A DNA stretch of 64,000 bases from contig NZ_KV917368.1 of NCBI RefSeq assembly GCF_002019605.1, positions 589,809-653,808 on the forward strand. Reading direction: 5' to 3'. The translations under genes and the position numbers were made by a program. Below are positions 1-64,000 of the stretch, in pieces; position 1 is the first letter of the stretch, and every line of letters starts with the position of its first letter. The DNA is from Alkalihalobacterium alkalinitrilicum (lineage in GTDB: Bacteria > Bacillota > Bacilli > Bacillales > Bacillaceae_F). The notes beneath the pieces were generated by a model. The model was given only the letters and a program-made list of their open reading frames with translations, did no database searches and was not told the DNA's origin.

Positions 1-555
1 GAATCACTACTATTAGAGAAAGGACTACTTTCCACTGATGCGATTAGTAGTGTAGTAGAGTACTATGAACATGGGCTTGGCCCAATGAATGGAGCGAAGG
101 TAGTAGCTAAGGCTTGGACAGATCCTGTTTTCAAACAAAGATTAATGGAAGAACCAGAAACTGTATTGGGTGAACTTGGATACTTAGGGTTGCAGGGAGA
201 ATATGTACGGGTAGTAGAGAACACAGATACTGTACACAATGTAGTAGTCTGCACACTATGTTCGTGCTATCCGTGGACCTTGCTTGGCTTACCTCCTGCA
301 TGGTACAAAGAACCGGCTTATCGTTCTCGGATTGTAAAGGAGCCAAGGGAGGTCCTTAAAGAATTTGGACTAGAATTAGCGGATGATGTTGAAATTCGAA
401 TATGGGACAGTAGTTCTGAAATGAGATTTTTAGTATTACCACAAAGACCTGAGGGAACGGAAGGCATGACGGAAGAAGAACTTGCAGAAATCGTTAATCG
501 AGATTCTATGATTGGTGTTGCTTTAGTAGAGCCAACAAAATCCAAAGTGAGATAG
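1..555 (+). CDS. nthA: nitrile hydratase alpha subunit, cobalt type (5' end outside window)
   Basis: Catalytic metal-binding subunit of nitrile hydratase, which converts nitriles to amides in the cytoplasm as an alpha/beta complex. The frame is open from base 1, and the upstream residues ([15 protein letters not shown], then [15 protein letters not shown]) match the family N-terminal region, so the true start lies before the window and about 15-25 residues are missing. The metal site VCTLCSC is encoded at 247-267. A Thr between the first Cys pair (CTLCSC) is the signature of the cobalt, low-spin corrin-independent form; iron enzymes have CSLCSC. The three cysteines are intact, as are the [10 protein letters not shown] and GLPPAWYK regions. 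The beta subunit is not visible and by usual gene order should lie upstream. The activator gene begins 10 bases after the stop. Thiocyanate hydrolase gamma subunit is related, but the neighbouring activator favours nitrile hydratase. Confidence 0.93.
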
Positions 556-565
556 GGTGATAATA

Positions 566-937
566 ATGGAAAAAAAATGCGAAAATAATGGACCTGAGTC
601 AGTAATTTCATCTATGTCCGAGGAAGTCGCACCACCTAGAAAAAACGGGGAATTACAGTTCCAAGAGCCTTGGGAAAACCGCTCGTTTGGTATGGCTATT
701 GCCTTATACCAGGAAAAGCGTTATTCAACATGGGAGGATTTCCGAAGTCGATTAATTGAGGAGATCCAAGCGTGGGAGAAAAGTGAAAAGAAGGAAGATA
801 CTGAGTGGAATTACTATGAACATTGGCTATCCGCTTTGGAGCGACTTGTGTTGGAAACTGGACTATTAAACAAGCATGATGTCGATACACGTACCAATGA
901 ATTTCTTACTGGAAAAAGAGATGAGGTATTTTATTAA
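566..937 (+). CDS. nitrile hydratase activator / accessory protein (P14K-type)
   Basis: Small accessory protein of about 123 residues needed in this family for cobalt insertion and maturation of the alpha subunit. Recognisable blocks are PRKNGELQFQEPWENRSFG, a segment also found in the beta-subunit N-terminus, then WEDFRSRLIEEIQAWE, WNYYEHWLSALERL and a C-terminal TGKRDEVFY. I choose ATG 566 because AGGGTGA lies 5-6 bases upstream; an in-frame GTG at 557 has a poor site. It follows nthA by 10 bases and is clearly co-transcribed. A perfect hairpin follows the stop, so it is the last gene of the operon. Confidence 0.88.
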   Translation: MEKKCENNGPESVISSMSEEVAPPRKNGELQFQEPWENRSFGMAIALYQEKRYSTWEDFRSRLIEEIQAWEKSEKKEDTEWNYYEHWLSALERLVLETGLLNKHDVDTRTNEFLTGKRDEVFY

Positions 938-947
938 TCAATAAGGC

Positions 948-986
948 TGTATAAATGGGACAACATTGAGTTGTCCCATTTATACA
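948..986 (+). terminator. hairpin terminator after nitrile hydratase operon
   Basis: Perfect 17-bp inverted repeat (948-964 with 970-986) around a 5-base loop, ten bases after the stop of the activator gene. A T-rich stretch comes shortly after (about 997-1003) but is not immediately adjacent, so it may be a weak intrinsic terminator or act in both directions. Confidence 0.75.
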
Positions 987-1152
987 ATAAAATATACTTT
1001 TTTCCTGAAAAGAAAAATCTAAATTAAAAACCTATTGTAATATAAAATATTTATAAGTTTAGTTTCGTTCTTTTACAACGACAACGATAACTTTGTTAGA
1101 ATGAGAACTTAGTTAGTAAGGGGAAGTTTATCATAAAAAAGGAGAGATACTC

Positions 1153-1512
1153 ATGGCAACTTGGAACTTTGAACATTTAAAACATCATATTCTTATTTGT
1201 AACGGTTCTACTTGTATGAGAAACGGAGCCGAGGAAATAACGCAAAGTATCCGAAAGGAAATTAGTCAAAGGGAACTTGATAATATGATCCATACAACGA
1301 GAACAAAGTGTAATGGTCGATGTCAAGATACCTGTGTCGTAGTGCAGTATCCAGAGGGGAGATGGTATAAACAATTTCAACCTGATGATGCTCCAGCTTT
1401 TGTAAAATCTTTGTATGAAGGAGTGTCATATGAACCAAAAGTTAGTCACTTTTATGGAACTGAAAAATTTGAAAGAACAAATAATACAGTGGAAGGAGTA
1501 TTAAAAAAATAA
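1153..1512 (+). CDS. (2Fe-2S) thioredoxin-like ferredoxin, CbiW-like
   Basis: 119-residue protein of the thioredoxin-like [2Fe-2S] ferredoxin family. Cysteine pattern seen: ICNGSTCMRNGAEE near residues 15-28 (C-x4-C) and KCNGRCQDTC near residues 52-62, typical of the four-cysteine cluster of these ferredoxins. In Bacillus relatives, proteins of this type (CbiW) are encoded in cobalamin operons, so the position between a cobalt nitrile hydratase and a BtuC/FecC-like importer suggests a link with cobalt, corrinoid or iron metabolism; this is inference. AAAGGAGAG sits 8 bases before the ATG. It has its own 200-base upstream region. The tail after residue 90 (YEPKVSHFYGTEKFERTNN) is a short extension of unknown role. 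Confidence 0.75.
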   Translation: MATWNFEHLKHHILICNGSTCMRNGAEEITQSIRKEISQRELDNMIHTTRTKCNGRCQDTCVVVQYPEGRWYKQFQPDDAPAFVKSLYEGVSYEPKVSHFYGTEKFERTNNTVEGVLKK

Positions 1513-2128
1513 ACGATTTCTAATTATTCTTTGAGGAAAACTATCACTTTTTAGAAATATTTATGGCTCAATTCTATCATCGGTGTGTAAATAAAAATTT
1601 AGAGATTGGATTTTAAAATGAGGATATTATTTAATTTTAACTTTGGGAAACAAATCCTTATTCATGTTATATTAAGAAGTTAAGATTCTAGATTAAAATG
1701 GTTCTTTATTAATTAATTATTTAATTAATTATCCTGTCTTGCCTTTTGAATCTTTAGGGCTTTCTTAAATAACCCTTAACCCCTCAAATATGCTCCTTCT
1801 AAGATATAAAATTTTGAATTTTAAAAATGTACTTGCTAACGTATCTCATCCAGCTATCATTTTAGTTGATAATATCGTCAGTTACGAGAAAAAATTCAAT
1901 GGTTTAGTGAAGTCGGAATCGAGACCTCAATTTCATAATAAGATCCACGATAAGTTGCCAAGTATAGGTGCTATAGGTCTGTTCCTATACTTGGACTTGA
2001 AGGAAGAGTTCGAGATTTATGGCGAGTATATTCCAACATGGTTTTGATAAAAAATCTTGTGATAATGTAAGATAAAAAATCTAAGTCGAATCGTAATGAT
2101 TGCGTTTTTTGAGGGGAGGGGGAATGAA
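1513..2128. other. gene-poor spacer before ABC importer operon
   Basis: About 600 bases without a convincing gene. It holds an AT-rich palindrome (AATTAATTATTTAATTAATT near 1709-1728) and an 11-bp perfect inverted repeat, CCAAGTATAGG at 1958-1968 with CCTATACTTGG at 1984-1994. I looked for a cobalamin riboswitch (B12 box) and saw none. An 85-codon open frame at 1790-2047 spans the inverted repeat but has no ribosome binding site and resembles nothing I know. Confidence 0.6.
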
Positions 2129-3241
2129 ATGAAAGTAGAGGTAAAGTGTTACACTTCTTTAACGATACCACGTGAAAAGAACAAACTAGGGGTTTCACAG
2201 TTCATTTTTGTACTTATTTTATCTTTTGTCCTTATCGTTTCAATGACAGTTGCAGTTATGCTCGGACCTGTGTCGATTTCGCCAATAACCGTATGGAAAA
2301 TTGCTTTAGCAAAAATACCATACATAAGTGATTTCATCGTCAATGACTGGTCACAAGCGCAAGAGCAGATCATTTGGGAAATTCGGTTTCCGAGAGTTTT
2401 ATTAGGAGCCATTGTCGGTGCTGGTTTAGCAGTTGTCGGTGTAGCGATCCAAGCATTAGTACGTAATTCATTAGCAGACCCGTTTATTCTCGGGGTTTCA
2501 TCTGGAGCATCCGTAGGTGCCACGCTCGTCATTATTTTTGGTGCTTTTAAACTGTTTGGTCAATATGCTTTGTCAACCGCTGCTTTTTTAGGAGCCTTAG
2601 TTTCCGTCTTACTTGTTTTTATGCTTGCGCAAGTGCGTGGGAGAATTTCAACTGTTCGTTTATTACTAGCTGGAATTGCTGTTTCGATGATATTATCGGC
2701 TGTTACAAGTTATATTGTCATTTCAGCACCACGAGAAGAAGGAATGCGTGATGCGATGTTTTGGATGATGGGCAGTCTAGCAGGGGCAAAGTGGGAGCAG
2801 TTACTCATACCTTTTCTTTGTTTATTAGTCGGTGTGGTCGTTTTAATTCTGTCATATCGTCCACTGAATTTACTTTTAATGGGAGACGCTACCGCAACAA
2901 CATTGGGGATGAATATTGATGTATTTAAGAAATTTCTAATTTTACTCACTGCTTTATTAACAGGAGTGATGGTGGCTGTTAGTGGAGCGATTGGGTTTAT
3001 TGGACTCATGGTTCCGCATATTGTCCGCTTAATGGTTGGGTCTGACCACCGAAGAGTATTAATCGTAAGTAGTTTAATAGGTGCTATCTTTTTAGTCTGG
3101 GCAGACGTTGCTGCTAGAACAGTTGTCGCTCCTCAGGAGTTGCCGATAGGAATTGTAACAGCTATATGTGGTGGACCATTTTTTATCTGGTTGTTGCGAA
3201 GAAGTAACTATTCTTTTGGAACAGGGGATGGTGATAAGTAA
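2129..3241 (+). CDS. FecCD/BtuC-family ABC transporter permease
   Basis: Membrane subunit of a type II ABC importer for cobalamin, haem or iron-siderophore, about 370 residues with around 9-10 hydrophobic segments. Family landmarks: IRFPRVLLGAIVGAGLAVVGVAIQALVRNSLADPFILGVSSGAS in the first third, and the cytoplasmic coupling region GAIGFIGLMVPHIVRLMVGSDHR in the last third. I place the start at ATG 2129, seven bases after GAGGGGAGGGGG, rather than at an in-frame ATG 33 bases earlier. The stop codon overlaps the start of the ATPase gene by one base (TAATG), so the two are translationally coupled. The substrate cannot be told from the permease. Confidence 0.9.
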   Translation: MKVEVKCYTSLTIPREKNKLGVSQFIFVLILSFVLIVSMTVAVMLGPVSISPITVWKIALAKIPYISDFIVNDWSQAQEQIIWEIRFPRVLLGAIVGAGLAVVGVAIQALVRNSLADPFILGVSSGASVGATLVIIFGAFKLFGQYALSTAAFLGALVSVLLVFMLAQVRGRISTVRLLLAGIAVSMILSAVTSYIVISAPREEGMRDAMFWMMGSLAGAKWEQLLIPFLCLLVGVVVLILSYRPLNLLLMGDATATTLGMNIDVFKKFLILLTALLTGVMVAVSGAIGFIGLMVPHIVRLMVGSDHRRVLIVSSLIGAIFLVWADVAARTVVAPQELPIGIVTAICGGPFFIWLLRRSNYSFGTGDGDK

Positions 3242-4056
3242 TGGAGTTAACAGTTCAAAGCGTCATTACGAAAATTGAGCAAAAACAAATTATCGAAGAC
3301 ATTAATTTTTCAGTAAATGATGGTGAGTTTGTAGGCGTGATTGGACCGAATGGTAGTGGTAAATCTACTTTATTAAAAACCATTTATCGTATTTATACAC
3401 CTTATACTGGTCAAATTCTAATTAACCAATCGAATACAAGTGAATGGAAAAATCGTAAGTTTGCTCAAAAAGTGGCAGTAGTTGGTCAGGAAAGTTCCGT
3501 TCCGCTTGATTTTACAGTAGAAGATATTGTGCAAATGGGTAGGCATCCACATAAAAAATTTTTAGAAAAAGACAATAGCCATGATGAAGAAGTGGTCACT
3601 CGTTCATTAAAAGAAGTAGGGATTGAACACTATAGATATAAAAACTTCTCTGATTTATCCGGTGGTGAAAAACAACGAGTTTTAATTGCTAGAGCTCTAG
3701 CTCAACAACCAAAATTGTTTATTTTAGATGAACCTACTAATCACCTTGATATCCACCACCAATTACATCTTCTTGATGTAGTGAAAGGATTAAGGTTAAC
3801 GTCTTTAGCTGCTCTCCATGATCTAAACTTAGCAGCAGCTTATTGTGACAAATTACTGGTCATTAACGAAGGGAAAATTGTTGCACAAGGACCTCCAGAA
3901 GAAATACTAACTGAACAATTGCTAGCAGACGTTTTTCATGTAGATGGGACAATCATTAGGCATCCACTCACAGGAAAAATCCATGTTTTATTTCATTCAA
4001 AGACGTATAACTCATCCAAAGCAGTAAGCCTACAACCTTTAGCTTCAAGCCATTAG
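3241..4056 (+). CDS. FecE/BtuD-type ABC transporter ATPase
   Basis: 271-residue nucleotide-binding subunit that powers the importer. Walker A GPNGSGKST near residues 36-44, Q-loop after VAVVGQESSVP, signature LSGGEKQRV near residues 139-147, Walker B LFILDEPTNHLD near 159-170, and switch His in ALHDLNLAA. Length and order match the FecE/FhuC/BtuD group. It starts on the last base of the permease stop codon and ends 10 bases before the rubredoxin-methyltransferase gene, so all are in one operon. Confidence 0.92.
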   Translation: MELTVQSVITKIEQKQIIEDINFSVNDGEFVGVIGPNGSGKSTLLKTIYRIYTPYTGQILINQSNTSEWKNRKFAQKVAVVGQESSVPLDFTVEDIVQMGRHPHKKFLEKDNSHDEEVVTRSLKEVGIEHYRYKNFSDLSGGEKQRVLIARALAQQPKLFILDEPTNHLDIHHQLHLLDVVKGLRLTSLAALHDLNLAAAYCDKLLVINEGKIVAQGPPEEILTEQLLADVFHVDGTIIRHPLTGKIHVLFHSKTYNSSKAVSLQPLASSH

Positions 4057-4066
4057 GAGGGATGGA

Positions 4067-5164
4067 ATGGGAGAGTTTAAATGTAATTTTTGTAGCTTTC
4101 AATATGAAGAGTCAAATGGGGATACCAAAAACGGAATTCCTAAAGGAACTCCCTTTGAACAATTAGCAGGTACCCTTTGTAATCGATGCGCTATGCAAGG
4201 AGAAAGGCATGAAAGGCAAAATTCTCAACCATACATTAGTCATGAAGCAGAGTATTTCGATCTGTTTACTGGTAAAAGTGGAATGGATTTTTATAAAAAC
4301 TGGCTCGCTGCTTTTACGAATGTTAGTGTATTAGAATTTGGTGTGGGTACGGGAAGAATTGCTTTTGAAATAGCAAGTTTAGGAATAGATATAACAGGTA
4401 TTGATACTAGTGAAGAGATGTTATCTATTGCAGAGAAAAGAAGGAAAAGATTAAGTGAGAGTTCTAAGCTTCAGTTATTACAAGATAATGCTTTAAGTTT
4501 TTCGAGTTCTGAGCAGTTTACTCACGTTCTTTTAACAGAAGGTTTCTTACAACATTTTGTTCTACCAGAAGAACAGGTGAAAATAATTCAAAACGTGAAA
4601 AAACATTTAGTTAATGAAGGATTTATAGCAATCGATATTATCCTCCCACCTAATGAAAATAAGTGGGATTTTCATCAATGTAAACAATGGGGGAAGAAAC
4701 GAATTTATCAAACGATTCATGGGAAAACATTTTTATCTAGACAAATTTTCGAAACGACGATGACGTATGAAACGTATGAGCGAAACATGAAACAATCAGA
4801 ATTTAAAGTAGACCGAGAGTACAGTTTAATTCTTCCTCGAGAATTAAGTTATTTATTAAAGATAGAAGGGTTTGAAGTACTCGGAATGCATGAAAATTTT
4901 CAAACGACAAACCCAAATACTATGGTCACTAGCTTAATGCCCCACTTAGTTAAAAACACTGCTCAATTAAAAAGAGATGAAACACTTGAGGAAGAATTAA
5001 ATTATCCAACACGAAATTTACGTGCTTATGAATCTAATGTATGGACAAATGGCGGGTATCCATTGCCTATACAAGGAGATATAACAAACCAACAGCAAAG
5101 TAGCCATTGGACAATTATTGCAAAATATACGATTAGGGAGAATGAAGATGAAAAAAATAAATAA
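4067..5164 (+). CDS. rubredoxin-like domain fused to SAM-dependent methyltransferase
   Basis: 365-residue protein with two parts. Residues 1-46 match rubredoxin closely: CNFC at 6-9, then a GD and the stretch GIPKGTPFEQL, then CNRC at 38-41, the spacing of a rubredoxin Fe(Cys)4 site shortened by one. Residues about 60-365 form a class I SAM methyltransferase: motif I VLEFGVGTGRIAFE near 89-102, an acidic motif II GIDTSEEM near 116-123, LLQDNA near 136, and LLTEGFLQHF near 154-163. The SD AGGAGGG is 6-7 bases before ATG 4067. It is inserted between the ATPase and the lipoprotein of an ABC import operon and overlaps the lipoprotein start by 17 bases. Function unknown: an electron-transfer or metal-sensing methyltransferase acting on the imported cofactor, or on a metallophore, is only a guess. 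Confidence 0.85.
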   Translation: MGEFKCNFCSFQYEESNGDTKNGIPKGTPFEQLAGTLCNRCAMQGERHERQNSQPYISHEAEYFDLFTGKSGMDFYKNWLAAFTNVSVLEFGVGTGRIAFEIASLGIDITGIDTSEEMLSIAEKRRKRLSESSKLQLLQDNALSFSSSEQFTHVLLTEGFLQHFVLPEEQVKIIQNVKKHLVNEGFIAIDIILPPNENKWDFHQCKQWGKKRIYQTIHGKTFLSRQIFETTMTYETYERNMKQSEFKVDREYSLILPRELSYLLKIEGFEVLGMHENFQTTNPNTMVTSLMPHLVKNTAQLKRDETLEEELNYPTRNLRAYESNVWTNGGYPLPIQGDITNQQQSSHWTIIAKYTIRENEDEKNK

Positions 5165-6164
5165 AATGAAGACGATATTATTAGGCCTAGTAACAGCAAC
5201 CTTATTAGTTGGATGTGGACAAGAGGCGAGTTCAAACCAAGAAGCAGAAGGAACAACAGGGTCTCTATCGGAAGAAACGTCAAATGAGGAAACTCAAGAA
5301 AGTGTATATGAAACAGTTGAAATTGAAAATAATGAGGAACTATTAGTCTTTACAGAGCCACCTCAGCGTGCGGTCACGTTAAATCAACACGTTACAGAAG
5401 TGATGTTAGCGTTAGGGTTAGAAGAATTTATGGTTGGTACGGCATACCTTGATGATGAAGTATTACCTGACTTTAAAGAAGCGTATGAGGCGATCCCAGT
5501 ATTATCCGATCAATATCCATCACAAGAAGTCTTTTTAGCAGAAGAACCAGATTTTGCTTATGCAGGCTGGGCAAGTGCATTTCGTGAAGACAATATTGGG
5601 ACAGTACAGCAATTAAAAGAGTTTGGTATTAACGCCTATTTACACGAGTCTTCAACAAAAATCGGTCCATCCATTGATGATATTTATACAGATATTCGCA
5701 ATATTGCCCGTATTTTCAATGTGGAAGAAAGAGGAGAACAATTAATTGCTTCAATGGAAGAAGAGTTGGAAGAAATTCAGAAAAACATCCCAGAAGTAAC
5801 AGAAAAAAAGAAAGTGTTTGTCTTTGATAGTGGAGATACAGCACCGTTTACTGTTGCACAAAATTTCTTGAATTCATTAATTACGTTAGCTGGTGCGGAA
5901 AATATTTTTAGTGAGATTGATAAAAACTGGGCTGAAGTTAGTTGGGAAGAAGTAGTTGATCGTGACCCTGAAGTAATCATCATTGTAGATTATGGTGAAA
6001 CAACTGCTGAAGAGAAAAAAGAGACGTTGCTTCAACACCCAGCGCTTGAAAATGTCACTGCTATTGAGAATGAAGAGTTTATCGTCATTCCATTGTCAGC
6101 CGCTGCAGAAGGGGTTAGAGTACCGTATGCCCTAGATATATTAGTTAATGGTTTGTATAAATAA
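5148..6164 (+). CDS. ABC transporter substrate-binding lipoprotein (FecB/BtuF-like)
   Basis: Extracellular solute-binding protein of the upstream importer, about 338 residues. The N-terminus is a lipoprotein signal: MKKINKMK, a hydrophobic core and the lipobox LLVGCGQE, so Cys 22 should be lipidated. A Glu/Ser-rich linker follows (about 25-60). The body has the helical-backbone (TroA-like) pattern: RAVTLNQHVTEVMLALGLEEFMVG, then PDFAYAGWASAF, and a second lobe starting around KKKVFVFDSGD. ATG 5148 is chosen because AGGGAG lies seven bases upstream; earlier in-frame codons lie inside the SD or would spoil the signal peptide. Ligand is probably a corrinoid, haem or ferric chelate; the sequence does not decide. 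Confidence 0.87.
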   Translation: MKKINKMKTILLGLVTATLLVGCGQEASSNQEAEGTTGSLSEETSNEETQESVYETVEIENNEELLVFTEPPQRAVTLNQHVTEVMLALGLEEFMVGTAYLDDEVLPDFKEAYEAIPVLSDQYPSQEVFLAEEPDFAYAGWASAFREDNIGTVQQLKEFGINAYLHESSTKIGPSIDDIYTDIRNIARIFNVEERGEQLIASMEEELEEIQKNIPEVTEKKKVFVFDSGDTAPFTVAQNFLNSLITLAGAENIFSEIDKNWAEVSWEEVVDRDPEVIIIVDYGETTAEEKKETLLQHPALENVTAIENEEFIVIPLSAAAEGVRVPYALDILVNGLYK

Positions 6165-6383
6165 AATTCAATTGTTATTCTGGACCTATGTCAAGAAAGT
6201 GGACACCTAAATAACGAATTTTAGTTTTGTCATATTACAAAAACAGTAGGCCCTTCTTCATTTTTTAAAAGCATAGATGATGCCGTGGATGCATCAAGCC
6301 CAAACCGCTTGACCCAACCACTCTATCATCTGGTAGATGGTTAGGTGAAGAAGGAACCTCACTGCCTAACCTAGTGCGTAAGA

Positions 6384-7256
6384 TCAAGCTGATTGTCCGG
6401 TAAATTGTTTTGCGTATTGAACTGGTGGCACATATCCAATAGACCCGTGAATCCTTTTTCTATTGTAGAAAAACTCGATATACTGATAAATTTCGTTATA
6501 CGCTTGTTGCTTGGTTTTAAATCGACGACCTCGTACGAGCTCTTTCTTTAAAATACTGAAAAATGATTCTGCACAAGCGTTGTCATAACAGTTTCCAGTC
6601 CGACTCATGCTTGCCTCCATACCATAGCTTTCAAGTCTTTGGCGATAGTCATTAGACGTATATTGTGTTCCACGATCTAAATGGTGAATTAATCCTTTTT
6701 CTGGCTTTTTAGACTCATATGCATCACCCAGCGCTTCCAAAACGAGCTCATTTGCCATGTGACTTTTCAGACTCCAGCCTACAATTTCACGAGTACAAAG
6801 ATCTAAAACAGTGGCCAAATATAACTTCCCTTCACGACAAGGAATGTAAGTGATATCTGATGCCCAGACTCTGTTAGGAGTAGCTATGTTAAATTCCTGG
6901 TTTAACTTATTTGGAGCGATTGGATTCGTATGGTTAGAATCAGTTGTTACTACCTTAAATTTCTTTGAAACGCAAGAACGCAATCCAAGCTCATTCATGT
7001 ATTTGCCGACTGTACGCTCACTAATAGTGTAGTTTTCATTTAATAACTTTTGAGTGATTTTAGGACTACCGTAACACTCGTCATTATCGTAAAAATGGTA
7101 TTTGATGCGCTCTTGAACCTTTATTTTACGTTGTTCTTGGTTACTGACCTCATGTTTTAGCCACTTGAAAAAGCCGCACCGAGATACTTCTAGCACTTTA
7201 CACATCTTCATCACCGAGAATTCGAAGCGATGCTTCTCAATGAACTCAAACCTCAT
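6384..7256 (-). CDS. IS3-family transposase OrfB (DDE integrase)
   Basis: 290-residue catalytic part of the transposase. N-terminal HTH_21-like region (RIKYHFYDNDECYGSPKITQKL), then the rve integrase core. DDE residues are visible in WASDITYIP, in HLDRGTQYTS (usually HSDRG) and in NACAESFFSILKKE. C-terminal FYNRKRIHGSIGYVPPVQY is the usual end of IS3 OrfB. It overlaps OrfA by four bases, consistent with the -1 frameshift used by this family to make the OrfAB fusion. No disrupting mutation seen. Confidence 0.93.
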   Translation of the reverse strand: MRFEFIEKHRFEFSVMKMCKVLEVSRCGFFKWLKHEVSNQEQRKIKVQERIKYHFYDNDECYGSPKITQKLLNENYTISERTVGKYMNELGLRSCVSKKFKVVTTDSNHTNPIAPNKLNQEFNIATPNRVWASDITYIPCREGKLYLATVLDLCTREIVGWSLKSHMANELVLEALGDAYESKKPEKGLIHHLDRGTQYTSNDYRQRLESYGMEASMSRTGNCYDNACAESFFSILKKELVRGRRFKTKQQAYNEIYQYIEFFYNRKRIHGSIGYVPPVQYAKQFTGQSA

Positions 7257-7576
7257 GGCCGTGGTCTGCTGAAGATGTGCACCGCCTTTTTTACAATAGC
7301 TAATTCTTCTTTTGTGGCGGCTATCTCTTGGTCTTTTTCTTTTAATTGGCGATCTTTATCACGTAGCTGTTGCTCTAACTGACGAAGCCGCTCTTCACTT
7401 GTTAGTGATTCATTATCAAACTCGCGATATTGAGTCATCCACTGATGTAGGCAACTAAGCGGAATATCTAATTCCTGTGCAATATCTCTCATCGTTTTCT
7501 TTTGCTTTTGTTCTTGTGCAAATTTAACTGTTTGTCGTTTAAATTCTTCATTATACCTTTGCCGATGTTCACCCAT
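7253..7576 (-). CDS. IS3-family transposase OrfA (HTH protein)
   Basis: About 107 residues. The HTH part RYNEEFKRQTVKFAQEQKQ then DIAQELDIPLSCLHQW binds element ends. A long heptad-rich coiled coil follows (EERLRQLEQQLRDKDRQLKEK) for oligomerisation. I start it at the ATG at 7576, seven bases after AAGGAGGGG on the minus strand; the frame is open 21 codons further up but without a binding site. The end overlaps OrfB, as expected for frameshifting. Confidence 0.9.
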   Translation of the reverse strand: MGEHRQRYNEEFKRQTVKFAQEQKQKKTMRDIAQELDIPLSCLHQWMTQYREFDNESLTSEERLRQLEQQLRDKDRQLKEKDQEIAATKEELAIVKKAVHIFSRPRP

Positions 7577-7764
7577 GGGGAACCCCTCCTTGTTATTATC
7601 ATCATATCCAATAATGATGTTCGTTAAAGGGGTGTCCACTTTTTATTCTAGCAGCACAGAAGACCTTATTTGATGAAAATTATGAGAAAAGAACTCAAAC
7701 AATACTCAATAGCGGTATCTCAGTCCGTTTACATCTTAGTTTCACTATTTTCTCACTTACGCAT

Positions 7765-9279
<1,515 letters not shown>

Positions 9280-9430
9280 CTAAGATTGATTTAGTTCATG
9301 TTGCTTGAACCGATCATGGAGGAGGGGAAATTAAAATATGAAAGAATAGTTAGTAATCCATATTTATTTTTGCAGCTGGCCATGTTAACTCGACTGTCAT
9401 CAGTCATAGTCACTATGAATGGAGCTGTGC

Positions 9431-9457
9431 AAATAAAAAGACCGCCAAAAAGCGGTC
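9431..9457 (-). terminator. riboswitch expression-platform terminator upstream of thiC
   Basis: On the minus strand GACCGC and GCGGTC (9440-9457) form a stem around a 6-base loop and are followed at once by a T run (9433-9439). It lies just downstream of the TPP aptamer and upstream of the thiC start, the usual arrangement for transcriptional control by thiamine pyrophosphate. Confidence 0.88.
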
Positions 9458-9473
9458 GAATGGACATATGTAT

Positions 9474-9575
9474 TCTACAAAATCCCTCCGCTAGCATTAC
9501 CTAGATCAGGTTCACGGTCGACAACAGTACTAGTTGTCCTCTCAGCCCCTTACTATGGAGCTCCCGTTTTCTTCA
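9474..9575 (-). promoter_or_regulatory. TPP riboswitch (THI element)
   Basis: Minus-strand sequence contains the conserved aptamer blocks in order: GGGGCTGAGAGG, a variable stem, then GAACCTGATCTAGGTAATGC followed by TAGCGGAGGGA. These are the thi-box landmarks of the TPP riboswitch. It lies about 210 bases before thiC with a terminator between, so thiamine pyrophosphate should shut transcription off. The switch looks intact although the gene it controls carries a nonsense codon. Confidence 0.95.
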
Positions 9576-9693
9576 GTTGTATTATTAAACTATCACATAT
9601 TCTATAGGTTTAGAATTGTTCTTTTGTAGGAAAAGGTATTTCGGCTGAAATGTAGTACAGTAGAATTATAATAATAGTTATGAGGTGAAACCA

Positions 9694-10355
9694 ATGAAAG
9701 TTTTAATCGCACCTGATTCTTTAAAGGTAGTTTGTCAGCCCTCGATGTTTCACACTGTATGAAGAAGGGAGTTCAACAATCGTTACCAGGAGCAACTATC
9801 GATTGTTAACCTTTAGCAGATGGAGGGGAAGGAACGATCGACGAATTAATTTCAAATACGAATGGCCAGATTTATACAGAACATGTGCAAGGTCCTCTTG
9901 GAGAAGTTGTTACTGCAAAGTGGGGAATGTTGGGTGATGGAATGACGGCAATTATTGAAATGGCTGAAGCTCCAGGTATCACATTGTTGCCATCTCATAA
10001 ACTTAATCCGTTGAAAACATCTACTTATGGGACTGGACAGTTAATAAAAAGTGCAATGGATAAGGGATGTAAAAAAATAACAATCGGAATTGGCGGTAGT
10101 GCGACGAATGATGGTGGTGCTGGAATGGCTTCGGCACTAGGGGTTAAATTTTTTGATAAAAATGAGGTTGAATTAGAACCTGGTGGAGGGAGCCTTGCGG
10201 TAATGTACCAAGGGGAAATTGTAGAGACCTTCACTCATTGGGAACGTGAGCAACTTAAGCATCCCTATTCACAATTACTCTTTGATACAATGAATAAAGG
10301 ACAAAAGATTCATAGGGGATGGCCGATTGTATCGAAAAGTACCTTGTCAATGTGA
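9694..10355 (+). pseudogene. glycerate kinase remnant joined to an ABC-ATPase C-terminal fragment
   Basis: The first part is glycerate kinase (GarK/GlxK family): MKVLIAPDSLK, then, after shifts, ADGGEGTIDELIS, GPLGEVVTAKWGML, TYGTGQLIKSAMDKG and GIGGSATNDGGAGMASALG. A missing T near 9721 breaks the frame and a TAA interrupts near 9807, so the start is dead. After GGGSL (about 10195) the match to glycerate kinase stops abruptly. The next residues, AVMYQGEIVET and KHPYSQLLFDTM, look like the C-terminal region of an oligopeptide/nickel ABC-transporter ATPase. This indicates a deletion or recombination junction. Neither half can be functional. Confidence 0.75.
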
Positions 10356-10978
10356 CAAATACTATATTTCTGTTCGATTAGGAGAATCGGGAGAGATGCA
10401 TTGCTTTGTCATAATCGCCACTAAATAATACAATTGTTGTTTTTTCTTTATGTCATAGTTGTTCCTCCTCTTAATGACAAAGTATATGTTTCTCCTGTTC
10501 AAGCACTCATACCTGGAATTACATTAATCACATTAACATTTACTCTATTAAAAGGGCTATATTGATCGGCAAGAAAAATTTTTATCTAACACAATATGAA
10601 CATCGCGTTGTAAATTTCTCTATTTTATCAAGTAACAAAGCATAAAGCTAAATGAACTGAAAATTGAAGGAAATTGAATTATGCCAACACATTCTCATAC
10701 TCTTGCGCAAGCCGACTCGAAGCGCTAGAAAGCACTTGCTTTGTTATATAATTGAATGAGGAAACACTTTTAACGTGAAAACAAGCCATTCTCAAGAAAA
10801 ACACATCTAGACATAAATGAAGAATTAACATAGGTGTTTTATGGGGGATAGATGAATAAGTCGGTTTAAAACAACCATTCAAAATTTTCACAGTATACTA
10901 AATGGGTCATTATTGGTATAATATTATCATTATTGATAATGATAATATTATACCAGTGGCCCATATAGGAGGTAATTT
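10356..10978. other. gene-poor decayed spacer
   Basis: No intact gene seen. The first part continues the degraded ABC-ATPase remnant. Around 10450-10563 a short open stretch reads VVPPLNDKVYVSPVQALIPG then hydrophobic residues up to a stop, which looks like the end of a lost membrane protein. The right end holds a strong inverted repeat described separately. Confidence 0.5.
10915..10954. promoter_or_regulatory. 18-bp perfect inverted repeat upstream of hydrolase gene (candidate operator)
   Basis: GGTATAATATTATCATTA (10915-10932) and its exact complement (10937-10954) flank a 4-base TTGA centre, 25 bases before the ATG of the hydrolase gene. The right half contains two GATAAT hexamers in a row, reminiscent of Fur-type sites, and both arms contain TATAAT-like promoter elements. 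The second gene of the operon encodes an HTH regulator, which could bind here. Confidence 0.6.
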
Positions 10979-11935
10979 ATGATGAATAGAAGAGAAGAAC
11001 GAATTAAAATCGAAGAAAAAGCCTTGTTAGGTGCAACAATATCGTTTCCCGAATCGACTGAACAAAAGGTTCCAGCAGTTTTATTAATTGCTGGGTCGGG
11101 TGCAGGTGACCGGGATGGGAACATGCCTAAATTACAACTTAATCTTTATAAAATGATTGCAGATGGATTAGCTGAAGCAGGATTTATTTCCCTCCGCTAT
11201 GATAAAAGAGGTGTTGGAGAAAGTGAAGGGGAATTAAACAAAGTTGGATTATGGGATTTAGTTGATGATGCTGAAAGTGCATTACAGTTTTTAAGAAATC
11301 TTACTAACGTTGATCAAGAGCAGGTATATGTGTTAGGTCATAGTGAAGGAACAATATTAGCGACGGCTCTTAATGAGAGAGCATCACTAGCGGGGTTAAT
11401 TCTTATCGCAGGAGCTGCTGATACAATAGAAGAAGCGACTAAATATCAGCGAGAATTAGCTTATGAAGAATTAAATAATGAGTCAGGAATCAAAGGTTGG
11501 TTAATAAAAAAATTAAAAATTACAAATAAAGCAGAAAAGAAAACTCAAAAGATTTTCGCTAAAATGTCTAAGAGTGACAAAGATGAAATTCGAGTTCAAC
11601 TTTTTGCCAAGCTACCAGCTAAATGGTTTAGAGAGCATTTCCAATTTGACCTTTATGGTTCAATGGAAAATATCACTTGTCCTGTCCTTGCGATCAATGG
11701 TACAAAAGATATACAAACGAAAGTTGAAAATGTCTATAAAGTACCTGAACTTGTTAATGGACCATCGGAAGTACATGTGATTGAAGGAATGAATCATATT
11801 TTAAGGTATCAAGAAGGTGATGTTTCCATTCAAAAAGTAAAAAGCGTATATCAAGCGCAAGCGAGTAAACGATTACATCCCGACCTAATGCATATCATTA
11901 CGAATTGGCTAGAGAGAAATCATGCAGGGAGGTAA
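10979..11935 (+). CDS. alpha/beta hydrolase
   Basis: 318-residue cytoplasmic serine hydrolase. The nucleophile elbow is GHSEG near residues 120-124; YDKRGVGESEG before it is the typical oxyanion-side loop of the BAAT/dienelactone-like group. Catalytic Asp is probably in NGTKDIQT and His in GMNHILR near the C-terminus. SD AGGAGGT lies seven bases before the ATG at 10979. The 3' end overlaps the next regulator gene, so the pair is an operon. Substrate unknown. Confidence 0.85.
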   Translation: MMNRREERIKIEEKALLGATISFPESTEQKVPAVLLIAGSGAGDRDGNMPKLQLNLYKMIADGLAEAGFISLRYDKRGVGESEGELNKVGLWDLVDDAESALQFLRNLTNVDQEQVYVLGHSEGTILATALNERASLAGLILIAGAADTIEEATKYQRELAYEELNNESGIKGWLIKKLKITNKAEKKTQKIFAKMSKSDKDEIRVQLFAKLPAKWFREHFQFDLYGSMENITCPVLAINGTKDIQTKVENVYKVPELVNGPSEVHVIEGMNHILRYQEGDVSIQKVKSVYQAQASKRLHPDLMHIITNWLERNHAGR

Positions 11936-11939
11936 AAAA

Positions 11940-12467
11940 GTGTCAAAGGGAGATGTTATCTTACATCCAGTTAGAATGCGAATTATTCAATCATTATTAA
12001 AACGATCACTAACAGTTCAAGAACTAATGGAGTGGCTTCCTGATATTCCACAAGCTACATTATATAGGCAATTAAAGGTGTTAACAGATAGCCATGTGAT
12101 ATACATTTCAAATGAGAGGAAGGTTAGAGGTACATTTGAACGAACATATTCATTAAACAGAGACTCTGCTACTTTTTCTACTTCGGAAGCCCATGAATTG
12201 AGTAAGGAAGAACATATGAAATATTTTATGACTTATTTCACCAATCTCATGCAAGGTGTTGAAGAGTATTTAGAGGGTGATGAGTTAGATATGGAGAAAG
12301 ATGGGTTTGGTTATCGTCACATTGATTTATTTTTAGATGATGATGAGTTTTCTAATTTAAAGAAGGACCTCGTTGCTGTGGTAAAAAGATATTCAGATAA
12401 CGAACCAAACCATAAGAGGCGTAGAAGGACAATTGCTACAGTTTTTATTCCTGAAAGGAAAAAATAA
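11940..12467 (+). CDS. ArsR-type winged-helix transcriptional regulator
   Basis: About 175 residues. N-terminal winged-helix: LHPVRMRIIQSLLKRSLTVQELMEWL then IPQATLYRQLKVLTDSHVI, the HTH_20/ArsR-like fold. The C-terminal half is acidic with a basic tail (PNHKRRRR). I use GTG 11940, seven bases after AGGGAGGT, rather than the in-frame ATG 18 bases earlier that sits before the binding site. It starts inside the end of the hydrolase... and ends without an evident terminator. Likely controls its own operon via the inverted repeat at 10915-10954; inference. Confidence 0.78.
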   Translation: MSKGDVILHPVRMRIIQSLLKRSLTVQELMEWLPDIPQATLYRQLKVLTDSHVIYISNERKVRGTFERTYSLNRDSATFSTSEAHELSKEEHMKYFMTYFTNLMQGVEEYLEGDELDMEKDGFGYRHIDLFLDDDEFSNLKKDLVAVVKRYSDNEPNHKRRRRTIATVFIPERKK

Positions 12468-12648
12468 TGGGATAGTTGGATTCGACCCATCTAGACCTCA
12501 CTAATAATGGTTTGATCTAGGAATACCAAAGTTTTTAGTATTTTAACATTCGAATAGGTTTCGGTGATTTTAATTATTTTCTAGTATTTTATAACTTTGT
12601 TGATTCAGGCCCTCTTCATGGCACTCTTATATAAAGGTGGTAACATTC

Positions 12649-13119
12649 ATGAGTAACTATGGCAGTCTCCATGAAAAAGAAGAAAGAAACGTTTTGGTTT
12701 TTGAACGTAAATATCCATTTAGTCCTGTAAAAGTATTTCGTTCTATAACGGATCCTGATCATTTCACTCAGTGGTATCCATTTGCAACTGGAGATATAGA
12801 TCTTTGTGTTGGTGGAAAGATAAAGTTCGATGATGGTGAAGGGTCAATCTATGAGGCAGTTATTACCGAATTAAATCCTCCATATTCTTTTTGTTTTCGG
12901 GAAGTTGATGATTTGTTAGACATGAGCATACATGTAGCGGATCAAGGGTGCACCATGACGTTTTGCCATACGTTTGATGATCAAGCAATGGCGATATATA
13001 TAGCTGCAGGATGGCACAGATGCTTAGATGTCCTTGGTCAATTAATCCATGGTCGACCAATAGAATGGGAAGATAATGCACTAGAATTACGTGAATACTA
13101 CAAAAGAAAGTTTGTATAA
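12649..13119 (+). CDS. SRPBCC-domain protein (AHSA1-like)
   Basis: About 156 residues of the START/SRPBCC superfamily (activator of Hsp90 ATPase homologue-like). FERKYPFSPVKVFRSITDPDHFTQWYPF is the usual opening strand and helix; IDLCVGGKIKF, ITELNPPYSFCF and a C-terminal helix starting AAGWHRCLDVLGQLIHG follow. ATG 12649 is preceded by AAAGGTGG; an in-frame GTG lies inside that site. Binds a hydrophobic ligand by family analogy; no specific role visible. Stands alone. Confidence 0.8.
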   Translation: MSNYGSLHEKEERNVLVFERKYPFSPVKVFRSITDPDHFTQWYPFATGDIDLCVGGKIKFDDGEGSIYEAVITELNPPYSFCFREVDDLLDMSIHVADQGCTMTFCHTFDDQAMAIYIAAGWHRCLDVLGQLIHGRPIEWEDNALELREYYKRKFV

Positions 13120-13896
13120 AAATTAAACAATTTTAGTTAACTTACATATATGTTGGATAAGTAATACGAACAACAATAGTTGGTCGTTTATTTGATGTTG
13201 GAATTCACGTATGAATGCTGTGCTTTTTGTATAGAAAAATGGCCCAGTATAATAAACTGGACCATTACTTGCATTTATATCCAAAGTAATGAGTCCATCT
13301 TTTATACCCTCTCATGTTATGAATTGCTTCCCTTACAATCTTCTACAAAACAGTAGGATCTGCCATTACAACAGTGCTGCCACTAACAACTTTAATTATA
13401 AAATTCAACAATCACCGAATTTGCAGATTAGCCAAATCATTTATAATTAATCCACATTAAATATCAACATTTCAATTGCAAATAAATTTTCTATTCTGGC
13501 TTGTAATTCAATAACTTTTCTACTTTCTTTTCCAATTCTTCAATTCTGGTTTCCTGTTGAATAAAGACTGTAAATATAACTGCTAATAGGAATGCAAGTA
13601 AAATAGTAATATACCAAATATTGCTTAGGATAAGACCAGCAAAGAATTTAACATTATTCCAAGTATGACTTCTTCACTAAACTGCTTAGTTCGTGTAAGA
13701 ACATTTCCTCACAATCTCTATATGCATTTTAACATAAATATCCAATCATCGTCATTCGTAATGTGCAGTTAAAATAAACATTACCTATCTGTTTGATAAA
13801 AATTGCTTAAGCATGGTATAAGTGTAAAAGAAGCAGGGACATTTTGGTTTTAATTTCGGGATAAGGATTTGGCCTGGTATCCCTAAATGAGAGGAT
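13120..13896. other. long gene-poor spacer with hairpin and small-protein remnant
   Basis: Nearly 780 bases. An 11-bp hairpin with one mismatch (13238-13248 with 13256-13266) follows the SRPBCC gene and may end its transcript, although no T run follows. A minus-strand remnant of a small membrane protein lies at 13491-13673. I see no intact gene elsewhere. Confidence 0.5.
13491..13673 (-). pseudogene. small membrane protein remnant lacking a start codon
   Basis: Minus-strand frame of 60 codons reading SHTWNNVKFFAGLILSNI, then a strongly hydrophobic segment, then a charged coiled-coil tail RIEELEKKVEKLLNYKPE before TAG. The design, one transmembrane helix plus a coiled coil, looks like a genuine small protein, but a TGA precedes the frame and no start codon or binding site is visible. 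Probably a 5'-truncated relic. Confidence 0.4.
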
Positions 13897-13908
13897 TTGA
13901 ATTTGAAT

Positions 13909-14892
13909 ATGAAAGATAATTTTTGGCGTGATTTACCACGACCTTTTTTTATACTGGCACCAATGGAAGAAGTGACGGATGTTGTTTTTCGCCATGTAGT
14001 AAGCGCGGCAGCCAGACCTGATGTGTTCTTTACAGAGTTTGCAAACAGTGAGAGTTATTGTCATCCAGAGGGAAACCAAAGTGTACGCGGACGTTTGACT
14101 TTTACAGAGGATGAACAACCAATTGTAGCCCATATATGGGGAGATAAGCCTGAATACTTTCGGCAAATGAGTATTGGTATGGCGAAACTTGGGTTTAGGG
14201 GGGTGGATATCAATATGGGCTGTCCTGTACCTAATGTGGCACGGTATGGGAAGGGAAGTGGCCTTATCCGTCGTCCAGAAGTTGCAGCAGATTTAATACA
14301 AGCAGCAAAAGCAGGAGGATTGCCTGTAAGTGTAAAAACAAGGCTTGGTTTCACGGATGTAGACGAATGGCACGAATGGCTGACGCACATATTGAAACAA
14401 GATATTGTTAATCTTTCCATTCATCTGCGGACAAGAGAGGAAATGAGCAAAGTAGATGCTCATTGGGAGCTCATCCCTGAAATTAAGAAACTTCGTGACC
14501 AGGTAGCACCAGATACACTCTTGACGATCAATGGGGATATTCCTGATCGTCAAACTGGCTTGAAACTCGTAGATCAATATGGTGTTGATGGGGTTATGAT
14601 TGGCCGTGGTATTTTCAATAATCCATTTGCCTTTGAAAAAGAGCCGAAAGATCATAGCAGTAAGGAATTACTTGATCTTTTACGAATACATCTGGATCTC
14701 CTTGATAAATATTCAGAATTAGAGCTACGTCCGTTTAAGGCTCTTCATCGCTTTTTTAAGATATATGTCAAAGGAATTCAAGGAGCAAGTAAATTAAGAA
14801 ATCAACTAATGATCACGGAGTCAACAGATGAAGTGCGTGAATTGCTCGATAACTTTGAATCAAAGAATCTTGATGGAATGGGGGAACAGTAG
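13909..14892 (+). CDS. tRNA-dihydrouridine synthase (Dus family)
   Basis: FMN enzyme that reduces uridine to dihydrouridine in tRNA D-loops. Landmarks: [16 protein letters not shown] at the N-terminus (FMN site), [12 protein letters not shown] near residue 98, [27 protein letters not shown] and [12 protein letters not shown] near the second FMN-phosphate loop. The catalytic Cys is the C of NMGCP. About 327 residues, normal for DusC-like Firmicute enzymes. Start choice: ATG 13909 or TTG 13903/13897; GAGAGG at 13889-13894 fits TTG 13903 best, but homologues I recall begin MKDNFWRDL. Monocistronic. Confidence 0.9.
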
Positions 14893-15353
14893 AAGTGTCC
14901 CCATTCAAGGGAAAAGCGAAGTAGGACGTTAGACGGGTGTGCTCCCAAAAAGTTAGAGTTTTACTAAGCAGTTAATTGGCTGGTGTGAAGGCAGTATTAA
15001 ACTGGACTCATCCCACCAATTTTTGCTTTATACGTTTGTTTTTTTTAAATCTATATAAGGTTATATGGTCTTGCTATAGAAGTTTCTAGTTAAACTAGAG
15101 GGAGCTTATGTTAAAGAAGAACCTCACTTGCTGCGCAGTGCAATGATACTGGTAATTGATTAAACATCTTAGAGGCGATCACTTATATGGGTGGTCGTCT
15201 TTCGTTTTTAAATCTTACAGTGAAACAAAGGTATTTAATTTTTAACCGACTTTGTTTAAAGCTTTACAGAAAGTAACGAGGATAAGTTTTACAGTGGACT
15301 AATAATTTATTTATAATTGACTAAAAAACTATATTTACTAAGGGAGAAATTTA
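14893..15353. other. gene-poor spacer, possible insertion-sequence scar
   Basis: 460 bases without a gene. The stretch from about 14939 reads TGCTCCCAAAAAGTTAGAG, which resembles the terminal repeat of IS3-type elements, and is followed by sequence typical of an element's non-coding end; no transposase remains. Near 15105-15165 a short open stretch (KEEPHLLRSAMILVID then stop) looks like the C-terminus of a lost gene and runs into a terminator. Confidence 0.4.
15174..15209 (+). terminator. rho-independent terminator (orphan)
   Basis: GGCGATCAC and GTGGTCGTC (15174-15182 with 15191-15199, two G-U pairs) form a stem followed by a T-rich tract. It follows the relic reading frame ending KEEPHLLRSAMILVID, so it probably served a gene now lost. 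Confidence 0.6.
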
Positions 15354-16136
15354 ATGACAAAGAAATCAACATTAGATAATTTTGAAGAATACGATAACCC
15401 CGTATTGTATGATCAAGAGAATGAAGTATATAAAGAAGATGTAAAATTCATAGATAAATGGGCATCTAAGACAGAGGGTTTAATAATTGATTTAGCTTGT
15501 GGAACAGGAAGAGCAACTATTCCTTTGGCAAGTAAGGGATATAACTTGATAGGAGTTGACCTTCATAAAGGAATGTTAAATGAAGCAAAAAGGAAAACAT
15601 CTAATCTTGATTTACAAATAGAGTGGATAGAACAAGATTGTTCCAAATTAGATTTGAATGTAAAAAGTAATCTGATTTATTGCGTAGGGAATTCATTTCA
15701 ACATTTCCTTACAAACGAAGCTCAAGATGGGTTGTTATTTTCTGTAAATAAGCATTTAGAAACGGGTGGAACTTTTATATTTGGAACAAGGTTTCCAAAT
15801 ACAGAGGAATTATTACAGCCAAGTTCAGAGGAATATTGGAAAACTTACATAGATAGTGAGACTCAAAATAAAGTTGATGTATATACGATTAGTCAATATG
15901 ACTCCATAAATCAAGTGCAACACAACACAACAATAAGAAAATTTATAAATAATGATGAAGAAGTAGTCGATGAAGTAAGAACAAATATAAGTTTACGATA
16001 CGTCTTTCCAAAAGAAATGGAACGTATTTTATTTGGAAATGGATTTGAAATAGTAAGTGTTTACAAAGATTGGAATGAAACCCCTATATCAGATGATAGT
16101 TATCAAATGGTTTATGTTTGTAAAAAGATTAGATAG
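15354..16136 (+). CDS. class I SAM-dependent methyltransferase
   Basis: 260 residues. Motif I IIDLACGTGRATIPLAS near residues 44-60, motif II GVDLHKGMLNEAK near 67-79, acidic DCSKLDL near 97, and NSFQHF near 118. This is a small-molecule type methyltransferase (Methyltransf_25-like), with no visible DNA- or RNA-binding part. SD AAGGGAGAAA sits nine bases before the ATG. Substrate unknown. No partner genes. Confidence 0.85.
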   Translation: MTKKSTLDNFEEYDNPVLYDQENEVYKEDVKFIDKWASKTEGLIIDLACGTGRATIPLASKGYNLIGVDLHKGMLNEAKRKTSNLDLQIEWIEQDCSKLDLNVKSNLIYCVGNSFQHFLTNEAQDGLLFSVNKHLETGGTFIFGTRFPNTEELLQPSSEEYWKTYIDSETQNKVDVYTISQYDSINQVQHNTTIRKFINNDEEVVDEVRTNISLRYVFPKEMERILFGNGFEIVSVYKDWNETPISDDSYQMVYVCKKIR

Positions 16137-16435
16137 TAAGCACTTGTCTTATTATTTTCTTATTCAGCTAAGCCCTCCTGTAATCAAAATAGTATTACAT
16201 GTAAATTAATACTTCACTTAATATCCCATTCAGGTCTTACATACAATGGAGTGAAGGCTTGATTCACCCACTGAAATCCCATCAAGAGTAGAGTTGTCTC
16301 AATACTCAATAATGTTATCCGATAGGACAATGTTTTATTTCTTCTCTGAAACACCTTTTTTAAGCCGTGCATTTAAAAGTTGCATATTAAAAAACAGGGG
16401 AGAGATCATGCTTAACAAACAGGGAGGTTATCGAG
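16137..16435. other. short spacer before GerM-like lipoprotein
   Basis: Nothing firm is visible. A small open frame covering 16294-16527 runs over the true start of the next gene in another phase and has no ribosome binding site. Confidence 0.4.
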
Positions 16436-17437
16436 ATGAGGAACTGGTTGCGCTGGATAATGATTATAGGTTGTTTTGTCATTTTAGGCGCTTGCGTACA
16501 GGATGTGGAACAACAACCCCATCATGAAGATGAAGGGGAAATCAACATCCCATTAGAAGAAGAAGTTCCTGCACGAGAAGGTGTTTCAGAGGAGGAGGAA
16601 AATGGTCGAGATGAAGAAGAGCAATTGAGTGACGAACCATCTCTTGATGAGTCGACATTGGTGCCAACACCTGATGAAAAGAGTGAAACCCATCAAGTGA
16701 TATTATACTTCTCAGACCATGATTTAATGGGCACTTATCGGATTGAAACAGAAATAGATGTTAGAACAGGAGAGAATGTTGCAAAGACTGCACTTGAAGC
16801 TTGGTTAAAAGGTCCTGATCACGAAGAATTAACAGGATTAATTGATTCGGAAGTGATCATTGAATATGTTGAAGACGTTGACGGGGTTGCTCATGTTAGT
16901 TTTTCAAAAGCGATTCAGGAAAGTAATCTCGGTTCAACGGGAGAACTCATGATTGCTGAACAGCTGTCGATGATCATGCAGCAATTTGGCTTTGATCGAA
17001 CGCAGATCCTAGTAGAAGGTAGAGTCGGTGAAACGTTGCTCGGTCATCTTTTTACGGGTGATCCAATCGTTGCAGGCGATCCAAACAGCTACCTATGGAT
17101 TGATGAAAAAAAGTCACCTGAAATTGTATTGGAAAACGTTGCTTTCAAAATTTATGAACCTGCTCCAAACACGGAAGTAAAAGACCGTTTTGTTGTACGA
17201 GGATTAGCGAGGGTATATGAAGCAACGGTTTTATACGAATTTGAAGACGGACATTTTATTCTCGATGAAGGATTTACGACAGCTACTGAAGGTGCGCCTG
17301 GTTGGGGAGAATTCGAGATTATCATTGAATTTGATGAAGTCGCAAATCAATCAGGTAGAGTGATCCTTTTTGAAGAAAGTGCAAAAGACGGATCGAGAAT
17401 CAATGAATTGCAAATCCCTGTTAAAGTGACGAATTAG
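16436..17437 (+). CDS. GerMN-domain lipoprotein with Gmad2 domain
   Basis: 333-residue secreted lipoprotein. The N-terminus MRNWLRWIMIIGCFVILGAC has the lipobox LGAC, so Cys 20 is the lipidation site. An acidic Glu/Asp/Pro-rich linker follows to about residue 80. GerMN domain about 84-200: VILYFSDHDLMGTYRIETEI, TALEAWLKGP, VAHVSFSKAIQ and GELMIAEQLSMIMQQF. Immunoglobulin-like Gmad2 domain about 225-333: PEIVLENVAFKIYEPAPNTEV to the end. Similar proteins act in spore formation or germination (GerM) and envelope processes in Bacillaceae. SD AGGGAGG is ten bases before ATG 16436. Monocistronic, with a terminator downstream. Confidence 0.88.
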   Translation: MRNWLRWIMIIGCFVILGACVQDVEQQPHHEDEGEINIPLEEEVPAREGVSEEEENGRDEEEQLSDEPSLDESTLVPTPDEKSETHQVILYFSDHDLMGTYRIETEIDVRTGENVAKTALEAWLKGPDHEELTGLIDSEVIIEYVEDVDGVAHVSFSKAIQESNLGSTGELMIAEQLSMIMQQFGFDRTQILVEGRVGETLLGHLFTGDPIVAGDPNSYLWIDEKKSPEIVLENVAFKIYEPAPNTEVKDRFVVRGLARVYEATVLYEFEDGHFILDEGFTTATEGAPGWGEFEIIIEFDEVANQSGRVILFEESAKDGSRINELQIPVKVTN

Positions 17438-17547
17438 CAATGCTTCTGCCACTTTCATAAGTTTTTAGAAAAAATGCTTCAAACAACGGTTCATCGCACT
17501 AGAGTATAAGATACAAGCGTTTAAGAAAAATTCTTTACTCTTCATTA

Positions 17548-17577
17548 GAATGTCATGAAGTTCATGGCATTCTTTTT
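17548..17577 (+). terminator. rho-independent terminator
   Basis: GAATGTCATGAA and TTCATGGCATTC (17548-17559 with 17561-17572, one G-U pair) followed immediately by five Ts. Ends the GerM-like lipoprotein transcript. A second hairpin, AACTTCTAGCTT/AAGCTAGAAGTT at 17587-17614, has no T tract. Confidence 0.85.
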
Positions 17578-17724
17578 GCGTTTAGTAACTTCTAGCTTTA
17601 ATAAGCTAGAAGTTAATGTTCTTAGGATTAAAACAGCTAGTTGAAACGGGTAAAATTAATAATCAGTAGGAAAGTTCAAGAAAAGGGCAAAGTTGCATAT
17701 TTGAATTTTATTATTCAATTGAAT

Positions 17725-17765
17725 TTGCAAAATATTTTAGTAATACTTATAATGATAGTAATACT
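17725..17765 (+). promoter_or_regulatory. sigma-A promoter flanked by direct repeats (toxin-antitoxin operator)
   Basis: -35 TTGCAA at 17725-17730, exactly 17 bases, then -10 TATAAT at 17748-17753. The identical decamer TAGTAATACT occurs at 17738-17747 and 17756-17765, one just before and one just after the -10 box. This is a natural autoregulatory site for the AbrB-type antitoxin encoded 28 bases downstream. Confidence 0.8.
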
Positions 17766-17792
17766 AAAAATAAAGTAAGGGGTGAAGTTGAA

Positions 17793-18062
17793 ATGGAATT
17801 AGTTAGCGGGAAGATGACGAGTAAAGGACAAATAACAATACCAAAAGAACTTAGAGAAAAGTTAGGTTTAAGTGAGGGTGACCAATTTAAATTTTTAATA
17901 GAAAACGATGAAGTAAGAATAGAACCGGTTAAGAAAAAATTATTAAGTCAAGCAATTGGCAGAATTACTTCTAAAGAGGAAATTGACCTTGAAAAAATGA
18001 GAGAAGTTGCTCACGAAGAAGCGTCTAAACATATTCTATCAGAGGGATTCGAACATGAATAA
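17793..18062 (+). CDS. AbrB/VapB-family antitoxin
   Basis: 89 residues. N-terminal swapped-hairpin (SpoVT/AbrB) DNA-binding domain: GKMTSKGQITIPKELREKLGLSEGDQFKF to about residue 48. The C-terminal part (LLSQAIGRITSKEEIDLEKMREVAHEEA) is the charged tail that normally masks the toxin. SD AAGGGGTGA ends about eight bases before ATG 17793. It overlaps the toxin start by eight bases, so expression is coupled. It should neutralise the PIN toxin and repress the promoter at 17725-17765. Confidence 0.88.
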   Translation: MELVSGKMTSKGQITIPKELREKLGLSEGDQFKFLIENDEVRIEPVKKKLLSQAIGRITSKEEIDLEKMREVAHEEASKHILSEGFEHE

Positions 18063-18465
18063 ATTTCTAGTTGATACAAATGTTCTTATACGACTGCTAG
18101 TTAAAGATGATCCAATTAAATTTAATACTATAGTGAAGCTTGTAGAGAAGGTTGAAAAAAATGAATTAACTTTAGTAATCCCTACTGTCGTAATTGCTGA
18201 AAGTTGTTGGTTGCTAAAGTCTTTCTATAAATTGGATAAACCAAAAATAACTGAGTATTTATTAGATGTAATTGAATCTGAAAATGTTGAAGTAGAGGAA
18301 GATAATGTAATCATTGCACTGAAAATGTATTCGGATAAGAATGTTGATTTTGCTGATGCTTTAATATCGAGCAAATCTAACAGTAAACTTCCTGTATTAA
18401 CATGGGATAAAAAAGATTTTAATAAGTTGGAATGCGAATACTATACTCCTAAAGAATTATTGTAG
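18055..18465 (+). CDS. PIN-domain ribonuclease toxin (VapC-type)
   Basis: 136 residues. PIN-domain acidic residues are visible: VDTNVLIRLLVKDD at the N-terminus (Asp 6), VIAESCWLL (Glu about 44) and NVDFADALIS (Asp about 97/100), followed by LTWDKKDF. VapC-type toxins are metal-dependent RNases that cut tRNA or rRNA; the target here is unknown. ATG 18055 lies inside the end of the antitoxin gene; an earlier in-frame start 48 bases up would add unrelated residues. Active-site set is complete, so it looks functional. Confidence 0.87.
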   Translation: MNKFLVDTNVLIRLLVKDDPIKFNTIVKLVEKVEKNELTLVIPTVVIAESCWLLKSFYKLDKPKITEYLLDVIESENVEVEEDNVIIALKMYSDKNVDFADALISSKSNSKLPVLTWDKKDFNKLECEYYTPKELL

Positions 18466-18916
18466 TTGCACAGTACGAGTCTATTGTGTTTTAATCCATG
18501 TAATGTACCCATCGGATTGTGCAACCTTTCATCGGCATTCATTTCAATTACAACCTTTAAAAATGCCAATCTAATACAGCAAAATTTGAATTCATGATGT
18601 TTGAAGTTTCTCTTTATCATTAGTTGTTTTGGATATGATCAGAGATTACTGTCATTTCAAATAATCTTCTAATCGCTAACTTGACTGAATGTATAGGTTT
18701 AATTTCATGTTGGATTTTTTTCAATAATATCTTCGAAAAGTTGCAAAGCTTTTTGAAACAACGTTTGTTTATCCTTTTAGGCAAGAAGACTCCATCTGAT
18801 TTGTGTTAAGGGCGTTAGCCTAACAAATCAGGTGGAGATGAATTGCCGTCAACCGTTAGTGGGGGTACCTTGACCACCAAATGTATCATATATACTTCTA
18901 GTTCTCTTTAAGTTTG
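18466..18916. other. spacer containing a dispersed-repeat relic
   Basis: No gene found. Bases about 18781-18900 hold a folded sequence: CCATCTGATTT pairs with AAATCAGGTGG, and the inner GTTAAGGG region pairs with CCTAAC. Next comes CCGTCAACCGTTAGTGGGGG, the complement of a motif seen at other places in the window. It resembles an IS200/IS605-type end without its gene. Confidence 0.45.
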
Positions 18917-19054
18917 CTATGATCCATTTTTCAAATTTTTTATAACGGTTGGCATGTTCTTTTCTTCCTTCGTGTTCTTTTTCTCGGGGGTGGTTTGTTT
19001 AGGATTACCTGAGTTAAACCGAGCCTGGCCCATTCCGTCCATAATATTTGTCAT
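18917..19054 (-). CDS. small hydrophilic protein (45 residues), function unknown
   Basis: Minus-strand frame starting MTNIMDGMGQARFNSGNPK, then a Lys/Glu-rich middle and the end IKNLKNGS. GGAGTG sits seven bases before the ATG at 19054. The composition (Asn, Gln, Lys, Gly rich; no hydrophobic segment) is like small spore-associated proteins of Bacillaceae, but I do not recognise the family. Divergent from the next small gene, with about 100 bases between. Confidence 0.5.
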   Translation of the reverse strand: MTNIMDGMGQARFNSGNPKQTTPEKKNTKEEKNMPTVIKNLKNGS

Positions 19055-19157
19055 CGATTTTCACTCCTTTTCGGTTAGTATCACCTTTTTTTATCAAAAT
19101 AAAATTTATTATTTGGTGAAACAATAAGGTGTGTATGGATAGAAAGGAGAATAATGG

Positions 19158-19319
19158 ATGGAAAACAAAGATTTTATTGGAGAAATGAAAAGCAATGAAT
19201 CGCATTCAAAAAATTTTACTAAGGTAAAGCAAACTGGCAACGTGGTAAACTCTAATAGCAAAAATAATGCAGTTCCAACCGATTATATCAACATTTATTG
19301 GGATGAATGGAAGAGTTAA
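19158..19319 (+). CDS. small protein (53 residues), function unknown
   Basis: Frame from ATG 19158 reads MENKDFIGEMKSNESHSKNF and ends NIYWDEWKS. AGAAAGGAGAA lies just upstream (another ATG four bases earlier is out of frame) and a strong terminator follows 30 bases after the stop, which together argue that it is a real transcript. Hydrophilic, no signal peptide. Not recognised. Confidence 0.55.
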   Translation: MENKDFIGEMKSNESHSKNFTKVKQTGNVVNSNSKNNAVPTDYINIYWDEWKS

Positions 19320-19351
19320 TTAAAGGATTTTTCCAAGTAAAGATTAAATAA

Positions 19352-19399
19352 AACAAACACTCTCTTTACATTTGGTAGAGAGAATGTTTGTGTTTTTTT
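19352..19399 (+). terminator. rho-independent terminator
   Basis: AACAAACACTCTCT pairs with AGAGAGAATGTTTGTGTT across a short loop, with one or two bulges, followed by a run of seven Ts. It separates the small plus-strand gene from the convergent MFS transporter gene and may serve both directions. Confidence 0.8.
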
Positions 19400-19455
19400 A
19401 TATGCGTGGTTTAAGCTATGTGGGTTAATGTTGGTAAACTCTAGTGTGAAGCTAT

Positions 19456-20670
19456 CTACGTTCCAGTATTTTGAGAGATAGGAGGATCGGTTAATTTTAC
19501 TGAGCTTTTCCCGTGGATAACATAATAGACAAAGGCGCAAGCAACAACAATAATCGACAACGAAAAATACATATTCTGGTAACCGATAAGCGGAATTAAA
19601 AATCCCAGAAGAAAAGGTCCGATTCCTATACCGATATCATTAAAGACAAAGTAAGTGGAAGCTGCAAGTCCCGCTCGATGTCGAGGGGATCTTTTTACTG
19701 CGATCGCTTGAATAGAAGATTGTAAATTTCCATATCCGAGCCCTGCTAATATACTGGCTAGAATTAAAAGATACCCATTACTGACATGACCAAGAACTAG
19801 TAAGCTCGCCGCAAAAAGAAATAGCGCTGGGTACATCACAATATTATCGCCTTTTGTATCCAACATTTTGCCTGTGATTGGTCTAGAAATGAAGATGCAG
19901 ACAGAATAGACAATGAAAAAGAAGCTAGCAACATACGTTAAATTCATTTCCATGGAATAAGAAGCGAGAAACGTGATAATACCTGAGAAAGTTAAAGCTA
20001 AAACCGTCATTAATAACGACATAGAAATGGCATTCTTTTCAAAAAATTGATTAAGATGAAAGCCTTTCATTTCTTCGCGTTGTTCCTTGGTGATCTCTAC
20101 TTTAGGAAATGTCGTAAATAAGGTTAATAATATACCAATTCCAGCCAAAACCGTACAACCAATAAAAATCAACTGCATAGTTGCAAACTGAGTCAATAGC
20201 AGCCCAAGAAAAGGACCAATAGCTGTAGCTAGAATAAAACTTAAAGTATAATAACTGATTCCTTCTCCTTGTCGTTGAATAGGAATGATATCGATAACCG
20301 CAATTTGCATAACTGTCAGCACGACCCCAACTAAAGCACCGTGGAGAAAACGGATAAGAATAAATAAATATAAGCTTTCAATTGGGGAGTAGAGCATTGT
20401 ACAAAATAAACTTAAAATCAGCGCAATATAAAGCAGCTTTTTCCGACCAATGATGTCCAAATATTTACCTGTCAGGATACGAAACGTAAGGACACCAATA
20501 ACAAAAACACTTGCGGCAAGCCCAGCCATTCCTTCGGAGGCATTAAAAGAGTCCATCGCATAGCCAGCTGTTGTTGTTATCGTCAAAAAATAGGTAAGAG
20601 CAGTGAAAAAAGTGATCAATGACAAGATGATAAAATTTCTAGTCCATAATCTTGGTTTTGTTGTTTCCAT
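19456..20670 (-). CDS. MFS transporter
   Basis: 404-residue, 12-helix major facilitator. The first half includes RILTGKYLDIIGRKKLLYIAL, the loop 2-3 motif GxLxDxxGRK-like. The second half repeats it as ISRPITGKMLDTKGDNIVMY. GLAASTYFVFNDIGIGIGPFLLG near helix 10-11 fits drug:proton antiporters of the YfkF/YwfA type. AAGAGGTC precedes the ATG at 20670. Likely exports a drug or metabolite; substrate unknown. Lone gene. Confidence 0.87.
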   Translation of the reverse strand: METTKPRLWTRNFIILSLITFFTALTYFLTITTTAGYAMDSFNASEGMAGLAASVFVIGVLTFRILTGKYLDIIGRKKLLYIALILSLFCTMLYSPIESLYLFILIRFLHGALVGVVLTVMQIAVIDIIPIQRQGEGISYYTLSFILATAIGPFLGLLLTQFATMQLIFIGCTVLAGIGILLTLFTTFPKVEITKEQREEMKGFHLNQFFEKNAISMSLLMTVLALTFSGIITFLASYSMEMNLTYVASFFFIVYSVCIFISRPITGKMLDTKGDNIVMYPALFLFAASLLVLGHVSNGYLLILASILAGLGYGNLQSSIQAIAVKRSPRHRAGLAASTYFVFNDIGIGIGPFLLGFLIPLIGYQNMYFSLSIIVVACAFVYYVIHGKSSVKLTDPPISQNTGT

Positions 20671-21178
20671 GTGTTTGACCTCTTAACGGTTTATTTTAGA
20701 ATGGTAAAAATACAAATTCATGTTACAAGCTCTAAAGATAATCTACAAATCTAGGAAACTGATTTGAAATCAGTTTATCCTGGTTAAGTTATTAGGGTAA
20801 AGACCCCCATCTCTTAGCGTAGCGTAAGTGGGAAGTTCTAATCACGTGGAGTCGAAACTCCATCTAATTCCCCGATGTTCCAGCTGTTGGAACGAGTTCG
20901 CTTTCTGAACTTTTTCTGAATATTTTAATTTTACCACATTGTAAACAAAATTTCATTTTTCGAACTTTAGGTTAAAATAGGAGTTAGGGGTGCTCTTATA
21001 AAATTAAATGGTTGAAATATGTAACTGGCCAAGTGATTATTGATTGAGTTAGCACCTGAATGATGTAGGAAATAATCTCCAACTTAATAGAGGGCGGGCT
21101 TTTCGTTATAATAAATCGTGGATAAAAGTTAAATTTGGTTTTAAAATTAGAAAACCAATATGTATTGGAGGCATATTC
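20671..21178. other. spacer with hairpins and a possible IS200/IS605-like relic
   Basis: No gene. AAACTGATTT and ATCAGTTT form a hairpin at about 20756-20778. It is followed by TATCCTGG, then GGGTAAAGACCCCCATCTC, which parallels the repeat at 44334 and 53038, then a short stem GTGGAGTCGAAACTCCAT (20850s) and GTTCCAGCTGTTGGAAC (20877-20893). Dense stems without a coding frame suggest an element end or structured RNA. Confidence 0.45.
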
Positions 21179-21550
21179 ATGGCAAATGACTGTCCTTTTT
21201 GCAAGTCAGAGAACATCTTATTAGCTAATGAATTAGCTTTTGCGATTTTTGATAAATATCCAGTAAATCAAGGCCATATACTCGTTATCCCGAAACGACA
21301 TGTGAGTGACTTCTTTTATACAACTAGTGCTGAGCGCGAAGCCATCAATGAACTGCTTGAAGATGGACGAGTATTATTAGAAGAAAAGTTTCAACCCGAT
21401 GGCTACAATATTGGCATCAATTGTGGCGAAACGGCGGGACAAACGATTTTTCATGTCCATGTTCATCTCATTCCTCGCTACGATGGAGATATGGACAATC
21501 CTCGTGGTGGCGTACGCGGGGTGGTTCCAGAAAAGAGAATGTATGAATAA
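21179..21550 (+). CDS. HIT-family nucleotide hydrolase
   Basis: 123 residues. The histidine triad HVHVHLIPR lies near residues 96-104. N-terminal CPFCKSENILLANELAFAIFDKYPVNQGHILVIPKRH is classic for the HIT/PKCI branch; the CxxC may bind zinc. Hydrolyses nucleoside phosphoramidates or dinucleotides by family. GGAGGC precedes ATG 21179. A terminator follows. Confidence 0.93.
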   Translation: MANDCPFCKSENILLANELAFAIFDKYPVNQGHILVIPKRHVSDFFYTTSAEREAINELLEDGRVLLEEKFQPDGYNIGINCGETAGQTIFHVHVHLIPRYDGDMDNPRGGVRGVVPEKRMYE

Positions 21551-21566
21551 AAGGTAAAATTAAAGC

Positions 21567-21606
21567 CACATCGCACAGATCATATGTTGCGTTGTGTTTT
21601 TTTTGT
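21567..21606 (+). terminator. rho-independent terminator after HIT gene
   Basis: CACATCGCA pairs with TGCGTTGTG (21567-21575 with 21588-21596, one mismatch), followed by a run of eight Ts. Confidence 0.8.
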
Positions 21607-21654
21607 GCCATCTCATCGGTTCCATTAACGATATAAGGAGGAAGTGACAAACTT

Positions 21655-21720
21655 CTATTTATTTGGCAACCAATTGGCCGTAATCCCCTCACTGATGGAA
21701 GTTTCACTTCATGTGCTTAC
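21655..21720 (+). repeat. dispersed repeat copy (CACTGATGGAAG family)
   Basis: Contains TTTGGCAACCAATTGGCCGTAA then ACTGATGGAAGTTTCACTT (21691-21709). The latter 19 bases are identical to 44532-44550, and the first part is a diverged form of the CAACTGGCAGTAATACCCCC motif at 44346 and 53051. No gene is associated. Confidence 0.65.
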
Positions 21721-21813
21721 GACTTCACTTTCGACAAATGTAAACAAAAGTTGATCTTAAGTTTATATTCATAGATTAAGATAAAAAACGAATGACATGA
21801 AGGGGGTTTATTT

Positions 21814-23931
21814 GTGAAAAAACTGTTATATCCAATTACCGATTGGGTTTCAACAAAACGTGGAATGTGGATTACGATCATCGCTTGGTTTGTGCTGATG
21901 CTTGCTTTAAGTGCTGGCCCCATGCTAGGCGATTATAAGGTCACAAATTTCCAAGCGCTTCCCGATGAAGCTCAATCGATGATCGCTGAGAAAAAGACGG
22001 AAGAACTATTTCCGAATGAGCAAGGAACACCAGGTATTCTTGTTTTCCATAAAGAAACGGGAGACATCAATACCAAAGGTGTTGAGCAAATTTTGAACGG
22101 GATCAAAGCGGAAGAGATCGAAGGAATCGAAACGATTTTAGATATTAGTAAACTTTCACCTCAGGCTTTAGCTTCCTTTATTTCTGAAGATGGTTCAACG
22201 ATGATTGTCCCGATGGAATTAGAAATGGATCTAGGAAACAGTGAATATGCTGAGATCAATGACAGGGTGTTTGAGATTGGAACAGAGATTGCTGATTCGC
22301 TTGAAAGTACAGCCTTTTATATTACGGGGCCTGCAGGGGTTGCAGGTGATACGGTCAAGCTGTTTGAGCAAGCCGATTTTGTTCTTCTTTTTGCAACGAT
22401 TGTTATTATTTTACTATTACTGATCGTTATTTATCGCTCACCGTTACTCGCATTCATACCACTGCTTGCGACGGTGATTGTATACCAAGTCGTCATTCAA
22501 AGTGTGGTGTTACTTGGCGCAGGTGGTTTAGAAATCAACAATTCAACCACTTCTATCATGAGCATTTTACTTTTTGCGGCTGTCATCGATTATTCACTAT
22601 TTGTGTTTTCCCGTTATCGTGAAGAACTTAACAAATGTGAAAGCAAATATGATGCGATGAAACATGCGATGCGAGCTACTGGCGAACCGGTCTTTTTTGC
22701 TGGAGGAACCGTTTTAGCCGCGATGCTTATTTTATTCTTTGCGAATTTCCGTGAATATCAAAACTTTGCACCGATCTTTGGTGTGGCGTTATTCTTTATT
22801 ATGTTAGCATCAATCACGTTAGTTCCTGCGTTATTTACGTTATTTGGTCGTAAAGCATTTTGGCCGAAAATTCCGAAATACGGCGAGGAACAAGAAGTGA
22901 AACACGGAATCTGGGGTCCAATTGCACGGTTTGTTGTTAACAAGCCTGGGTTCTCTGGAGGAATCGTTGCGATTTTTCTATTGATTACCGCTTTGAATGT
23001 GTTTAATCTCGATTTTGAATATGACACGGTTAAAAAATTCCCTGAGGATTTACCATCTCGTGTCGGATACGAAATTGTGGAGGCCAGATATGACAAAGGG
23101 GAACTGGCACCGACGACAATGCTCATTGTAAGTGATAAAGCGTTAACTGAAAACAACACGTCAGATATCATCAAGGAATGGACTGCTTTTGACGAAGTCG
23201 CATCGGTTCGAATGTCTGCGCAAACCGAGGATGCAAAGGCATTGAAGCTGAGTGTTGCGTTATCAATCAATCCATATTCGAATGAAGCGATTCAATTTAT
23301 GGATCAATTACGTGAAAAGTCACCAGTGCTATTAGAGCAGCTTTCGATAGCTGGAGAAGCTCATTATAGTGGCGTGACAGCCAAGCTTGTTGATGAGCGT
23401 GATGTGAATAATCGAGATATCATTCTTATTGTGATCTTAGAAACGATCCTCATTTTAGCTCTGTTATTTGCGCTTACTCGTTCGCTTAAGATGTCTAGTT
23501 ATATGATGGGGACGATTTTGGTTTCGTATGTATCGGCTCTAGGTCTAGGGATTTTCCTAGTAGATGTCTTGTTTGGATTTGAGGCATTGAGTACCCGTGT
23601 ACCTTTGTATGCCTTCATTTTCTTAGTAGCATTAGGAGTCGATTACAATATCATCCTCGTGTCGCGATTTATAGAAGAGAGGAAAACAAAGCGAGTAAAA
23701 GAAGCTCTTGAAGTTGCGATCCGCAATACTGGTGGGGTGATTTCATCCGCTGGTGTGATCTTAGCGGCAACTTTTGCTGTGTTAACAACGATGCCGATCG
23801 CTGATTTGTTCGTATTCGGATTTATCGTGTCGATCGGGATTCTCATCGATACATTCCTAGTGCGCGGCATGCTTCTTCCATCTTTGATCTTATTATTTGA
23901 AAAAGAAAAGCAAACCTCTCATAATCAATAA
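21814..23931 (+). CDS. MMPL-family transporter (RND superfamily)
   Basis: 705-residue inner-membrane exporter with the MMPL layout: helix 1 (KRGMWITIIAWFVLMLALS), an extracellular loop of about 150 residues, five helices, a second loop and five helices. GGLEINNSTTSIMSILLFAAVIDYSLFVFSRYREE and the parallel RVPLYAFIFLVALGVDYNIILVSRFIEE carry the buried Asp-Tyr pairs that relay protons. GTG 21814 follows AAGGGGG by seven bases. A two-component system and a small membrane protein follow directly, so the exporter may be under their control. Substrate (lipid or drug) unknown. Confidence 0.92.
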   Translation: MKKLLYPITDWVSTKRGMWITIIAWFVLMLALSAGPMLGDYKVTNFQALPDEAQSMIAEKKTEELFPNEQGTPGILVFHKETGDINTKGVEQILNGIKAEEIEGIETILDISKLSPQALASFISEDGSTMIVPMELEMDLGNSEYAEINDRVFEIGTEIADSLESTAFYITGPAGVAGDTVKLFEQADFVLLFATIVIILLLLIVIYRSPLLAFIPLLATVIVYQVVIQSVVLLGAGGLEINNSTTSIMSILLFAAVIDYSLFVFSRYREELNKCESKYDAMKHAMRATGEPVFFAGGTVLAAMLILFFANFREYQNFAPIFGVALFFIMLASITLVPALFTLFGRKAFWPKIPKYGEEQEVKHGIWGPIARFVVNKPGFSGGIVAIFLLITALNVFNLDFEYDTVKKFPEDLPSRVGYEIVEARYDKGELAPTTMLIVSDKALTENNTSDIIKEWTAFDEVASVRMSAQTEDAKALKLSVALSINPYSNEAIQFMDQLREKSPVLLEQLSIAGEAHYSGVTAKLVDERDVNNRDIILIVILETILILALLFALTRSLKMSSYMMGTILVSYVSALGLGIFLVDVLFGFEALSTRVPLYAFIFLVALGVDYNIILVSRFIEERKTKRVKEALEVAIRNTGGVISSAGVILAATFAVLTTMPIADLFVFGFIVSIGILIDTFLVRGMLLPSLILLFEKEKQTSHNQ

Positions 23932-23937
23932 TAATTC

Positions 23938-23964
23938 GACTACAAAGGAATTTCCTTTGTAGTC
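23938..23964. terminator. hairpin between MMPL gene and response regulator
   Basis: GACTACAAAGGA and TCCTTTGTAGTC form a perfect 12-bp stem with a three-base loop. There is no T tract, so it may be an attenuator or mRNA-processing hairpin that separates the MMPL gene from the downstream two-component genes. Confidence 0.6.
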
Positions 23965-23986
23965 TACCTGTTTAGGAGGTTAGACC

Positions 23987-24658
23987 ATGAGAATTCTCGT
24001 TGTAGATGACGATGTGTATATACAACAACTTGTTTCAATCCATTTAAGTCGAGAAGGCTATCAAGTATTTACAGCTAATCACGGGGAAGAAGCGTTATCT
24101 CTTTTGGAAGATAAAACCGTCGACATAGCGATAGTGGATGTGATGATGCCCAAGATGGACGGTTTTGAATTGACGAAAATCTTATCAGTGGACTTTGAAA
24201 TCCCCGTTATTCTGCTAACGGCAAAGGGCCAGCTCGAAGACAAAGAACGTGGCTTTTTATCGGGTTCCGAGGATTATATCGTCAAGCCCTTCGAGGTGAA
24301 GGAACTTCTATTTCGAGTCGCGGTCGTTCTACGCCGTTTTAAACGAGCGATGGATACCGTCATTAAAGTCGGAAACCTCATGATTAATCGAAAAAATTTC
24401 GAAGTGATTATCAATGATAAAAACATTCTGTTACCTTTAAAGGAGTTTGAAATTCTAAGTTTGTTAGCCAATCGCATAAATAAAATTACACAAAGAGCCG
24501 AACTCATCGAACAAGTGTGGGGCGTCGATTATGAAGGAAGCGAACAAACATTAAATACGCATATTAACCGTATTCGCGAACGGTTAAAAAAATACGCGGC
24601 TTCAGTCGAAATTCAAACGGTTCGGGGCATCGGTTATAAGTTAGAGGTCACAAAATGA
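23987..24658 (+). CDS. OmpR-family response regulator
   Basis: 223 residues. Receiver domain 1-115 with acidic pair DDD at 7-9, phospho-acceptor Asp 51 (IVDVMMPKMDG), Thr in LLTAKG and Lys in DYIVKPFE. Winged-helix domain about 125-223: LPLKEFEILSLLANRINKI and TLNTHINRIRERL. SD AGGAGG. Overlaps the kinase start by four bases (ATGA), so the pair is one operon. Confidence 0.93.
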   Translation: MRILVVDDDVYIQQLVSIHLSREGYQVFTANHGEEALSLLEDKTVDIAIVDVMMPKMDGFELTKILSVDFEIPVILLTAKGQLEDKERGFLSGSEDYIVKPFEVKELLFRVAVVLRRFKRAMDTVIKVGNLMINRKNFEVIINDKNILLPLKEFEILSLLANRINKITQRAELIEQVWGVDYEGSEQTLNTHINRIRERLKKYAASVEIQTVRGIGYKLEVTK

Positions 24659-26037
24659 AAACTCTATACCAAAAATTCATAGTGGCGACACTATTGATTT
24701 TAACAATTAGTATTACGATCGGATTTATTCTAGCGAATGCAATCTACATGACTTCGACGAAGCAAAAAATTGATCAACAAAATGTAGAGATTGCGACAGA
24801 AATTGCTTCTAACCTTGTCAGCTTGCATGCTCATAGTTCTTCTTTTGAACATTACTTAGAATCAATTGGAAATCTAGGCTATCAAATTTATGTGCTCAAT
24901 AAAGCAGGAGAAGAATTTTATTTCGGCGAGCCTTTTAAGAAAACAGAAGTTCCCGATGAAGCGATGAAGGTACTAGAGGATCAGGAAATTTATCATGGAA
25001 TGAATGAGTTCGCAGATGAGATGCTGATGATGGGGCATTTCTCCAATGATGTTAAAAATACAGTTGGGGTGCCCTTTACGATGAATGGACAACAATACGG
25101 ATTATTTTTGCGTCCAGATAATAAGTTGCTATTTTCCGATATTCATATCATTTTCGCTTGTTTTATTGTCGCGATTACCATCGTGAGTGTGAGTGGTGTG
25201 ATTTGGTTTACCAAACGTCTCATCCAACCGATTACGAAGTTAACCGAGGCGACCCAAGAAATTACCCGAGAGAATTTCAATTACTCATTAAAGGTGGAAC
25301 GTCATGATGAAATCGGACAATTAGTTGAAAGCTTCAACACGATGCAGAAGCAATTACAGCATAATGACGAAGCACGTAAATCGTTCATTAGCAATGTATC
25401 TCATGATTTTCAATCGCCCCTGATGAATATACAAGGCTACGCAGAGCTTTTAAGGGCGGATGGAGTATCGGAGCAAGATCGCCGCGAATACTTAGAAATC
25501 ATCGATTATGAATCGAAACGGCTATCGAATTTAACGAAGCAGCTCATGCTTTTAACATCGCTTGATCAAAAGGCGTATCCGATGAAATTTTCTGATGTCA
25601 GGCTCGATGAACAAATGAAACAAACAATCCGAAGATATCAATGGCGACTTGAAGAAAAGGAAATTGAAGTATCTTATCAGTTACCACCGATACAGATGAA
25701 GGCGGATGCTGAACTAATGAGCAACGTTTGGGACAATTTATTAACCAATGCAATCAAGTACAATGAGCATGGAGGAAGCATTTGGATTAGCTTAACAAAA
25801 TCTGAAGCCGAACTAACGATCATTTTCAAAGATACGGGAATCGGTTTGACCGAAGAAGACACCACTCAAATTTTCGACCGATTTTTCCGTGTCGATTCGT
25901 CAAGAAAAAAAGACGGGACAGGACTCGGTTTAGCGATTGTCAAACAAATTATTGAATTGCACGGTGGAGAAATTAAAGTGGATAGTCAGGTAGGAGAAGG
26001 CACGACATTCACGATTATATTTCCAAATATAAATTGA
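24655..26037 (+). CDS. sensor histidine kinase
   Basis: 460 residues. Helix 1 near 8-30, extracellular sensor about 31-160, helix 2 about 165-187, HAMP 188-240 (RLIQPITKLTEATQEI), HisKA with phospho-acceptor His 250 in NVSHDFQSPLMNIQGYAELL, and HATPase with N box (DNLLTNAIKYNEHGG), G1 (KDTGIGLTEED) and G2 (GTGLGLAIVKQI). Partner of the adjacent regulator. The signal is unknown; the MMPL exporter and 132-residue membrane protein on either side suggest envelope stress. Confidence 0.93.
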   Translation: MKTLYQKFIVATLLILTISITIGFILANAIYMTSTKQKIDQQNVEIATEIASNLVSLHAHSSSFEHYLESIGNLGYQIYVLNKAGEEFYFGEPFKKTEVPDEAMKVLEDQEIYHGMNEFADEMLMMGHFSNDVKNTVGVPFTMNGQQYGLFLRPDNKLLFSDIHIIFACFIVAITIVSVSGVIWFTKRLIQPITKLTEATQEITRENFNYSLKVERHDEIGQLVESFNTMQKQLQHNDEARKSFISNVSHDFQSPLMNIQGYAELLRADGVSEQDRREYLEIIDYESKRLSNLTKQLMLLTSLDQKAYPMKFSDVRLDEQMKQTIRRYQWRLEEKEIEVSYQLPPIQMKADAELMSNVWDNLLTNAIKYNEHGGSIWISLTKSEAELTIIFKDTGIGLTEEDTTQIFDRFFRVDSSRKKDGTGLGLAIVKQIIELHGGEIKVDSQVGEGTTFTIIFPNIN

Positions 26038-26055
26038 AAAGTGGGGGAATGAAAA

Positions 26056-26454
26056 ATGGAACAAATTTGGAGTATACGTTTAATACGATTTGCAGCGATC
26101 TTCGGTATTATCGGTACCTTTATCGGCTCGCAAATGTCAGGCAGTATGGATTATTCGATGCGACCGATTCATGCTCATAGTTTATTAGTAGGCTGGCTTT
26201 CTGTGTTTGCTTGGGGAATCTTCTATAAAGTATTTCAAGTGAAATACAAAAAACTCGTACCAATCCATAGTATCTTTGGGATGGCAGGGGCTGTCGGATT
26301 GACATTAGGAATGTGGATGTACTATTTCAACCCATTAGGTTTGAACCAGACGTTTGTTATGGTCTTTTATATCGTCGGTGGAACGTTCTTGTTACTAGCG
26401 TTTTTACTATTCGTGTTCATTACGTTTATGATTGAAAAGCAGGGAAGTAGGTAA
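26056..26454 (+). CDS. four-helix membrane protein, cbb3-oxidase-subunit-I-like fragment fold
   Basis: 132 residues with four transmembrane segments. The block MRPIHAHSLLVGWLSVFAWGIFYKVF resembles helix I-II of cytochrome cbb3 oxidase subunit I / NnrS-like proteins, including two His in HAH; a third His (VPIHSIFGMAG) follows. It is far too short to be an oxidase. It lies 18 bases after the kinase stop, with GGGGGAATG before the ATG, so it belongs to the operon. Possibly an accessory sensor; the haem-binding idea is inference. Confidence 0.65.
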   Translation: MEQIWSIRLIRFAAIFGIIGTFIGSQMSGSMDYSMRPIHAHSLLVGWLSVFAWGIFYKVFQVKYKKLVPIHSIFGMAGAVGLTLGMWMYYFNPLGLNQTFVMVFYIVGGTFLLLAFLLFVFITFMIEKQGSR

Positions 26455-26548
26455 TCAGAGGGAATTGGGCATTGAAGTGTGCAGAATAATAGTTTGATGT
26501 TAATGAAGTTAAGATTTAACGGTGAGGCGATGTAAAATCGAATAAGTT

Positions 26549-26604
26549 AGGGACCTGTCCCTCACCTTGTTAAAGCATTAACTCGGTGGGGGACAGGTCC
26601 CTTT
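26549..26604. repeat. GGGACAGGTCC hairpin repeat, copy 1
   Basis: AGGGACCTGTCCCTCACC (26549-26566) pairs with GGTGGGGGACAGGTCCCT (26585-26602) around a loop containing GTTAAAGCATTAACT, itself a small inverted repeat; TTTT follows. It sits where a terminator for the two-component operon would be expected. Same family at 30534, 56327 and 63284. Confidence 0.8.
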
Positions 26605-26690
26605 TCCAAAAGAAATACCAAGCGTTAAAATTAAAATTTCTAATATAAAAAAATAAATTTCATTTTACTCGACCTCTCTACCATCACTTT

Positions 26691-26753
26691 TTGTTGCAAA
26701 TGCAACAAAGTTAGGCTAAATTTAATACACGTCATTTTTATTGTATATGCAAC
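26691..26753 (+). promoter_or_regulatory. candidate MarR operators upstream of marR-paiA-paiB
   Basis: TTGTTGCAAATGCAACAA (26691-26708) is a perfect 7-4-7 palindrome. TTGTATATGCAAC (26741-26753) is an imperfect copy of the same half-site, 26-38 bases before the MarR gene. Two sites of this kind around a promoter are typical for MarR self-repression. Confidence 0.75.
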
Positions 26754-26778
26754 TAAAAATATGTACTAAGGAGTTAAT

Positions 26779-27231
26779 ATGAAGGAAATTCTTCGTGAAA
26801 TTGGAATGATAGCAAGAGCATTAGATTCTATAAGTAATATAGAATTTAAAGAATATGACCTTACAAAAGGGCAGTATTTGTACCTTGTGCGAATATGTGA
26901 AAACCCAGGAATCATTCAAGAAAAGTTAGCTGAGGTGATAAAAGTAGACCGAACAACAACGGCCCGTGCTATAAAAAAACTTGAAATGAATGGCTTTATT
27001 GAAAAGAAAGAAGATCAACATAACAAAAAAATTAAAAAACTCTTTCCAACATACAAAGGGAAACATGTTTATCCTTTAATAAAAAGAGAAAATGATTATT
27101 CGAATCGTGTCGCATTAGCGGGATTTTCTGAAAGTGAAGCAGAAAGCCTTTTCCATCATCTTCAAAGAGTTAGAAAAAATATCGAAAAAGACTGGGAGTT
27201 AGTAAAAAAAGGGAACAAGAGAAACTATTAA
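26779..27231 (+). CDS. MarR-family transcriptional regulator
   Basis: 150 residues. Winged helix: YDLTKGQYLYLVRICENPGIIQEKLAEVIKVDRTTTARAIKKLEMNGFIEKKED spans helix 2 to the wing. First and last helices form the dimer. AAGGAG precedes ATG 26779. First gene of a three-gene operon with paiA and paiB. Probably binds the palindromes at 26691-26753; effector unknown. Confidence 0.9.
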   Translation: MKEILREIGMIARALDSISNIEFKEYDLTKGQYLYLVRICENPGIIQEKLAEVIKVDRTTTARAIKKLEMNGFIEKKEDQHNKKIKKLFPTYKGKHVYPLIKRENDYSNRVALAGFSESEAESLFHHLQRVRKNIEKDWELVKKGNKRNY

Positions 27232-27239
27232 TCATATAA

Positions 27240-27776
<537 letters not shown>

Positions 27777-27798
27777 TTTTATTGAAAGGTGGATTAGT

Positions 27799-28410
27799 AT
27801 GTATATTCCTTCACATTTTAAAATCACAGATGAATCAATTGCTTACAACATTATGAAAGAACATAGTTTTGCGACTCTTTTTTCTGGGCACAATGGAATG
27901 CCATTTGCAACTCATTTACCGCTAATTTTGAATAAGGAGAATACATATTTATATGGACACTTTGCTCGTCCTAATCCGCAGTGGAAAGATATCAAAAATC
28001 AAACCGTTCTAGCTGTTTTCCATGGTCCTCATTGTTATATCTCCCCATCTTGGTATGAGACCAATAAAGCGGTACCAACATGGAATTACGTGACAGTTCA
28101 TGTTTATGGAGAAGTCGAGCTTTTAGAGGACGAAAATGAGTTAATGGATTCCTTACAAGAAATGGTATGGAAATATGAAGCTTCTGACAGTTCATACAGA
28201 TTGCAGGATGTAGATGCTGAGTTTCTCGCTGGTATGAACAAAGGAGTTCAAGGTTTTAAAATAAAAATTAATAAGATAGAAGGAAAAGCTAAGTTAAGTC
28301 AAAACCATTCATTACAGCGACAAGAGCTAGTTATTAACAAACTAGAACAATTTTCAAATACAGATGAGCAACAGATTTCTTCATTAATGAAGGCAAATTT
28401 AGAAAAGTAA
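27799..28410 (+). CDS. paiB: PaiB-like FMN-binding regulator
   Basis: 203 residues with the FMN_bind_2 (PaiB) split-barrel pattern: [46 protein letters not shown] and [13 protein letters not shown]. In B. subtilis PaiB is reported as a negative regulator of sporulation and protease genes; whether the protein itself binds DNA is unclear. GAAAGGTGG precedes the ATG. Last gene of the marR-paiA-paiB operon. Confidence 0.9.
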
Positions 28411-28521
28411 TGGTTTTAGGTTACGAACAGAGAGCATTCGCCTAACTGAGGATATAGCTATTAAATGTCAAATGATTGATAAGATTTTTACAAAAAAATC
28501 AATTAAAAGGTAGTGGAGAAT

Positions 28522-29214
28522 TTGAAAGAAAATAAAGTGAAAAAGGTAGCAGTTTGCTGGAGTGGTGGGAAAGACTGTTGTCTTGCTTTGTATCGCGTAC
28601 TAAAAGAAAACCATGATATTATTTGTTTATTATCCATGGTTTCCGAAAAAGATGCTCGAAATCACGCACATGGTATACAATTAGAAATTTTAAAATTACA
28701 AGCTGACGCATTGGGATTACCTCTAATTTTAGTAGATTCAGCAGGTGAATATGAGTTGTCATTAAAAAGGTCACTTGCACTTTTAAAAGAGAAATCTGGA
28801 GTAGAAGCAATTGTATTTGGGAGTTTGTACTCGAAAGAAGATAGAAAGTGGAATGAGGAAGTAGCATATGAAATTGGAATTGAGCCTATGTTCCCTGTAT
28901 GGATTTCGCAAAAACACTCTTCCAAACTTCTTTATGAATTTATATCATTAGGTTTTCATTCTGTAGTTTGTAGGGCGTCTAATAAGTATTTTGACCAAAA
29001 ATGGGCTGGTAGATATCTTGATTTGAGCTTTTATGATGAGATCCATCAAACAGGTAGTTGCGTTATGGGAGAATTAGGAGAGTACCATACTTTTGTTTTA
29101 GACGGTCCGATTTTTCATAAAAAAATCGATATAACTAAATCAAGTGTTGTTTTAAATTCTGGATTATGGTCTTTGGATATTATAACATGCGAATTAGTGA
29201 ACAAAACAATATAG
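28522..29214 (+). CDS. Dph6-like ATP pyrophosphatase (adenine nucleotide alpha hydrolase)
   Basis: About 230 residues. PP-loop SGGKDCCLALYR near the N-terminus, and the family block GIEPMFPVWISQ, HSVVCRASNKYFDQKWAGR and GELGEYHTFVLDGPIF match the DUF71/MJ0570 (diphthine-ammonia ligase related) family. Bacteria lack diphthamide, so the true substrate is unknown. Start is unsure: TTG 28522, GTG 28513 or GTG 28537 are possible; a GTGGAG site favours 28522. Stands alone. Confidence 0.82.
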   Translation: MKENKVKKVAVCWSGGKDCCLALYRVLKENHDIICLLSMVSEKDARNHAHGIQLEILKLQADALGLPLILVDSAGEYELSLKRSLALLKEKSGVEAIVFGSLYSKEDRKWNEEVAYEIGIEPMFPVWISQKHSSKLLYEFISLGFHSVVCRASNKYFDQKWAGRYLDLSFYDEIHQTGSCVMGELGEYHTFVLDGPIFHKKIDITKSSVVLNSGLWSLDIITCELVNKTI

Positions 29215-29468
29215 GTTTAATCATTACCTTATATTGACTGTAATATTGAATAACTTCTTGAAATTAACGAAGGCTCGTTAGTTTAGAAGCTGTTGTAATC
29301 ACGTCCTTCTGTTATTGAAGTAACGGAGGATAGTTGAACAAAGCGAAATGAGGAGAGTATTGATTTGAAATCTAAAAAAACATGGAGGAATAATTAGTGA
29401 AGTACAAAATGAAAAAGAAGGACTTAATAACTAAAGAGGTAAGCTAATTAAGGATTGGGGGAATTCGG

Positions 29469-29759
29469 ATGGAATATATTTGGTTAGCTATGGGTATTGC
29501 CATAGCAGGATATTTAATTGGGGATGGATTAAAAAATTTTAAAAATCCAAATTCAAAAAATATATTAGATTCGTTAGATGAAAGTGATGACCACGAATTA
29601 ATTAAAGAGAATGAGGTTCATCATTTTATAGGTATTTCTAAGGAAGATGCAAAAAATATGGTTAGTGAACACCCAAATATTCCACACATTATAATAAACA
29701 ATAAGATATATTACCCAAAAGCTAAATTGCGTGAATGGTTAATGAAAATAGGAAATTAA
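29469..29759 (+). CDS. membrane-anchored small protein with a C-terminal HTH-like domain
   Basis: 96 residues. Residues 1-20 (MEYIWLAMGIAIAGYLIGDG) form one hydrophobic helix. After a polar linker, residues 52-96 (VHHFIGISKEDAKNMVSE, then HIIINNKIYYPKAKLREWL) look like an excisionase/MerR-type helix-turn-helix. A DNA-binding fold tied to the membrane is unusual. GGGGGAATTCGG precedes the ATG. Resemblance judged by eye only. The domain could instead bind a protein. Confidence 0.6.
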   Translation: MEYIWLAMGIAIAGYLIGDGLKNFKNPNSKNILDSLDESDDHELIKENEVHHFIGISKEDAKNMVSEHPNIPHIIINNKIYYPKAKLREWLMKIGN

Positions 29760-29924
29760 TTCTTTTCTCAAAGAGATTAGTAGTTTCCACTAACGTGTAG
29801 CATTAGATTAGCAATTGTCACAACGCCAGCTCCAACTGATGTTGATGTAACGAGGTTAATTTAACAACTAGGAATTACTTTATTATAAAATTATACATAG
29901 ATTAATTGGTTAAAGGAGAAAATA

Positions 29925-30428
29925 ATGGACATTAGAATTTTAAATTCAATAGAAGATGCAGAAAAATATCGTAGTATTAGACTTGAAGCTCTAAAAAATA
30001 CACCTGAAGCATTCGCTTCCAGTTATGAAGAAGAAAAAGACTTTTCAATTGAAGAATTTAAGAACAAGTTTCAATCGAAAGCCTCTTTTACCTACGGAGC
30101 TTTTGATAACGGAGAACTTGTAGGAATTATAACTTTATATCAAGAAAATTTAAATAAACTACGACATAGAGCACATATTGGAGCAATGTACGTTTCTCCC
30201 TTCAAAAGGGATTTAGGAATTGGGAAGGCTTTAATGGAAGAAGCAATAGAGAAAGCAAAAAGTATAGAGGATTTGGAACAGGTATATTTAGCGGTGGTTT
30301 CAACAAATAAATCAGCAAAAAAACTGTATTCATTATTGGGATTTGAAGTTTTTGGTACAGAAAAGAAAGGTTTAAAGTTAGAAAAAAATATTTATTATGA
30401 TGTAGACTTCATGATTTTATATTTATAA
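29925..30428 (+). CDS. GNAT-family N-acetyltransferase
   Basis: 167 residues. Motif A IGAMYVSPFKRDLGIGKALMEEA near residues 85-107 is the acetyl-CoA binding loop (RxxGxG variant); VYLAVVSTNKSAKKLYSLLGFEVFG is motif B. N-terminal SIRLEALKNTPEAFASSYEEE is typical of the YuaI/acetyltransferase group acting on small molecules or protein N-termini. AAGGAG precedes the ATG. Terminator downstream. Confidence 0.9.
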   Translation: MDIRILNSIEDAEKYRSIRLEALKNTPEAFASSYEEEKDFSIEEFKNKFQSKASFTYGAFDNGELVGIITLYQENLNKLRHRAHIGAMYVSPFKRDLGIGKALMEEAIEKAKSIEDLEQVYLAVVSTNKSAKKLYSLLGFEVFGTEKKGLKLEKNIYYDVDFMILYL

Positions 30429-30446
30429 GTGTTATTAAACAAAAGT

Positions 30447-30477
30447 GTGATAGCTTAATAGAGGTTATCGTTTTTTC
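30447..30477 (+). terminator. rho-independent terminator after GNAT gene
   Basis: GATAGC pairs with GTTATC (one G-U-like mismatch) across an eight-base loop, then six Ts. Short but well placed, 19 bases after the stop. Confidence 0.6.
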
Positions 30478-30533
30478 TTTATTGAAGTAAAGAGCAGAAG
30501 AGTTGAATACCAATAAATATTGTTATAAATGAA

Positions 30534-30583
30534 GGGTCTGTCCCCTTACCATTAAAGCATTAACTTAATGGGGGGACAGGCCT
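30534..30583. repeat. GGGACAGGCC hairpin repeat, copy 2
   Basis: AGGGTCTGTCCCC (left arm) and GGGGGGACAGGCCT (right arm) around ATTAAAGCATTAACTTAA. Same architecture and loop as copy 1 at 26549. Confidence 0.75.
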
Positions 30584-30602
30584 TATTTTTTGTTTTTCAA
30601 TT

Positions 30603-30776
30603 TTAATGATTATTCGGGTGTTTTAGCTTGGATTTGCTACCACGTCTGGAATTGTACTCAGTGCCTTTATTATTATCTCCAGTAGCAACCTCTTGACCAA
30701 ACTCGGTGTCTAACTTTCCATGGCGACTTGGTGAGCTCTGATTTTGACTGCCGCCTTTATTATTCCGCTTTGTCAT
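30603..30776 (-). CDS. small basic protein, possibly spore-associated
   Basis: 57 residues, highly polar: MTKRNNKGGSQNQSSPSRHG, then KLDTEFGQEVATGD and a basic end SKSKLKHPNNH. AGGAGG lies nine bases before ATG 30776; an in-frame GTG at 30785 touches that site. Composition (Asn, Gly, Ser, Lys rich; no Cys or Trp) and the FGQEVATG stretch recall gamma-type or minor small acid-soluble spore proteins, but I cannot assign a family. Confidence 0.55.
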   Translation of the reverse strand: MTKRNNKGGSQNQSSPSRHGKLDTEFGQEVATGDNNKGTEYNSRRGSKSKLKHPNNH

Positions 30777-31049
30777 CCTTTCCACCTCCTATAGTTTCTT
30801 CATTATTATCATTCCAATGATTGCTGGTTTCATTACAGGTTTGTAAAAAAGATGGTTAGTTGTGTGTAAAATGGAAATGACCTATGTTACGGACAAGAAA
30901 CCGATCAGCGCATGTTCCTTCCGCATTTTTTAAGTTCCTCAACTAGCAGTTGCAAAGCCAGTGGAGTTGTTTTGCATCCGCAAAGCTCGGTACAATTGTT
31001 TCTTTTCCTAATCATTAAGTAAATTGAAATTGAAGAAGTGATGAGGGGT

Positions 31050-31107
31050 AGACAGGTGTCTCCATAAACTGTCTATTTCAAGATGAACAGGTGTCTATTT
31101 TGTAAAC
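31050..31107 (+). promoter_or_regulatory. candidate enhancer (UAS) for sigma-54 activator
   Basis: ACAGGTGTCT occurs twice, at 31052-31061 and 31087-31096, 35 bases apart. The first lies in the near-palindrome AGACAGGTGTCT. ACTGTCT and ACAGT half-like motifs follow each copy. The position, about 65-110 bases before the -24 box, is where enhancer-binding proteins usually bind. Confidence 0.6.
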
Positions 31108-31159
31108 AGTATTTAATTTAAGCTAAGCAAAAATAGGTTAGAATGGTGTTTTTTATTTT

Positions 31160-31175
31160 TGGCACGGTATTTGCA
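31160..31175 (+). promoter_or_regulatory. sigma-54 (-24/-12) promoter of the acyl-CoA dehydrogenase/carboxylase operon
   Basis: TGGCACGGTATTTGCA matches the consensus TGGCAC-N5-TTGCA at every specified base, with GG and GC separated by ten bases. It lies 98 bases before the first gene of the operon. SigL (RpoN) with an activator is required at such promoters; a matching activator gene is encoded at 44785. Confidence 0.9.
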
Positions 31176-31273
31176 AATGTAGAAGTGTAAGGAAAATTCC
31201 TTAATAATTATAGTGAAGTTTATTAACTATTATTTTAAAAATATTCTTTTATGGAAAGTTTGAGGAGGACAAA

Positions 31274-32419
31274 ATGGAATTTACACAAGAAGTAGAAATG
31301 TTGAGAAAAACTGTTGCTAGTTTTGTAAAAAAAGAAATTGAACCAATTGCTGAACAAATTGACAGAACAGATGAGTTTCCACAAGAAATGTGGCGAAAGT
31401 TAGGAGATTTAGGAGTTCTAGGAATAACCATACCTGAAGAGTATGGCGGTGCTAGTATGGGACCAGTCGAACAAGCGGTAGTGACTGAGGAAATAGCCAA
31501 GTATAGTGCGGCAATTGCCGTTTCATATGTTGCTCATTCCAACTTATGTGCACATAACCTCTATCATAATGCGAATGAACAACAAAGACAAAAATATATA
31601 ACAGGGCTTTGTTCTGGTGAGTTAATTGGAGCATTAGGATTAACAGAACCTGGTTCAGGGTCTGATGCAGTCAACATGAAGACCACCGCTAGAAAAGAAG
31701 GAGATCATTATATTCTAAATGGGAGTAAAACCTTTATCACAAATGGTCCAATTGCCGATGTATTATTAGTTTACGCAAAAACAGATCCACAAAAAGGAGC
31801 TCATGGTATTTCTGCTTTTATAGTTGAAAAAGATTCTCCTGGCTTCTCTGTTTCAAAAAAACTAGAAAAAATGGGAAATAGAGGATCTTCTACTGGCGAA
31901 TTGATTTTTGATGAATGTAAAGTTCCAAAGGAGAACTTACTCGGTAATGAAAATGCAGGAGTAAAAATTATGATGTCGGGTCTGGATATCGAGAGAGTAA
32001 TGGTTTCAGCATTATCCCTTGGAATAGGAGAGGGTTCCTTCCGAGAAGCATTGAAATATTCACAAGAAAGAAAACAATTTGGTAAAGAAATAGCCAACTT
32101 TCAATTAATACAAGCAAAGCTAGCAGATATGTATACATTGCTAGAAGCGTCAAGGTTAATGACCTATGATGCAGCGATTGAAGCCGCGACGAACAAAAGA
32201 ATTACTAAAAAGGCAGCAGCTGCAATACTATTCACTGCTGAAACGGCAACAAAAGTTGCATTAGAGGCTGTTCAAATCCATGGAGGTTATGGATATATGT
32301 TAGATTACCCAGTCAATAGATATTTACGTGATGCGAAACTATATGAAATTGGTGCAGGAACATCAGAAGTTAGGAGATTAATTATTGCAAGAGAACTTTT
32401 AAATGTAAAAACTTTCTAA
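31274..32419 (+). CDS. acyl-CoA dehydrogenase, isovaleryl-CoA/citronellyl-CoA type
   Basis: 381-residue FAD enzyme making a 2,3-unsaturated acyl-CoA and passing electrons to ETF. FAD/substrate signatures: [14 protein letters not shown] near residues 116-129 and [21 protein letters not shown] near 335-355. The C-terminal block reads [13 protein letters not shown] instead of the short-chain type with Glu before Gly-Thr. In isovaleryl-CoA dehydrogenase and its relative AtuD the base lies elsewhere, in SGLDLER; here SGLDIER has Glu 240. This points to a 3-methyl-branched substrate. SD GAGGAGG. First gene after the sigma-54 promoter. Confidence 0.92.
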
Positions 32420-32584
32420 TGTATACCATATGTAACGAAAAGGAAAAATTTGTATTTAACTATTAACAATAAATCAAACGAAGCGTTAAGGATGAAAAGG
32501 ATAAAGAACGATATAAAATGACTGAAAAATCGCAATATTTTTAAAAGTAATTCAATTATCTAAATAAATGCCGGAGGTTTATTC

Positions 32585-33925
32585 ATGAACTTTCAAAAAA
32601 TCTTAATCGCTAACAGAGGAGAAATTGCAATTCGAATAATTCGTACATGTAAAAAAATGAGTATTAAAACAGTTGCGATATATTCTGAAGCGGATAAAGA
32701 CATGCCGTATGTATATGAAGCCGATGAAGCTGTTTTGATTGGGCCGCCACAAGTTAGTTTAAGTTATTTGAACTCCAAAGAAATTCTTTCAGTTGCCAAA
32801 AGATTAAAGGTGGATGCGATTCATCCAGGATATGGATTTTTATCTGAAAATGCAGAGTTTAGAAATCTTTGTGAGGAAGAAGGAATTTCATTTATCGGAC
32901 CGACGAGTGATGTTATTACTTCGATGGGAAGCAAAATTGAAGCAAGAAGAAGAATGAGTGAAGCGAGTGTTCCTGTTGTTCCAGGGTGGAATGAACCAAT
33001 TCAATCTATGGAAGAAGCTTTAGAAATTGCACAACAAATTGGATATCCTTTAATGCTAAAGGCAAGTGCTGGCGGTGGCGGGATTGGGATGAGTTTAATT
33101 CATTCCAAAGAACAGTTGGAAAAAGCATTTGAAACGACCCGAAATCGTTCACAAAATTATTTTGGTAACTCAGAAGTATTTTTAGAAAAATACATTAATA
33201 ATCCAAGACATATTGAGGTACAAATTGCTGCAGATCATTATAACAATATCGTTCATTTATATGAACGTGAGTGTTCTGTTCAAAGAAGAAATCAAAAAGT
33301 AATTGAAGAAAGCCCATCTCCTTTCTTAAATGATGCGCAACGGGAACAGCTTATGAGTGCTGCTATAAAAGGGGCAAAAGCAATTGGTTATCGTAATTTA
33401 GGAACGATGGAATTTATCTTTGATGAAGACGGTTCATTTTATTTCTTAGAAATGAACACTCGATTACAGGTAGAGCATCCTGTTACTGAAATGAACACGA
33501 AATTAGATTTAGTGGAATGGCAAATCCGAATCGCTCAGGGAGAGAAGCTGCCTTGTTTACAAAGTGAAATTAATAGTTCAGGGCATTCGATAGAATGTAG
33601 GGTTTATGCAGAAGATCCAGTTAATTTCTATCCTTCTCCAGGAACGATATCGAAGCTGAATTGGCCTAATAATTTAAGAATTGATACATCTATAATAGAA
33701 GGTTCAACAATAACACCATACTATGATCCGATGATAGCCAAAGTAATTGTGCACGCGGAGCAGCGGGAACAATCGATAAAAGACATGGAAAATGGGTTAT
33801 TAACTACAAAAATAGAAGGAATAAAAACAAACATTCCATTATTAATAGATGTTTTGCGTAATGATGAATTTAAAAAAGGTGAATATACAACTAAGTTAAT
33901 AGAAGAAATGAAAGTTAATAGTTAA
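32585..33925 (+). CDS. biotin carboxylase subunit of an acyl-CoA carboxylase
   Basis: 446 residues. ATP-grasp biotin carboxylase: FQKILIANRGEIAIRIIRTCKKM start, DAIHPGYGFLSENAEF, glycine loop KASAGGGGIGMS, RECSVQRRNQKVIEESPSP, and FLEMNTRLQVEHPVTE with catalytic residues. It ends after the biotin carboxylase C-terminal domain, with no BCCP fused, so BCCP is supplied by the next gene. Carboxylates biotin with ATP and bicarbonate. GGAGG precedes the ATG. Confidence 0.93.
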   Translation: MNFQKILIANRGEIAIRIIRTCKKMSIKTVAIYSEADKDMPYVYEADEAVLIGPPQVSLSYLNSKEILSVAKRLKVDAIHPGYGFLSENAEFRNLCEEEGISFIGPTSDVITSMGSKIEARRRMSEASVPVVPGWNEPIQSMEEALEIAQQIGYPLMLKASAGGGGIGMSLIHSKEQLEKAFETTRNRSQNYFGNSEVFLEKYINNPRHIEVQIAADHYNNIVHLYERECSVQRRNQKVIEESPSPFLNDAQREQLMSAAIKGAKAIGYRNLGTMEFIFDEDGSFYFLEMNTRLQVEHPVTEMNTKLDLVEWQIRIAQGEKLPCLQSEINSSGHSIECRVYAEDPVNFYPSPGTISKLNWPNNLRIDTSIIEGSTITPYYDPMIAKVIVHAEQREQSIKDMENGLLTTKIEGIKTNIPLLIDVLRNDEFKKGEYTTKLIEEMKVNS

Positions 33926-33958
33926 AAATAAAATCTTAATTATAAGGAGAGTTCTAAA

Positions 33959-34168
33959 ATGATCGTTAAAGCAAATATGGGTGGGAACTTATGGAAGTTA
34001 CTAGTTTCAAAGGGAGACCAAGTAGAAGCTGGGCAAGAAGTAGCAATCTTAGAATCAATGAAAATGGAGATTCCTATTACATCAAGTTATTCAGGAACAG
34101 TAGTCGATGTGGTAAAAAATGAAGGTGAGTTTGTTCAAGAAGATGAAGGACTAATCGTATTAAAATAG
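33959..34168 (+). CDS. stand-alone biotin carboxyl carrier protein
   Basis: 69 residues forming one biotinyl domain: VKANMGGNLWKLLVSKGDQV, then the biotinylation site ESMKMEIPI with Lys about 36, and VVKNEGEFVQEDEGLIVLK. It carries carboxybiotin between the carboxylase and transferase subunits encoded on either side. AAGGAGAG precedes the ATG. The minimal size, like YngHB-type proteins in Bacillus, is normal. Confidence 0.92.
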   Translation: MIVKANMGGNLWKLLVSKGDQVEAGQEVAILESMKMEIPITSSYSGTVVDVVKNEGEFVQEDEGLIVLK

Positions 34169-34180
34169 GAGGAATGGATA

Positions 34181-35716
34181 ATGACAAATCATGAAAAAGA
34201 AAAAAGTATGTTGGATGTTAGGGAAAGAATTGAAAATGGTGGTGGAGAAAAGTACCGAAACCGTGTGAAATCTCAAAATAAAATGTTAGTTCGTGAACGT
34301 TTAGACCTACTATTTGACGAGGGTTCCCTTAAAGAGGAATGGATCTTTGCTAAATGTCTGGACCCTAGTCTTGCTGCTGATGCAATCATTACAGGTTTAG
34401 GGAAAATTAATGGTCGTAAGGTTGCCTTTTTAGCTGCGGATCCTACCGTTAAAGCAGGTTCATGGGGAGAGAAGTCAGTTGAAAAAATGATAAGAACTCA
34501 AGAACTAGCCATGAAATTAAAAATTCCTATGTTATATATGATTGATTCAGCAGGTGGTCGAATTACAGATCAAATCAAAATTTTCCCAGGATACAGACAC
34601 AGTGGAAAGATTTTTTATAACATGATTAAAATGTCTGGTATGGTTCCGCAAATTTGCATCAATTTCGGACCTTCTCCAGCTGGATCGGCCTATATCCCAT
34701 CATTCGCAGATTTTGTAGTTATGGTTGATAAAAATGCTAGTGCATATTTAGGTTCCACGCGAATGGTTGAAATGGTAATCGGAGAAAAAGTAACCATGGA
34801 GGAAATGGGTGGAGCTAGGTTGCATTGTTCGACTAGTGGTTTAGGAGATGTATTAGCAAAGGATGAGCGAGATGCTATAGAAATCACGAAAAAGTACCTT
34901 TCTTATATGCCACAAAATTACAAGGAAAAGGTTGAAGGTGCCGAACCTGCATTACCTAAAATGGGTCCTTCAATAAAGGAAATCATTCCTAAAGATATGA
35001 ACCGGCCATTTGATATGGTTCATTTAATTGAAAGAGTTGTAGATGAAAATAGTTGGTTTGAAATAAAAGAACTGTTTGCACAAGAGTTAGTTGTTGGCTT
35101 TGGAAGGATGGACGGGAAAACCGTAGGTATTGTTGCCAATCAACCGAAAGTTAAAGGTGGGACATTATTTGTAGATTCCGCGGATAAGGGTGCTAGATTT
35201 GTAACTTTATGTAATGCATTTAATATTCCATTACTATTCTTAGCGGATGTACCTGGTTACATGGTAGGTTCTGCTGTTGAAAAGAAAGGAATTATACGAC
35301 ATGGAGCTAAGATGTTAACTGCTGTTTCTGAAGCAACGGTTCCAAAAATGACAGTAATTGTACGGAAATGTTACGGTGCTGGTTTATATGCAATGTGTGG
35401 TCCAGCTTACGACCCAGAAACCGTTATTGCCCTTCCGTCAGCTTCCATTGCAATTATGGGACCTGAAGCCGCTATTAATGCAGTTTATTATAACAAAATT
35501 CAGGAACTACCAGAAGAAGAACGCCAAGAGTATATCCTTCAGAAAAGGGAGGAATATTCAGAGGATATTAATATTTATGCATTGGGCTCAGAAATGATCA
35601 TTAATGAAATTATTCCATTTGATCAACTAAGAGACGAAGTAATTGAACGGTTTGATTATTATTCTACAAAAGATATAACATTCGGTGAGAAAAAATGTCC
35701 GGTTCATCCGGTATAA
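34181..35716 (+). CDS. carboxyltransferase subunit of acyl-CoA carboxylase
   Basis: 511 residues, two crotonase-fold halves. N-terminal VRERLDLLFDEGSL, oxyanion region IDSAGGRITDQIKIFPGYR and FGPSPAGSAYIPSFADFVVMVD. The C-terminal half has VVGFGRMDGKTVGIVANQP, DVPGYMVGSAVEKKGIIRHGAKM and YGAGLYAMCGPAYDP. These fit the methylcrotonyl-/propionyl-/geranyl-CoA carboxylase beta class. With the IVD-type dehydrogenase upstream, a 3-methyl-2-enoyl-CoA is the likely substrate (3-methylcrotonyl or geranyl type); inference. Confidence 0.92.
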   Translation: MTNHEKEKSMLDVRERIENGGGEKYRNRVKSQNKMLVRERLDLLFDEGSLKEEWIFAKCLDPSLAADAIITGLGKINGRKVAFLAADPTVKAGSWGEKSVEKMIRTQELAMKLKIPMLYMIDSAGGRITDQIKIFPGYRHSGKIFYNMIKMSGMVPQICINFGPSPAGSAYIPSFADFVVMVDKNASAYLGSTRMVEMVIGEKVTMEEMGGARLHCSTSGLGDVLAKDERDAIEITKKYLSYMPQNYKEKVEGAEPALPKMGPSIKEIIPKDMNRPFDMVHLIERVVDENSWFEIKELFAQELVVGFGRMDGKTVGIVANQPKVKGGTLFVDSADKGARFVTLCNAFNIPLLFLADVPGYMVGSAVEKKGIIRHGAKMLTAVSEATVPKMTVIVRKCYGAGLYAMCGPAYDPETVIALPSASIAIMGPEAAINAVYYNKIQELPEEERQEYILQKREEYSEDINIYALGSEMIINEIIPFDQLRDEVIERFDYYSTKDITFGEKKCPVHPV

Positions 35717-35731
35717 AGGAGAGAGTGTGCG

Positions 35732-36535
35732 GTGGAAGTATTTTCAAAGTCCTTATTAAGTGAAAAAGTTGCAATAGTTACTGGTGGTGGTACGGGAATA
35801 GGAAAGGAAATAGCTAAACATCTTGGAACGACTGGGGCAAAGGTAGTCATAACAGGTCGTAGAGAACATGTATTACAAGAAACAGCAGAAGAATTTCGTC
35901 ATTTAGGAATTGAAGTATCTACTATTTCAACAGATATACGCGATCCTGAGCAAGTCAAAAATTTAGTAGAGCATACGGTTGAATGCTTTGGCAGAGTTGA
36001 TATATTAATCAACAATGCAGGCGGGCAATTTCCAAAAAAAGCAGAAGAACTGTCACCAAATGGGTGGAATGCAGTGATTAATAATAATTTAAATGGGACG
36101 TTTTATGTCACTCAAGAAGTTTCTAAACAATTTATGAAACAAGGGACGGGTGGGAGTATCACCAATATATTAGTTAACTTTCTTCATCGTGGGGCTCCTG
36201 GAATTGCCCATTCTGTTGCCGCTCGAAGTGGGATTTATGGAATGATGAAAACGCTCGCATTAGAGTGGGCAAAGCATAATATACGAATTAACTCGATTGG
36301 ACCTGGTTTATTTGTCACCGAGGGAATGAGCGAAGAAATGGCAAGCTTTGCGGGGTCTGATTTTATAAGTAATGTTACGGAGGATGTCCCTTTAAAGCGT
36401 ACAGGGAAATTGGAAGAATTAGGCTGGTTAGTAACCTATATATCTAGTCCAGCCGCAGAATACATTACAGGCGAATATATCATTATCGACGGAGGTAACT
36501 CGCTAGGGAGAGGTATTACTTTTCTTCCATACTAA
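35732..36535 (+). CDS. SDR oxidoreductase, PECR/dienoyl-CoA-reductase-like
   Basis: 267 residues. NAD(P) loop TGGGTGIGKE near residues 18-27, NNAGG near 93-97. The usual YxxxK site is shifted: after the Ser region comes HSVAARSGIYGMMKTLALEWA, where Y and K of YGMMK play the role as in peroxisomal trans-2-enoyl-CoA reductase. GPGLFVTEGM and TGEYIIIDGGNSL complete the fold. Likely acts on an acyl-CoA intermediate. The start codon is probably GTG 35732 (GGAGAG upstream). In the operon. Confidence 0.85.
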   Translation: MEVFSKSLLSEKVAIVTGGGTGIGKEIAKHLGTTGAKVVITGRREHVLQETAEEFRHLGIEVSTISTDIRDPEQVKNLVEHTVECFGRVDILINNAGGQFPKKAEELSPNGWNAVINNNLNGTFYVTQEVSKQFMKQGTGGSITNILVNFLHRGAPGIAHSVAARSGIYGMMKTLALEWAKHNIRINSIGPGLFVTEGMSEEMASFAGSDFISNVTEDVPLKRTGKLEELGWLVTYISSPAAEYITGEYIIIDGGNSLGRGITFLPY

Positions 36536-36561
36536 TAATTAGGTAGTAAAGTGGTGGGAAC

Positions 36562-37458
36562 ATGTGGTCTGAGACATTAATAGAGCAACTTTCTAATCGT
36601 AATAAGAAACCAGTCCGAATTCTGTTTCCTGAAGGTGATGATATACGAGTTCAAAAAGCGTGCCAAGTCATTTTAAATAAAAAGCTAGCACAGCCGATCT
36701 TATTTACCAACTCTAATATCCAAGGAATAGAAACCGTTTGGGAAACAGGTTGGGAAACTGGGAATAAGAAACTAGAAATAGCAGCAGAGTGGTTGAAAGA
36801 AGGTAGAGTAGATGGTGTGATTTCTGGAGCATGCTATGAGAGTGGCGAAGTGATCCGTGTAGGTCTGAAGAAAATAGGTTTAAAGAATGGTAGAAAACGA
36901 ATTACAGGGATATTTGTTGTAGATACAGGGTTACGAACTGTGGGCAACGATGGTGTCTTATTATTTACAGATCCCATCGTTATCCCACAGCCAACAACTG
37001 AGGATCTGATGGAAATAATTAAAGGGGCGACAGAGCTATGGGAATTAATATTTTCAGACGTTGATCCCAAAGTAGCCTTACTTGATTTTATGACTTGTAA
37101 TGGTCACTTTGAAAAGGTTAATAAACAATCTGTAATGGATTTAAAGAAAACTTTTCCAGGAATCCATTTTGATGGACCATTGCAAGTGGATGCAGCCATT
37201 GTTCCTGAAGTGGCGTTAACCAAAGCCCCAAAAAGTGATATTGCGGGGAGAGCTAATATATTAATATTCCCTGATCTTAAATCAGGAAATATAGGATATA
37301 AACTTGTTGAGAGGTTAGGTGGGGCCAAAGCTTTTTCCTATTTAACAGGTTTTGAAAAGAGTTGGAATGATTTATCGAGAGGTTGTCGCTGGGAAGATGT
37401 TGTCGTATCGTCATGTCTTTCAATATTAGAAATTAATAGTAAGAAAACATCATTGTAA
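36562..37458 (+). CDS. phosphate acyltransferase (Pta/Ptb family)
   Basis: 298 residues. PVRILFPEGDDIRVQKACQVIL is the N-terminal phosphotransacylase signature; VDGVISGACYESGEVIR, FDGPLQVDAAIVPEVA, and ANILIFPDLKSGNIGYKLVERLGGAKA are conserved through phosphate acetyl- and butyryltransferases. It converts an acyl-CoA and phosphate to acyl phosphate and CoA. No acid kinase gene is nearby. In the operon it may recover energy from the pathway product. GTGGTGGG precedes the ATG. Confidence 0.88.
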   Translation: MWSETLIEQLSNRNKKPVRILFPEGDDIRVQKACQVILNKKLAQPILFTNSNIQGIETVWETGWETGNKKLEIAAEWLKEGRVDGVISGACYESGEVIRVGLKKIGLKNGRKRITGIFVVDTGLRTVGNDGVLLFTDPIVIPQPTTEDLMEIIKGATELWELIFSDVDPKVALLDFMTCNGHFEKVNKQSVMDLKKTFPGIHFDGPLQVDAAIVPEVALTKAPKSDIAGRANILIFPDLKSGNIGYKLVERLGGAKAFSYLTGFEKSWNDLSRGCRWEDVVVSSCLSILEINSKKTSL

Positions 37459-37483
37459 GATGTGAAAGGATTAAAGGAGGAAA

Positions 37484-37864
37484 ATGTCTATGAGAGTGTT
37501 GTTAAAGGATATCGCACAGTCAAGATCTGGAGACAAGGGCAATACTGCAGATATATCATTATTTGCAAATAATGAAGAGTTATTTAATGTAATAAAAAAA
37601 GAAGTAACATCCGAAAGAGTAAAAGAACACTTTAATGGAATATGTCTTGGAAAGGTAGAACGCTTTGAAGTAGCAAATGTTCTAGCATTGAAATTTATCC
37701 TTCACGAAGCATTAGGTGGAGGTGGTCCACGTTCTTTAAGAATAGATAATTTAGGAAAATCTTTAAGTGCAGCTTTATTGAGAATGGAAATTGAAGTACC
37801 AAATGAAATAATGAAAAACGTGGAAATTAAGCAACCCCCGAAACAATTTAAATCATTCGTATAA
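37484..37864 (+). CDS. AtuA-like C-terminal ferredoxin-fold protein
   Basis: 126 residues. Opening VLLKDIAQSRSGDKGNTADISLFA and middle VLALKFILHEALGGGGPRSLRIDNLGKSLSAALLRMEI match the small C-terminal domain of acyclic-terpene-utilisation AtuA proteins. In Pseudomonas AtuA this domain is fused to the large DUF1446 domain; here the large part is the separate gene at 38736, with the hydratase gene between. SD AAAGGAGG; the start may be at 37484 or the second ATG at 37490. Role in terpenoid-acid catabolism is not biochemically known. Confidence 0.85.
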   Translation: MSMRVLLKDIAQSRSGDKGNTADISLFANNEELFNVIKKEVTSERVKEHFNGICLGKVERFEVANVLALKFILHEALGGGGPRSLRIDNLGKSLSAALLRMEIEVPNEIMKNVEIKQPPKQFKSFV

Positions 37865-37931
37865 ATTTTAAATAATGCAATTTGATTAGTAAATCTGTGA
37901 AGAAATAAATTTATAGGAAGAGGTTGTTCAA

Positions 37932-38714
37932 ATGGAAAATATTGTTCGCTATGAAGTAGAAGATCATGTAGCGATTATTACGATGAATTTACCCGATCGG
38001 AGAAATCCTCTATCAGTAGATATGTGCTGGGCTTTGATTGAGCAAATTAAACAAGCGGAAGTTGATGATGATGTTCATGTCGTACTGTTAACTGGAGAGG
38101 GACAGTCGTTTTGTGCAGGGGGGGACCTTAAAGAGTTTAAGAAATACCAAGATAAAGGTGCTAGTAAAGTACACAAAGAAGGCGAAAGTACAACAGAATT
38201 ATTTAAAACGTTATCCAACCTAAAAAAACCAATCATTGGTGCAATAAATGGTCATGCATTAGGAGGAGGCTTCGGCCTTGTAGCTTCTTGCCATTATTCG
38301 ATAGCATCTTCTGAAGCAAAGTTTGGAACAACAGAAATTAAGTTAGGGCTATTCCCGTTAGTTATTTTACCAGCCGTCATGGATGCAGTTGGTCCAAAGA
38401 AAGCATTGGAATTGGGATTTACTGGTGAAATCTTTTCAGCATCTAAAGCAGTTGACCTTGGTTTGGTAAATAAAGTAGTTCCACCAAATGAAGTAGTTGA
38501 CGAGGCCAAACAATTTGCTAAGCAATTAGCAGAAGCCAGTCCATTAGCATTGAGAATTGGTTTAGATTGTTATGTAAAGACGAGAGATATGGAGTGGAAT
38601 AAAAAACTAGATTATGCCAATACATTAAGAGTTATCTCATTTTTAAGTGATGATGTGAAAGAAGGGGCAGATGCCTTTTTAGAAAAACGAAAGCCACAAT
38701 GGACTGGACAGTAG
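37932..38714 (+). CDS. enoyl-CoA hydratase/isomerase
   Basis: 260 residues of the crotonase fold. Oxyanion loops GQSFCAGGDLKEF (about 60-72) and GHALGGGFGLVASC (about 107-120). The first catalytic Glu is in FGTTEIKLGLFP (about 137), but the usual PGAGG after it is replaced by LVILPAV. Within the operon it is the obvious hydratase for the carboxylated enoyl-CoA (role of AtuE or LiuC). AGAGG lies ten bases before the ATG. Confidence 0.9.
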   Translation: MENIVRYEVEDHVAIITMNLPDRRNPLSVDMCWALIEQIKQAEVDDDVHVVLLTGEGQSFCAGGDLKEFKKYQDKGASKVHKEGESTTELFKTLSNLKKPIIGAINGHALGGGFGLVASCHYSIASSEAKFGTTEIKLGLFPLVILPAVMDAVGPKKALELGFTGEIFSASKAVDLGLVNKVVPPNEVVDEAKQFAKQLAEASPLALRIGLDCYVKTRDMEWNKKLDYANTLRVISFLSDDVKEGADAFLEKRKPQWTGQ

Positions 38715-38735
38715 AATAAAAGATATAAAGGTGGA

Positions 38736-40118
38736 GTGATAGATATGGGTAAAACTGTAAGAATTGGTGCAGGTATGGGCTTTTATGGAGATACGATTTT
38801 ACCAGCCCTTGAAATCGCAAAAAAGGGCAATGTGCAATATATTTGCTTTGATGATTTGGCAGAATTGACGATGGCAATTCTGGAAAAAGATAGGAAGAGA
38901 GACCCTAATTTAGGATATACCAAAGATATTACGAAAACAATGAGGACTCTTTTACCTGAATGTTACAAACGTGGAATCAAATTGATAACAAATGCGGGTG
39001 GGATCAATCCACATGGTGCAGCAAAAGAAGTAAAAAAAATCGCAGAAGAACTTGGTTTTCACGGGATAAAAATTGGTGTTGTCACTGGAGATAATATATA
39101 TGACAAAATTGACGAATTAGAAAACCAAGGAGTAGCTTTTACTTCCATGGATGGCAGTGAAACGATCCATGATTTTCGTGAAAAGATTTTATTTTCGTCG
39201 GTGTATTTAGGTGCACAACCTATTGTTGAAGCATTAGATCAAGGAGCCGATATTGTAATAACGGGAAGGACTACAGATTCTGCACAGTTTGCTGCACCTT
39301 TGATCTATGAGTTTGGTTGGTCACCAACGGACTGGGATAAAATTGCTTCAGGTGTACTAATAGGTCATCTATTCGAATGCTCGGGTCAGGCAACAGGTGG
39401 GAATTTTAGTGGTCCTTGGTGGGATATTGATAACCTTGAGACTATAGGGTATCCGATCGGTGAAGTATCTGAAGATGGTTCCTTTATTGTTTCCAAAGTT
39501 GAAGGTTCTGGCGGTGAAGTATCCATTGATACCTTAAAAGAACAATTTCTCTATGAAGTCCACGACCCAACACACTATATAACACCAGATGTTATTGTTG
39601 ACTTTACAACCGCTAAATTTGAGGAACTAGGACCAAATCAAGTACGGATTTCAAATGTGAAAGGAAAAGCCGCTCCTAATACACTTAAAGTATTATTTGG
39701 ATATGAAAATGGATGGTCTGGTGAGGGTATGATGGGCTATTCTTGGCCACACGCACTTGAAAAGGCTAGAAAAGCAGAGGACATTATTAGAAAACAATTG
39801 GACATACAGCAGGTTGAATATGAAGAAATTCATGCAAGTTTTTTAGGGTATAATTCCTTACACGGGCCTCTAGTGAAAGAATTAGAATCTGATGATTATA
39901 GCGAAATTTATTTACGTGTTGCTATTCGTACACAAACAAAACAAGAAGCTGCGAAACTTGGTCGACTATTACCACCACTTGCCGTAAACGGTCCTGCTTT
40001 TGGTGGTGGAGGTCTAGGTGGGATGCAACGACCTCGGCAGTTACTAGGATTGTTTTCAAGTTTAATAGAACGAGATTTGATTGAAAGGAATGTCAATATT
40101 GAATTAATTGAAGTTTAA
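38736..40118 (+). CDS. AtuA-family (DUF1446) large protein
   Basis: 460 residues. TVRIGAGMGFYGDTILPALEIAKKGNVQYICFDDLAELTM opening, then ITNAGGINPHGAAKEVKK, IVITGRTTDSAQFAAPLIYEFGW, ATGGNFSGPWWD and GKAAPNTLKVLFGYENGWSGEG are characteristic DUF1446 blocks. AtuA is essential for citronellol/geraniol growth in Pseudomonas but its reaction is unknown. The C-terminal ferredoxin-like part is encoded separately upstream. The start is TTG/ATG around 38736 or MGKTVRIG at 38745; a GGTGGAG site fits the latter. Last gene of the first catabolic transcript. Confidence 0.9.
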   Translation: MIDMGKTVRIGAGMGFYGDTILPALEIAKKGNVQYICFDDLAELTMAILEKDRKRDPNLGYTKDITKTMRTLLPECYKRGIKLITNAGGINPHGAAKEVKKIAEELGFHGIKIGVVTGDNIYDKIDELENQGVAFTSMDGSETIHDFREKILFSSVYLGAQPIVEALDQGADIVITGRTTDSAQFAAPLIYEFGWSPTDWDKIASGVLIGHLFECSGQATGGNFSGPWWDIDNLETIGYPIGEVSEDGSFIVSKVEGSGGEVSIDTLKEQFLYEVHDPTHYITPDVIVDFTTAKFEELGPNQVRISNVKGKAAPNTLKVLFGYENGWSGEGMMGYSWPHALEKARKAEDIIRKQLDIQQVEYEEIHASFLGYNSLHGPLVKELESDDYSEIYLRVAIRTQTKQEAAKLGRLLPPLAVNGPAFGGGGLGGMQRPRQLLGLFSSLIERDLIERNVNIELIEV

Positions 40119-40380
40119 GGATATGTGGTGACATTAATTAATATGGTTGTGTTTGTTCCTTCGGTGAAATTTGAGAAAATAAGATAAACAAATAAAGTGA
40201 ATTCAAGGATAGTTAATTATCGAAATATTATGTAAATTAATGCAAAAATAGGAAACTATAACCGTTAGAGTGTTTCTATTTATACAAAAACAAAAGGCTT
40301 CTTTATTAAGAGGTGCACTCCAAAAGGCGAAAAGTTGCTACTGAGATTTTTGGAAACTATATAATGAGGGGCGGATAATA

Positions 40381-42027
40381 ATGAACATTGATGTAACTTC
40401 TCTTTACAATAGAAGAAAAGTTAATAGATGGGAAAGAGTTAGCGTTGGCGATATGTTAGAAAGGTTAACTTATAGTTTTCCAGATAAAGAAGCTATAGTA
40501 GGGTGGGAGGGAACTTATGCTCACCCAGACAATGCTAGACTTACCTATCAGCAGGCGAATGATAAAGCAAATCAATTTGCTAATGCACTTTTGAAAAAAG
40601 GATTAAATCGAGGCGATCGTATTCTGTTCTTTTGTGACAACTCAGTGGAAGCATTTCTAGCAAAAATTGCAGTCGCAAAGGCAGGAATGGTTGCGGTACC
40701 TATAAATACAATGATGGCACCTGATGTCATTTCTTACCTAATTAATCTAGTTGAACCAAAGTTTTTTATCGTTGATTCTGAACACTGGTCGAAAATCTCT
40801 CCTGTTTTTGAAAATCATAATATCAAACTCGATATCACGATCCCAATTAAAGGGGATGTTATCTTTGGGAGTCAATCGTTTGAAGAGTTTCTATCGAATC
40901 AAGCCATAGATGAACCAGATGTTGAAATCCATGGTGATGATATTTGGCAAATGCTGTTTACTTCGGGTACTACAAGTATGCCAAAATGCGTAATGATCTC
41001 CCACACAAATACGTATTTTGCAGCCTTTAACTTTTCTTTGTCACTCACAAGAGGGGTTAGATTAGAAGGTGATTTGAAGGTTTGTAGCTTTTTACCCATG
41101 ATCTATCATGTTGGAGATCAAGTCTTTTCATTCTCTGCTTTTCTTGCAGGAGGGACCTTTGTCATTGGACGTACATTTGATTTTCCTTCTATAGCACAAG
41201 CCATTACGGATGAAAAGGTGACTGCCCTATGGTCAGGTTCACCAGCGTTTTTAACGGCTTTGACAGATACCTTCATGAAGAATGAGGAAAAATATAACCC
41301 TACGAGTTTAACAACCATTGTCTATGGATGGGCTTCATTAAATCCTGAGTATCATAAAAAACTAAAAGCGATTTGTGGGAATGATTTAGTATTATTTGAG
41401 ATATTTGGACAGACGGAATCAATAGCCTGTTACCGCTTTTGGCACGATAAATGGCCAGAAACATATGAAAAGAACGCTCCTGCCGAAAACTATGTTGGTG
41501 TACCAAGTCCACTGTTATCATCAGTGATTATGGATAATCAAGGGAATATTATAACTGAACCGAGAGTGCCAGGTGAGGCAGTTTACCGTTCACCTACAAT
41601 AATGTCTGGTTATTATAAAGATGAAGAAGCTACCCGAAAAGCATTTGAACATGGATGGTTTCATTCTGGCGATAGTTGTATGTATGATGAGGACGGTTTG
41701 GCCATCATGGTTGATAGATACAAGGATGTAATAAAATCAGGAGGAGAGAATGTCTCTAGTATAAGGGTAGAAACGATTCTCCGTTTACATTCAAGTGTAG
41801 AAAAGGTTGCAGTGATAGCTTTGCCGCATGAAAAATGGGGTGAAATGGTAACAGGTGTAGTAGTTATGAAAGAAGGAGAACGTACCAATGAAGAGGAGCT
41901 GATTAATTTCTGTCGAGAAAGATTAGCTGGTTTTGAAACACCGAAACAAATCATCTTTGTCGATAGTTTACCTGAAACAGTTGGAGGAAAAGTTTTAAAG
42001 TATAAATTGAGAGAACAACTTCAGTAA
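40381..42027 (+). CDS. acyl-CoA synthetase (AMP-forming), first copy
   Basis: 548 residues. ANL superfamily motifs: LFTSGTTSMPKCVMISH near residues 197-213 (P-loop), YGWASLNPE, GQTESIACYRFW, SGYYKDEEATRKAF, GWFHSGDSCMYDEDGL, DRYKDVIKSGGENVSS and a C-terminal GGKVLKYKLRE with the lysine. It activates a carboxylic acid to acyl-CoA; the substrate is presumably the acid broken down by the upstream operon. GAGGGGCGG precedes the ATG. The 260 bases upstream hold no clear sigma-54 site (a GG/GC pair near 40335 has the wrong spacing). Confidence 0.92.
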   Translation: MNIDVTSLYNRRKVNRWERVSVGDMLERLTYSFPDKEAIVGWEGTYAHPDNARLTYQQANDKANQFANALLKKGLNRGDRILFFCDNSVEAFLAKIAVAKAGMVAVPINTMMAPDVISYLINLVEPKFFIVDSEHWSKISPVFENHNIKLDITIPIKGDVIFGSQSFEEFLSNQAIDEPDVEIHGDDIWQMLFTSGTTSMPKCVMISHTNTYFAAFNFSLSLTRGVRLEGDLKVCSFLPMIYHVGDQVFSFSAFLAGGTFVIGRTFDFPSIAQAITDEKVTALWSGSPAFLTALTDTFMKNEEKYNPTSLTTIVYGWASLNPEYHKKLKAICGNDLVLFEIFGQTESIACYRFWHDKWPETYEKNAPAENYVGVPSPLLSSVIMDNQGNIITEPRVPGEAVYRSPTIMSGYYKDEEATRKAFEHGWFHSGDSCMYDEDGLAIMVDRYKDVIKSGGENVSSIRVETILRLHSSVEKVAVIALPHEKWGEMVTGVVVMKEGERTNEEELINFCRERLAGFETPKQIIFVDSLPETVGGKVLKYKLREQLQ

Positions 42028-42198
42028 GCGCTTACAAATCCCTATAAACATTTAACTATATCATAAGGGAGGTGGGCTGATGGTCAAGCTGGAGTAAAAA
42101 TAAAATGAGAGATCATTTTATAAGCTGCTTTTGAAAATGGGGAAGACACAATCGGTTTGAAAAAACTTAATATTAAAGTTATTAATGGGAGGATAAAC

Positions 42199-43386
42199 AT
42201 GAAAATAAATTTTCGTCTATTTGTAGGCGCTTCCTTGTTGATGAGTGTATTATTTTTCCTTGCAGCGTGCGGGGGGAGTAGCTCATCGAGTTCAACTACA
42301 AAAACCGACTCTGATAACAATTCTGAAAGCGAAGTGAGCGAAGTAAGCAATGAAACTGAAATAGAGGAAACACATTTTAGAGCTACTATGGGACTTCCTT
42401 CAACACATCTTTGGTATGCTAGTTTTGCTGAACCTGTGATGCAAGAAATAGAAGCAATAACAGATAATGTAGTTACATTTGATTCATTTGTTGCAGGAGA
42501 GTTAATTCCTCTTGGAACAGAGTATGATGCGCTCCGTCAAGGCTCAATAGAAATTGCTTTCTCCTTAGCACTACCATATGACCCTGCTAGGTTCCCTTAT
42601 ACTGAAGTATCATTGCTTCCATTACTTGAATCGGATCCAGAAATTATCGCAATTGCGGCAAAAAACATGATGGAAAGTGATAGAATAATTGCGGATGGAA
42701 AAACCTACTATGAACTGGAGTTTGAAGATAACGGGATAATTGGATTTGTAAATCCTCCAACACCACCATATGTCATTGCAACTAGGGAAAATTCCTTGAA
42801 TTCAATTGAAGAATTTTCCGAAATGCTTAAGATGCGGAGCCCAAGTCGTGTCCATGATATTTTATCTCGAGAATTATCAGTCACAGCGTTGCAAATGACT
42901 AGTTCAGATGCTTATGACGCATTAAGTCGAGGTGCTTTAGATGGTGTGTATCTTAGTATAGCCGACTGGGACTCAATTGGACTAACAGAACTCTTTAATT
43001 ATGGCATTGATGGAGTTAATTTTGGACATTTCGTAGGACATACTGCAATGACGATAGAAAAATGGGAAAGTCTCCCTAAAGAACTTCAGCATATCTTCAC
43101 AACAACTCTTGAAGACACCCTATTTACAGGTGTTAAAGATTGGGATGACGGTACAAATAGAGCTTTAGAAAATTTTAAAGGGAATGGTGGAGAGCTAATT
43201 AACTTCGAAGAATTAGATCCAGCAGTCCAAGATCATATTACGAATGCGATGGTACAAACTTGGTATACATGGATTGATAATTTAGAAGATGCAGGTCATG
43301 CAGGTAAAGAAATAGCCATGCTTTGGCGGGATATGGTAGTTGAAGCGGGTGGAAAAGTACCTGAAGAAATTATGGACTTACAATAA
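42199..43386 (+). CDS. TRAP-type (DctP-like) substrate-binding lipoprotein, first copy
   Basis: About 395 residues. Signal MKINFRLFVGASLLMSVLFF with lipobox LAACGG, then a Ser-rich linker. Body of the DctP family: GELIPLGTEYDALRQGSIEIAFSLALPYDP, RFPYTEVSLLPLLES and LKMRSPSRVHDIL, where a conserved Arg normally clamps a carboxylate. ATG 42199 with GGGAGGA before it; the earlier in-frame start has no site. No DctQ or DctM membrane genes occur in the window, so it is an orphan. It lies 171 bases after an acyl-CoA synthetase. A 16-bp terminator follows. Confidence 0.85.
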   Translation: MKINFRLFVGASLLMSVLFFLAACGGSSSSSSTTKTDSDNNSESEVSEVSNETEIEETHFRATMGLPSTHLWYASFAEPVMQEIEAITDNVVTFDSFVAGELIPLGTEYDALRQGSIEIAFSLALPYDPARFPYTEVSLLPLLESDPEIIAIAAKNMMESDRIIADGKTYYELEFEDNGIIGFVNPPTPPYVIATRENSLNSIEEFSEMLKMRSPSRVHDILSRELSVTALQMTSSDAYDALSRGALDGVYLSIADWDSIGLTELFNYGIDGVNFGHFVGHTAMTIEKWESLPKELQHIFTTTLEDTLFTGVKDWDDGTNRALENFKGNGGELINFEELDPAVQDHITNAMVQTWYTWIDNLEDAGHAGKEIAMLWRDMVVEAGGKVPEEIMDLQ

Positions 43387-43423
43387 AAATAAATTTCAAT
43401 CTATCTTTATGAAATTCATAACG

Positions 43424-43466
43424 AAACATATTAGGAGCTATACTACTAGCTCCTAATATGTTTGTA
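43424..43466 (+). terminator. rho-independent terminator
   Basis: AAACATATTAGGAGCT pairs perfectly with AGCTCCTAATATGTTT (43424-43439 with 43448-43463), eight-base loop. Ends the synthetase/binding-protein transcript. Confidence 0.85.
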
Positions 43467-43530
43467 TACAGGGATAGTCTAAGACATTTTAAATCTCGTA
43501 TCTAAGATACAAGTGAGAAAGGGGAAGCAA

Positions 43531-44316
43531 ATGAGTAATGAATTAATGTATGAAAAAAAGACGGATAAAGCCATAATTACGATTAACCGTCCAGAGGTTT
43601 ATAATTGTATTTCTCCAGCTGGATGGAAGGAATTGGGGGATATGTTCCAAATAGCAGAAAATGATAAGGATGTACGAGTTGTCATTATAACAGGTGCAGG
43701 TGATAAGGCTTTTTGTTCAGGAGCTGACTTAAAGAAAACCATTCCTTTATTATTAGGAAACCAACGTAATGACGAATTAGAAGGAAATATAAATCACGCA
43801 ATGATGAAATTTAATCCTATCTCGAAGCCTATTATTGCAGCTATAAACGGAGTTTGTTTAGCAGGTGGAACGGAATTATTACTCGCTACTGATATTCGAT
43901 TAGCAAGTGATCATGCTGTATTTGGTCTACCAGAACCTAATTGGTCAATTATGGCAGCTGGAGGGTCATTAGCTAGATTAATACGGCAAATACCCTATTG
44001 CCTAGCAATGGAGGTTTTAATTACGGGAAGAAAGTTAACCGCTTTAGAAGCCGAAAGTATGGGATTAATTAATAAGGTTGTCCCGAGAGAAGAATTAATG
44101 ACGGAAGTAGAGAAATATGCAAATCTAATCATAAGTAACGGACCAATTGCTGTTCAGGCAACGAAGAGTGCAGTAATTGAGTTACAAAATGTTCCACTGA
44201 ATGAAGCGTATGAGAAAGAATGGGAATTTTCAGCACTGGCATTTAGAAGTGATGATGCATTGGAGGGGATTAATGCATTTAAAGAAAAAAGGAAACCAAA
44301 ATTTCAAGGGTTATAG
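43531..44316 (+). CDS. enoyl-CoA hydratase/isomerase, second copy
   Basis: 261 residues from ATG 43531 (GAAAGGGGAAGC upstream; a GTG 18 bases earlier is less likely). Crotonase loops GDKAFCSGADLKKT (about 59-72) and GVCLAGGTELLLATDIRLA (about 108-126). FGLPEPNWSIMAAGGSLARLIRQ holds one of the two Glu positions; the second is replaced by Ser/Ile. Different from the other hydratase in this cluster (under a third identical by eye), so likely a separate step. Followed by a repeat element. Confidence 0.88.
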   Translation: MSNELMYEKKTDKAIITINRPEVYNCISPAGWKELGDMFQIAENDKDVRVVIITGAGDKAFCSGADLKKTIPLLLGNQRNDELEGNINHAMMKFNPISKPIIAAINGVCLAGGTELLLATDIRLASDHAVFGLPEPNWSIMAAGGSLARLIRQIPYCLAMEVLITGRKLTALEAESMGLINKVVPREELMTEVEKYANLIISNGPIAVQATKSAVIELQNVPLNEAYEKEWEFSALAFRSDDALEGINAFKEKRKPKFQGL

Positions 44317-44784
44317 CTAAAAACCTATTTTTGTTTATCCCGCATCAACTGGCAGTAATACCCCCATTTCAAGACTTCGAGGAATTAAAGAGGGATAAGT
44401 GGGGGATAAACTGTCAGTAAAGACTATAAATGAACATAGACTAAATGCGCGACGTCCTGTGGCAACGTCTGTGTGATCCACATCGTGTGGGCCTCAACTA
44501 ACCATCAGCGGGGGAAGAGGAAAACCCCCTTACTGATGGAAGTTTCACTTTATTCGTTAGTAAGGATTTAAATCATAAATATATCCGTTTGTAACGGGCG
44601 TAATTCAAATTAATAGATACAAGATTTTGTGTTCGGTATAGTAAACAGTAATCTTGCCCGTTACTTGGATAAATGTAAGAACTACTATTTTTAATAGTTA
44701 GCGGTGTGTTATAATAAATATTGAATTTTAAAAATTTTCAGTAATTTTAACTATTTAAGTAAGAAAGGAGGAATTTACTTAACA
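44317..44784. other. spacer with large dispersed-repeat copy and EBP promoter
   Basis: 470 bases. Bases 44334-44575 are a structured repeat (listed separately). Near 44710 TATAAT within GTGTTATAATAAAT may be the -10 box of the enhancer-binding-protein gene. No small gene seen. Confidence 0.5.
44334..44575 (+). repeat. structured dispersed repeat, IS200/IS605 right-end or guide-RNA-like
   Basis: Begins TTTATCCCGCATCAACTGGC followed by AGTAATACCCCCA, matching 53038-53070 with one difference. Internal stems: ACCCCCATTT with AAGTGGGGGA; ACCATCAG and CTGATGG; GACGT and ACGTC around 44453-44470; CCACATCGTGTGG. Ends with ACTGATGGAAGTTTCACTT (44532-44550), identical to 21691-21709. No tnpA or tnpB frame is present. 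Confidence 0.6.
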
Positions 44785-46965
44785 ATGCAAATTCGCGATT
44801 ATTGTACTCAAGATATGATTAAATTGTATCCTGAAAGTAAAATCTCCCAAGTTCTTGAAGCGTTTTTAAAGCATCGAATTGATATAGCCTGCATTATAGA
44901 TCAATCAGGTATGTTATACGGAATATTAAGTAAAAGTACTATTTTTCAAGCGTTACTCAATGGTGCTAATATCGAATCAACAGTTGAATCTTATATTATT
45001 AAAAACGTTGTTACCTTTAAAGACAGTGATGGTTTTGAATTTGTACGAACAGAAATGATAAAACAAAATGTTGCACATGGTGTTATTCTGGATGAAAAAG
45101 GCTATTTATTTGGAGTCATTAGTAAATCAGATATAATTAGAGGTTTTTTACACGAAACAACACTATTAGTCAAACAACAAAGTGACTTGATTGAGAACTT
45201 ACAAAATGGTGTTATTGCAGTTGACGCTAATGGTATAATTTTAAATTTTAATAGAGTTAGTGAGAGGTTATTTGGTATAAAAAAGTCTAAGGTGATGGGG
45301 AAATGTATAGAAAAAACGTTCCCCGAAGTATCAGAACAATTAAAATCTACATTAAGGACTTCTACAATAAAAGAACTCGAAAATATTCAAATAAATCAGA
45401 ATTCAATTATTGCAAACTTTATCCCGATTACGCATAGAAATAAAGTCAATGGAGCGATGGCTGTACTACAGGACATTACTCAATTAGAAAATATTGCGAA
45501 AGAATTAGAAACTACTAAAAATCTCCAACACACGATTCATCATGCATTAACTTTATCTTATGATGCTGTTGCTATCACAGATGAGAAGGGTTTAATAGTT
45601 GATGCTAATAATACATTTTTAGATCTATTTGATATTCCTGAGGAAGATTTGTTATTTCAACATTGGTCTAAAAGTGTTCCTGAATTACACTTAAACATAG
45701 ATAGAGAGGAATTTAGAAATCCAGACGGTCAAGGTGAAATCATTGTAATTAATAATAAGACCTGTTTTATTATAAAGGAGTATATATGTCGTTCAGGGAA
45801 ATTCCTTGGTGTAATTGTAAAGATTATATATCGTCAGCTCGAACAATGGAAAGAGATGTTTCAAAGAATTGAAGAATTAGAAAGTGAACTATATTATTAT
45901 AAAGATAAATTGCATAAATCCACCCAAAGCTCTACTGCGTTTGATCAAATTATTAGTGCAAATAAACAAGTTGAAATCATAAAAAAACAAGCGCTACTTT
46001 CTTCAAAAAGTACATCAACGGTACTAATTACTGGGGAAAGTGGTACGGGTAAGGAACTCTTTGCTGAAGCGATTCATAAAGAATCTGGAAGACCAGGAAA
46101 CTTTGTTAAAGTCAATTGTGCAGCCATTCCAAGTGAATTGTTAGAGTCTGAATTTTTCGGATATGCAGAAGGTGCTTTTACAGGTGCAAAAAAAGGTGGA
46201 AAGAAAGGAAGGTTTGAACTAGCCAATGAAGGTACTCTTTTTCTTGATGAGATAGGGGACATGCCGTTATCATTACAGGCTAAATTATTACGTGTTTTAC
46301 AAGAACAAACATTCGAACCAGTTGGTGGGACAAAATCAAAAAATGTTAATGTCCGGATCATAACCGCAACGAATAAAGATTTAAAGCGAATGGTTAAGGA
46401 TGGAGAGTTTCGTGAAGATTTATATTATCGTATTGATGTTGTACATTTAGAGTTACCTTCTCTTAAAGATAGAACAAATGACTTGCCATTATTATGTGAT
46501 CATTTAATAAAAAAACTAAATAAAAAATTAAATAAAAATATTATAGGTATTACACCCAGCACTTTATCATTACTCCAAGCATATGACTGGCCAGGAAATA
46601 TTAGACAATTAGAGAATGTGTTAGAACGTGCCATGAATATGGGAATTACGAGTTGGATTGAAACTCATCATTTGCCAGATGAAATACAACAACATAAGGC
46701 TGACTTTGAAGTAGAGAACAGAGTTGAAATTGTTAATGATAAAGAAGAGATAGAAATTCAATTTAATAGTAAGAGGATTGAAAATAATAGTCTATCTTTG
46801 GAAGAAGTAGAAAAAAGGATGATTATCGATACCCTTAGAGAAACTGAAAATAATCGGTCTGAAGCTGCAAAAGTTTTAGGAATTAGTCGGTCGGGTTTGT
46901 ATAAAAAAATCCAGAAATATAAAATTAATCATGAAATACACCTTTACTACAGTGTAGAAAAGTAG
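44785..46965 (+). CDS. sigma-54-dependent enhancer-binding protein (CBS-PAS-PAS-AAA+-Fis)
   Basis: 726 residues. CBS pair about 8-130, PAS 1 about 135-230 ([22 protein letters not shown]), PAS 2 about 245-350, AAA+ core 390-625: Walker A GESGTGKE at 417-424, GAFTGA at 463-468 (contacts sigma-54), Walker B LFLDEIGD about 485-492. C-terminal Fis helix-turn-helix about 690-715 ([19 protein letters not shown]). CBS domains usually sense adenine nucleotides and PAS a small ligand. Likely activator of the three sigma-54 promoters in this window. AGGAGG lies 13 bases before the ATG, longer than normal. Confidence 0.94.
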
Positions 46966-47517
46966 ATGACATGGTTAAATATCCCAACAAAATGAAGCCT
47001 AATGTTCCAAGGATCTAATAACTCAAAATAATTCACTTAGCTTTTGGGATTATAACAATAAATACATTTTTGTAAATGAATTTACTAGTCTTATTCTCCT
47101 TATTAGAATAACAATAATGCATAATGGAGTTTGTTTTTCCTTACTTAGAACAAATATGGTCATCATGTAACATACAAACATAATAAATATGAATTTGAAT
47201 TCATCTATGAGTTTATGTTCATGTAAAGGCCGGATCATTGTATACAAAAAACACAACTGTCTTTTATTTTGGGTAAAAAGTGGACACTCATAATTAATGT
47301 GTAGATGATTATTATGAAATGAAGAAGTATTTACGCATATCAAAGGGTAAGAGAGATGTTTTTTAGGTTATTTACGCTTAAATTCAGCAATTTATCCTTA
47401 ATTGTAGTCTCATCATTTTTACACAGTGATTCTCCAAATTGGTACGAAAATTGCAAAAGGTAGTGGGAGAGAGCAATTGAATTATAAGTAGATTGTAATG
47501 AGAGGAGAATGATGTAA
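46966..47517. other. spacer holding sigma-54 promoter of second synthetase
   Basis: 550 bases without a credible gene; two minus-strand frames there have no binding site and odd composition. Around 47272-47292 GTAAAAAGTGGACACT resembles the terminal repeat of the IS3 element at 6.2-7.6 kb and could be a scar or, together with ACTGTCT at 47258, part of an activator site. The promoter at 47440-47455 is listed separately. Confidence 0.45.
47440..47455 (+). promoter_or_regulatory. sigma-54 promoter upstream of second acyl-CoA synthetase
   Basis: TGGTACGAAAATTGCA keeps the GG-N10-GC core and differs from consensus at one position of the -24 box. It lies 62 bases before ATG 47518. Supports joint control with the operon at 31274. 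Confidence 0.82.
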
Positions 47518-49098
47518 ATGAATGTTGAAAACAACCTTATTCATCGAGTGAATGTGGGGGATATTTTAAAAAGGAGTATGGAAAGGTATCCCAATAAAAC
47601 AGCAATAGTAGAAGGGGATCAAAGGTATTCATATACCGAATTTAATGCAATGGTTAACAAAGCAGCTAATGTTTTACTATCACTTGGGTTAGGTAGAGGG
47701 GATAAAATTGCATTACTCTCGAGTAATTCAATTGAATTTTTGCAAATTTATTTTGCTTGCGCTAAAGCTGGCGTGACTATTGTACCGATAAATCTTGCCT
47801 TGGTGACTCAAGAAATAAATTATATTTTAAACGATTCTAAAGCGAAATTAATTATTGCAGAAGATACTTATTTAGATAAACTCCCTGAACATTCATTAAT
47901 ACCCTCATTAAAGTATACTATTGTTATTCAAAATAAAGAAACAGAGGCAATAAATAATAATTTATATATCTGGAATTCCCTTTGGGAAAACGAAAGCGAT
48001 CAAGAGGTCCAAGTAGAAGTGGATGATCGGGATTTAATGCAATGTCTATATACAAGTGGAACGACCTCCAACCCAAAAGGAGTAATGAGTAGCCATGTGG
48101 CCGTTTACCTTCAAACATTAGGAACTGCTTTCGATTTAAAATTTACCGAAAATGATATCTCAGTAGCTATGATGCCACTCTATCATACCGCACAATTGAA
48201 TGCGCTTACAACTCCAGTGATTATTGCTGGGGGCACTACAATAATAATGAAAGCTTTTGAACCTAAGGAACTACTTCGTTTAATAGATAAGGAACGTGTT
48301 ACACAAATTTTTGGATTACCTATGATGTACCGTTCTCTTATGGACCACCCTGACTTATCAAAGACTGACTTATCATCTTTAAGATTAAGTGTCTATGCTA
48401 TGACACCGATGCCGAATAATGAATTAAAACGAGCGATTGAAACTTTTGGTTGTGATTTTACACTTCTTTTTGGACAAACAGAAATGGCACCTGTTACAAC
48501 GGTCTTTCGTCCAGAGCACCAATTAACTAAAACGGGAGCAGTTGGAACTGCTGGGGTAAATGTCGATGTTAGTATTATGGATGATGACGGCAATATCTTA
48601 CCAAATGGCGAAATTGGAGAGATTGTCTATCGAAGTCCACAGACGATGGAGGGCTACCTAAATGATAAAGATAAAACAAAAGATGCTTTCAAATCCGGTT
48701 GGTTTCATAGTGGGGACTATGGTTATTTAGACGAAGATAAGATCTTATGGTTTGTTGATAGGAAGAAAGATATAGTGAAATCGGGTGGAGTCAATGTTTC
48801 TTCGATTGAGGTAGAAAAAGTGTTGCTGCAAAATGAAGGAGTTGAAAATGCAGTTGTTGTGGGATTACCCCATAGGTACTGGATTGAGGCATTAACTGCC
48901 TTCATTATTCCGAAACAAGGTGTAGAAATTGATGAAGCTATGATCATTAAATATTGTAAAACTAACCTAGGAAAGTTTAAAGTGCCGAAAAAAGTAGTAG
49001 TAGTAGACGAATTTCCATTAACATCAACTGGAAAGATACAAAAACATATCATAAGGGAAAAATATAAGTCTTTATTTGAAGGTGTTGAAAGTAAATAA
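47518..49098 (+). CDS. acyl-CoA synthetase (AMP-forming), second copy
   Basis: 526 residues. P-loop LYTSGTTSNPKGVMSSH about 175-191, MPLYHTAQLN, GQTEMAPVTTV, GYLNDKDKTKDAFKSGWFHSGDYGYLDEDKI, DRKKDIVKSGGVNVSS and LTSTGKIQKHIIRE with the catalytic Lys. Only moderately similar to the first synthetase, so probably a different acid chain or stereochemistry. GAGAGGAG precedes the ATG. Own sigma-54 promoter; terminator after it. Confidence 0.93.
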   Translation: MNVENNLIHRVNVGDILKRSMERYPNKTAIVEGDQRYSYTEFNAMVNKAANVLLSLGLGRGDKIALLSSNSIEFLQIYFACAKAGVTIVPINLALVTQEINYILNDSKAKLIIAEDTYLDKLPEHSLIPSLKYTIVIQNKETEAINNNLYIWNSLWENESDQEVQVEVDDRDLMQCLYTSGTTSNPKGVMSSHVAVYLQTLGTAFDLKFTENDISVAMMPLYHTAQLNALTTPVIIAGGTTIIMKAFEPKELLRLIDKERVTQIFGLPMMYRSLMDHPDLSKTDLSSLRLSVYAMTPMPNNELKRAIETFGCDFTLLFGQTEMAPVTTVFRPEHQLTKTGAVGTAGVNVDVSIMDDDGNILPNGEIGEIVYRSPQTMEGYLNDKDKTKDAFKSGWFHSGDYGYLDEDKILWFVDRKKDIVKSGGVNVSSIEVEKVLLQNEGVENAVVVGLPHRYWIEALTAFIIPKQGVEIDEAMIIKYCKTNLGKFKVPKKVVVVDEFPLTSTGKIQKHIIREKYKSLFEGVESK

Positions 49099-49117
49099 AT
49101 AGGATGCTTCTTGTAAG

Positions 49118-49149
49118 AATCGTTGCTATATGCCAACGATTTTTTTTTC
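49118..49149 (+). terminator. rho-independent terminator
   Basis: AATCGTTG pairs with CAACGATT across eight bases (49118-49125 with 49134-49141), followed by a T run. Ends the second synthetase transcript. Confidence 0.88.
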
Positions 49150-49665
49150 GGTTAATTACCTAAACCGTAAGAGTAATATTCCTTACTGTCAAAATCTAGT
49201 CGTTTCCAAATGGAGAATTCAGATGGGTTAAAACTAAGAACCATAAATTCTTTAACTTGTCAAAAAAGGAAACAAGTGACCATTAATGAATAAACACTCG
49301 TATACTTTTTATTCGTTTTCACTAGAATAATAAGAAAATCAATTGTTAATAAAATGGCATGAAACTTGCAATGAAAAAGTGAAAGTTCATTTATTAATGG
49401 ATGATGATTATGCAAAGATTACCTTTTCTGGTCTATAGCAATAAAATAAATCAGTAAGTCTATCCTTTAGTAGGGTAATCGATTAGTTGAGAATGACTTA
49501 AGTTTATTTTTTTTAGGGTTACAATATTTAGCGTTTCAAAAAATGAAGTAATCTAAGAAAGGGAGGTGTATAAAAGTAGAGTAATATAAATAAATTGAGA
49601 AACTGGCTGTATAGGTATTTATGAAAAATGTTTTGTGAAAAATTAAATAACATTGGGGGAAAAAT
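49150..49665. other. promoter and long leader of second binding-protein gene
   Basis: About 500 bases without a gene. ACTTGTC and AAACAAGTGA near 49257-49279 form a loose inverted repeat upstream of the sigma-54 promoter at 49355. The promoter would give an unusually long leader of about 285 bases; nothing recognisable as a riboswitch is seen in it. Confidence 0.5.
49355..49370 (+). promoter_or_regulatory. sigma-54 promoter upstream of second TRAP-type binding protein
   Basis: TGGCATGAAACTTGCA retains GG-N10-GC and TTGCA, one change in the -24 box. It is about 296 bases before the ATG at 49666. Confidence 0.8.
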
Positions 49666-50835
49666 ATGAAAAAATTAAAACCACTAGCTAGTCTTTTCTT
49701 TTTGTTATTAATAATAACATTTGTATCAGCTTGTGCGGATAACGAAGAAACATCAACGTCACCTTCAAATGCAGATGAAAACAATAATGAAACTGCAATA
49801 GATAATGAAGCTGATACTATAACTCTGCGGGCATCATCTGGAATTACTTCCGAACACACGTGGCATATAGGTTTTTTCCAACCTTTTGCTGATACCATAG
49901 AAAGTGAGACAAATGGAATGATTGATTTTGAGATATTTACAGCTGGAGAACTAGTCCCACTTGGTACTGAATTTGATGCTCTACGTCAAGGCATAATTGA
50001 TATTTCATTTACCTTAATGCCACCATATGACCCACAAAGATTTCCTTATACTGAAGTAACGACATTACCTTTATTAGTCTCAGATTCTAAGATTGCTACA
50101 AAAGCGATGCATAATATGATGCATAGTGATCGTATAATAGCAGATGGTAAGACCTATTATGAGCTTGAATTTGCTGACAAGGGGTTAGTTGCCTTTAGCA
50201 ATCCACCATCAGAACCATATGTCCTAACTACAACTAATCAAAAATTTGAAGAAGTGGATGATTTTAATGAAAGCATTAGACTTCGAAGCCCTTCAAGAGT
50301 ACATGAAATTCTAGCTGGAAATTTAGGAATTACTCCATTATCAATGCCTGTAACCGATGCCTATGATGCGTTAAGTCGTAATGCGCTAGATGGAATGTTT
50401 CTTAGTATTACAGATGGGGTAGCTTTTGGGGTGAATGAGCTCTTAAAACATACAATTGAAGGAGCGAATTTAGGACATTTTGTAGGGATGACAGCCATGA
50501 CACAAGAAACCTGGGATCAATTACCACAAGAAGTTCAAGAAATGATGACAAAAGCGGCAGATGAAATCATTTATGAGGGTGCAAATGTTTGGATGGAAGG
50601 TACAGTAATAGGAAAAGAAGATAATATTGAAAAAGGTGGAGAATATACTCACCTGAATGATTTGAATGAGAAAGTTAAAGATCATATAAATCAAGCCATT
50701 GTGGATACATGGTTTGAGTGGATTGATAATTTAGAAAGTCAAGGTCATGCAGGAATAGAAATGGCTAAACTTTGGAGAGATTTATTAGTAGATGCTGGTG
50801 CCAGTGTTCCACAGGAAATCATGGAAATAGAATAG
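49666..50835 (+). CDS. TRAP-type (DctP-like) substrate-binding lipoprotein, second copy
   Basis: 389 residues. Signal MKKLKPLASLFFLLLIITF with lipobox VSACAD (Cys about 24), acidic linker, then the same architecture as the first copy: GELVPLGTEFDALRQGIIDISFTLMPPYDP, RFPYTEVTTLPLL and IRLRSPSRVHEILAG. The two paralogues share most motif residues. It again lies next to an acyl-CoA synthetase and has no membrane-subunit genes. GGGGG lies seven bases before the ATG. Terminator follows. Confidence 0.86.
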   Translation: MKKLKPLASLFFLLLIITFVSACADNEETSTSPSNADENNNETAIDNEADTITLRASSGITSEHTWHIGFFQPFADTIESETNGMIDFEIFTAGELVPLGTEFDALRQGIIDISFTLMPPYDPQRFPYTEVTTLPLLVSDSKIATKAMHNMMHSDRIIADGKTYYELEFADKGLVAFSNPPSEPYVLTTTNQKFEEVDDFNESIRLRSPSRVHEILAGNLGITPLSMPVTDAYDALSRNALDGMFLSITDGVAFGVNELLKHTIEGANLGHFVGMTAMTQETWDQLPQEVQEMMTKAADEIIYEGANVWMEGTVIGKEDNIEKGGEYTHLNDLNEKVKDHINQAIVDTWFEWIDNLESQGHAGIEMAKLWRDLLVDAGASVPQEIMEIE

Positions 50836-50966
50836 AGTGCATTGAAGTGGAGTTTACGATTTCTATGAGAAATGTACGGAAAACAGTCAATGGATGGTGT
50901 ATTAATCATTTAGATATCGATAAAATCAATAGAAATCAAATTTATTAATCAATCATTAAATTATGA

Positions 50967-50999
50967 AAGAACTTTTTCTCAAGAAAAAGTTCTTTTTTT
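50967..50999 (+). terminator. rho-independent terminator
   Basis: AAGAACTTTTTCT pairs with AGAAAAAGTTCTT (50967-50979 with 50982-50994), then seven Ts. Marks the end of the catabolic island. Confidence 0.88.
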
Positions 51000-51084
51000 G
51001 TTGTATAGGAAATTATAAAATTCTTAATCTGTGGATAAGTGTGTTGTAAAATAGAATTAAAAAAATCGGGAAGGAAACGGTACA

Positions 51085-52317
51085 GTGAAGAAGCAAGGTA
51101 TTGTTAAACAAATTTTGAAGGATCACTTTGATGGATTTTGGAAGCTACACAATAACTTATTTCCAGAAACACTACAAAAGGATATTCAAGAAACAGTGGA
51201 AAAAGCAATGCGTTGTGGATCTAGTGATACGGGATATGCAAAGTACGAGTGTTTAGGGTGTGAAGGGAATCCAGCCCCTGTTTTCGTATGTTTTACATGT
51301 AAGAGTCGTTTTTGTCACAGGTGTGGAAAGAAATATACAGATGAATGGACCGAAAAACAAGTGGAATGTATATTAGATGTCCCTCATCGTCATATGGTGT
51401 TCACTGTACCAAAAGAGCTTCGCCAGGTGTTCTTTAAAGATCGTAAAAAATTAAATGAGTTAGCTAAAGAAGTAGCACAAGTATTTGATTTTTGGTATAA
51501 GAAGAAAAATAAGAAAAGACAGTTAGAAGTTGGTGTCATAACTGGTATTCACACATTCGGAAGAGACCTGAAATTTAACCCACATATTCATGCATTGGTT
51601 ACTGAGGGCGCAATTGATAAGGAGAAGGAATGGGTTCCAATTGATTTCATTCCTTATAATTATTTGAGAAAGTCTTGGCAAAAATTATTGATGGATTTAA
51701 TGATGAAATGGTTTCCAAATCGAGCCGATGTTAAACAGTTAGTTGATCAGCTATACATACGGTACCCTCATGGCTTTTATGTGAATGCAGAAAAAAAGAT
51801 GAAGAATGCGAAAGGAGCTGCCAAATATATCGGGAGATATTTAGCTAGACCAGCGATTGCCGAATATCGAATTGAAAAGTATGACTATAACTCTGTTCAC
51901 TTTTGGTACGAAGATCATCAGACTGGCAAAAAGATCGATAAAAAAGTGTCTGTTTATCGGTTTATTTATGAGCTCATTCAACATATACCACCAAAACATT
52001 TTCGAATGGTAGGACGGTTTGGTCTGTACAGCCGTCGAAAAAATACGCAGTCAAAAAAGATTATAAATGTGTGGAACTTTATGCGTACGAAACAGATTGA
52101 ATTTCTCTTTGAACAAAAGAGAAGAAAGAAAACATACCGTCAACGAATGATGGAAGCTTTTGAAACTGATCCTCTTCAATGTCCGCACTGTAAAGGGAAA
52201 ATGGATCTAGTAGGAATATGGCATTCGGAGTATGGCTGGGTCTATCATTATATGGACGAAATTGAAATGATCAAACATTGGAGGAGAAGAAGTGATGAGC
52301 GAGAAAAAGCAGGATAA
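51085..52317 (+). CDS. IS91-family transposase (Y2-type)
   Basis: 410 residues. N-terminal zinc-binding region with C-x2-C pairs: YECLGCEGNP, CFTCKSRFCHRCGKKY (about 53-90). Catalytic HUH-like segment GRDLKFNPHIHALVTEG and tyrosine segment AKGAAKYIGRYLARPAI follow, as in rolling-circle IS91 transposases; a C-terminal zinc pair LQCPHCKGKMDLVG follows. GTG 51085 with GGGAAGG about nine bases upstream. No frameshift, so probably active. Followed by a small zinc-ribbon gene. Confidence 0.93.
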   Translation: MKKQGIVKQILKDHFDGFWKLHNNLFPETLQKDIQETVEKAMRCGSSDTGYAKYECLGCEGNPAPVFVCFTCKSRFCHRCGKKYTDEWTEKQVECILDVPHRHMVFTVPKELRQVFFKDRKKLNELAKEVAQVFDFWYKKKNKKRQLEVGVITGIHTFGRDLKFNPHIHALVTEGAIDKEKEWVPIDFIPYNYLRKSWQKLLMDLMMKWFPNRADVKQLVDQLYIRYPHGFYVNAEKKMKNAKGAAKYIGRYLARPAIAEYRIEKYDYNSVHFWYEDHQTGKKIDKKVSVYRFIYELIQHIPPKHFRMVGRFGLYSRRKNTQSKKIINVWNFMRTKQIEFLFEQKRRKKTYRQRMMEAFETDPLQCPHCKGKMDLVGIWHSEYGWVYHYMDEIEMIKHWRRRSDEREKAG

Positions 52318-52555
52318 ACAAAAGCTAGAAGAAGATGACTTATTTAAGGACATTGGAGACTGGCTTGACTTAAGTGAAAAAGAAGAGTTCATAATATTTA
52401 AGTGTATTGATTGTGGCTGTATCGATCAGGTTCCTGCGTTTATTATTGGTGAATTTTCCTATGATTTAGAAGAAGGGGAAGAAGTAGAATTAGAGTGTCC
52501 AGAATGTAACGGCACATTACGAGTAGCGAGTGAAAGTCCCGAAGTTAATGAGTAA
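52295..52555 (+). CDS. zinc-ribbon passenger protein of IS91-type element
   Basis: 86 residues. Acidic N-terminus, then FKCIDCGCIDQVPAFI and LECPECNGTLRV, two CxxC pairs about 34 residues apart forming a zinc ribbon. GAGGAGA is seven bases before the ATG, and the gene starts inside the end of the transposase. Probably belongs to the element; function unknown. Confidence 0.75.
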   Translation: MSEKKQDKQKLEEDDLFKDIGDWLDLSEKEEFIIFKCIDCGCIDQVPAFIIGEFSYDLEEGEEVELECPECNGTLRVASESPEVNE

Positions 52556-52585
52556 CTTCGGGACGTGATTAAGTCGCGTTAGCGA
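52537..52585. repeat. hairpin pair at the right end of the IS91-type element
   Basis: TCCCGAAGTTA/TAACTTCGGGA (52537-52547 with 52553-52563, five-base loop) overlaps the stop of the passenger gene; a short stem TCGC-GTTA-GCGA (52574-52585) follows. Hairpins near the end are typical for the origin or terminus of rolling-circle elements. Precise element ends not resolved. Confidence 0.55.
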
Positions 52586-53237
52586 TTTTGTTCGTGCGCC
52601 TAAAATGGGAAATCAAAAGTGAATGAAAAAAAGTTCATTAATATTAGGTGTGTGGGAGTAACGAATAACTTTAACTTATATCCATACATTAATTAGCGCT
52701 TATAAGAGGAAGTATTTGGCCATTTTTGTTTGTTCTTTCATTAGTTTATGCGATTTCTTCTTTAGTAAAAGATGATACCGCATCAATAAAACCTGCCATA
52801 GTGGCTTCTGTATCACTTTTAATAATTTTCGCTCGAATCACTTCTCCTACATTTAATTAATTACTTGTAAGGAGGAGCCCAATGTTTTTAACAGCCATGT
52901 ACTTTGCTGGTTTAAAGAAGTGTTTTATTGTCAGTCGGTGGAAAATGCTATTGGGGCGGTTCTCTCGTTATGGGAAAGTCGATATTTATGGGGTGGAAAG
53001 AAATTATACTGATTTGAGTAGAAACTCGATTACTGGTATTTATCCCGCAACAACTGGCAGTAATACCCCCACTGAATGAGTTTCACTTTATCTTTTTTCT
53101 TTCCTTTTCTCCTAAGTCATATAAAATGAATATATTGAGATTTTTCTAATGGAGACAAGGAGTTTATGATGAAGGCGTTGATAATCATGAGCTTCTTCTT
53201 AATTTTGATCTATAAATTATGTTAGGAGGTGCGGTTT
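52556..53237. other. mosaic spacer with membrane-protein relic and repeat copy
   Basis: 680 bases. Bases about 52712-52860 contain an open stretch SIWPFLFVLSLVYAISSLV then LLIIFARITSPTFN that looks like the end of a small membrane protein lacking a start. A frame at 52882-53079 has a good GGAGGAG site but its product (MFLTAMYFAGLKKCF) dissolves into repeat sequence. Bases 53038-53090 are a repeat copy. Confidence 0.45.
53038..53090 (+). repeat. short copy of the CAACTGGCAGTAATACCCCC repeat
   Basis: TTTATCCCGCAACAACTGGC then AGTAATACCCCCACTGA, one base different from 44334-44365, followed by GAGTTTCACTTTA as in the longer copy. The interior of the longer copy is missing, as if deleted between its two ends. 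Confidence 0.7.
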
Positions 53238-54551
53238 ATGATAACTGAGGGTGAAGAAAGAAGTAGAGCAAAACAACAGCCAGCTTGGCTGCAAGAATAT
53301 ATTGATTCACCTGATAAACAAAAACAACTCTATAAAAAAACATTAATCATTGTGATCATTTCACAAATCTTTGGTGGAGCAGGACTCGCTGCAGGTGTTA
53401 CGGTAGGTGCTCTTCTTGCACAAGATATGCTTGGGACGGAAAGTGCAGCAGGGCTTCCAGTTGCTCTTCTTACTTTAGGATCTGCTGGTGCTGCACTGCT
53501 TGTTGGCAGGCTTTCGCAGCGTTTTGGGCGCAGATCAGGACTTGCGGGTGGATTTTTTGCAGGTGGGTTGGGTGCGATTGGCGTTATCATCGCTGCCCTA
53601 ATCAACAGTGTTGTCCTTTTATTTGCTTCCCTGCTTCTTTATGGAGCTGGAACCGCTACTAATTTGCTCGCACGCTACGCTGGTACAGACCTCGCAACGG
53701 CGAAACAACGAGCAACGGCTGTGAGCTTGGCCATGGTTTCGACAACGCTTGGTGCTGTAGCAGGCCCTAACTTAGTTGATGTGATGGGAAGATTTGCGAA
53801 TTCGATTGGGGTCCCAACTTTGGCTGGTCCTTTTATCTTAGCAGCCGCTGCTTTTATTCTTGCTGGAGTGGTTCTCTTTATTTTTCTTCGTCCAGATCCT
53901 TTGATTGTGTCTACCGCGATAGCGAATGCAAAAGAGAAAAACGGTACAGGCCAGGCAGAACCAAATTTGGAGAGTTCTCCAATCAACAAAAATGGTATTG
54001 TCGTAGGTGCGACAATTATGGTCTTAACTCAATTTGTAATGGTGGCGATTATGACCATGACACCGATACACATGGAACACCATGGCCATAGTTTGAGAGA
54101 AGTGGGATTAGTCATAGGGTTTCATATCGGCGCGATGTTCTTACCTTCGCTTTTTACAGGTCTTTTGGTAGATAAATTCGGTCGTACCACGATGGCTATT
54201 GCTTCAGGTGTAACGCTGCTTGCCTCTGGTATGATGGCAGCTTTTGCGCCAGGGGACTCGATGTTCATGCTGATCAGCGCACTTGTTCTGCTAGGTCTCG
54301 GCTGGAATTTTGGCTTAATAAGTGGAACGGCTTTAATTGTAGATGCAACTCATCCATCTGTTCGTGCAAAAACACAAGGATCAGTTGATGTTTTTCTTGC
54401 ATTATCAGGTGCTTCTGGAGGTGCGTTATCAGGAATGGTCGTCGCTCATTCTAGTTATGCAGCACTTTCACTTGCTGGAGCTACTCTGTCACTCTTGCTT
54501 ATTCCTGTAGTCATTTGGTCTCGTAAAACTCCTAGTAAACAACTTTCTTAA
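53238..54551 (+). CDS. MFS transporter
   Basis: About 437 residues, 12 helices. LVGRLSQRFGRRSGLAGGFFAGGLGAIGVI is the loop 2-3 signature region; LLVDKFGRTTMAIASGVTLLASG repeats it in the second half. GTATNLLARYAGTDLATAKQRATAVSLAM in helices 4-5 is common in sugar/drug efflux relatives. AGGAGGT is seven bases before ATG 53238. GC content is higher than its neighbours (many GCx codons), hinting at recent transfer. Terminator downstream; TetR regulator nearby may control it. Confidence 0.88.
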   Translation: MITEGEERSRAKQQPAWLQEYIDSPDKQKQLYKKTLIIVIISQIFGGAGLAAGVTVGALLAQDMLGTESAAGLPVALLTLGSAGAALLVGRLSQRFGRRSGLAGGFFAGGLGAIGVIIAALINSVVLLFASLLLYGAGTATNLLARYAGTDLATAKQRATAVSLAMVSTTLGAVAGPNLVDVMGRFANSIGVPTLAGPFILAAAAFILAGVVLFIFLRPDPLIVSTAIANAKEKNGTGQAEPNLESSPINKNGIVVGATIMVLTQFVMVAIMTMTPIHMEHHGHSLREVGLVIGFHIGAMFLPSLFTGLLVDKFGRTTMAIASGVTLLASGMMAAFAPGDSMFMLISALVLLGLGWNFGLISGTALIVDATHPSVRAKTQGSVDVFLALSGASGGALSGMVVAHSSYAALSLAGATLSLLLIPVVIWSRKTPSKQLS

Positions 54552-54605
54552 AGATATTGTAATCATAAATTTATATCTAGTAATATACTTTATTAAGTTA
54601 CGAAT

Positions 54606-54650
54606 AAAGGCAGCTAACGGTAAAAACCTAAAAGCTGCCTTTTTCTTTTT
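54606..54650 (+). terminator. rho-independent terminator
   Basis: AAAGGCAGCT pairs with AGCTGCCTTT (54606-54615 with about 54633-54642), followed by a T-rich tail. Separates the MFS gene from the convergent TetR gene. Confidence 0.85.
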
Positions 54651-54700
54651 AAAGCGGGTGAGTGAACTCTTTTCACATCACTCAAAACACTCTCATTATT

Positions 54701-55291
54701 TTAACCTTTAACATTAAAAGTCTCTGTTGATATGAGCATTAGTTCGACAACTTGCTTGGCCATATAATGAGAGGATGTCGGGAAATCTTCTTCAATCCAT
54801 CTAATAATTAAGCCCGCAATTCCATGAGCTCGATAAATATACAACCACTTCAAGCTAATTTGTGACCCTTCTGCTAACTCATACTCATATTCAGTTTCAA
54901 ATAATTCTTCAATGGCTTTGGCTATCTGAAAACGAAAATCCATACGAATATGATCACTTAATAATAATCGATAAAGTTTGGCATTGTCTTTTAGATACTC
55001 AAACAATGTTATGTCTCCAATTTGCATCTCTTTCAAATTCACTTTTTTTACCGACTGATAGGGTTTACGAATTTGCAAAATCATTTCCTTTAAAACATCT
55101 TGAATGATTTCATTTAATAAATCTTCCTTAGAGTTGAAATTAGCATAAAATGTTCCACGATTATAATTTGCTGTTCGCACGATCTCAGTAATTGAAATCG
55201 AGTCAAACTTTTTTTCGTAAAGTAATGTTAAACAGGATTCTTTTAAAGCTGCTTTTGAACGTTGAATTCGTTTATCTAAATAAAAGGTCAT
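54701..55291 (-). CDS. TetR/AcrR-family transcriptional regulator
   Basis: 196 residues. HTH about 8-50: RIQRSKAALKESCLTLLYEKKFDSISITEIVRTANYNRGTFYANFNSKEDLLNEI. The C-terminal ligand-binding region is helical (TetR_C type seen in YxaF/ YcgK regulators). AGGTGAGAGAGA precedes the ATG. Divergent from the SDR gene with 196 bases between, so the SDR gene is the likely target. Confidence 0.9.
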   Translation of the reverse strand: MTFYLDKRIQRSKAALKESCLTLLYEKKFDSISITEIVRTANYNRGTFYANFNSKEDLLNEIIQDVLKEMILQIRKPYQSVKKVNLKEMQIGDITLFEYLKDNAKLYRLLLSDHIRMDFRFQIAKAIEELFETEYEYELAEGSQISLKWLYIYRAHGIAGLIIRWIEEDFPTSSHYMAKQVVELMLISTETFNVKG

Positions 55292-55487
55292 TCTCTCTCA
55301 CCTCGATTCTAGTATGTTGGAAACAAGTCTATTCTGCAAATTTTACTGTACAAAATATACAAATTTGTTCAGTAATCAACACTTCCAGAATGACTGATGA
55401 TTGTCGATATGTTTTCTTCTTTAATATAGTTAAAGTATGGGGAGAAGTTATTTAATGTAATTACTAAATTCAATAGGAGGAATTGAT

Positions 55488-56258
55488 ATGACATTTCCAG
55501 TTTTAGATGGTAAAGTAGCAATCATTACAGGTGCAGCAATGGGTATGGGGGAAGCAACAGCGAAGCTATTTGCAGAAGCAAAGGCAAAAGTTGTTATTGC
55601 TGATTTCAATGAAGAAAAGGGACGTGCAGTTACCGAAGTTATTAATGAAAATGGTGGTGAAGCTGCCTTCGTTAAAGTCGATGTTTCTAATTCGGAAGAT
55701 GTACAAGCCATGGTTAAATTTACTGTCGAAACATTTGGTAAGTTAGACGTAGCAGTAAATAACGCTGCTTTAACTCCAGATGATAAACCAGTAACTGAGT
55801 TTGATGAAGATTACTGGGATCGTTTATTAGCCGTTGATTTAAAAGGTGTAGCTCTTTGTATGAAATACGAATTACAACAAATGCAAAAACAAGGAAATGG
55901 CGGATCAATTATTAACATTTCTTCTGTGAGCGGTTTCCGTCCACAACCACATAATATTGCTTATGTCGCAGCAAAACATGGTGTCGTTGGGATGACAAAA
56001 GTTGCAGCATTAGAGAACGGATCTCATAATATCCGTGTGAACTCCGTAGCACCAGGTGCAATTGATACACCGATGCTTCGTGGTGCTTTAGAGCAATTTG
56101 GCTTAACCGAAGAAGGATATGCTCCTCAATTAAGCTTACTTAATCGTTTTGGTCAACCAAATGAAATTGCTCAAGCAAGTCTTTGGTTAGCTTCAGACGC
56201 ATCTTCTTATCTTACAGGTACTACTATTCATGCTGATGCTGGTTATACTTCACGCTAA
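55488..56258 (+). CDS. SDR oxidoreductase
   Basis: 256 residues. TGAAMGMGEA cofactor loop (GxxxGxG), acidic residue after VVIADFNEE suggests NAD(H), NNAAL, catalytic Ser in NISSVSG and YVAAKHG with Tyr/Lys. C-terminal DTPML and YLTGTTIHADAGYTSR typical. Belongs to the classic 3-oxoacyl reductase/glucose dehydrogenase group. AGGAGG precedes the ATG; the upstream gap holds imperfect dyads (TGTACAAAATATACA) that may bind the TetR protein. Confidence 0.9.
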   Translation: MTFPVLDGKVAIITGAAMGMGEATAKLFAEAKAKVVIADFNEEKGRAVTEVINENGGEAAFVKVDVSNSEDVQAMVKFTVETFGKLDVAVNNAALTPDDKPVTEFDEDYWDRLLAVDLKGVALCMKYELQQMQKQGNGGSIINISSVSGFRPQPHNIAYVAAKHGVVGMTKVAALENGSHNIRVNSVAPGAIDTPMLRGALEQFGLTEEGYAPQLSLLNRFGQPNEIAQASLWLASDASSYLTGTTIHADAGYTSR

Positions 56259-56326
56259 TATGTTATGAAGGAGCTGTCTCAAAAGCACCTAAAATAAGAG
56301 GCTGGGACATAACCAAAGGAAGTTAG

Positions 56327-56375
56327 TGCCCTGTCCCTCACTTTGTTAAAACATTAACTCATTGGGGGACAGACC
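56327..56375. repeat. GGGACAGACC hairpin repeat, copy 3, split by IS4
   Basis: GCCCTGTCCCTCA, loop GTTAAAACATTAACT, then TTGGGGGACAGACC. The right arm is interrupted by the IS4 element; the distal part GGACAGACCC resumes at 57881. Same family as 26549 and 30534. Confidence 0.78.
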
Positions 56376-57880
56376 CAGTAGCCTTGCATCGATGTAGTTA
56401 TTTTGAATATATGTATTATTTTTACATCTTGTTTTATGGATAAAATGAAAAACAGAGAACAGGGTATTACATTGACCTTGTTCCCTTTTTTTTCCTTTTT
56501 AATAATTACCTAGTTTTCTCTCATTTTTTCTTTTACTTTTCTTGGGTTTATCTTTCACCAAAGCAACGTTTCCAAACGACGGTGTTTTCTTCTCAATTGG
56601 AATAGGGACTTTCTGTCTCCCTCTCGATTTTCGCTTCTTTTTTAATCGTAATGCCTTTTTAAACGAACTGACCGTTTTATAAAGGTAGGTTTGTAGTATC
56701 CGAAAGAATTCCCATGGCGTCTTTTTAGAATCAGCCTCTAGCTTCACAATGAGTGAAAGTCCATATGCTATAAGAGCTAAAAACATCTGATTCCAGATAC
56801 CCTGCGGCTTCGTACTCCAGATCTTTGTTAATTTAAGATGCTGCTTAATCCATTTGAAAAATAATTCAATGACCCAACGATATCGATAAATGTCCATTAC
56901 TTGTTGGGCGGTAAGATCAAATCTGGTGGTTAGGATTCGATAGGTTCTTTCTTTTTCATCCACAAACTCAATATACCTTACTGGTATTTTAGATATACCG
57001 TATAATACTTTGGCATCCTGAATGACCGATGGGTGAGATGGTTTATAATCTTCTAATGTATATAAACGAAGAGCCTTAGTGATCCGAACTACGAATGATA
57101 TTCCTTTCTCTTGCCAATCCATTAAATTGTGCTTTGAAGGATAGCCCCGGTCCATTACGTGAGTGGTATCTAATTCCTCTATTAAGATATCTGAGCTTTC
57201 AAAATCACTTACGGTTCCTGTTGAGGGAACGATTTTATCTGGAAATGCGATGTCTGGTGAAACAACTTTTAATCTTGTATGCATTTTGACGGCATTATGA
57301 CCTTTTGAAATAAATGCCCAGTCACATAATTGTTCTGGCAATCTAATTTCCGTAGAATCAACGATACTTAAAAGTCCAATTCCGTCTGGTAATCCTTGAT
57401 TCGATTGGGTTAGCTGGTTGAGCTTCTGAACCACTTTAATAAAAAGTTTCTGAACTAATTCTGTTGGAAGGTCATTGATCCGTCGGCTAAGCTGAGAGCC
57501 ACTGATTTCAGAAACACCAATCTCTTTTTGTAGCTTCGGATATGCAGCTAGTTTTTCTTCCGTGTGAGCATATGAACTCCATTGATCTAACTGTGCAGCT
57601 ACAAAAATTTTTAATAGCGATTTTGTAGAAAGCTTATACTTCCCGTAATCTAGTAAAGGACATTCAAAATCCTCTAACGGAAGAAGGGATAAGCATTGAC
57701 AAATGAGCATTTCTCGACCTATACTTTTATTACTCATTGTTAAAACTCCTTTGTAGAAGACTTGTTTGTTTAAGGGAACAAAACAAGGTCTATAACTTCT
57801 ACAATAGGAGTTTTTTCTTTGCCTGTAAATACTATAATATTACTTTTCTGTAATTTTTTTAAAGTCATGCAAGGCTACTG
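56376..57880. mobile_element. IS4-family element with 14-bp terminal repeats and 9-bp target duplication
   Basis: CAGTAGCCTTGCAT at 56376-56389 is repeated inverted at 57867-57880. The nonamer GGACAGACC directly precedes the left end (56367-56375) and follows the right end (57881-57889). Length 1505 bp. It encodes one complete transposase on the minus strand. The clean ends and duplication mark a recent insertion. Confidence 0.93.
56499..57737 (-). CDS. IS4-family transposase (IS4Bsu1-like)
   Basis: 412 residues. DDE motifs: IVDSTEIRLPE (first Asp), VMDRGYPSKHN (second Asp), and the Y-(2)-R-(3)-E-(6)-K signature YRYRWVIELFFKWIKQHL. N-terminal DUF4372-like helical region, basic C-terminal tail (KKKRKSRGRQK). 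Frame is intact. AAAGGAG precedes the ATG at 57737. Confidence 0.94.
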   Translation of the reverse strand: MSNKSIGREMLICQCLSLLPLEDFECPLLDYGKYKLSTKSLLKIFVAAQLDQWSSYAHTEEKLAAYPKLQKEIGVSEISGSQLSRRINDLPTELVQKLFIKVVQKLNQLTQSNQGLPDGIGLLSIVDSTEIRLPEQLCDWAFISKGHNAVKMHTRLKVVSPDIAFPDKIVPSTGTVSDFESSDILIEELDTTHVMDRGYPSKHNLMDWQEKGISFVVRITKALRLYTLEDYKPSHPSVIQDAKVLYGISKIPVRYIEFVDEKERTYRILTTRFDLTAQQVMDIYRYRWVIELFFKWIKQHLKLTKIWSTKPQGIWNQMFLALIAYGLSLIVKLEADSKKTPWEFFRILQTYLYKTVSSFKKALRLKKKRKSRGRQKVPIPIEKKTPSFGNVALVKDKPKKSKRKNERKLGNY

Positions 57881-57897
57881 GGACAGACCCTTCTACG

Positions 57898-58353
57898 TAT
57901 GGGCACGAATGTATCTCTTTTGTTCCTGCTTTCTCCTAATTTTTACCTCGTATGAGAACGAATGCATCTCTTTTGTTCCTGCTTTCTCCTAATTTTTACC
58001 TCGTATGAGAACGAATGCATCTCTTTTGTTCCTGCTTTCTCCTAATTCTTACCTCGTATGAGAACGAAAGCATCTCATTCGTTCCTGCTTTCTCCTAATT
58101 TTTACCTCGTATGGGCACGAAAGCATCCCTTACGTTCCTGCCTTCTCCTAATTTTTAACTCATTTGGGCACGAAAGCATCTCATTTGTTCCTGCTTTTTC
58201 CTAATTTTTACCTCGTATGGGCACGAATGCATCCCTTACGTTCCTGTCTTCTCCTAATTTTTAACTCATTTGGGCACGAATGCATCTCATTCGTTCCTGG
58301 TTTCTCCTAATTTTTATCTTTTATGGGCATGAAAGCATCTAGTTATAATGACC
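57898..58353. repeat. tandem array, 53-bp unit, about 8.6 copies
   Basis: Units start TATGGGCACGAATG (or TTTGGGCACG, TATGAGAACG), continue with CATCTC, TTCGTTCCTGCTTTCTCCTAA and end TTTTTACCTCG. Eight full copies start at 57898, 57951, 58004, 58057, 58110, 58163, 58216 and 58269, with a ninth cut at about 58353. Several units contain GAACGAAAGCATCTCATTCG then TTC, an inverted repeat. Directly precedes a truncated ATPase gene. Confidence 0.92.
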
Positions 58354-58363
58354 AAACACCTGA

Positions 58364-59020
58364 TTGAAAAAGGTAGCTGTGGAGATGTTTACAGATATGC
58401 TGGCAGAAGTGAGAAAATACGGTGAAGGCTTAATCATTACTGACCAAATCCCTAATAAACTAGCAATCGAAGTGTTGAAAAATACGAACACGAAAATCAT
58501 TCATCGACTGTTTGCTAAAGACGATAAAGAAGTCATTGGTGATACGATGTTGATGGATGAAAAACAAAAACAATTTCTATCTAGTTTACATGTCGGTGAA
58601 GCGATTAAATTCAAAGAAGGTCTTCATAAGCCGATGCATATTCATGTTCAACGAAGAACAGACACGGTTAACAATGAGTTAGAAGATGAAACGCTTTGGC
58701 AGATTGGCCAAAAGCAAATGAACGACTATAAAACAAGCTTCCATCCACTTGGCTCAAGATTAGGATTAGCGATACCCCAATGTAAGCGATTAGACGAGCT
58801 CTACGACAAGCTTAGCGATACATTATCAAAAGTGCGAGTCAATAAGTTAGCAGACGAAGAATGGCTTGCTTTTAACGATGAAATCACTTCGTTTGCCCAT
58901 TCGTTAAATCTTTCTTCTGAGGGGTTATGGAAAGAGCTCATTCGTCAATATAGTTTGGACAATGGATTTTTACGCGAGAACGATTTTAATGAACCATTAA
59001 TTATTTATAGAGCCGATTAA
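58364..59020 (+). pseudogene. C-terminal fragment of HerA/VirB4-like ATPase
   Basis: The 218-codon frame opens in the middle of a protein: VEMFTDMLAEVRKYGEGLIITDQIPNKLAIEVLKNTNTKIIHRLF and IGDTMLMDEKQKQFL correspond to the region after Walker B and the arginine-finger helix of HerA-type (DUF87) hexameric ATPases. Walker A and B regions are absent: the array at 57898-58353 takes their place. TTG 58364 could act as a start but lacks a good site. C-terminal part (to YRAD) appears intact. Likely relic of a translocase from a defence or conjugative locus. Confidence 0.7.
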
Positions 59021-59141
59021 AAAGAATAAACAAAAAATTTGCTATAATTCTTTTTGTTTATTCTTTATTTGCTGGAATAGCTGTTACAGGAATTTACTAT
59101 GTGTTTGTTTTCAATATTGGCTAACTTAAGGAGGATGAATT

Positions 59142-59711
59142 TTGGTTAAGTACCAGAGACAAAGAAATATACTTTTAGATTTAGCAGTTACTTTAGATGG
59201 ATTTATCGAAGGACCAAAAGGGGAAGTAGACTGGTGCATAATGGATTCCGATATGGACTTCAATAATTTCTTAAATCAAATAGATACTATTTTATATGGA
59301 AGAAAAAGTTATGATTTATGGGGGCAATATAAACCTGACACTAAAGTTTCTGATACAGAAAAAGAAATTTGGGGATTGGTCCAAAGTAAAGAGAAATACG
59401 TGTTTTCAAAAACACAAAAAAAGTCCGAAGATAACGTTACATTTATAAATGAAAATATTGAGGAAGAAATAATCAAATTAAAGAATAAGCCTGGTAAAGA
59501 CATTTGGCTCTTTGGTGGGGCAAGTCTTATTATAACCTTAATAAATTTAGGGCTTGTAGATGAATTTAGATTATCTGTTCACCCTATTATTTTGGGAGAA
59601 GGAAAACCCCTGTTTATTGACATTAAGCATAGGGTGAATCTAAAACTGGTTGAAACAAAAAGGTTTTCCTCTGGTGTAGTTCAACTATGTTATCAGCTTA
59701 ATGAGAAGTGA
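59142..59711 (+). CDS. dihydrofolate reductase-family protein (RibD C-terminal type)
   Basis: 189 residues. LDLAVTLDGFIEGPKGEVDW, TILYGRKSYDLW, YVFSKTQ, DIWLFGGASLIITLINLGLVDEFRLSVHPIILGEGKPLF match the YyaP/YwjB group of RibD_C/DHFR-like reductases. Start TTG 59142 follows AAGGAGG by seven bases. Substrate unknown. Terminator follows. Confidence 0.9.
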   Translation: MVKYQRQRNILLDLAVTLDGFIEGPKGEVDWCIMDSDMDFNNFLNQIDTILYGRKSYDLWGQYKPDTKVSDTEKEIWGLVQSKEKYVFSKTQKKSEDNVTFINENIEEEIIKLKNKPGKDIWLFGGASLIITLINLGLVDEFRLSVHPIILGEGKPLFIDIKHRVNLKLVETKRFSSGVVQLCYQLNEK

Positions 59712-59754
59712 AAATAAATCTGATTGTGAAATGATGTCCTTCAACTAACAGAGA

Positions 59755-59785
59755 GCGTTTCTTTATAAGGCAGGAACGCTTTTTT
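59755..59785 (+). terminator. rho-independent terminator
   Basis: GCGTTTCT pairs with AGGAACGC (59755-59762 with 59772-59779), then a T run. Shares GGCAGGAACG with the hairpin at 60601. Confidence 0.82.
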
Positions 59786-59891
59786 ACGAACGAGCAGGTT
59801 ACTTTAATTAGACACAACAGAAGTATTTCGATTGTACATAAGGAAAATATATCAATAAAGAACCATTAAATTTATGTAAGTAGGTGAAAGA

Positions 59892-60101
59892 GTGGAAAGT
59901 GATATTTATATAAAAGATACACCAGCGTTAATCTTTTTTGGCTTGGTTTTTACTATCATTTTCGGACTATGGTTAAAACGAAGGGCAAAATCGTTTGATT
60001 TTAATAACAGAAGCAAATTCTACTTCCTTTTTGATAATTATGAATTAGTCGGTGGATTACTTATTGGTGTAGGATTATTATTTATTGCTATTTTTCTATA
60101 A
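59892..60101 (+). CDS. small two-helix membrane protein
   Basis: 69 residues: a hydrophobic helix near 12-27 (ALIFFGLVFTIIFGLWL), a polar loop with basic residues, and a second helix at the C-terminus (LVGGLLIGVGLLFIAIFL). GTG 59892 follows AGGTGA. Not recognised; the spacing to the next gene is 60 bases. Confidence 0.6.
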   Translation: MESDIYIKDTPALIFFGLVFTIIFGLWLKRRAKSFDFNNRSKFYFLFDNYELVGGLLIGVGLLFIAIFL

Positions 60102-60165
60102 GAATTTATTAAAGTAACGAACCTACTTCTTATAGTTAAAGAATGAATAAAAGAGGTGAGTGGAA

Positions 60166-60576
60166 ATGAGTTTAGCTAGTTATATTGGTTGTAATATAGC
60201 ATTACCTATTACCGCTGATGAATATTCCGATGATTCTTTATATATTGGAGGGTGTTTTGCGGGCGATGAAGAATTGCAAAATGTAAAGAAATATCAGTTT
60301 ACTACTTCCTATGTTTATGAAGTATCAAGTCATTGGGGCATTAAGATTTCTGATTATACCACTCCAGAAATTTGTGATGAATCGAAAAAGAAGCTACTAG
60401 AACTATGTAAAAGAATGGATGGTTATCTTAAACAGGGTGATTATTTTGAGTTGTATAGTTGTTGGGTAGGAGAAGAAGATGAAAAGCGAGAGGGTGAACT
60501 AATATTACAAATGAAGAGCTTTGATATAGACCAGATTGAAATACCCGAAAAAACGTTAGTTAGATTTGAAAAATGA
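60166..60576 (+). CDS. hypothetical protein, 136 residues
   Basis: Soluble, acidic (MSLASYIGCNIALPIT opening; IKISDYTTPEICDESKKKLLELCKRM, YFELYSCWVGEEDEKREGELIL and FDIDQIEIPEKTLVRFEK). The layout recalls small immunity-type or YxiM-neighbour proteins, but I cannot name a family. ATG 60166 with AGAGGTGAG upstream. Terminator downstream at 60601. Confidence 0.6.
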   Translation: MSLASYIGCNIALPITADEYSDDSLYIGGCFAGDEELQNVKKYQFTTSYVYEVSSHWGIKISDYTTPEICDESKKKLLELCKRMDGYLKQGDYFELYSCWVGEEDEKREGELILQMKSFDIDQIEIPEKTLVRFEK

Positions 60577-60600
60577 ATTTCTTTCTTGAACAAACGGATG

Positions 60601-60630
60601 CGTTTCTGGAACAAGCAGGAACGTTTTTTT
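60601..60630 (+). terminator. rho-independent terminator
   Basis: CGTTTCTG pairs with CAGGAACG (one G-U pair; 60601-60608 with 60616-60623), then seven Ts. Confidence 0.82.
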
Positions 60631-60701
60631 GATTAAAGGGGAGGATACTTCAATGGATTTTGATATATGCAGAAAAATATAACTGATAGGGAGGGTTTGA
60701 A

Positions 60702-60836
60702 TTGAAGAAAATAGTTTTTATCTTAATTCTACTTTTAATTATTACAAGTATCTATACTTTTAAGAACTATGATGAATTAAGATATATTAATCTAACTGGG
60801 GGGACCTCTTTCATAAAAATGATAGCGGATGGTTAA
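60702..60836 (+). pseudogene. truncated membrane/secreted protein N-terminus
   Basis: TTG 60702 with GGGAGGG opens MKKIVFILILLLIITSIYTF, a signal or anchor helix, then KNYDELRYINLTGGTSFIKM and a stop. From about 60795 the sequence instead encodes, in another phase, the MBL relic, so this is the 5' stump of a lost gene. Confidence 0.5.
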
Positions 60837-61240
60837 ATATCTTTCGAGAAGGTGTTGCGTCTATCCAACGATCTATAGAAAGTTTGGATCTGATGTCAAA
60901 GTTTCGAATTCATAAGGCATTTTCAGGACATGGAGCCCAAATAGAGCATCCAATGGTTGCCATTGATGCGGCTAGAACACGGTATGAAAAGTATCTTGAA
61001 ACGCCAGAAAAAATTTCATGGCATGCTGTTAAGAGAATTTTTGTATTCACGTTAATCATTTAAAATGGATTAGCAAAAGAAGAAGTTGATAATTACCTTA
61101 CTAAGTTGTGGTTGGTTCCAAGATTTTGCACGCTACTCTTTCCAACTTCAGCCAGAAGAATTTATTCAAGTTCTGCTCGCTGAAATGCTTCGTTCAGGAG
61201 CAGCAAGCTGGCACAGGTGTAATACTTTAAATCTTATACC
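60793..61240 (+). pseudogene. MBL-fold metallohydrolase C-terminal relic
   Basis: Three phases together read DLFHKNDSGWLNIFREGVAS, SKFRIHKAFSGHGAQIEHPM (the late His of MBL hydrolases), RTRYEKYLETPEK, GLAKEEVDNYLTKLW, FARYSFQLQPEEFIQVLLAE. At least two frameshifts (near 61062 and 61135) and loss of the N-terminal half. A terminator follows at 61339. Confidence 0.65.
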
Positions 61241-61290
61241 CAATCATCGCCATATTGGGGGCTATTTTGCATGCATTAATCATACATGAG

Positions 61291-61614
61291 TAAATGTCAA
61301 TTTCAGTTCCAGTCGTATTAGTCTTTTTTATCCAAAGGAGTGCTTCTGCAATCTTGCAGGAGCACTTTTTAAATAGATGGGGCCAGGGATCCAAATGCAT
61401 TACTTACTTTTAACGTTGAATTTCTCTTTTTCAATAACATCCTTCTTTTCAATAAATTAATAAATAAACAGTTGAAAAGTTTTACGGTTCATAATCTTAA
61501 TTAAACTCAATTGGTGATCACCACCATATTTGGTTCCTTTTTTAAATTGAGAAAATGCAAAAGATCGAAGAAAATAGGTAGCAGTGTGTCATTATTGATT
61601 TAGAAGGGCGTTGA
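61291..61614. other. spacer after MBL relic
   Basis: Holds the terminator at 61339-61371. Nothing else recognised. The last bases include AGAAGGGCG, the likely ribosome binding site of the acyltransferase relic. Confidence 0.5.
61339..61371 (+). terminator. rho-independent terminator
   Basis: AGTGCTTCTGCA pairs with TGCAGGAGCACT (one G-U pair, four-base loop) followed by Ts. Belonged to the MBL gene now decayed. Confidence 0.85.
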
Positions 61615-62343
61615 TTGCGTGGTACAAAAGATATAAAAGAAGTGTATTGGCTCCGGATCATTGCTTGTTTGAGTGTTGTGCTAACTCATGCTGCTAGTAG
61701 GGTCATATCAGATTTCTCTCTAACTGGAGATATACGTGTTGTCTATCGGACGCTTCAAATGATCTTGTTGTACGGAACGCCAATGTTTGTGTTGATTTCG
61801 ACTATTGTTATGACCCATGCATATAAAGAAAACATTCCGAAGGGTTTTCTATACAAGAGAATCAAATATATTTTAGTCCCGTATTTCATCATGGCGGCAT
61901 TTTATGCTGGTGATAAGTTCTATCGCTTTAACTGGACATTTAATGATTTTGCCAAGGAGCTTGGTTACAACTTGATTGGGCAATGGCATGGGTATTTTAT
62001 TTTAATTATTTTTCAGTTTTATTTATTACATTTACTATTTGTCAAATATTTAAGTAGATTCAATGCTACGCATGTATTAATGATTAGTTTTGTCATTAGC
62101 GTAGGGTATTGGGCAAGTTTTTACTTTTATTTTATAGATTACGTGAATCATTCTAGTTATTTAACGCTTTTCTTTTCAAGGATTTTGTTTGTCGGCTGGC
62201 TGTTTTATTATGTTGTTGCTTATTATTGTGGCAGAAACTATGAACGTTTTGTTGAAGTGCTGAATAGAAATTGGTTATTTATTATGCTCGGTACTATTCT
62301 ATCGCTTGGGCTCGTCCAAGCTATTTATCATTCTTCTTTGTAG
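61615..62343 (+). pseudogene. acyltransferase-3 family membrane protein, 3' truncated
   Basis: 242 codons from TTG 61615. Family landmarks: IKEVYWLRIIACLSVVLTHA (the first-helix RxxAxxxVxxxH pattern), a second helix LLYGTPMFVLISTIVM, RIKYILVPYFIMAAFY and further helices. Members are about 350-380 residues with ten helices; here the frame stops at six or seven. Shortly after comes an IS4 end (62485), so the 3' part was probably lost in a transposon-linked deletion. Confidence 0.75.
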
Positions 62344-62765
62344 TGTGGGTAATGGAGAGGTTTATCTAATGCAATATTTATACGCGAGTCAGTTTGCTAC
62401 TTTTCATTATCCGTTTAATAATATACAAGATATTCACGCTTTTCCTCCTTGTCACATAGGGGCGCTTTATTAATTGCAAAAAAATAAAACTAGGTAATTA
62501 TTAAAAAGGAAAAAAGGGAACAACGTCGTTGTAATACGCTGTTCACTTTTTTTATTTCACCTACAAAATAAAATGTAAAAGTAATACATATATTAAAAAT
62601 AACTACATCAATGGAGGGCTACTGAGACAGGCCCTGTTTTCTCTAGTTAAATAATAAATTCCAATATTCCTTCAATAAACAGATTTTCATAACAATCATT
62701 TTAATAGACTTTTATAGAGAAGTTGGTATAATTTTGAAGAATACTATTTTGGGGAGGGTACTAAA
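62344..62765. other. spacer with solo IS4 end
   Basis: The first 140 bases seem to be further acyltransferase decay. Bases 62485-62624 are an IS4 end (listed separately). The remaining 140 bases hold the DinB promoter region. Confidence 0.5.
62485..62624 (+). mobile_element. solo 3' end of the IS4-family element, diverged
   Basis: The sequence follows the complement of 56376-56520. It contains CTAGGTAATTATTAAAAAGG (the transposase stop codon region), AAGGGAACAA, AATACATATATT, AAATAACTACATC and ends GGGCTACTG. Only the last 140 bases are left, with scattered changes. It lies directly upstream of AGACAGGCCC, again a hairpin-repeat arm. Confidence 0.85.
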
Positions 62766-63224
62766 ATGAGTAAATTAATTAAACAACAATTTACGAGAAC
62801 AAGACGTGTTTTATCCGAAACATTAGAAGGGCTTTCACCTGAAGTGACTAATATTGTACCAGAAGGATTTAATAACAATATCAAATGGCAGGTAGGTCAT
62901 ATCTTAGTCGTTGCGGACCTGTTCTTGTTTAAAGGCCAAAACCAACTTCCAGCGAATTATATCGACATTTTTAAAGCTGGATCAAAACCAGCTGATTGGA
63001 CAGGAGATGTTCCTGAAGTAAAAACATTGCTTGAACAATTAAATGATCAATTGGTACGGATTAATGATATTCCTGAAGAGACGTTTAATCAAGCATTACC
63101 AAAACCGTTTCTAGGTAATGAAACATTTGGAGAATTAGCGGCAATGGGTGCTTTTCATGAAGCTTTGCATTTAGGGCAAATTCAAACACTTAAGCGACTG
63201 ATTGAAACTATTCAAGCTAAATAA
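62766..63224 (+). CDS. DinB-family protein (metal-binding four-helix)
   Basis: 152 residues. DinB/YfiT fold: KLIKQQFTRTRRVLSETLEGL, then WQVGHILVVADLFL (first metal His), and GAFHEALHLGQIQTLKRLI (second and third His). Complete three-His metal site. Function of DinB-like proteins is mostly unknown; some are thiol transferases. GGGGAGGG precedes the ATG. Followed by a terminator. Confidence 0.9.
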   Translation: MSKLIKQQFTRTRRVLSETLEGLSPEVTNIVPEGFNNNIKWQVGHILVVADLFLFKGQNQLPANYIDIFKAGSKPADWTGDVPEVKTLLEQLNDQLVRINDIPEETFNQALPKPFLGNETFGELAAMGAFHEALHLGQIQTLKRLIETIQAK

Positions 63225-63239
63225 GGTCAAGTAACGATA

Positions 63240-63282
63240 AATAACCACCATTACCTACTAGGTATTAGGTGGTTATTTTTTG
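63240..63282 (+). terminator. rho-independent terminator after dinB-like gene
   Basis: AATAACCACC pairs with GGTGGTTATT (63240-63249 with 63269-63278), followed by Ts. Confidence 0.85.
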
Positions 63283-63283
63283 C

Positions 63284-63320
63284 GCGCTAAAACAATGTTA
63301 ACTCAGTGGGGGACAGACCC
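63284..63320. repeat. GGGACAGACCC hairpin repeat, partial copy 4
   Basis: AAAACAATGTTAACTCAGTGG then GGGACAGACCC: the loop and right arm of the family, left arm missing or replaced by the terminator just before. Confidence 0.65.
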
Positions 63321-63480
63321 TGTTTCCTGTTTCCTGTTCAAGGATTAACCAATAAATCGTGAAACAACGCTGTGAAACAAGAATTTTCGGGTAGTCACAC
63401 AGTGAATTGCGCCCCTCTTAGTTGACAGGTATAAATTCGGGAACTTTTGACTATCACTAGGGTAAAAGGAGCGAATTTGA

Positions 63481-63774
63481 ATGTCTACTAATAAAACTAA
63501 TAACAGGTATTCACCCGAACTAAAACTTGAGGCTGTTACAAGAGTCCTAGCCGGTGAAAGTGTTAAGACTGTTGCGAAAGACTATGATGTTAAAGATCCT
63601 GACTATATCTATATATGGATTGAAAAATATGAAACTTATGGCGAAGCAGGCTTAAATAGAAAAATTAGAACCTATCGCAAAATCGATAAAGATCAACAAA
63701 TTAAAGAGCTGAAAATGGAGAATGAATTGCTAAAAAAGTACCTACAACTTCAAAGAAGGGAGGCAAAAGGTTAA
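63481..63774 (+). CDS. IS3-family transposase OrfA (second element)
   Basis: 97 residues. HTH: RYSPELKLEAVTRVLAGESVKTVAKDYDV then YIYIWIEKYETYGEAGL, followed by a leucine-zipper-like tail QQIKELKMENELLKKYLQLQ. Different from the element at 6.2 kb. AAAGGAGCG precedes the ATG. It ends by running into OrfB through a GGCAAAAGG slippery-like site. Confidence 0.9.
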   Translation: MSTNKTNNRYSPELKLEAVTRVLAGESVKTVAKDYDVKDPDYIYIWIEKYETYGEAGLNRKIRTYRKIDKDQQIKELKMENELLKKYLQLQRREAKG

Positions 63775-64000
63775 AGTTCGAAGCTATATATTTATTAAGG
63801 TCAAAATACCCCATCTCAAAAATGTGTGAAAATTTGGGGGTTACTAGAGCTGGCTACTATAAATATGTGAAAACTAAAAGAAAAAAGAAAAAGGAATCTC
63901 CCAAAGATAAACAGTTAAAGGAATATATTGGTATAAGTTATCATGACCATGATAAAAACTATGGGTATAGAAAAATACACGCAGAACTACGAGATAAGTA
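63771..64000 (+). CDS. IS3-family transposase OrfB, N-terminal part (continues past window)
   Basis: The frame -1 relative to OrfA reads LKFEAIYLLRSKYPISKMCENLGVTRAGYYKYV, typical OrfB opening, then HDHDKNYGYRKIHAELRD (HTH_21) to the window end. The catalytic core lies outside. It is probably made as an OrfAB frameshift product. Confidence 0.88.

Follow-up and report, generated by a model that had tools for sequence, protein, structure and literature searches.

The stretch of DNA analysed here, a 64,000-nucleotide window of the Alkalihalobacterium alkalinitrilicum genome (contig NZ_KV917368.1), harbours an 18-kb gene cluster in which genes for acyl-CoA metabolism and binding lipoproteins surround the gene of a transcriptional activator. 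Its features, with positions counted within the window, are the following:

30992..31094: three exact ACANNTGT enhancer-like (UAS) palindromes (30992, 31052, 31087), upstream of the operon promoter
31087..31113: UAS pair (spacing 19 bp) that has a TGT-N11-ACA core and a degenerate second copy
31160..31175, plus strand: -24/-12 sigma-54 promoter of the operon, exact TGGCAY-N5-TTGCW, TGGCACGGTATTTGCA, matrix score 26.4
31274..32419, plus: acyl-CoA dehydrogenase (ACAD) of isovaleryl-CoA dehydrogenase (IVD) type, Glu in the DIER motif, Ala replacing Glu in GAGT
32585..33925, plus: acyl-CoA carboxylase, biotin carboxylase subunit (BC)
33959..34168, plus: biotin carboxyl carrier protein (BCCP), 69 aa, 69% to an ORF of the leucine operon L284, family name by inspection
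34181..35716, plus: acyl-CoA carboxylase, carboxyltransferase (beta) subunit (CT)
35732..36535, plus: short-chain dehydrogenase/reductase (SDR)
36562..37458, plus: phosphate acetyl/butyryltransferase-family protein
37484..37864, plus: AtuA ferredoxin-like small protein (PF23544)
37932..38714, plus: enoyl-CoA hydratase
38736..40118, plus: AtuA-family protein (PF07287, 483 bits), proposed lyase
40381..42027, plus: acyl-CoA synthetase 1
42157..43386, plus: TRAP-type binding lipoprotein 1 (DctP)
43425..43462, plus: 16-bp perfect hairpin without T run (z -8.1), possible operon end
43513..44316, plus: enoyl-CoA hydratase 2
44785..46965, plus: sigma-54 activator, CBS-CBS-PAS-PAS-AAA+-Fis, with GAFTGA (profile matches, alignment, tree)
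47234..47260: UAS pair, TGT-N11-ACA, with exact ACAACTGT at 47253
47440..47455, plus: -24/-12 sigma-54 promoter of acyl-CoA synthetase 2, one mismatch, TGGTACGAAAATTGCA, matrix score 16.4
47518..49098, plus: acyl-CoA synthetase 2
49253..49279: degenerate UAS pair, TGT-N11-ACA core
49355..49370, plus: -24/-12 sigma-54 promoter of binding lipoprotein 2, exact TGGCAY-N5-TTGCW, TGGCATGAAACTTGCA, matrix score 25.8
49666..50835, plus: TRAP-type binding lipoprotein 2 (DctP), which shares 48% identity with lipoprotein 1

The three -24/-12 sites, which the first-pass annotation had proposed from their GG-N10-GC spacing, are the three highest-scoring positions of the window under a matrix trained on 33 other exact sites of the same genome (neither the matrix nor the control set includes the 13 exact sites, of 48 in all, that fall inside mechanical ORFs). 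All three keep that spacing, lie in intergenic gaps and share the strand of the downstream gene. The claim that the window contains no further such sites likewise held, since the fourth-best position scores 12.8 and falls within an ORF. Among 20 shuffles of the window, the top score reached 23.8 once and 16.2 once and was lower in the others; the sites thus rise above chance, except that 47440, borderline against the shuffles, is by itself weak evidence. Across the genome, TGGCAY-N5-TTGCW has 48 exact matches versus seven for the reversed control, so that the motif is not spread at random, and the expected clustering did not materialize, with 2 of the 48 located in the island.

Between these promoters lies the activator gene, whose initially noted domain order was confirmed, with the CBS domain being present twice: CBS x2, PAS, a second PAS, Sigma54_activat (PF00158, 230 bits), the lid and a Fis-type HTH_8 (62.7 bits), which together with GAFTGA is the composition of a bacterial enhancer-binding protein. 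In the alignment, GAFTG is invariant in 13 of 13 family members and GAFTGA occurs in 12, the protein of L221 having GAFTGS. Phylogenetically, the window activator falls into a clade (100/99) with 15 AtuA-linked activators, separate from 18 other activators of the same genome, and a scan of genome contigs with it retrieved relatives matching chiefly in the AAA+ region. PrdR (NF041552) is the best-scoring named family, but 516.3 bits against a curated cut-off of 795 rules out this identity. PrdR, which contains a CBS domain, activates sigma-54-dependent proline reductase genes, whereas the target genes here are different. The protein instead has all the features of an AtuA-linked CBS/PAS activator family as defined in this analysis, namely membership in the clade, ACANNTGT enhancers and an adjoining AtuA operon.

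Exact ACANNTGT precedes two of the three window promoters (none at 49355), amounting to 4 copies in 660 bp versus 0.18 expected. A TGT-N11-ACA core, its spacing chosen from nine after seeing the data, occurs 12 times in 64 kb and once in each of the three promoters. Of the enhancer-pair patterns tried in the window only this core stands out; the full 12-letter pair with at most three mismatches showed no excess in either spacing (N11, 42 vs 38.6 shuffled; N12, 33 vs 38.3). Throughout the family, 22 copies of ACANNTGT were counted across 14 of 14 promoters versus 1.49 in shuffles, which is not an independent test because the palindrome was first spotted by eye in a print-out that included the window promoters. 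A second set, consisting of promoters outside the first, with L232 omitted and the -24/-12 elements of L231, L258 and L261 located by eye, gave 12 copies across 7 of 7 promoters (0.52 in shuffles), and one of nine AtuA loci without sigma-54 carried a single copy (0.83 expected). The motif is not wholly specific to the AtuA-linked family, as 31 other sigma-54 promoters of the genome held 9 copies in 5 promoters versus 2.65 expected, with a shuffle maximum of 7. Moreover, that ACA-N2-TGT heads the count of dyads is unremarkable alone, since shuffled promoters also yield an AT-rich dyad present in 13 of 14. The window also deviates from its relatives: its enhancer pairs are spaced by 19 bp and partly degenerate, as opposed to the 20-bp pitch of the relatives, and its three promoters have TGT-N11-ACA in common, whereas an N12 dyad is found in 14 of 14 relatives.

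The genome encodes one rpoN and 20 sigma-54 activators, and contains a paralogous AtuA island (L217, activator at 1.807 Mb) with its own activator and sigma-54 sites, ACANNTGT upstream of its own two promoters, and adjoining DctP, DctM and DctQ; together with the 48 exact sites, this leaves the initial view of one self-contained island unsupported. Acyl-CoA enzymes make up 13 of the 30 scanned first genes after the genome's other sigma-54 sites (30 of 33 ORFs were covered, three short ORFs being left out, and the sites at 115890 and 817059, located in ORFs but perhaps promoters given a wrong start, were restored), and two other sites precede DctP genes. Furthermore, the combination of features, which the first-pass annotation treated as unfamiliar from a Firmicute, is found again in other genomes of its order and class. 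Activator relatives adjoin AtuA-type operons at 15 other loci, 14 of them with a -24/-12 site; at L232, an enhancer pair is present and a -24/-12 element was looked for and not found. The island is thus one case of a wider regulatory family, not a one-off, because related activators adjoin similar operons in other bacteria. AtuA matches came from 28 genomes, 22 of which entered the locus comparison; one cross-genome comparison scored five candidates per genome, and in G+C-rich stretches real genes may escape the ORF filter, as did the AtuA of L260. AtuA and its partner form the constant core of the sigma-54 modules, whereas their ACADs and CT vary. That AtuA as such brings sigma-54 control is ruled out by nine activator-less AtuA loci, where the motif is not enriched and the nearest 400 bp contain no site. 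A close orthologue of the whole island was not found, the nearest AtuA (61%) occurring at loci without activator or sigma-54 site. In plasmid records, AtuA had matches in 160, all below 60% identity and with no Bacillus among the best 10 of 160, and the best match of the biotin carboxylase was in Bacillus velezensis (56%).

The gene set, comprising an IVD-type ACAD, acyl-CoA carboxylase, hydratases, AtuA with its AtuA-ferredoxin and two ligases, supports a predicted role in the catabolism of a beta-branched acid, for which an isoprenoid substrate is plausible. Every class of enzyme in the acyclic-terpene (Atu) pathway of Pseudomonas has a candidate in the operon, and the AtuA-family protein is the one expected there, but a geranyl-CoA carboxylase beta subunit was not recognized: against solved structures, the window subunit scored 364 bits for propionyl (1vrg_A), 300 for methylcrotonyl (3u9r_B) and 233 for geranyl (5ikl_B). 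IVD and LCAD share the helix-G position of the catalytic base. In a motif comparison of the window, L284 and three further loci (not including the ACAD pair of L257, at only 27% identity to the window enzyme), the IVD-type base position was found in the window ACAD and six ACADs of L217, L222 and L236, whereas the leucine-operon ACAD has GEGT. No HMG-CoA lyase, the mark of a leucine/isovalerate operon, was found among the annotated ORFs of the island; one is present in the separate leucine operon L284. AtuA and its small partner may stand in for this enzyme. A remote relative of AtuA is PDB 9erq, titled citramalate lyase subunit A (E 4e-6). A single-sequence fold of AtuA (mean pLDDT 38.5) was too poor for a structure search. 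In the accessible portions of two reports the reaction of AtuA is disputed, the lyase step being given to AtuA in one (PMC4847356) and to LiuE in the other (PMC4097962).

Altogether, we favour, at a probability of roughly 60%, a sigma-54-controlled catabolic island for a beta-branched carboxylic acid, isovalerate-like or longer and isoprenoid-like, which is governed by its own activator via ACANNTGT enhancers. Its architecture, promoter and enhancer motifs, family membership and gene content are read directly in the DNA, and its ligand, transcription, operon ends, substrate and AtuA reaction are inferred. In this model, the activator would sense a small molecule via its CBS and PAS domains, bind the ACANNTGT-type enhancers ~70-200 bp upstream of the three -24/-12 promoters, and open sigma-54 polymerase there by its GAFTGA AAA+ motor. 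The output would be the operon from 31274 to about 43386, the second acyl-CoA ligase and a TRAP-type binding lipoprotein. After conversion to its CoA ester, the acid would be oxidized by the IVD-type enzyme and then carboxylated and hydrated; its cleavage would most likely fall to AtuA and its small partner, in place of HMG-CoA lyase. Of the initial proposal that a CBS/PAS signal switches on both uptake and degradation of a branched acid, the sigma-54 promoters next to a linked CBS/PAS activator hold up, now joined by the enhancer motif and the phylogeny, and the catabolic genes suit degradation of a beta-branched acid. The uptake part is incomplete, consisting of two binding lipoproteins without membrane subunits in the window: tblastn with two DctQ and three DctM queries gave no credible match there (a single match, E 0.97).

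Alternatively, the island might be a duplicated leucine/isovalerate pathway for isovalerate or another short branched acid, with HMG-CoA lyase provided by the leucine operon (2.91 Mb) and AtuA otherwise employed. The best PDB matches of the window ACAD are indeed isovaleryl-CoA dehydrogenases, and L284, the operon with the lyase gene, encodes counterparts of BC, BCCP and CT at 55, 69 and 60% identity; however, L284 is already complete, its ACAD has a different active-site type, no sigma-54 site precedes it in the stretch searched (the sole match, of TGGTAC type, lies inside the ACAD gene on the opposite strand), and the constancy of AtuA and partner amid varying ACADs and CT is at odds with it, so that we regard this explanation as possible but rather doubtful. 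It also seems unlikely that the promoters, albeit real, owe their activity mainly to a different activator, for instance the 1.807-Mb paralogue. With 20 activators in the genome and nearly the same motif at the paralogue's own promoters, such action at the window is conceivable, but the linkage of activator and target operon is family-wide and the N11 spacing of the window differs from the N12 dyad of its relatives.

Equally improbable is a module for carboxylate uptake whose substrate, e.g. an oxidized or dicarboxylic branched acid, is defined by the TRAP-type lipoproteins rather than by the enzymes. One of the two lipoproteins has its own sigma-54 promoter, and DctP genes follow other such sites and adjoin, with DctM and DctQ, the paralogous island; nevertheless, the window lacks TRAP membrane subunits and its acyl-CoA gene set suits a monocarboxylic acid. 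Chance motifs in AT-rich gaps, with the genes transcribed by sigma-A, would be a very remote explanation considering how the sites rank under the matrix, that they are enriched genome-wide and that relatives conserve them. The 67 sigma-70-like matches in 31000-50990 would accommodate it, yet they are not above shuffles (mean 75.8), and sigma-A promoters are thereby neither shown nor excluded.

AtuA and its ferredoxin-like part are fused in Pseudomonas, whereas in the island they are encoded by separate genes, as are BC and BCCP. Compared with Pseudomonas atu, the island furthermore has an extra PTA-like protein and TRAP lipoproteins, and the beta subunit of its carboxylase is closer in score to PCC/MCC than to geranyl-CoA carboxylase. 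L284, which we take to be an operon of the Bacillus yng type, shares ACAD, BC, BCCP, CT, hydratase and ligase with the island, but differs in encoding HMG-CoA lyase and in that no sigma-54 site was found ahead of it, as opposed to the AtuA, activator and sigma-54 sites of the island. As far as the available portions of PMC4847356 and PMC4097962 extend, Pseudomonas atuABCDEFGH/AtuR and the island have in common the AtuA family, acyl-CoA carboxylase, ACAD, hydratase, acyl-CoA synthetase and SDR, whereas control is exerted by the repressor AtuR in the former and attributable to an activator and sigma-54 in the latter. In the sigma-54 regulons of Bacillus thuringiensis and Clostridiales, one-component activators adjoin catabolic operons as in the window, and CBS domains are named among the Clostridiales activators, according to partial texts (PMC4428206, PMC6615313). 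Within these texts, AtuA and acyl-CoA do not occur in PMC6615313, nor acyl-CoA, CBS or AtuA in PMC4428206. Literature searches found nothing combining AtuA with citramalate lyase, acyclic terpene utilization with sigma54, or sigma-54 activators with acyl-CoA; no work on citramalate lyase since 2022 concerned AtuA by title or abstract start, none on acyclic terpene utilization in Firmicutes concerned sigma-54 by title, and AtuA was absent among the matches listed for any two of sigma 54, AtuA and Bacillus. What is new here is the occurrence of related activators next to AtuA-type operons at 15 other loci, and the enhancer palindrome shared by promoters of this family.

More speculatively, and as a joint proposition that we put forward only tentatively, AtuA and a separate ferredoxin-like partner could be a second C-C lyase class replacing HMG-CoA lyase for 3-hydroxy-3-alkyl-glutaryl-CoA esters, and Bacilli could control this isoprenoid-acid pathway not by a TetR-type repressor but by CBS/PAS sigma-54 activators, a family dedicated to it that has 20-bp-pitched ACANNTGT enhancers. 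An activator family, an enhancer sequence and a catabolic operon are tied together across related genomes, and this linkage makes the ligand, the target promoters and the disputed reaction of AtuA directly testable in a harmless Bacillus-like strain. The genome is also one where sigma-54 widely serves acyl-CoA catabolism (13 of 30 scanned first genes).

All genes assigned here between 31160 and 50835 lie on the + strand of the window (C1:589809-653808, 36% G+C, within a genome of 5.52 Mb). Their order is acyl-CoA dehydrogenase (ACAD), biotin carboxylase, biotin carrier, carboxyltransferase, SDR, phosphate acetyl/butyryltransferase-like protein, AtuA ferredoxin-like protein (the small partner), enoyl-CoA hydratase, AtuA (the proposed lyase), acyl-CoA synthetase, DctP lipoprotein, second hydratase, sigma-54 activator, second synthetase and second DctP lipoprotein. 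The best match of the biotin carboxylase among plasmid records is from Bacillus velezensis (56%); together with the low G+C and the Bacillaceae-1 RNA within the island, this suggests a relative of Bacillus as host.

31160, -24/-12 site in front of the operon
33959-34168, + strand, biotin carrier, 69 aa, absent from the first-pass annotation
44785-46965, + strand, CBS-CBS-PAS-PAS-AAA+-Fis activator with GAFTGA
47440, -24/-12 site in front of the second acyl-CoA synthetase
49355, -24/-12 site in front of the second DctP lipoprotein
51085, IS91-type transposase, downstream of the island

Other features of the window include a TPP riboswitch at 9466-9577 (- strand, 62.7 bits) and a perfect 16-bp hairpin without a T run (43425-43462, z -8.1) between the first lipoprotein and the second hydratase. 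Between that hydratase and the activator lies a sharply bordered, dispersed 220-bp repeat (44334-44553); scoring 40 of 225 candidates gave at least 42 genomic matches, including this copy and one fragment. It contains the Rfam Bacillaceae-1 RNA (RF01690, 69 bits) flanked by two hairpins, and among ten copies compared the end CACTTTAT was present in all ten and the start TTTATCCC in eight; the repeat resembles a mobile or RNA-bearing element.

The first-pass annotation placed three -24/-12 sites before island genes and none elsewhere in the window, and both statements hold. The exact sigma-54 pattern matches at 31160 and 49355 only, 47440 having one mismatch, and a 28-column matrix built from 33 other sites of the same genome ranked 31160 first (26.4), 49355 second (25.8) and 47440 third (16.4), the fourth-best position reaching only 12.8 and lying within a gene. 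In 20 shuffles, the best score stayed below 16.4 in 19 and was 23.8 in one.

Upstream of promoters linked to this activator family recurs an enhancer-like palindrome, ACANNTGT, with 22 copies distributed over all members of a first promoter set (n=14, those of the window left out) against a shuffle mean of 1.49. When all spaced trinucleotide pairs were counted, only ACA-N2-TGT and TGT-N12-ACA reached 14/14 promoters, which means a 20-bp pitch; the highest count for any pair in 25 shuffles was 13, for AT-rich pairs, and ACA-N2-TGT itself reached just 0-4. Exact palindromes at 20-bp distance occur in L220 and L221 of this set, and exact 20-bp steps in four of seven promoters forming a second set outside the first, where we counted 12 copies (7/7, against 0.52). 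A control set of 31 further sigma-54 promoters from the own genome had nine copies in five promoters, against 2.65 (shuffle maximum 7), and so shows an excess too, smaller than that of the first set; nine sigma-54-free AtuA loci had one copy against 0.83. The 17 copies across the 64-kb window do not exceed chance overall, and four of them fall in the 660 bp that precede the three sites (0.18 expected, Poisson p ~3e-5): 31160 has three, 47440 has one and 49355 has none. The window holds 12 TGT-N11-ACA pairs, with one at each of the three promoters; the fraction of trials in which random triples did the same was 0.00015, a value that needs discounting since nine spacings were inspected.

The combination of activator and catabolic genes, considered unfamiliar for a Firmicute in the first reading, recurs in other genomes of the order and class. 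With the CBS-PAS-PAS half of the activator as query, 7 of the 397 order genomes, own genome counted, gave close relatives (E <= 1e-50), and all seven activator genes outside the window (L217-L223) adjoin an operon with AtuA, AtuA-ferredoxin, hydratase, carboxyltransferase, ACADs and ligases, the divergent gap holding a -24/-12 site. At E <= 1e-100, AtuA itself matched in 28 of the 398 class genomes; the loci examined came from 22 of the 28, own genome included. The activator lies on the same stretch at eight further AtuA loci (L231-L233, L235, L236, L257, L258, L261); at four others (L234, L260, L262, L264) a sigma-54 site occurs together with the motif, but the stretch yielded no activator. 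A -24/-12 element was found at 14 of the 15 activator loci outside the window, and none at L232; at L231, L258 and L261 it was identified by eye and departs from consensus at one or two bases, at L233 and L236 it starts TGGTAT, and at L257 it precedes a ligase, not AtuA.

Nine AtuA loci (L224-L230, L259, L263) have neither activator nor sigma-54 site. Judged by the ORF filter, they hold AtuA and its small partner without an adjoining island-type acyl-CoA gene set, and their AtuA proteins group together (100/98), which suggests that AtuA there serves a different use. When AtuA-linked activators and 18 others encoded by the own genome were placed in one tree, that of the window fell within the AtuA-linked clade (100/99), closest to L261, L258 and L257. 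In the AtuA tree, the window protein forms a long branch adjoining the sigma-54-free clade (95/93). Given these differing placements, enzyme and activator do not share a single simple story of descent.

Regarding chemistry, the island ACAD finds its best matches among solved structures in isovaleryl-CoA dehydrogenases. Together with six ACADs of L217, L222 and L236, it has Glu at the helix-G position (ER) rather than in the GT motif. The ACAD of the leucine operon of the same genome (L284) differs in having GEGT. This operon shares 55% (BC), 69% (BCCP) and 60% (CT) identity with the island and encodes an HMG-CoA lyase (482 bits, cut-off 246); the island lacks this lyase and has AtuA and the small partner. 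Propionyl- and methylcrotonyl-CoA carboxylase score above geranyl-CoA carboxylase for the island carboxyltransferase. A 19-protein AtuA profile retrieved one solved relative of note, 9erq, which bears the title citramalate lyase subunit A and aligns over profile positions 142-366 of 455 at E 4e-6; no solved relative of the small partner appeared at E <= 1. Cleavage of a tertiary hydroxy acid by AtuA would, by analogy, be the same kind of reaction as that of citramalate lyase.

Both island lipoproteins are TRAP-type (DctP, 48% mutual identity), and the 64-kb window contains no credible DctQ or DctM. The paralogous AtuA island of the same genome (L217, G000:C1:1795000-1814999), with its own CBS/PAS activator and two sigma-54 sites, adjoins DctP, DctM and DctQ genes. 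Another locus may supply the membrane subunits, or their loss may have occurred close to the IS91-type element. The whole genome has 35 DctP and 35 DctM matches (33 of the latter over the cut-off, some fragments), a TRAP complement unusually large for a Bacillus relative. The enhancer motif is also present at two further sigma-54 promoters, 1777685 (ligase) and 1794714 (DctP), both among the five motif-bearing promoters of the control set and at most 31 kb from the paralogous activator, to whose regulon they may belong.

A general link between sigma-54 and acyl-CoA catabolism is already in print, since PMC12316311 reports that sigma-54 targets in Bacilli and Clostridia include COGs for acyl-CoA dehydrogenase, hydratase and thiolase. 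Eight activators are reported in B. thuringiensis (PMC4428206), and CBS domains are listed among Clostridiales activators (PMC6615313). AtuA is absent from the main text of PMC12316311 and of PMC6615313, and no paper in the collection searched contains both 'acyclic terpene utilization' and 'sigma54'.

Genome-wide, the exact pattern is enriched (48 sites against 7 for the reversed pattern), the sites spreading well beyond the island, where clustering had been considered. By a mechanical ORF call, 35 sites lie outside larger ORFs, including three within ORFs of 60-69 aa, and 13 inside. The genome has one rpoN gene and 27 activator-domain matches, 20 of them full length, of which 15 have the exact letters GAFTGA and six CBS domains. 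Among 33 further sites, with the first genes of 30 scanned, 13 precede acyl-CoA enzymes (five ligases, three hydratases, two thiolases, two dehydrogenases, one phosphotransacylase) and two DctP. With 48 exact sites and 20 full-length activators, the proposal of one self-contained island finds no support; the counts of sites, activators and first genes argue that the island is one unit within a large sigma-54 regulon.
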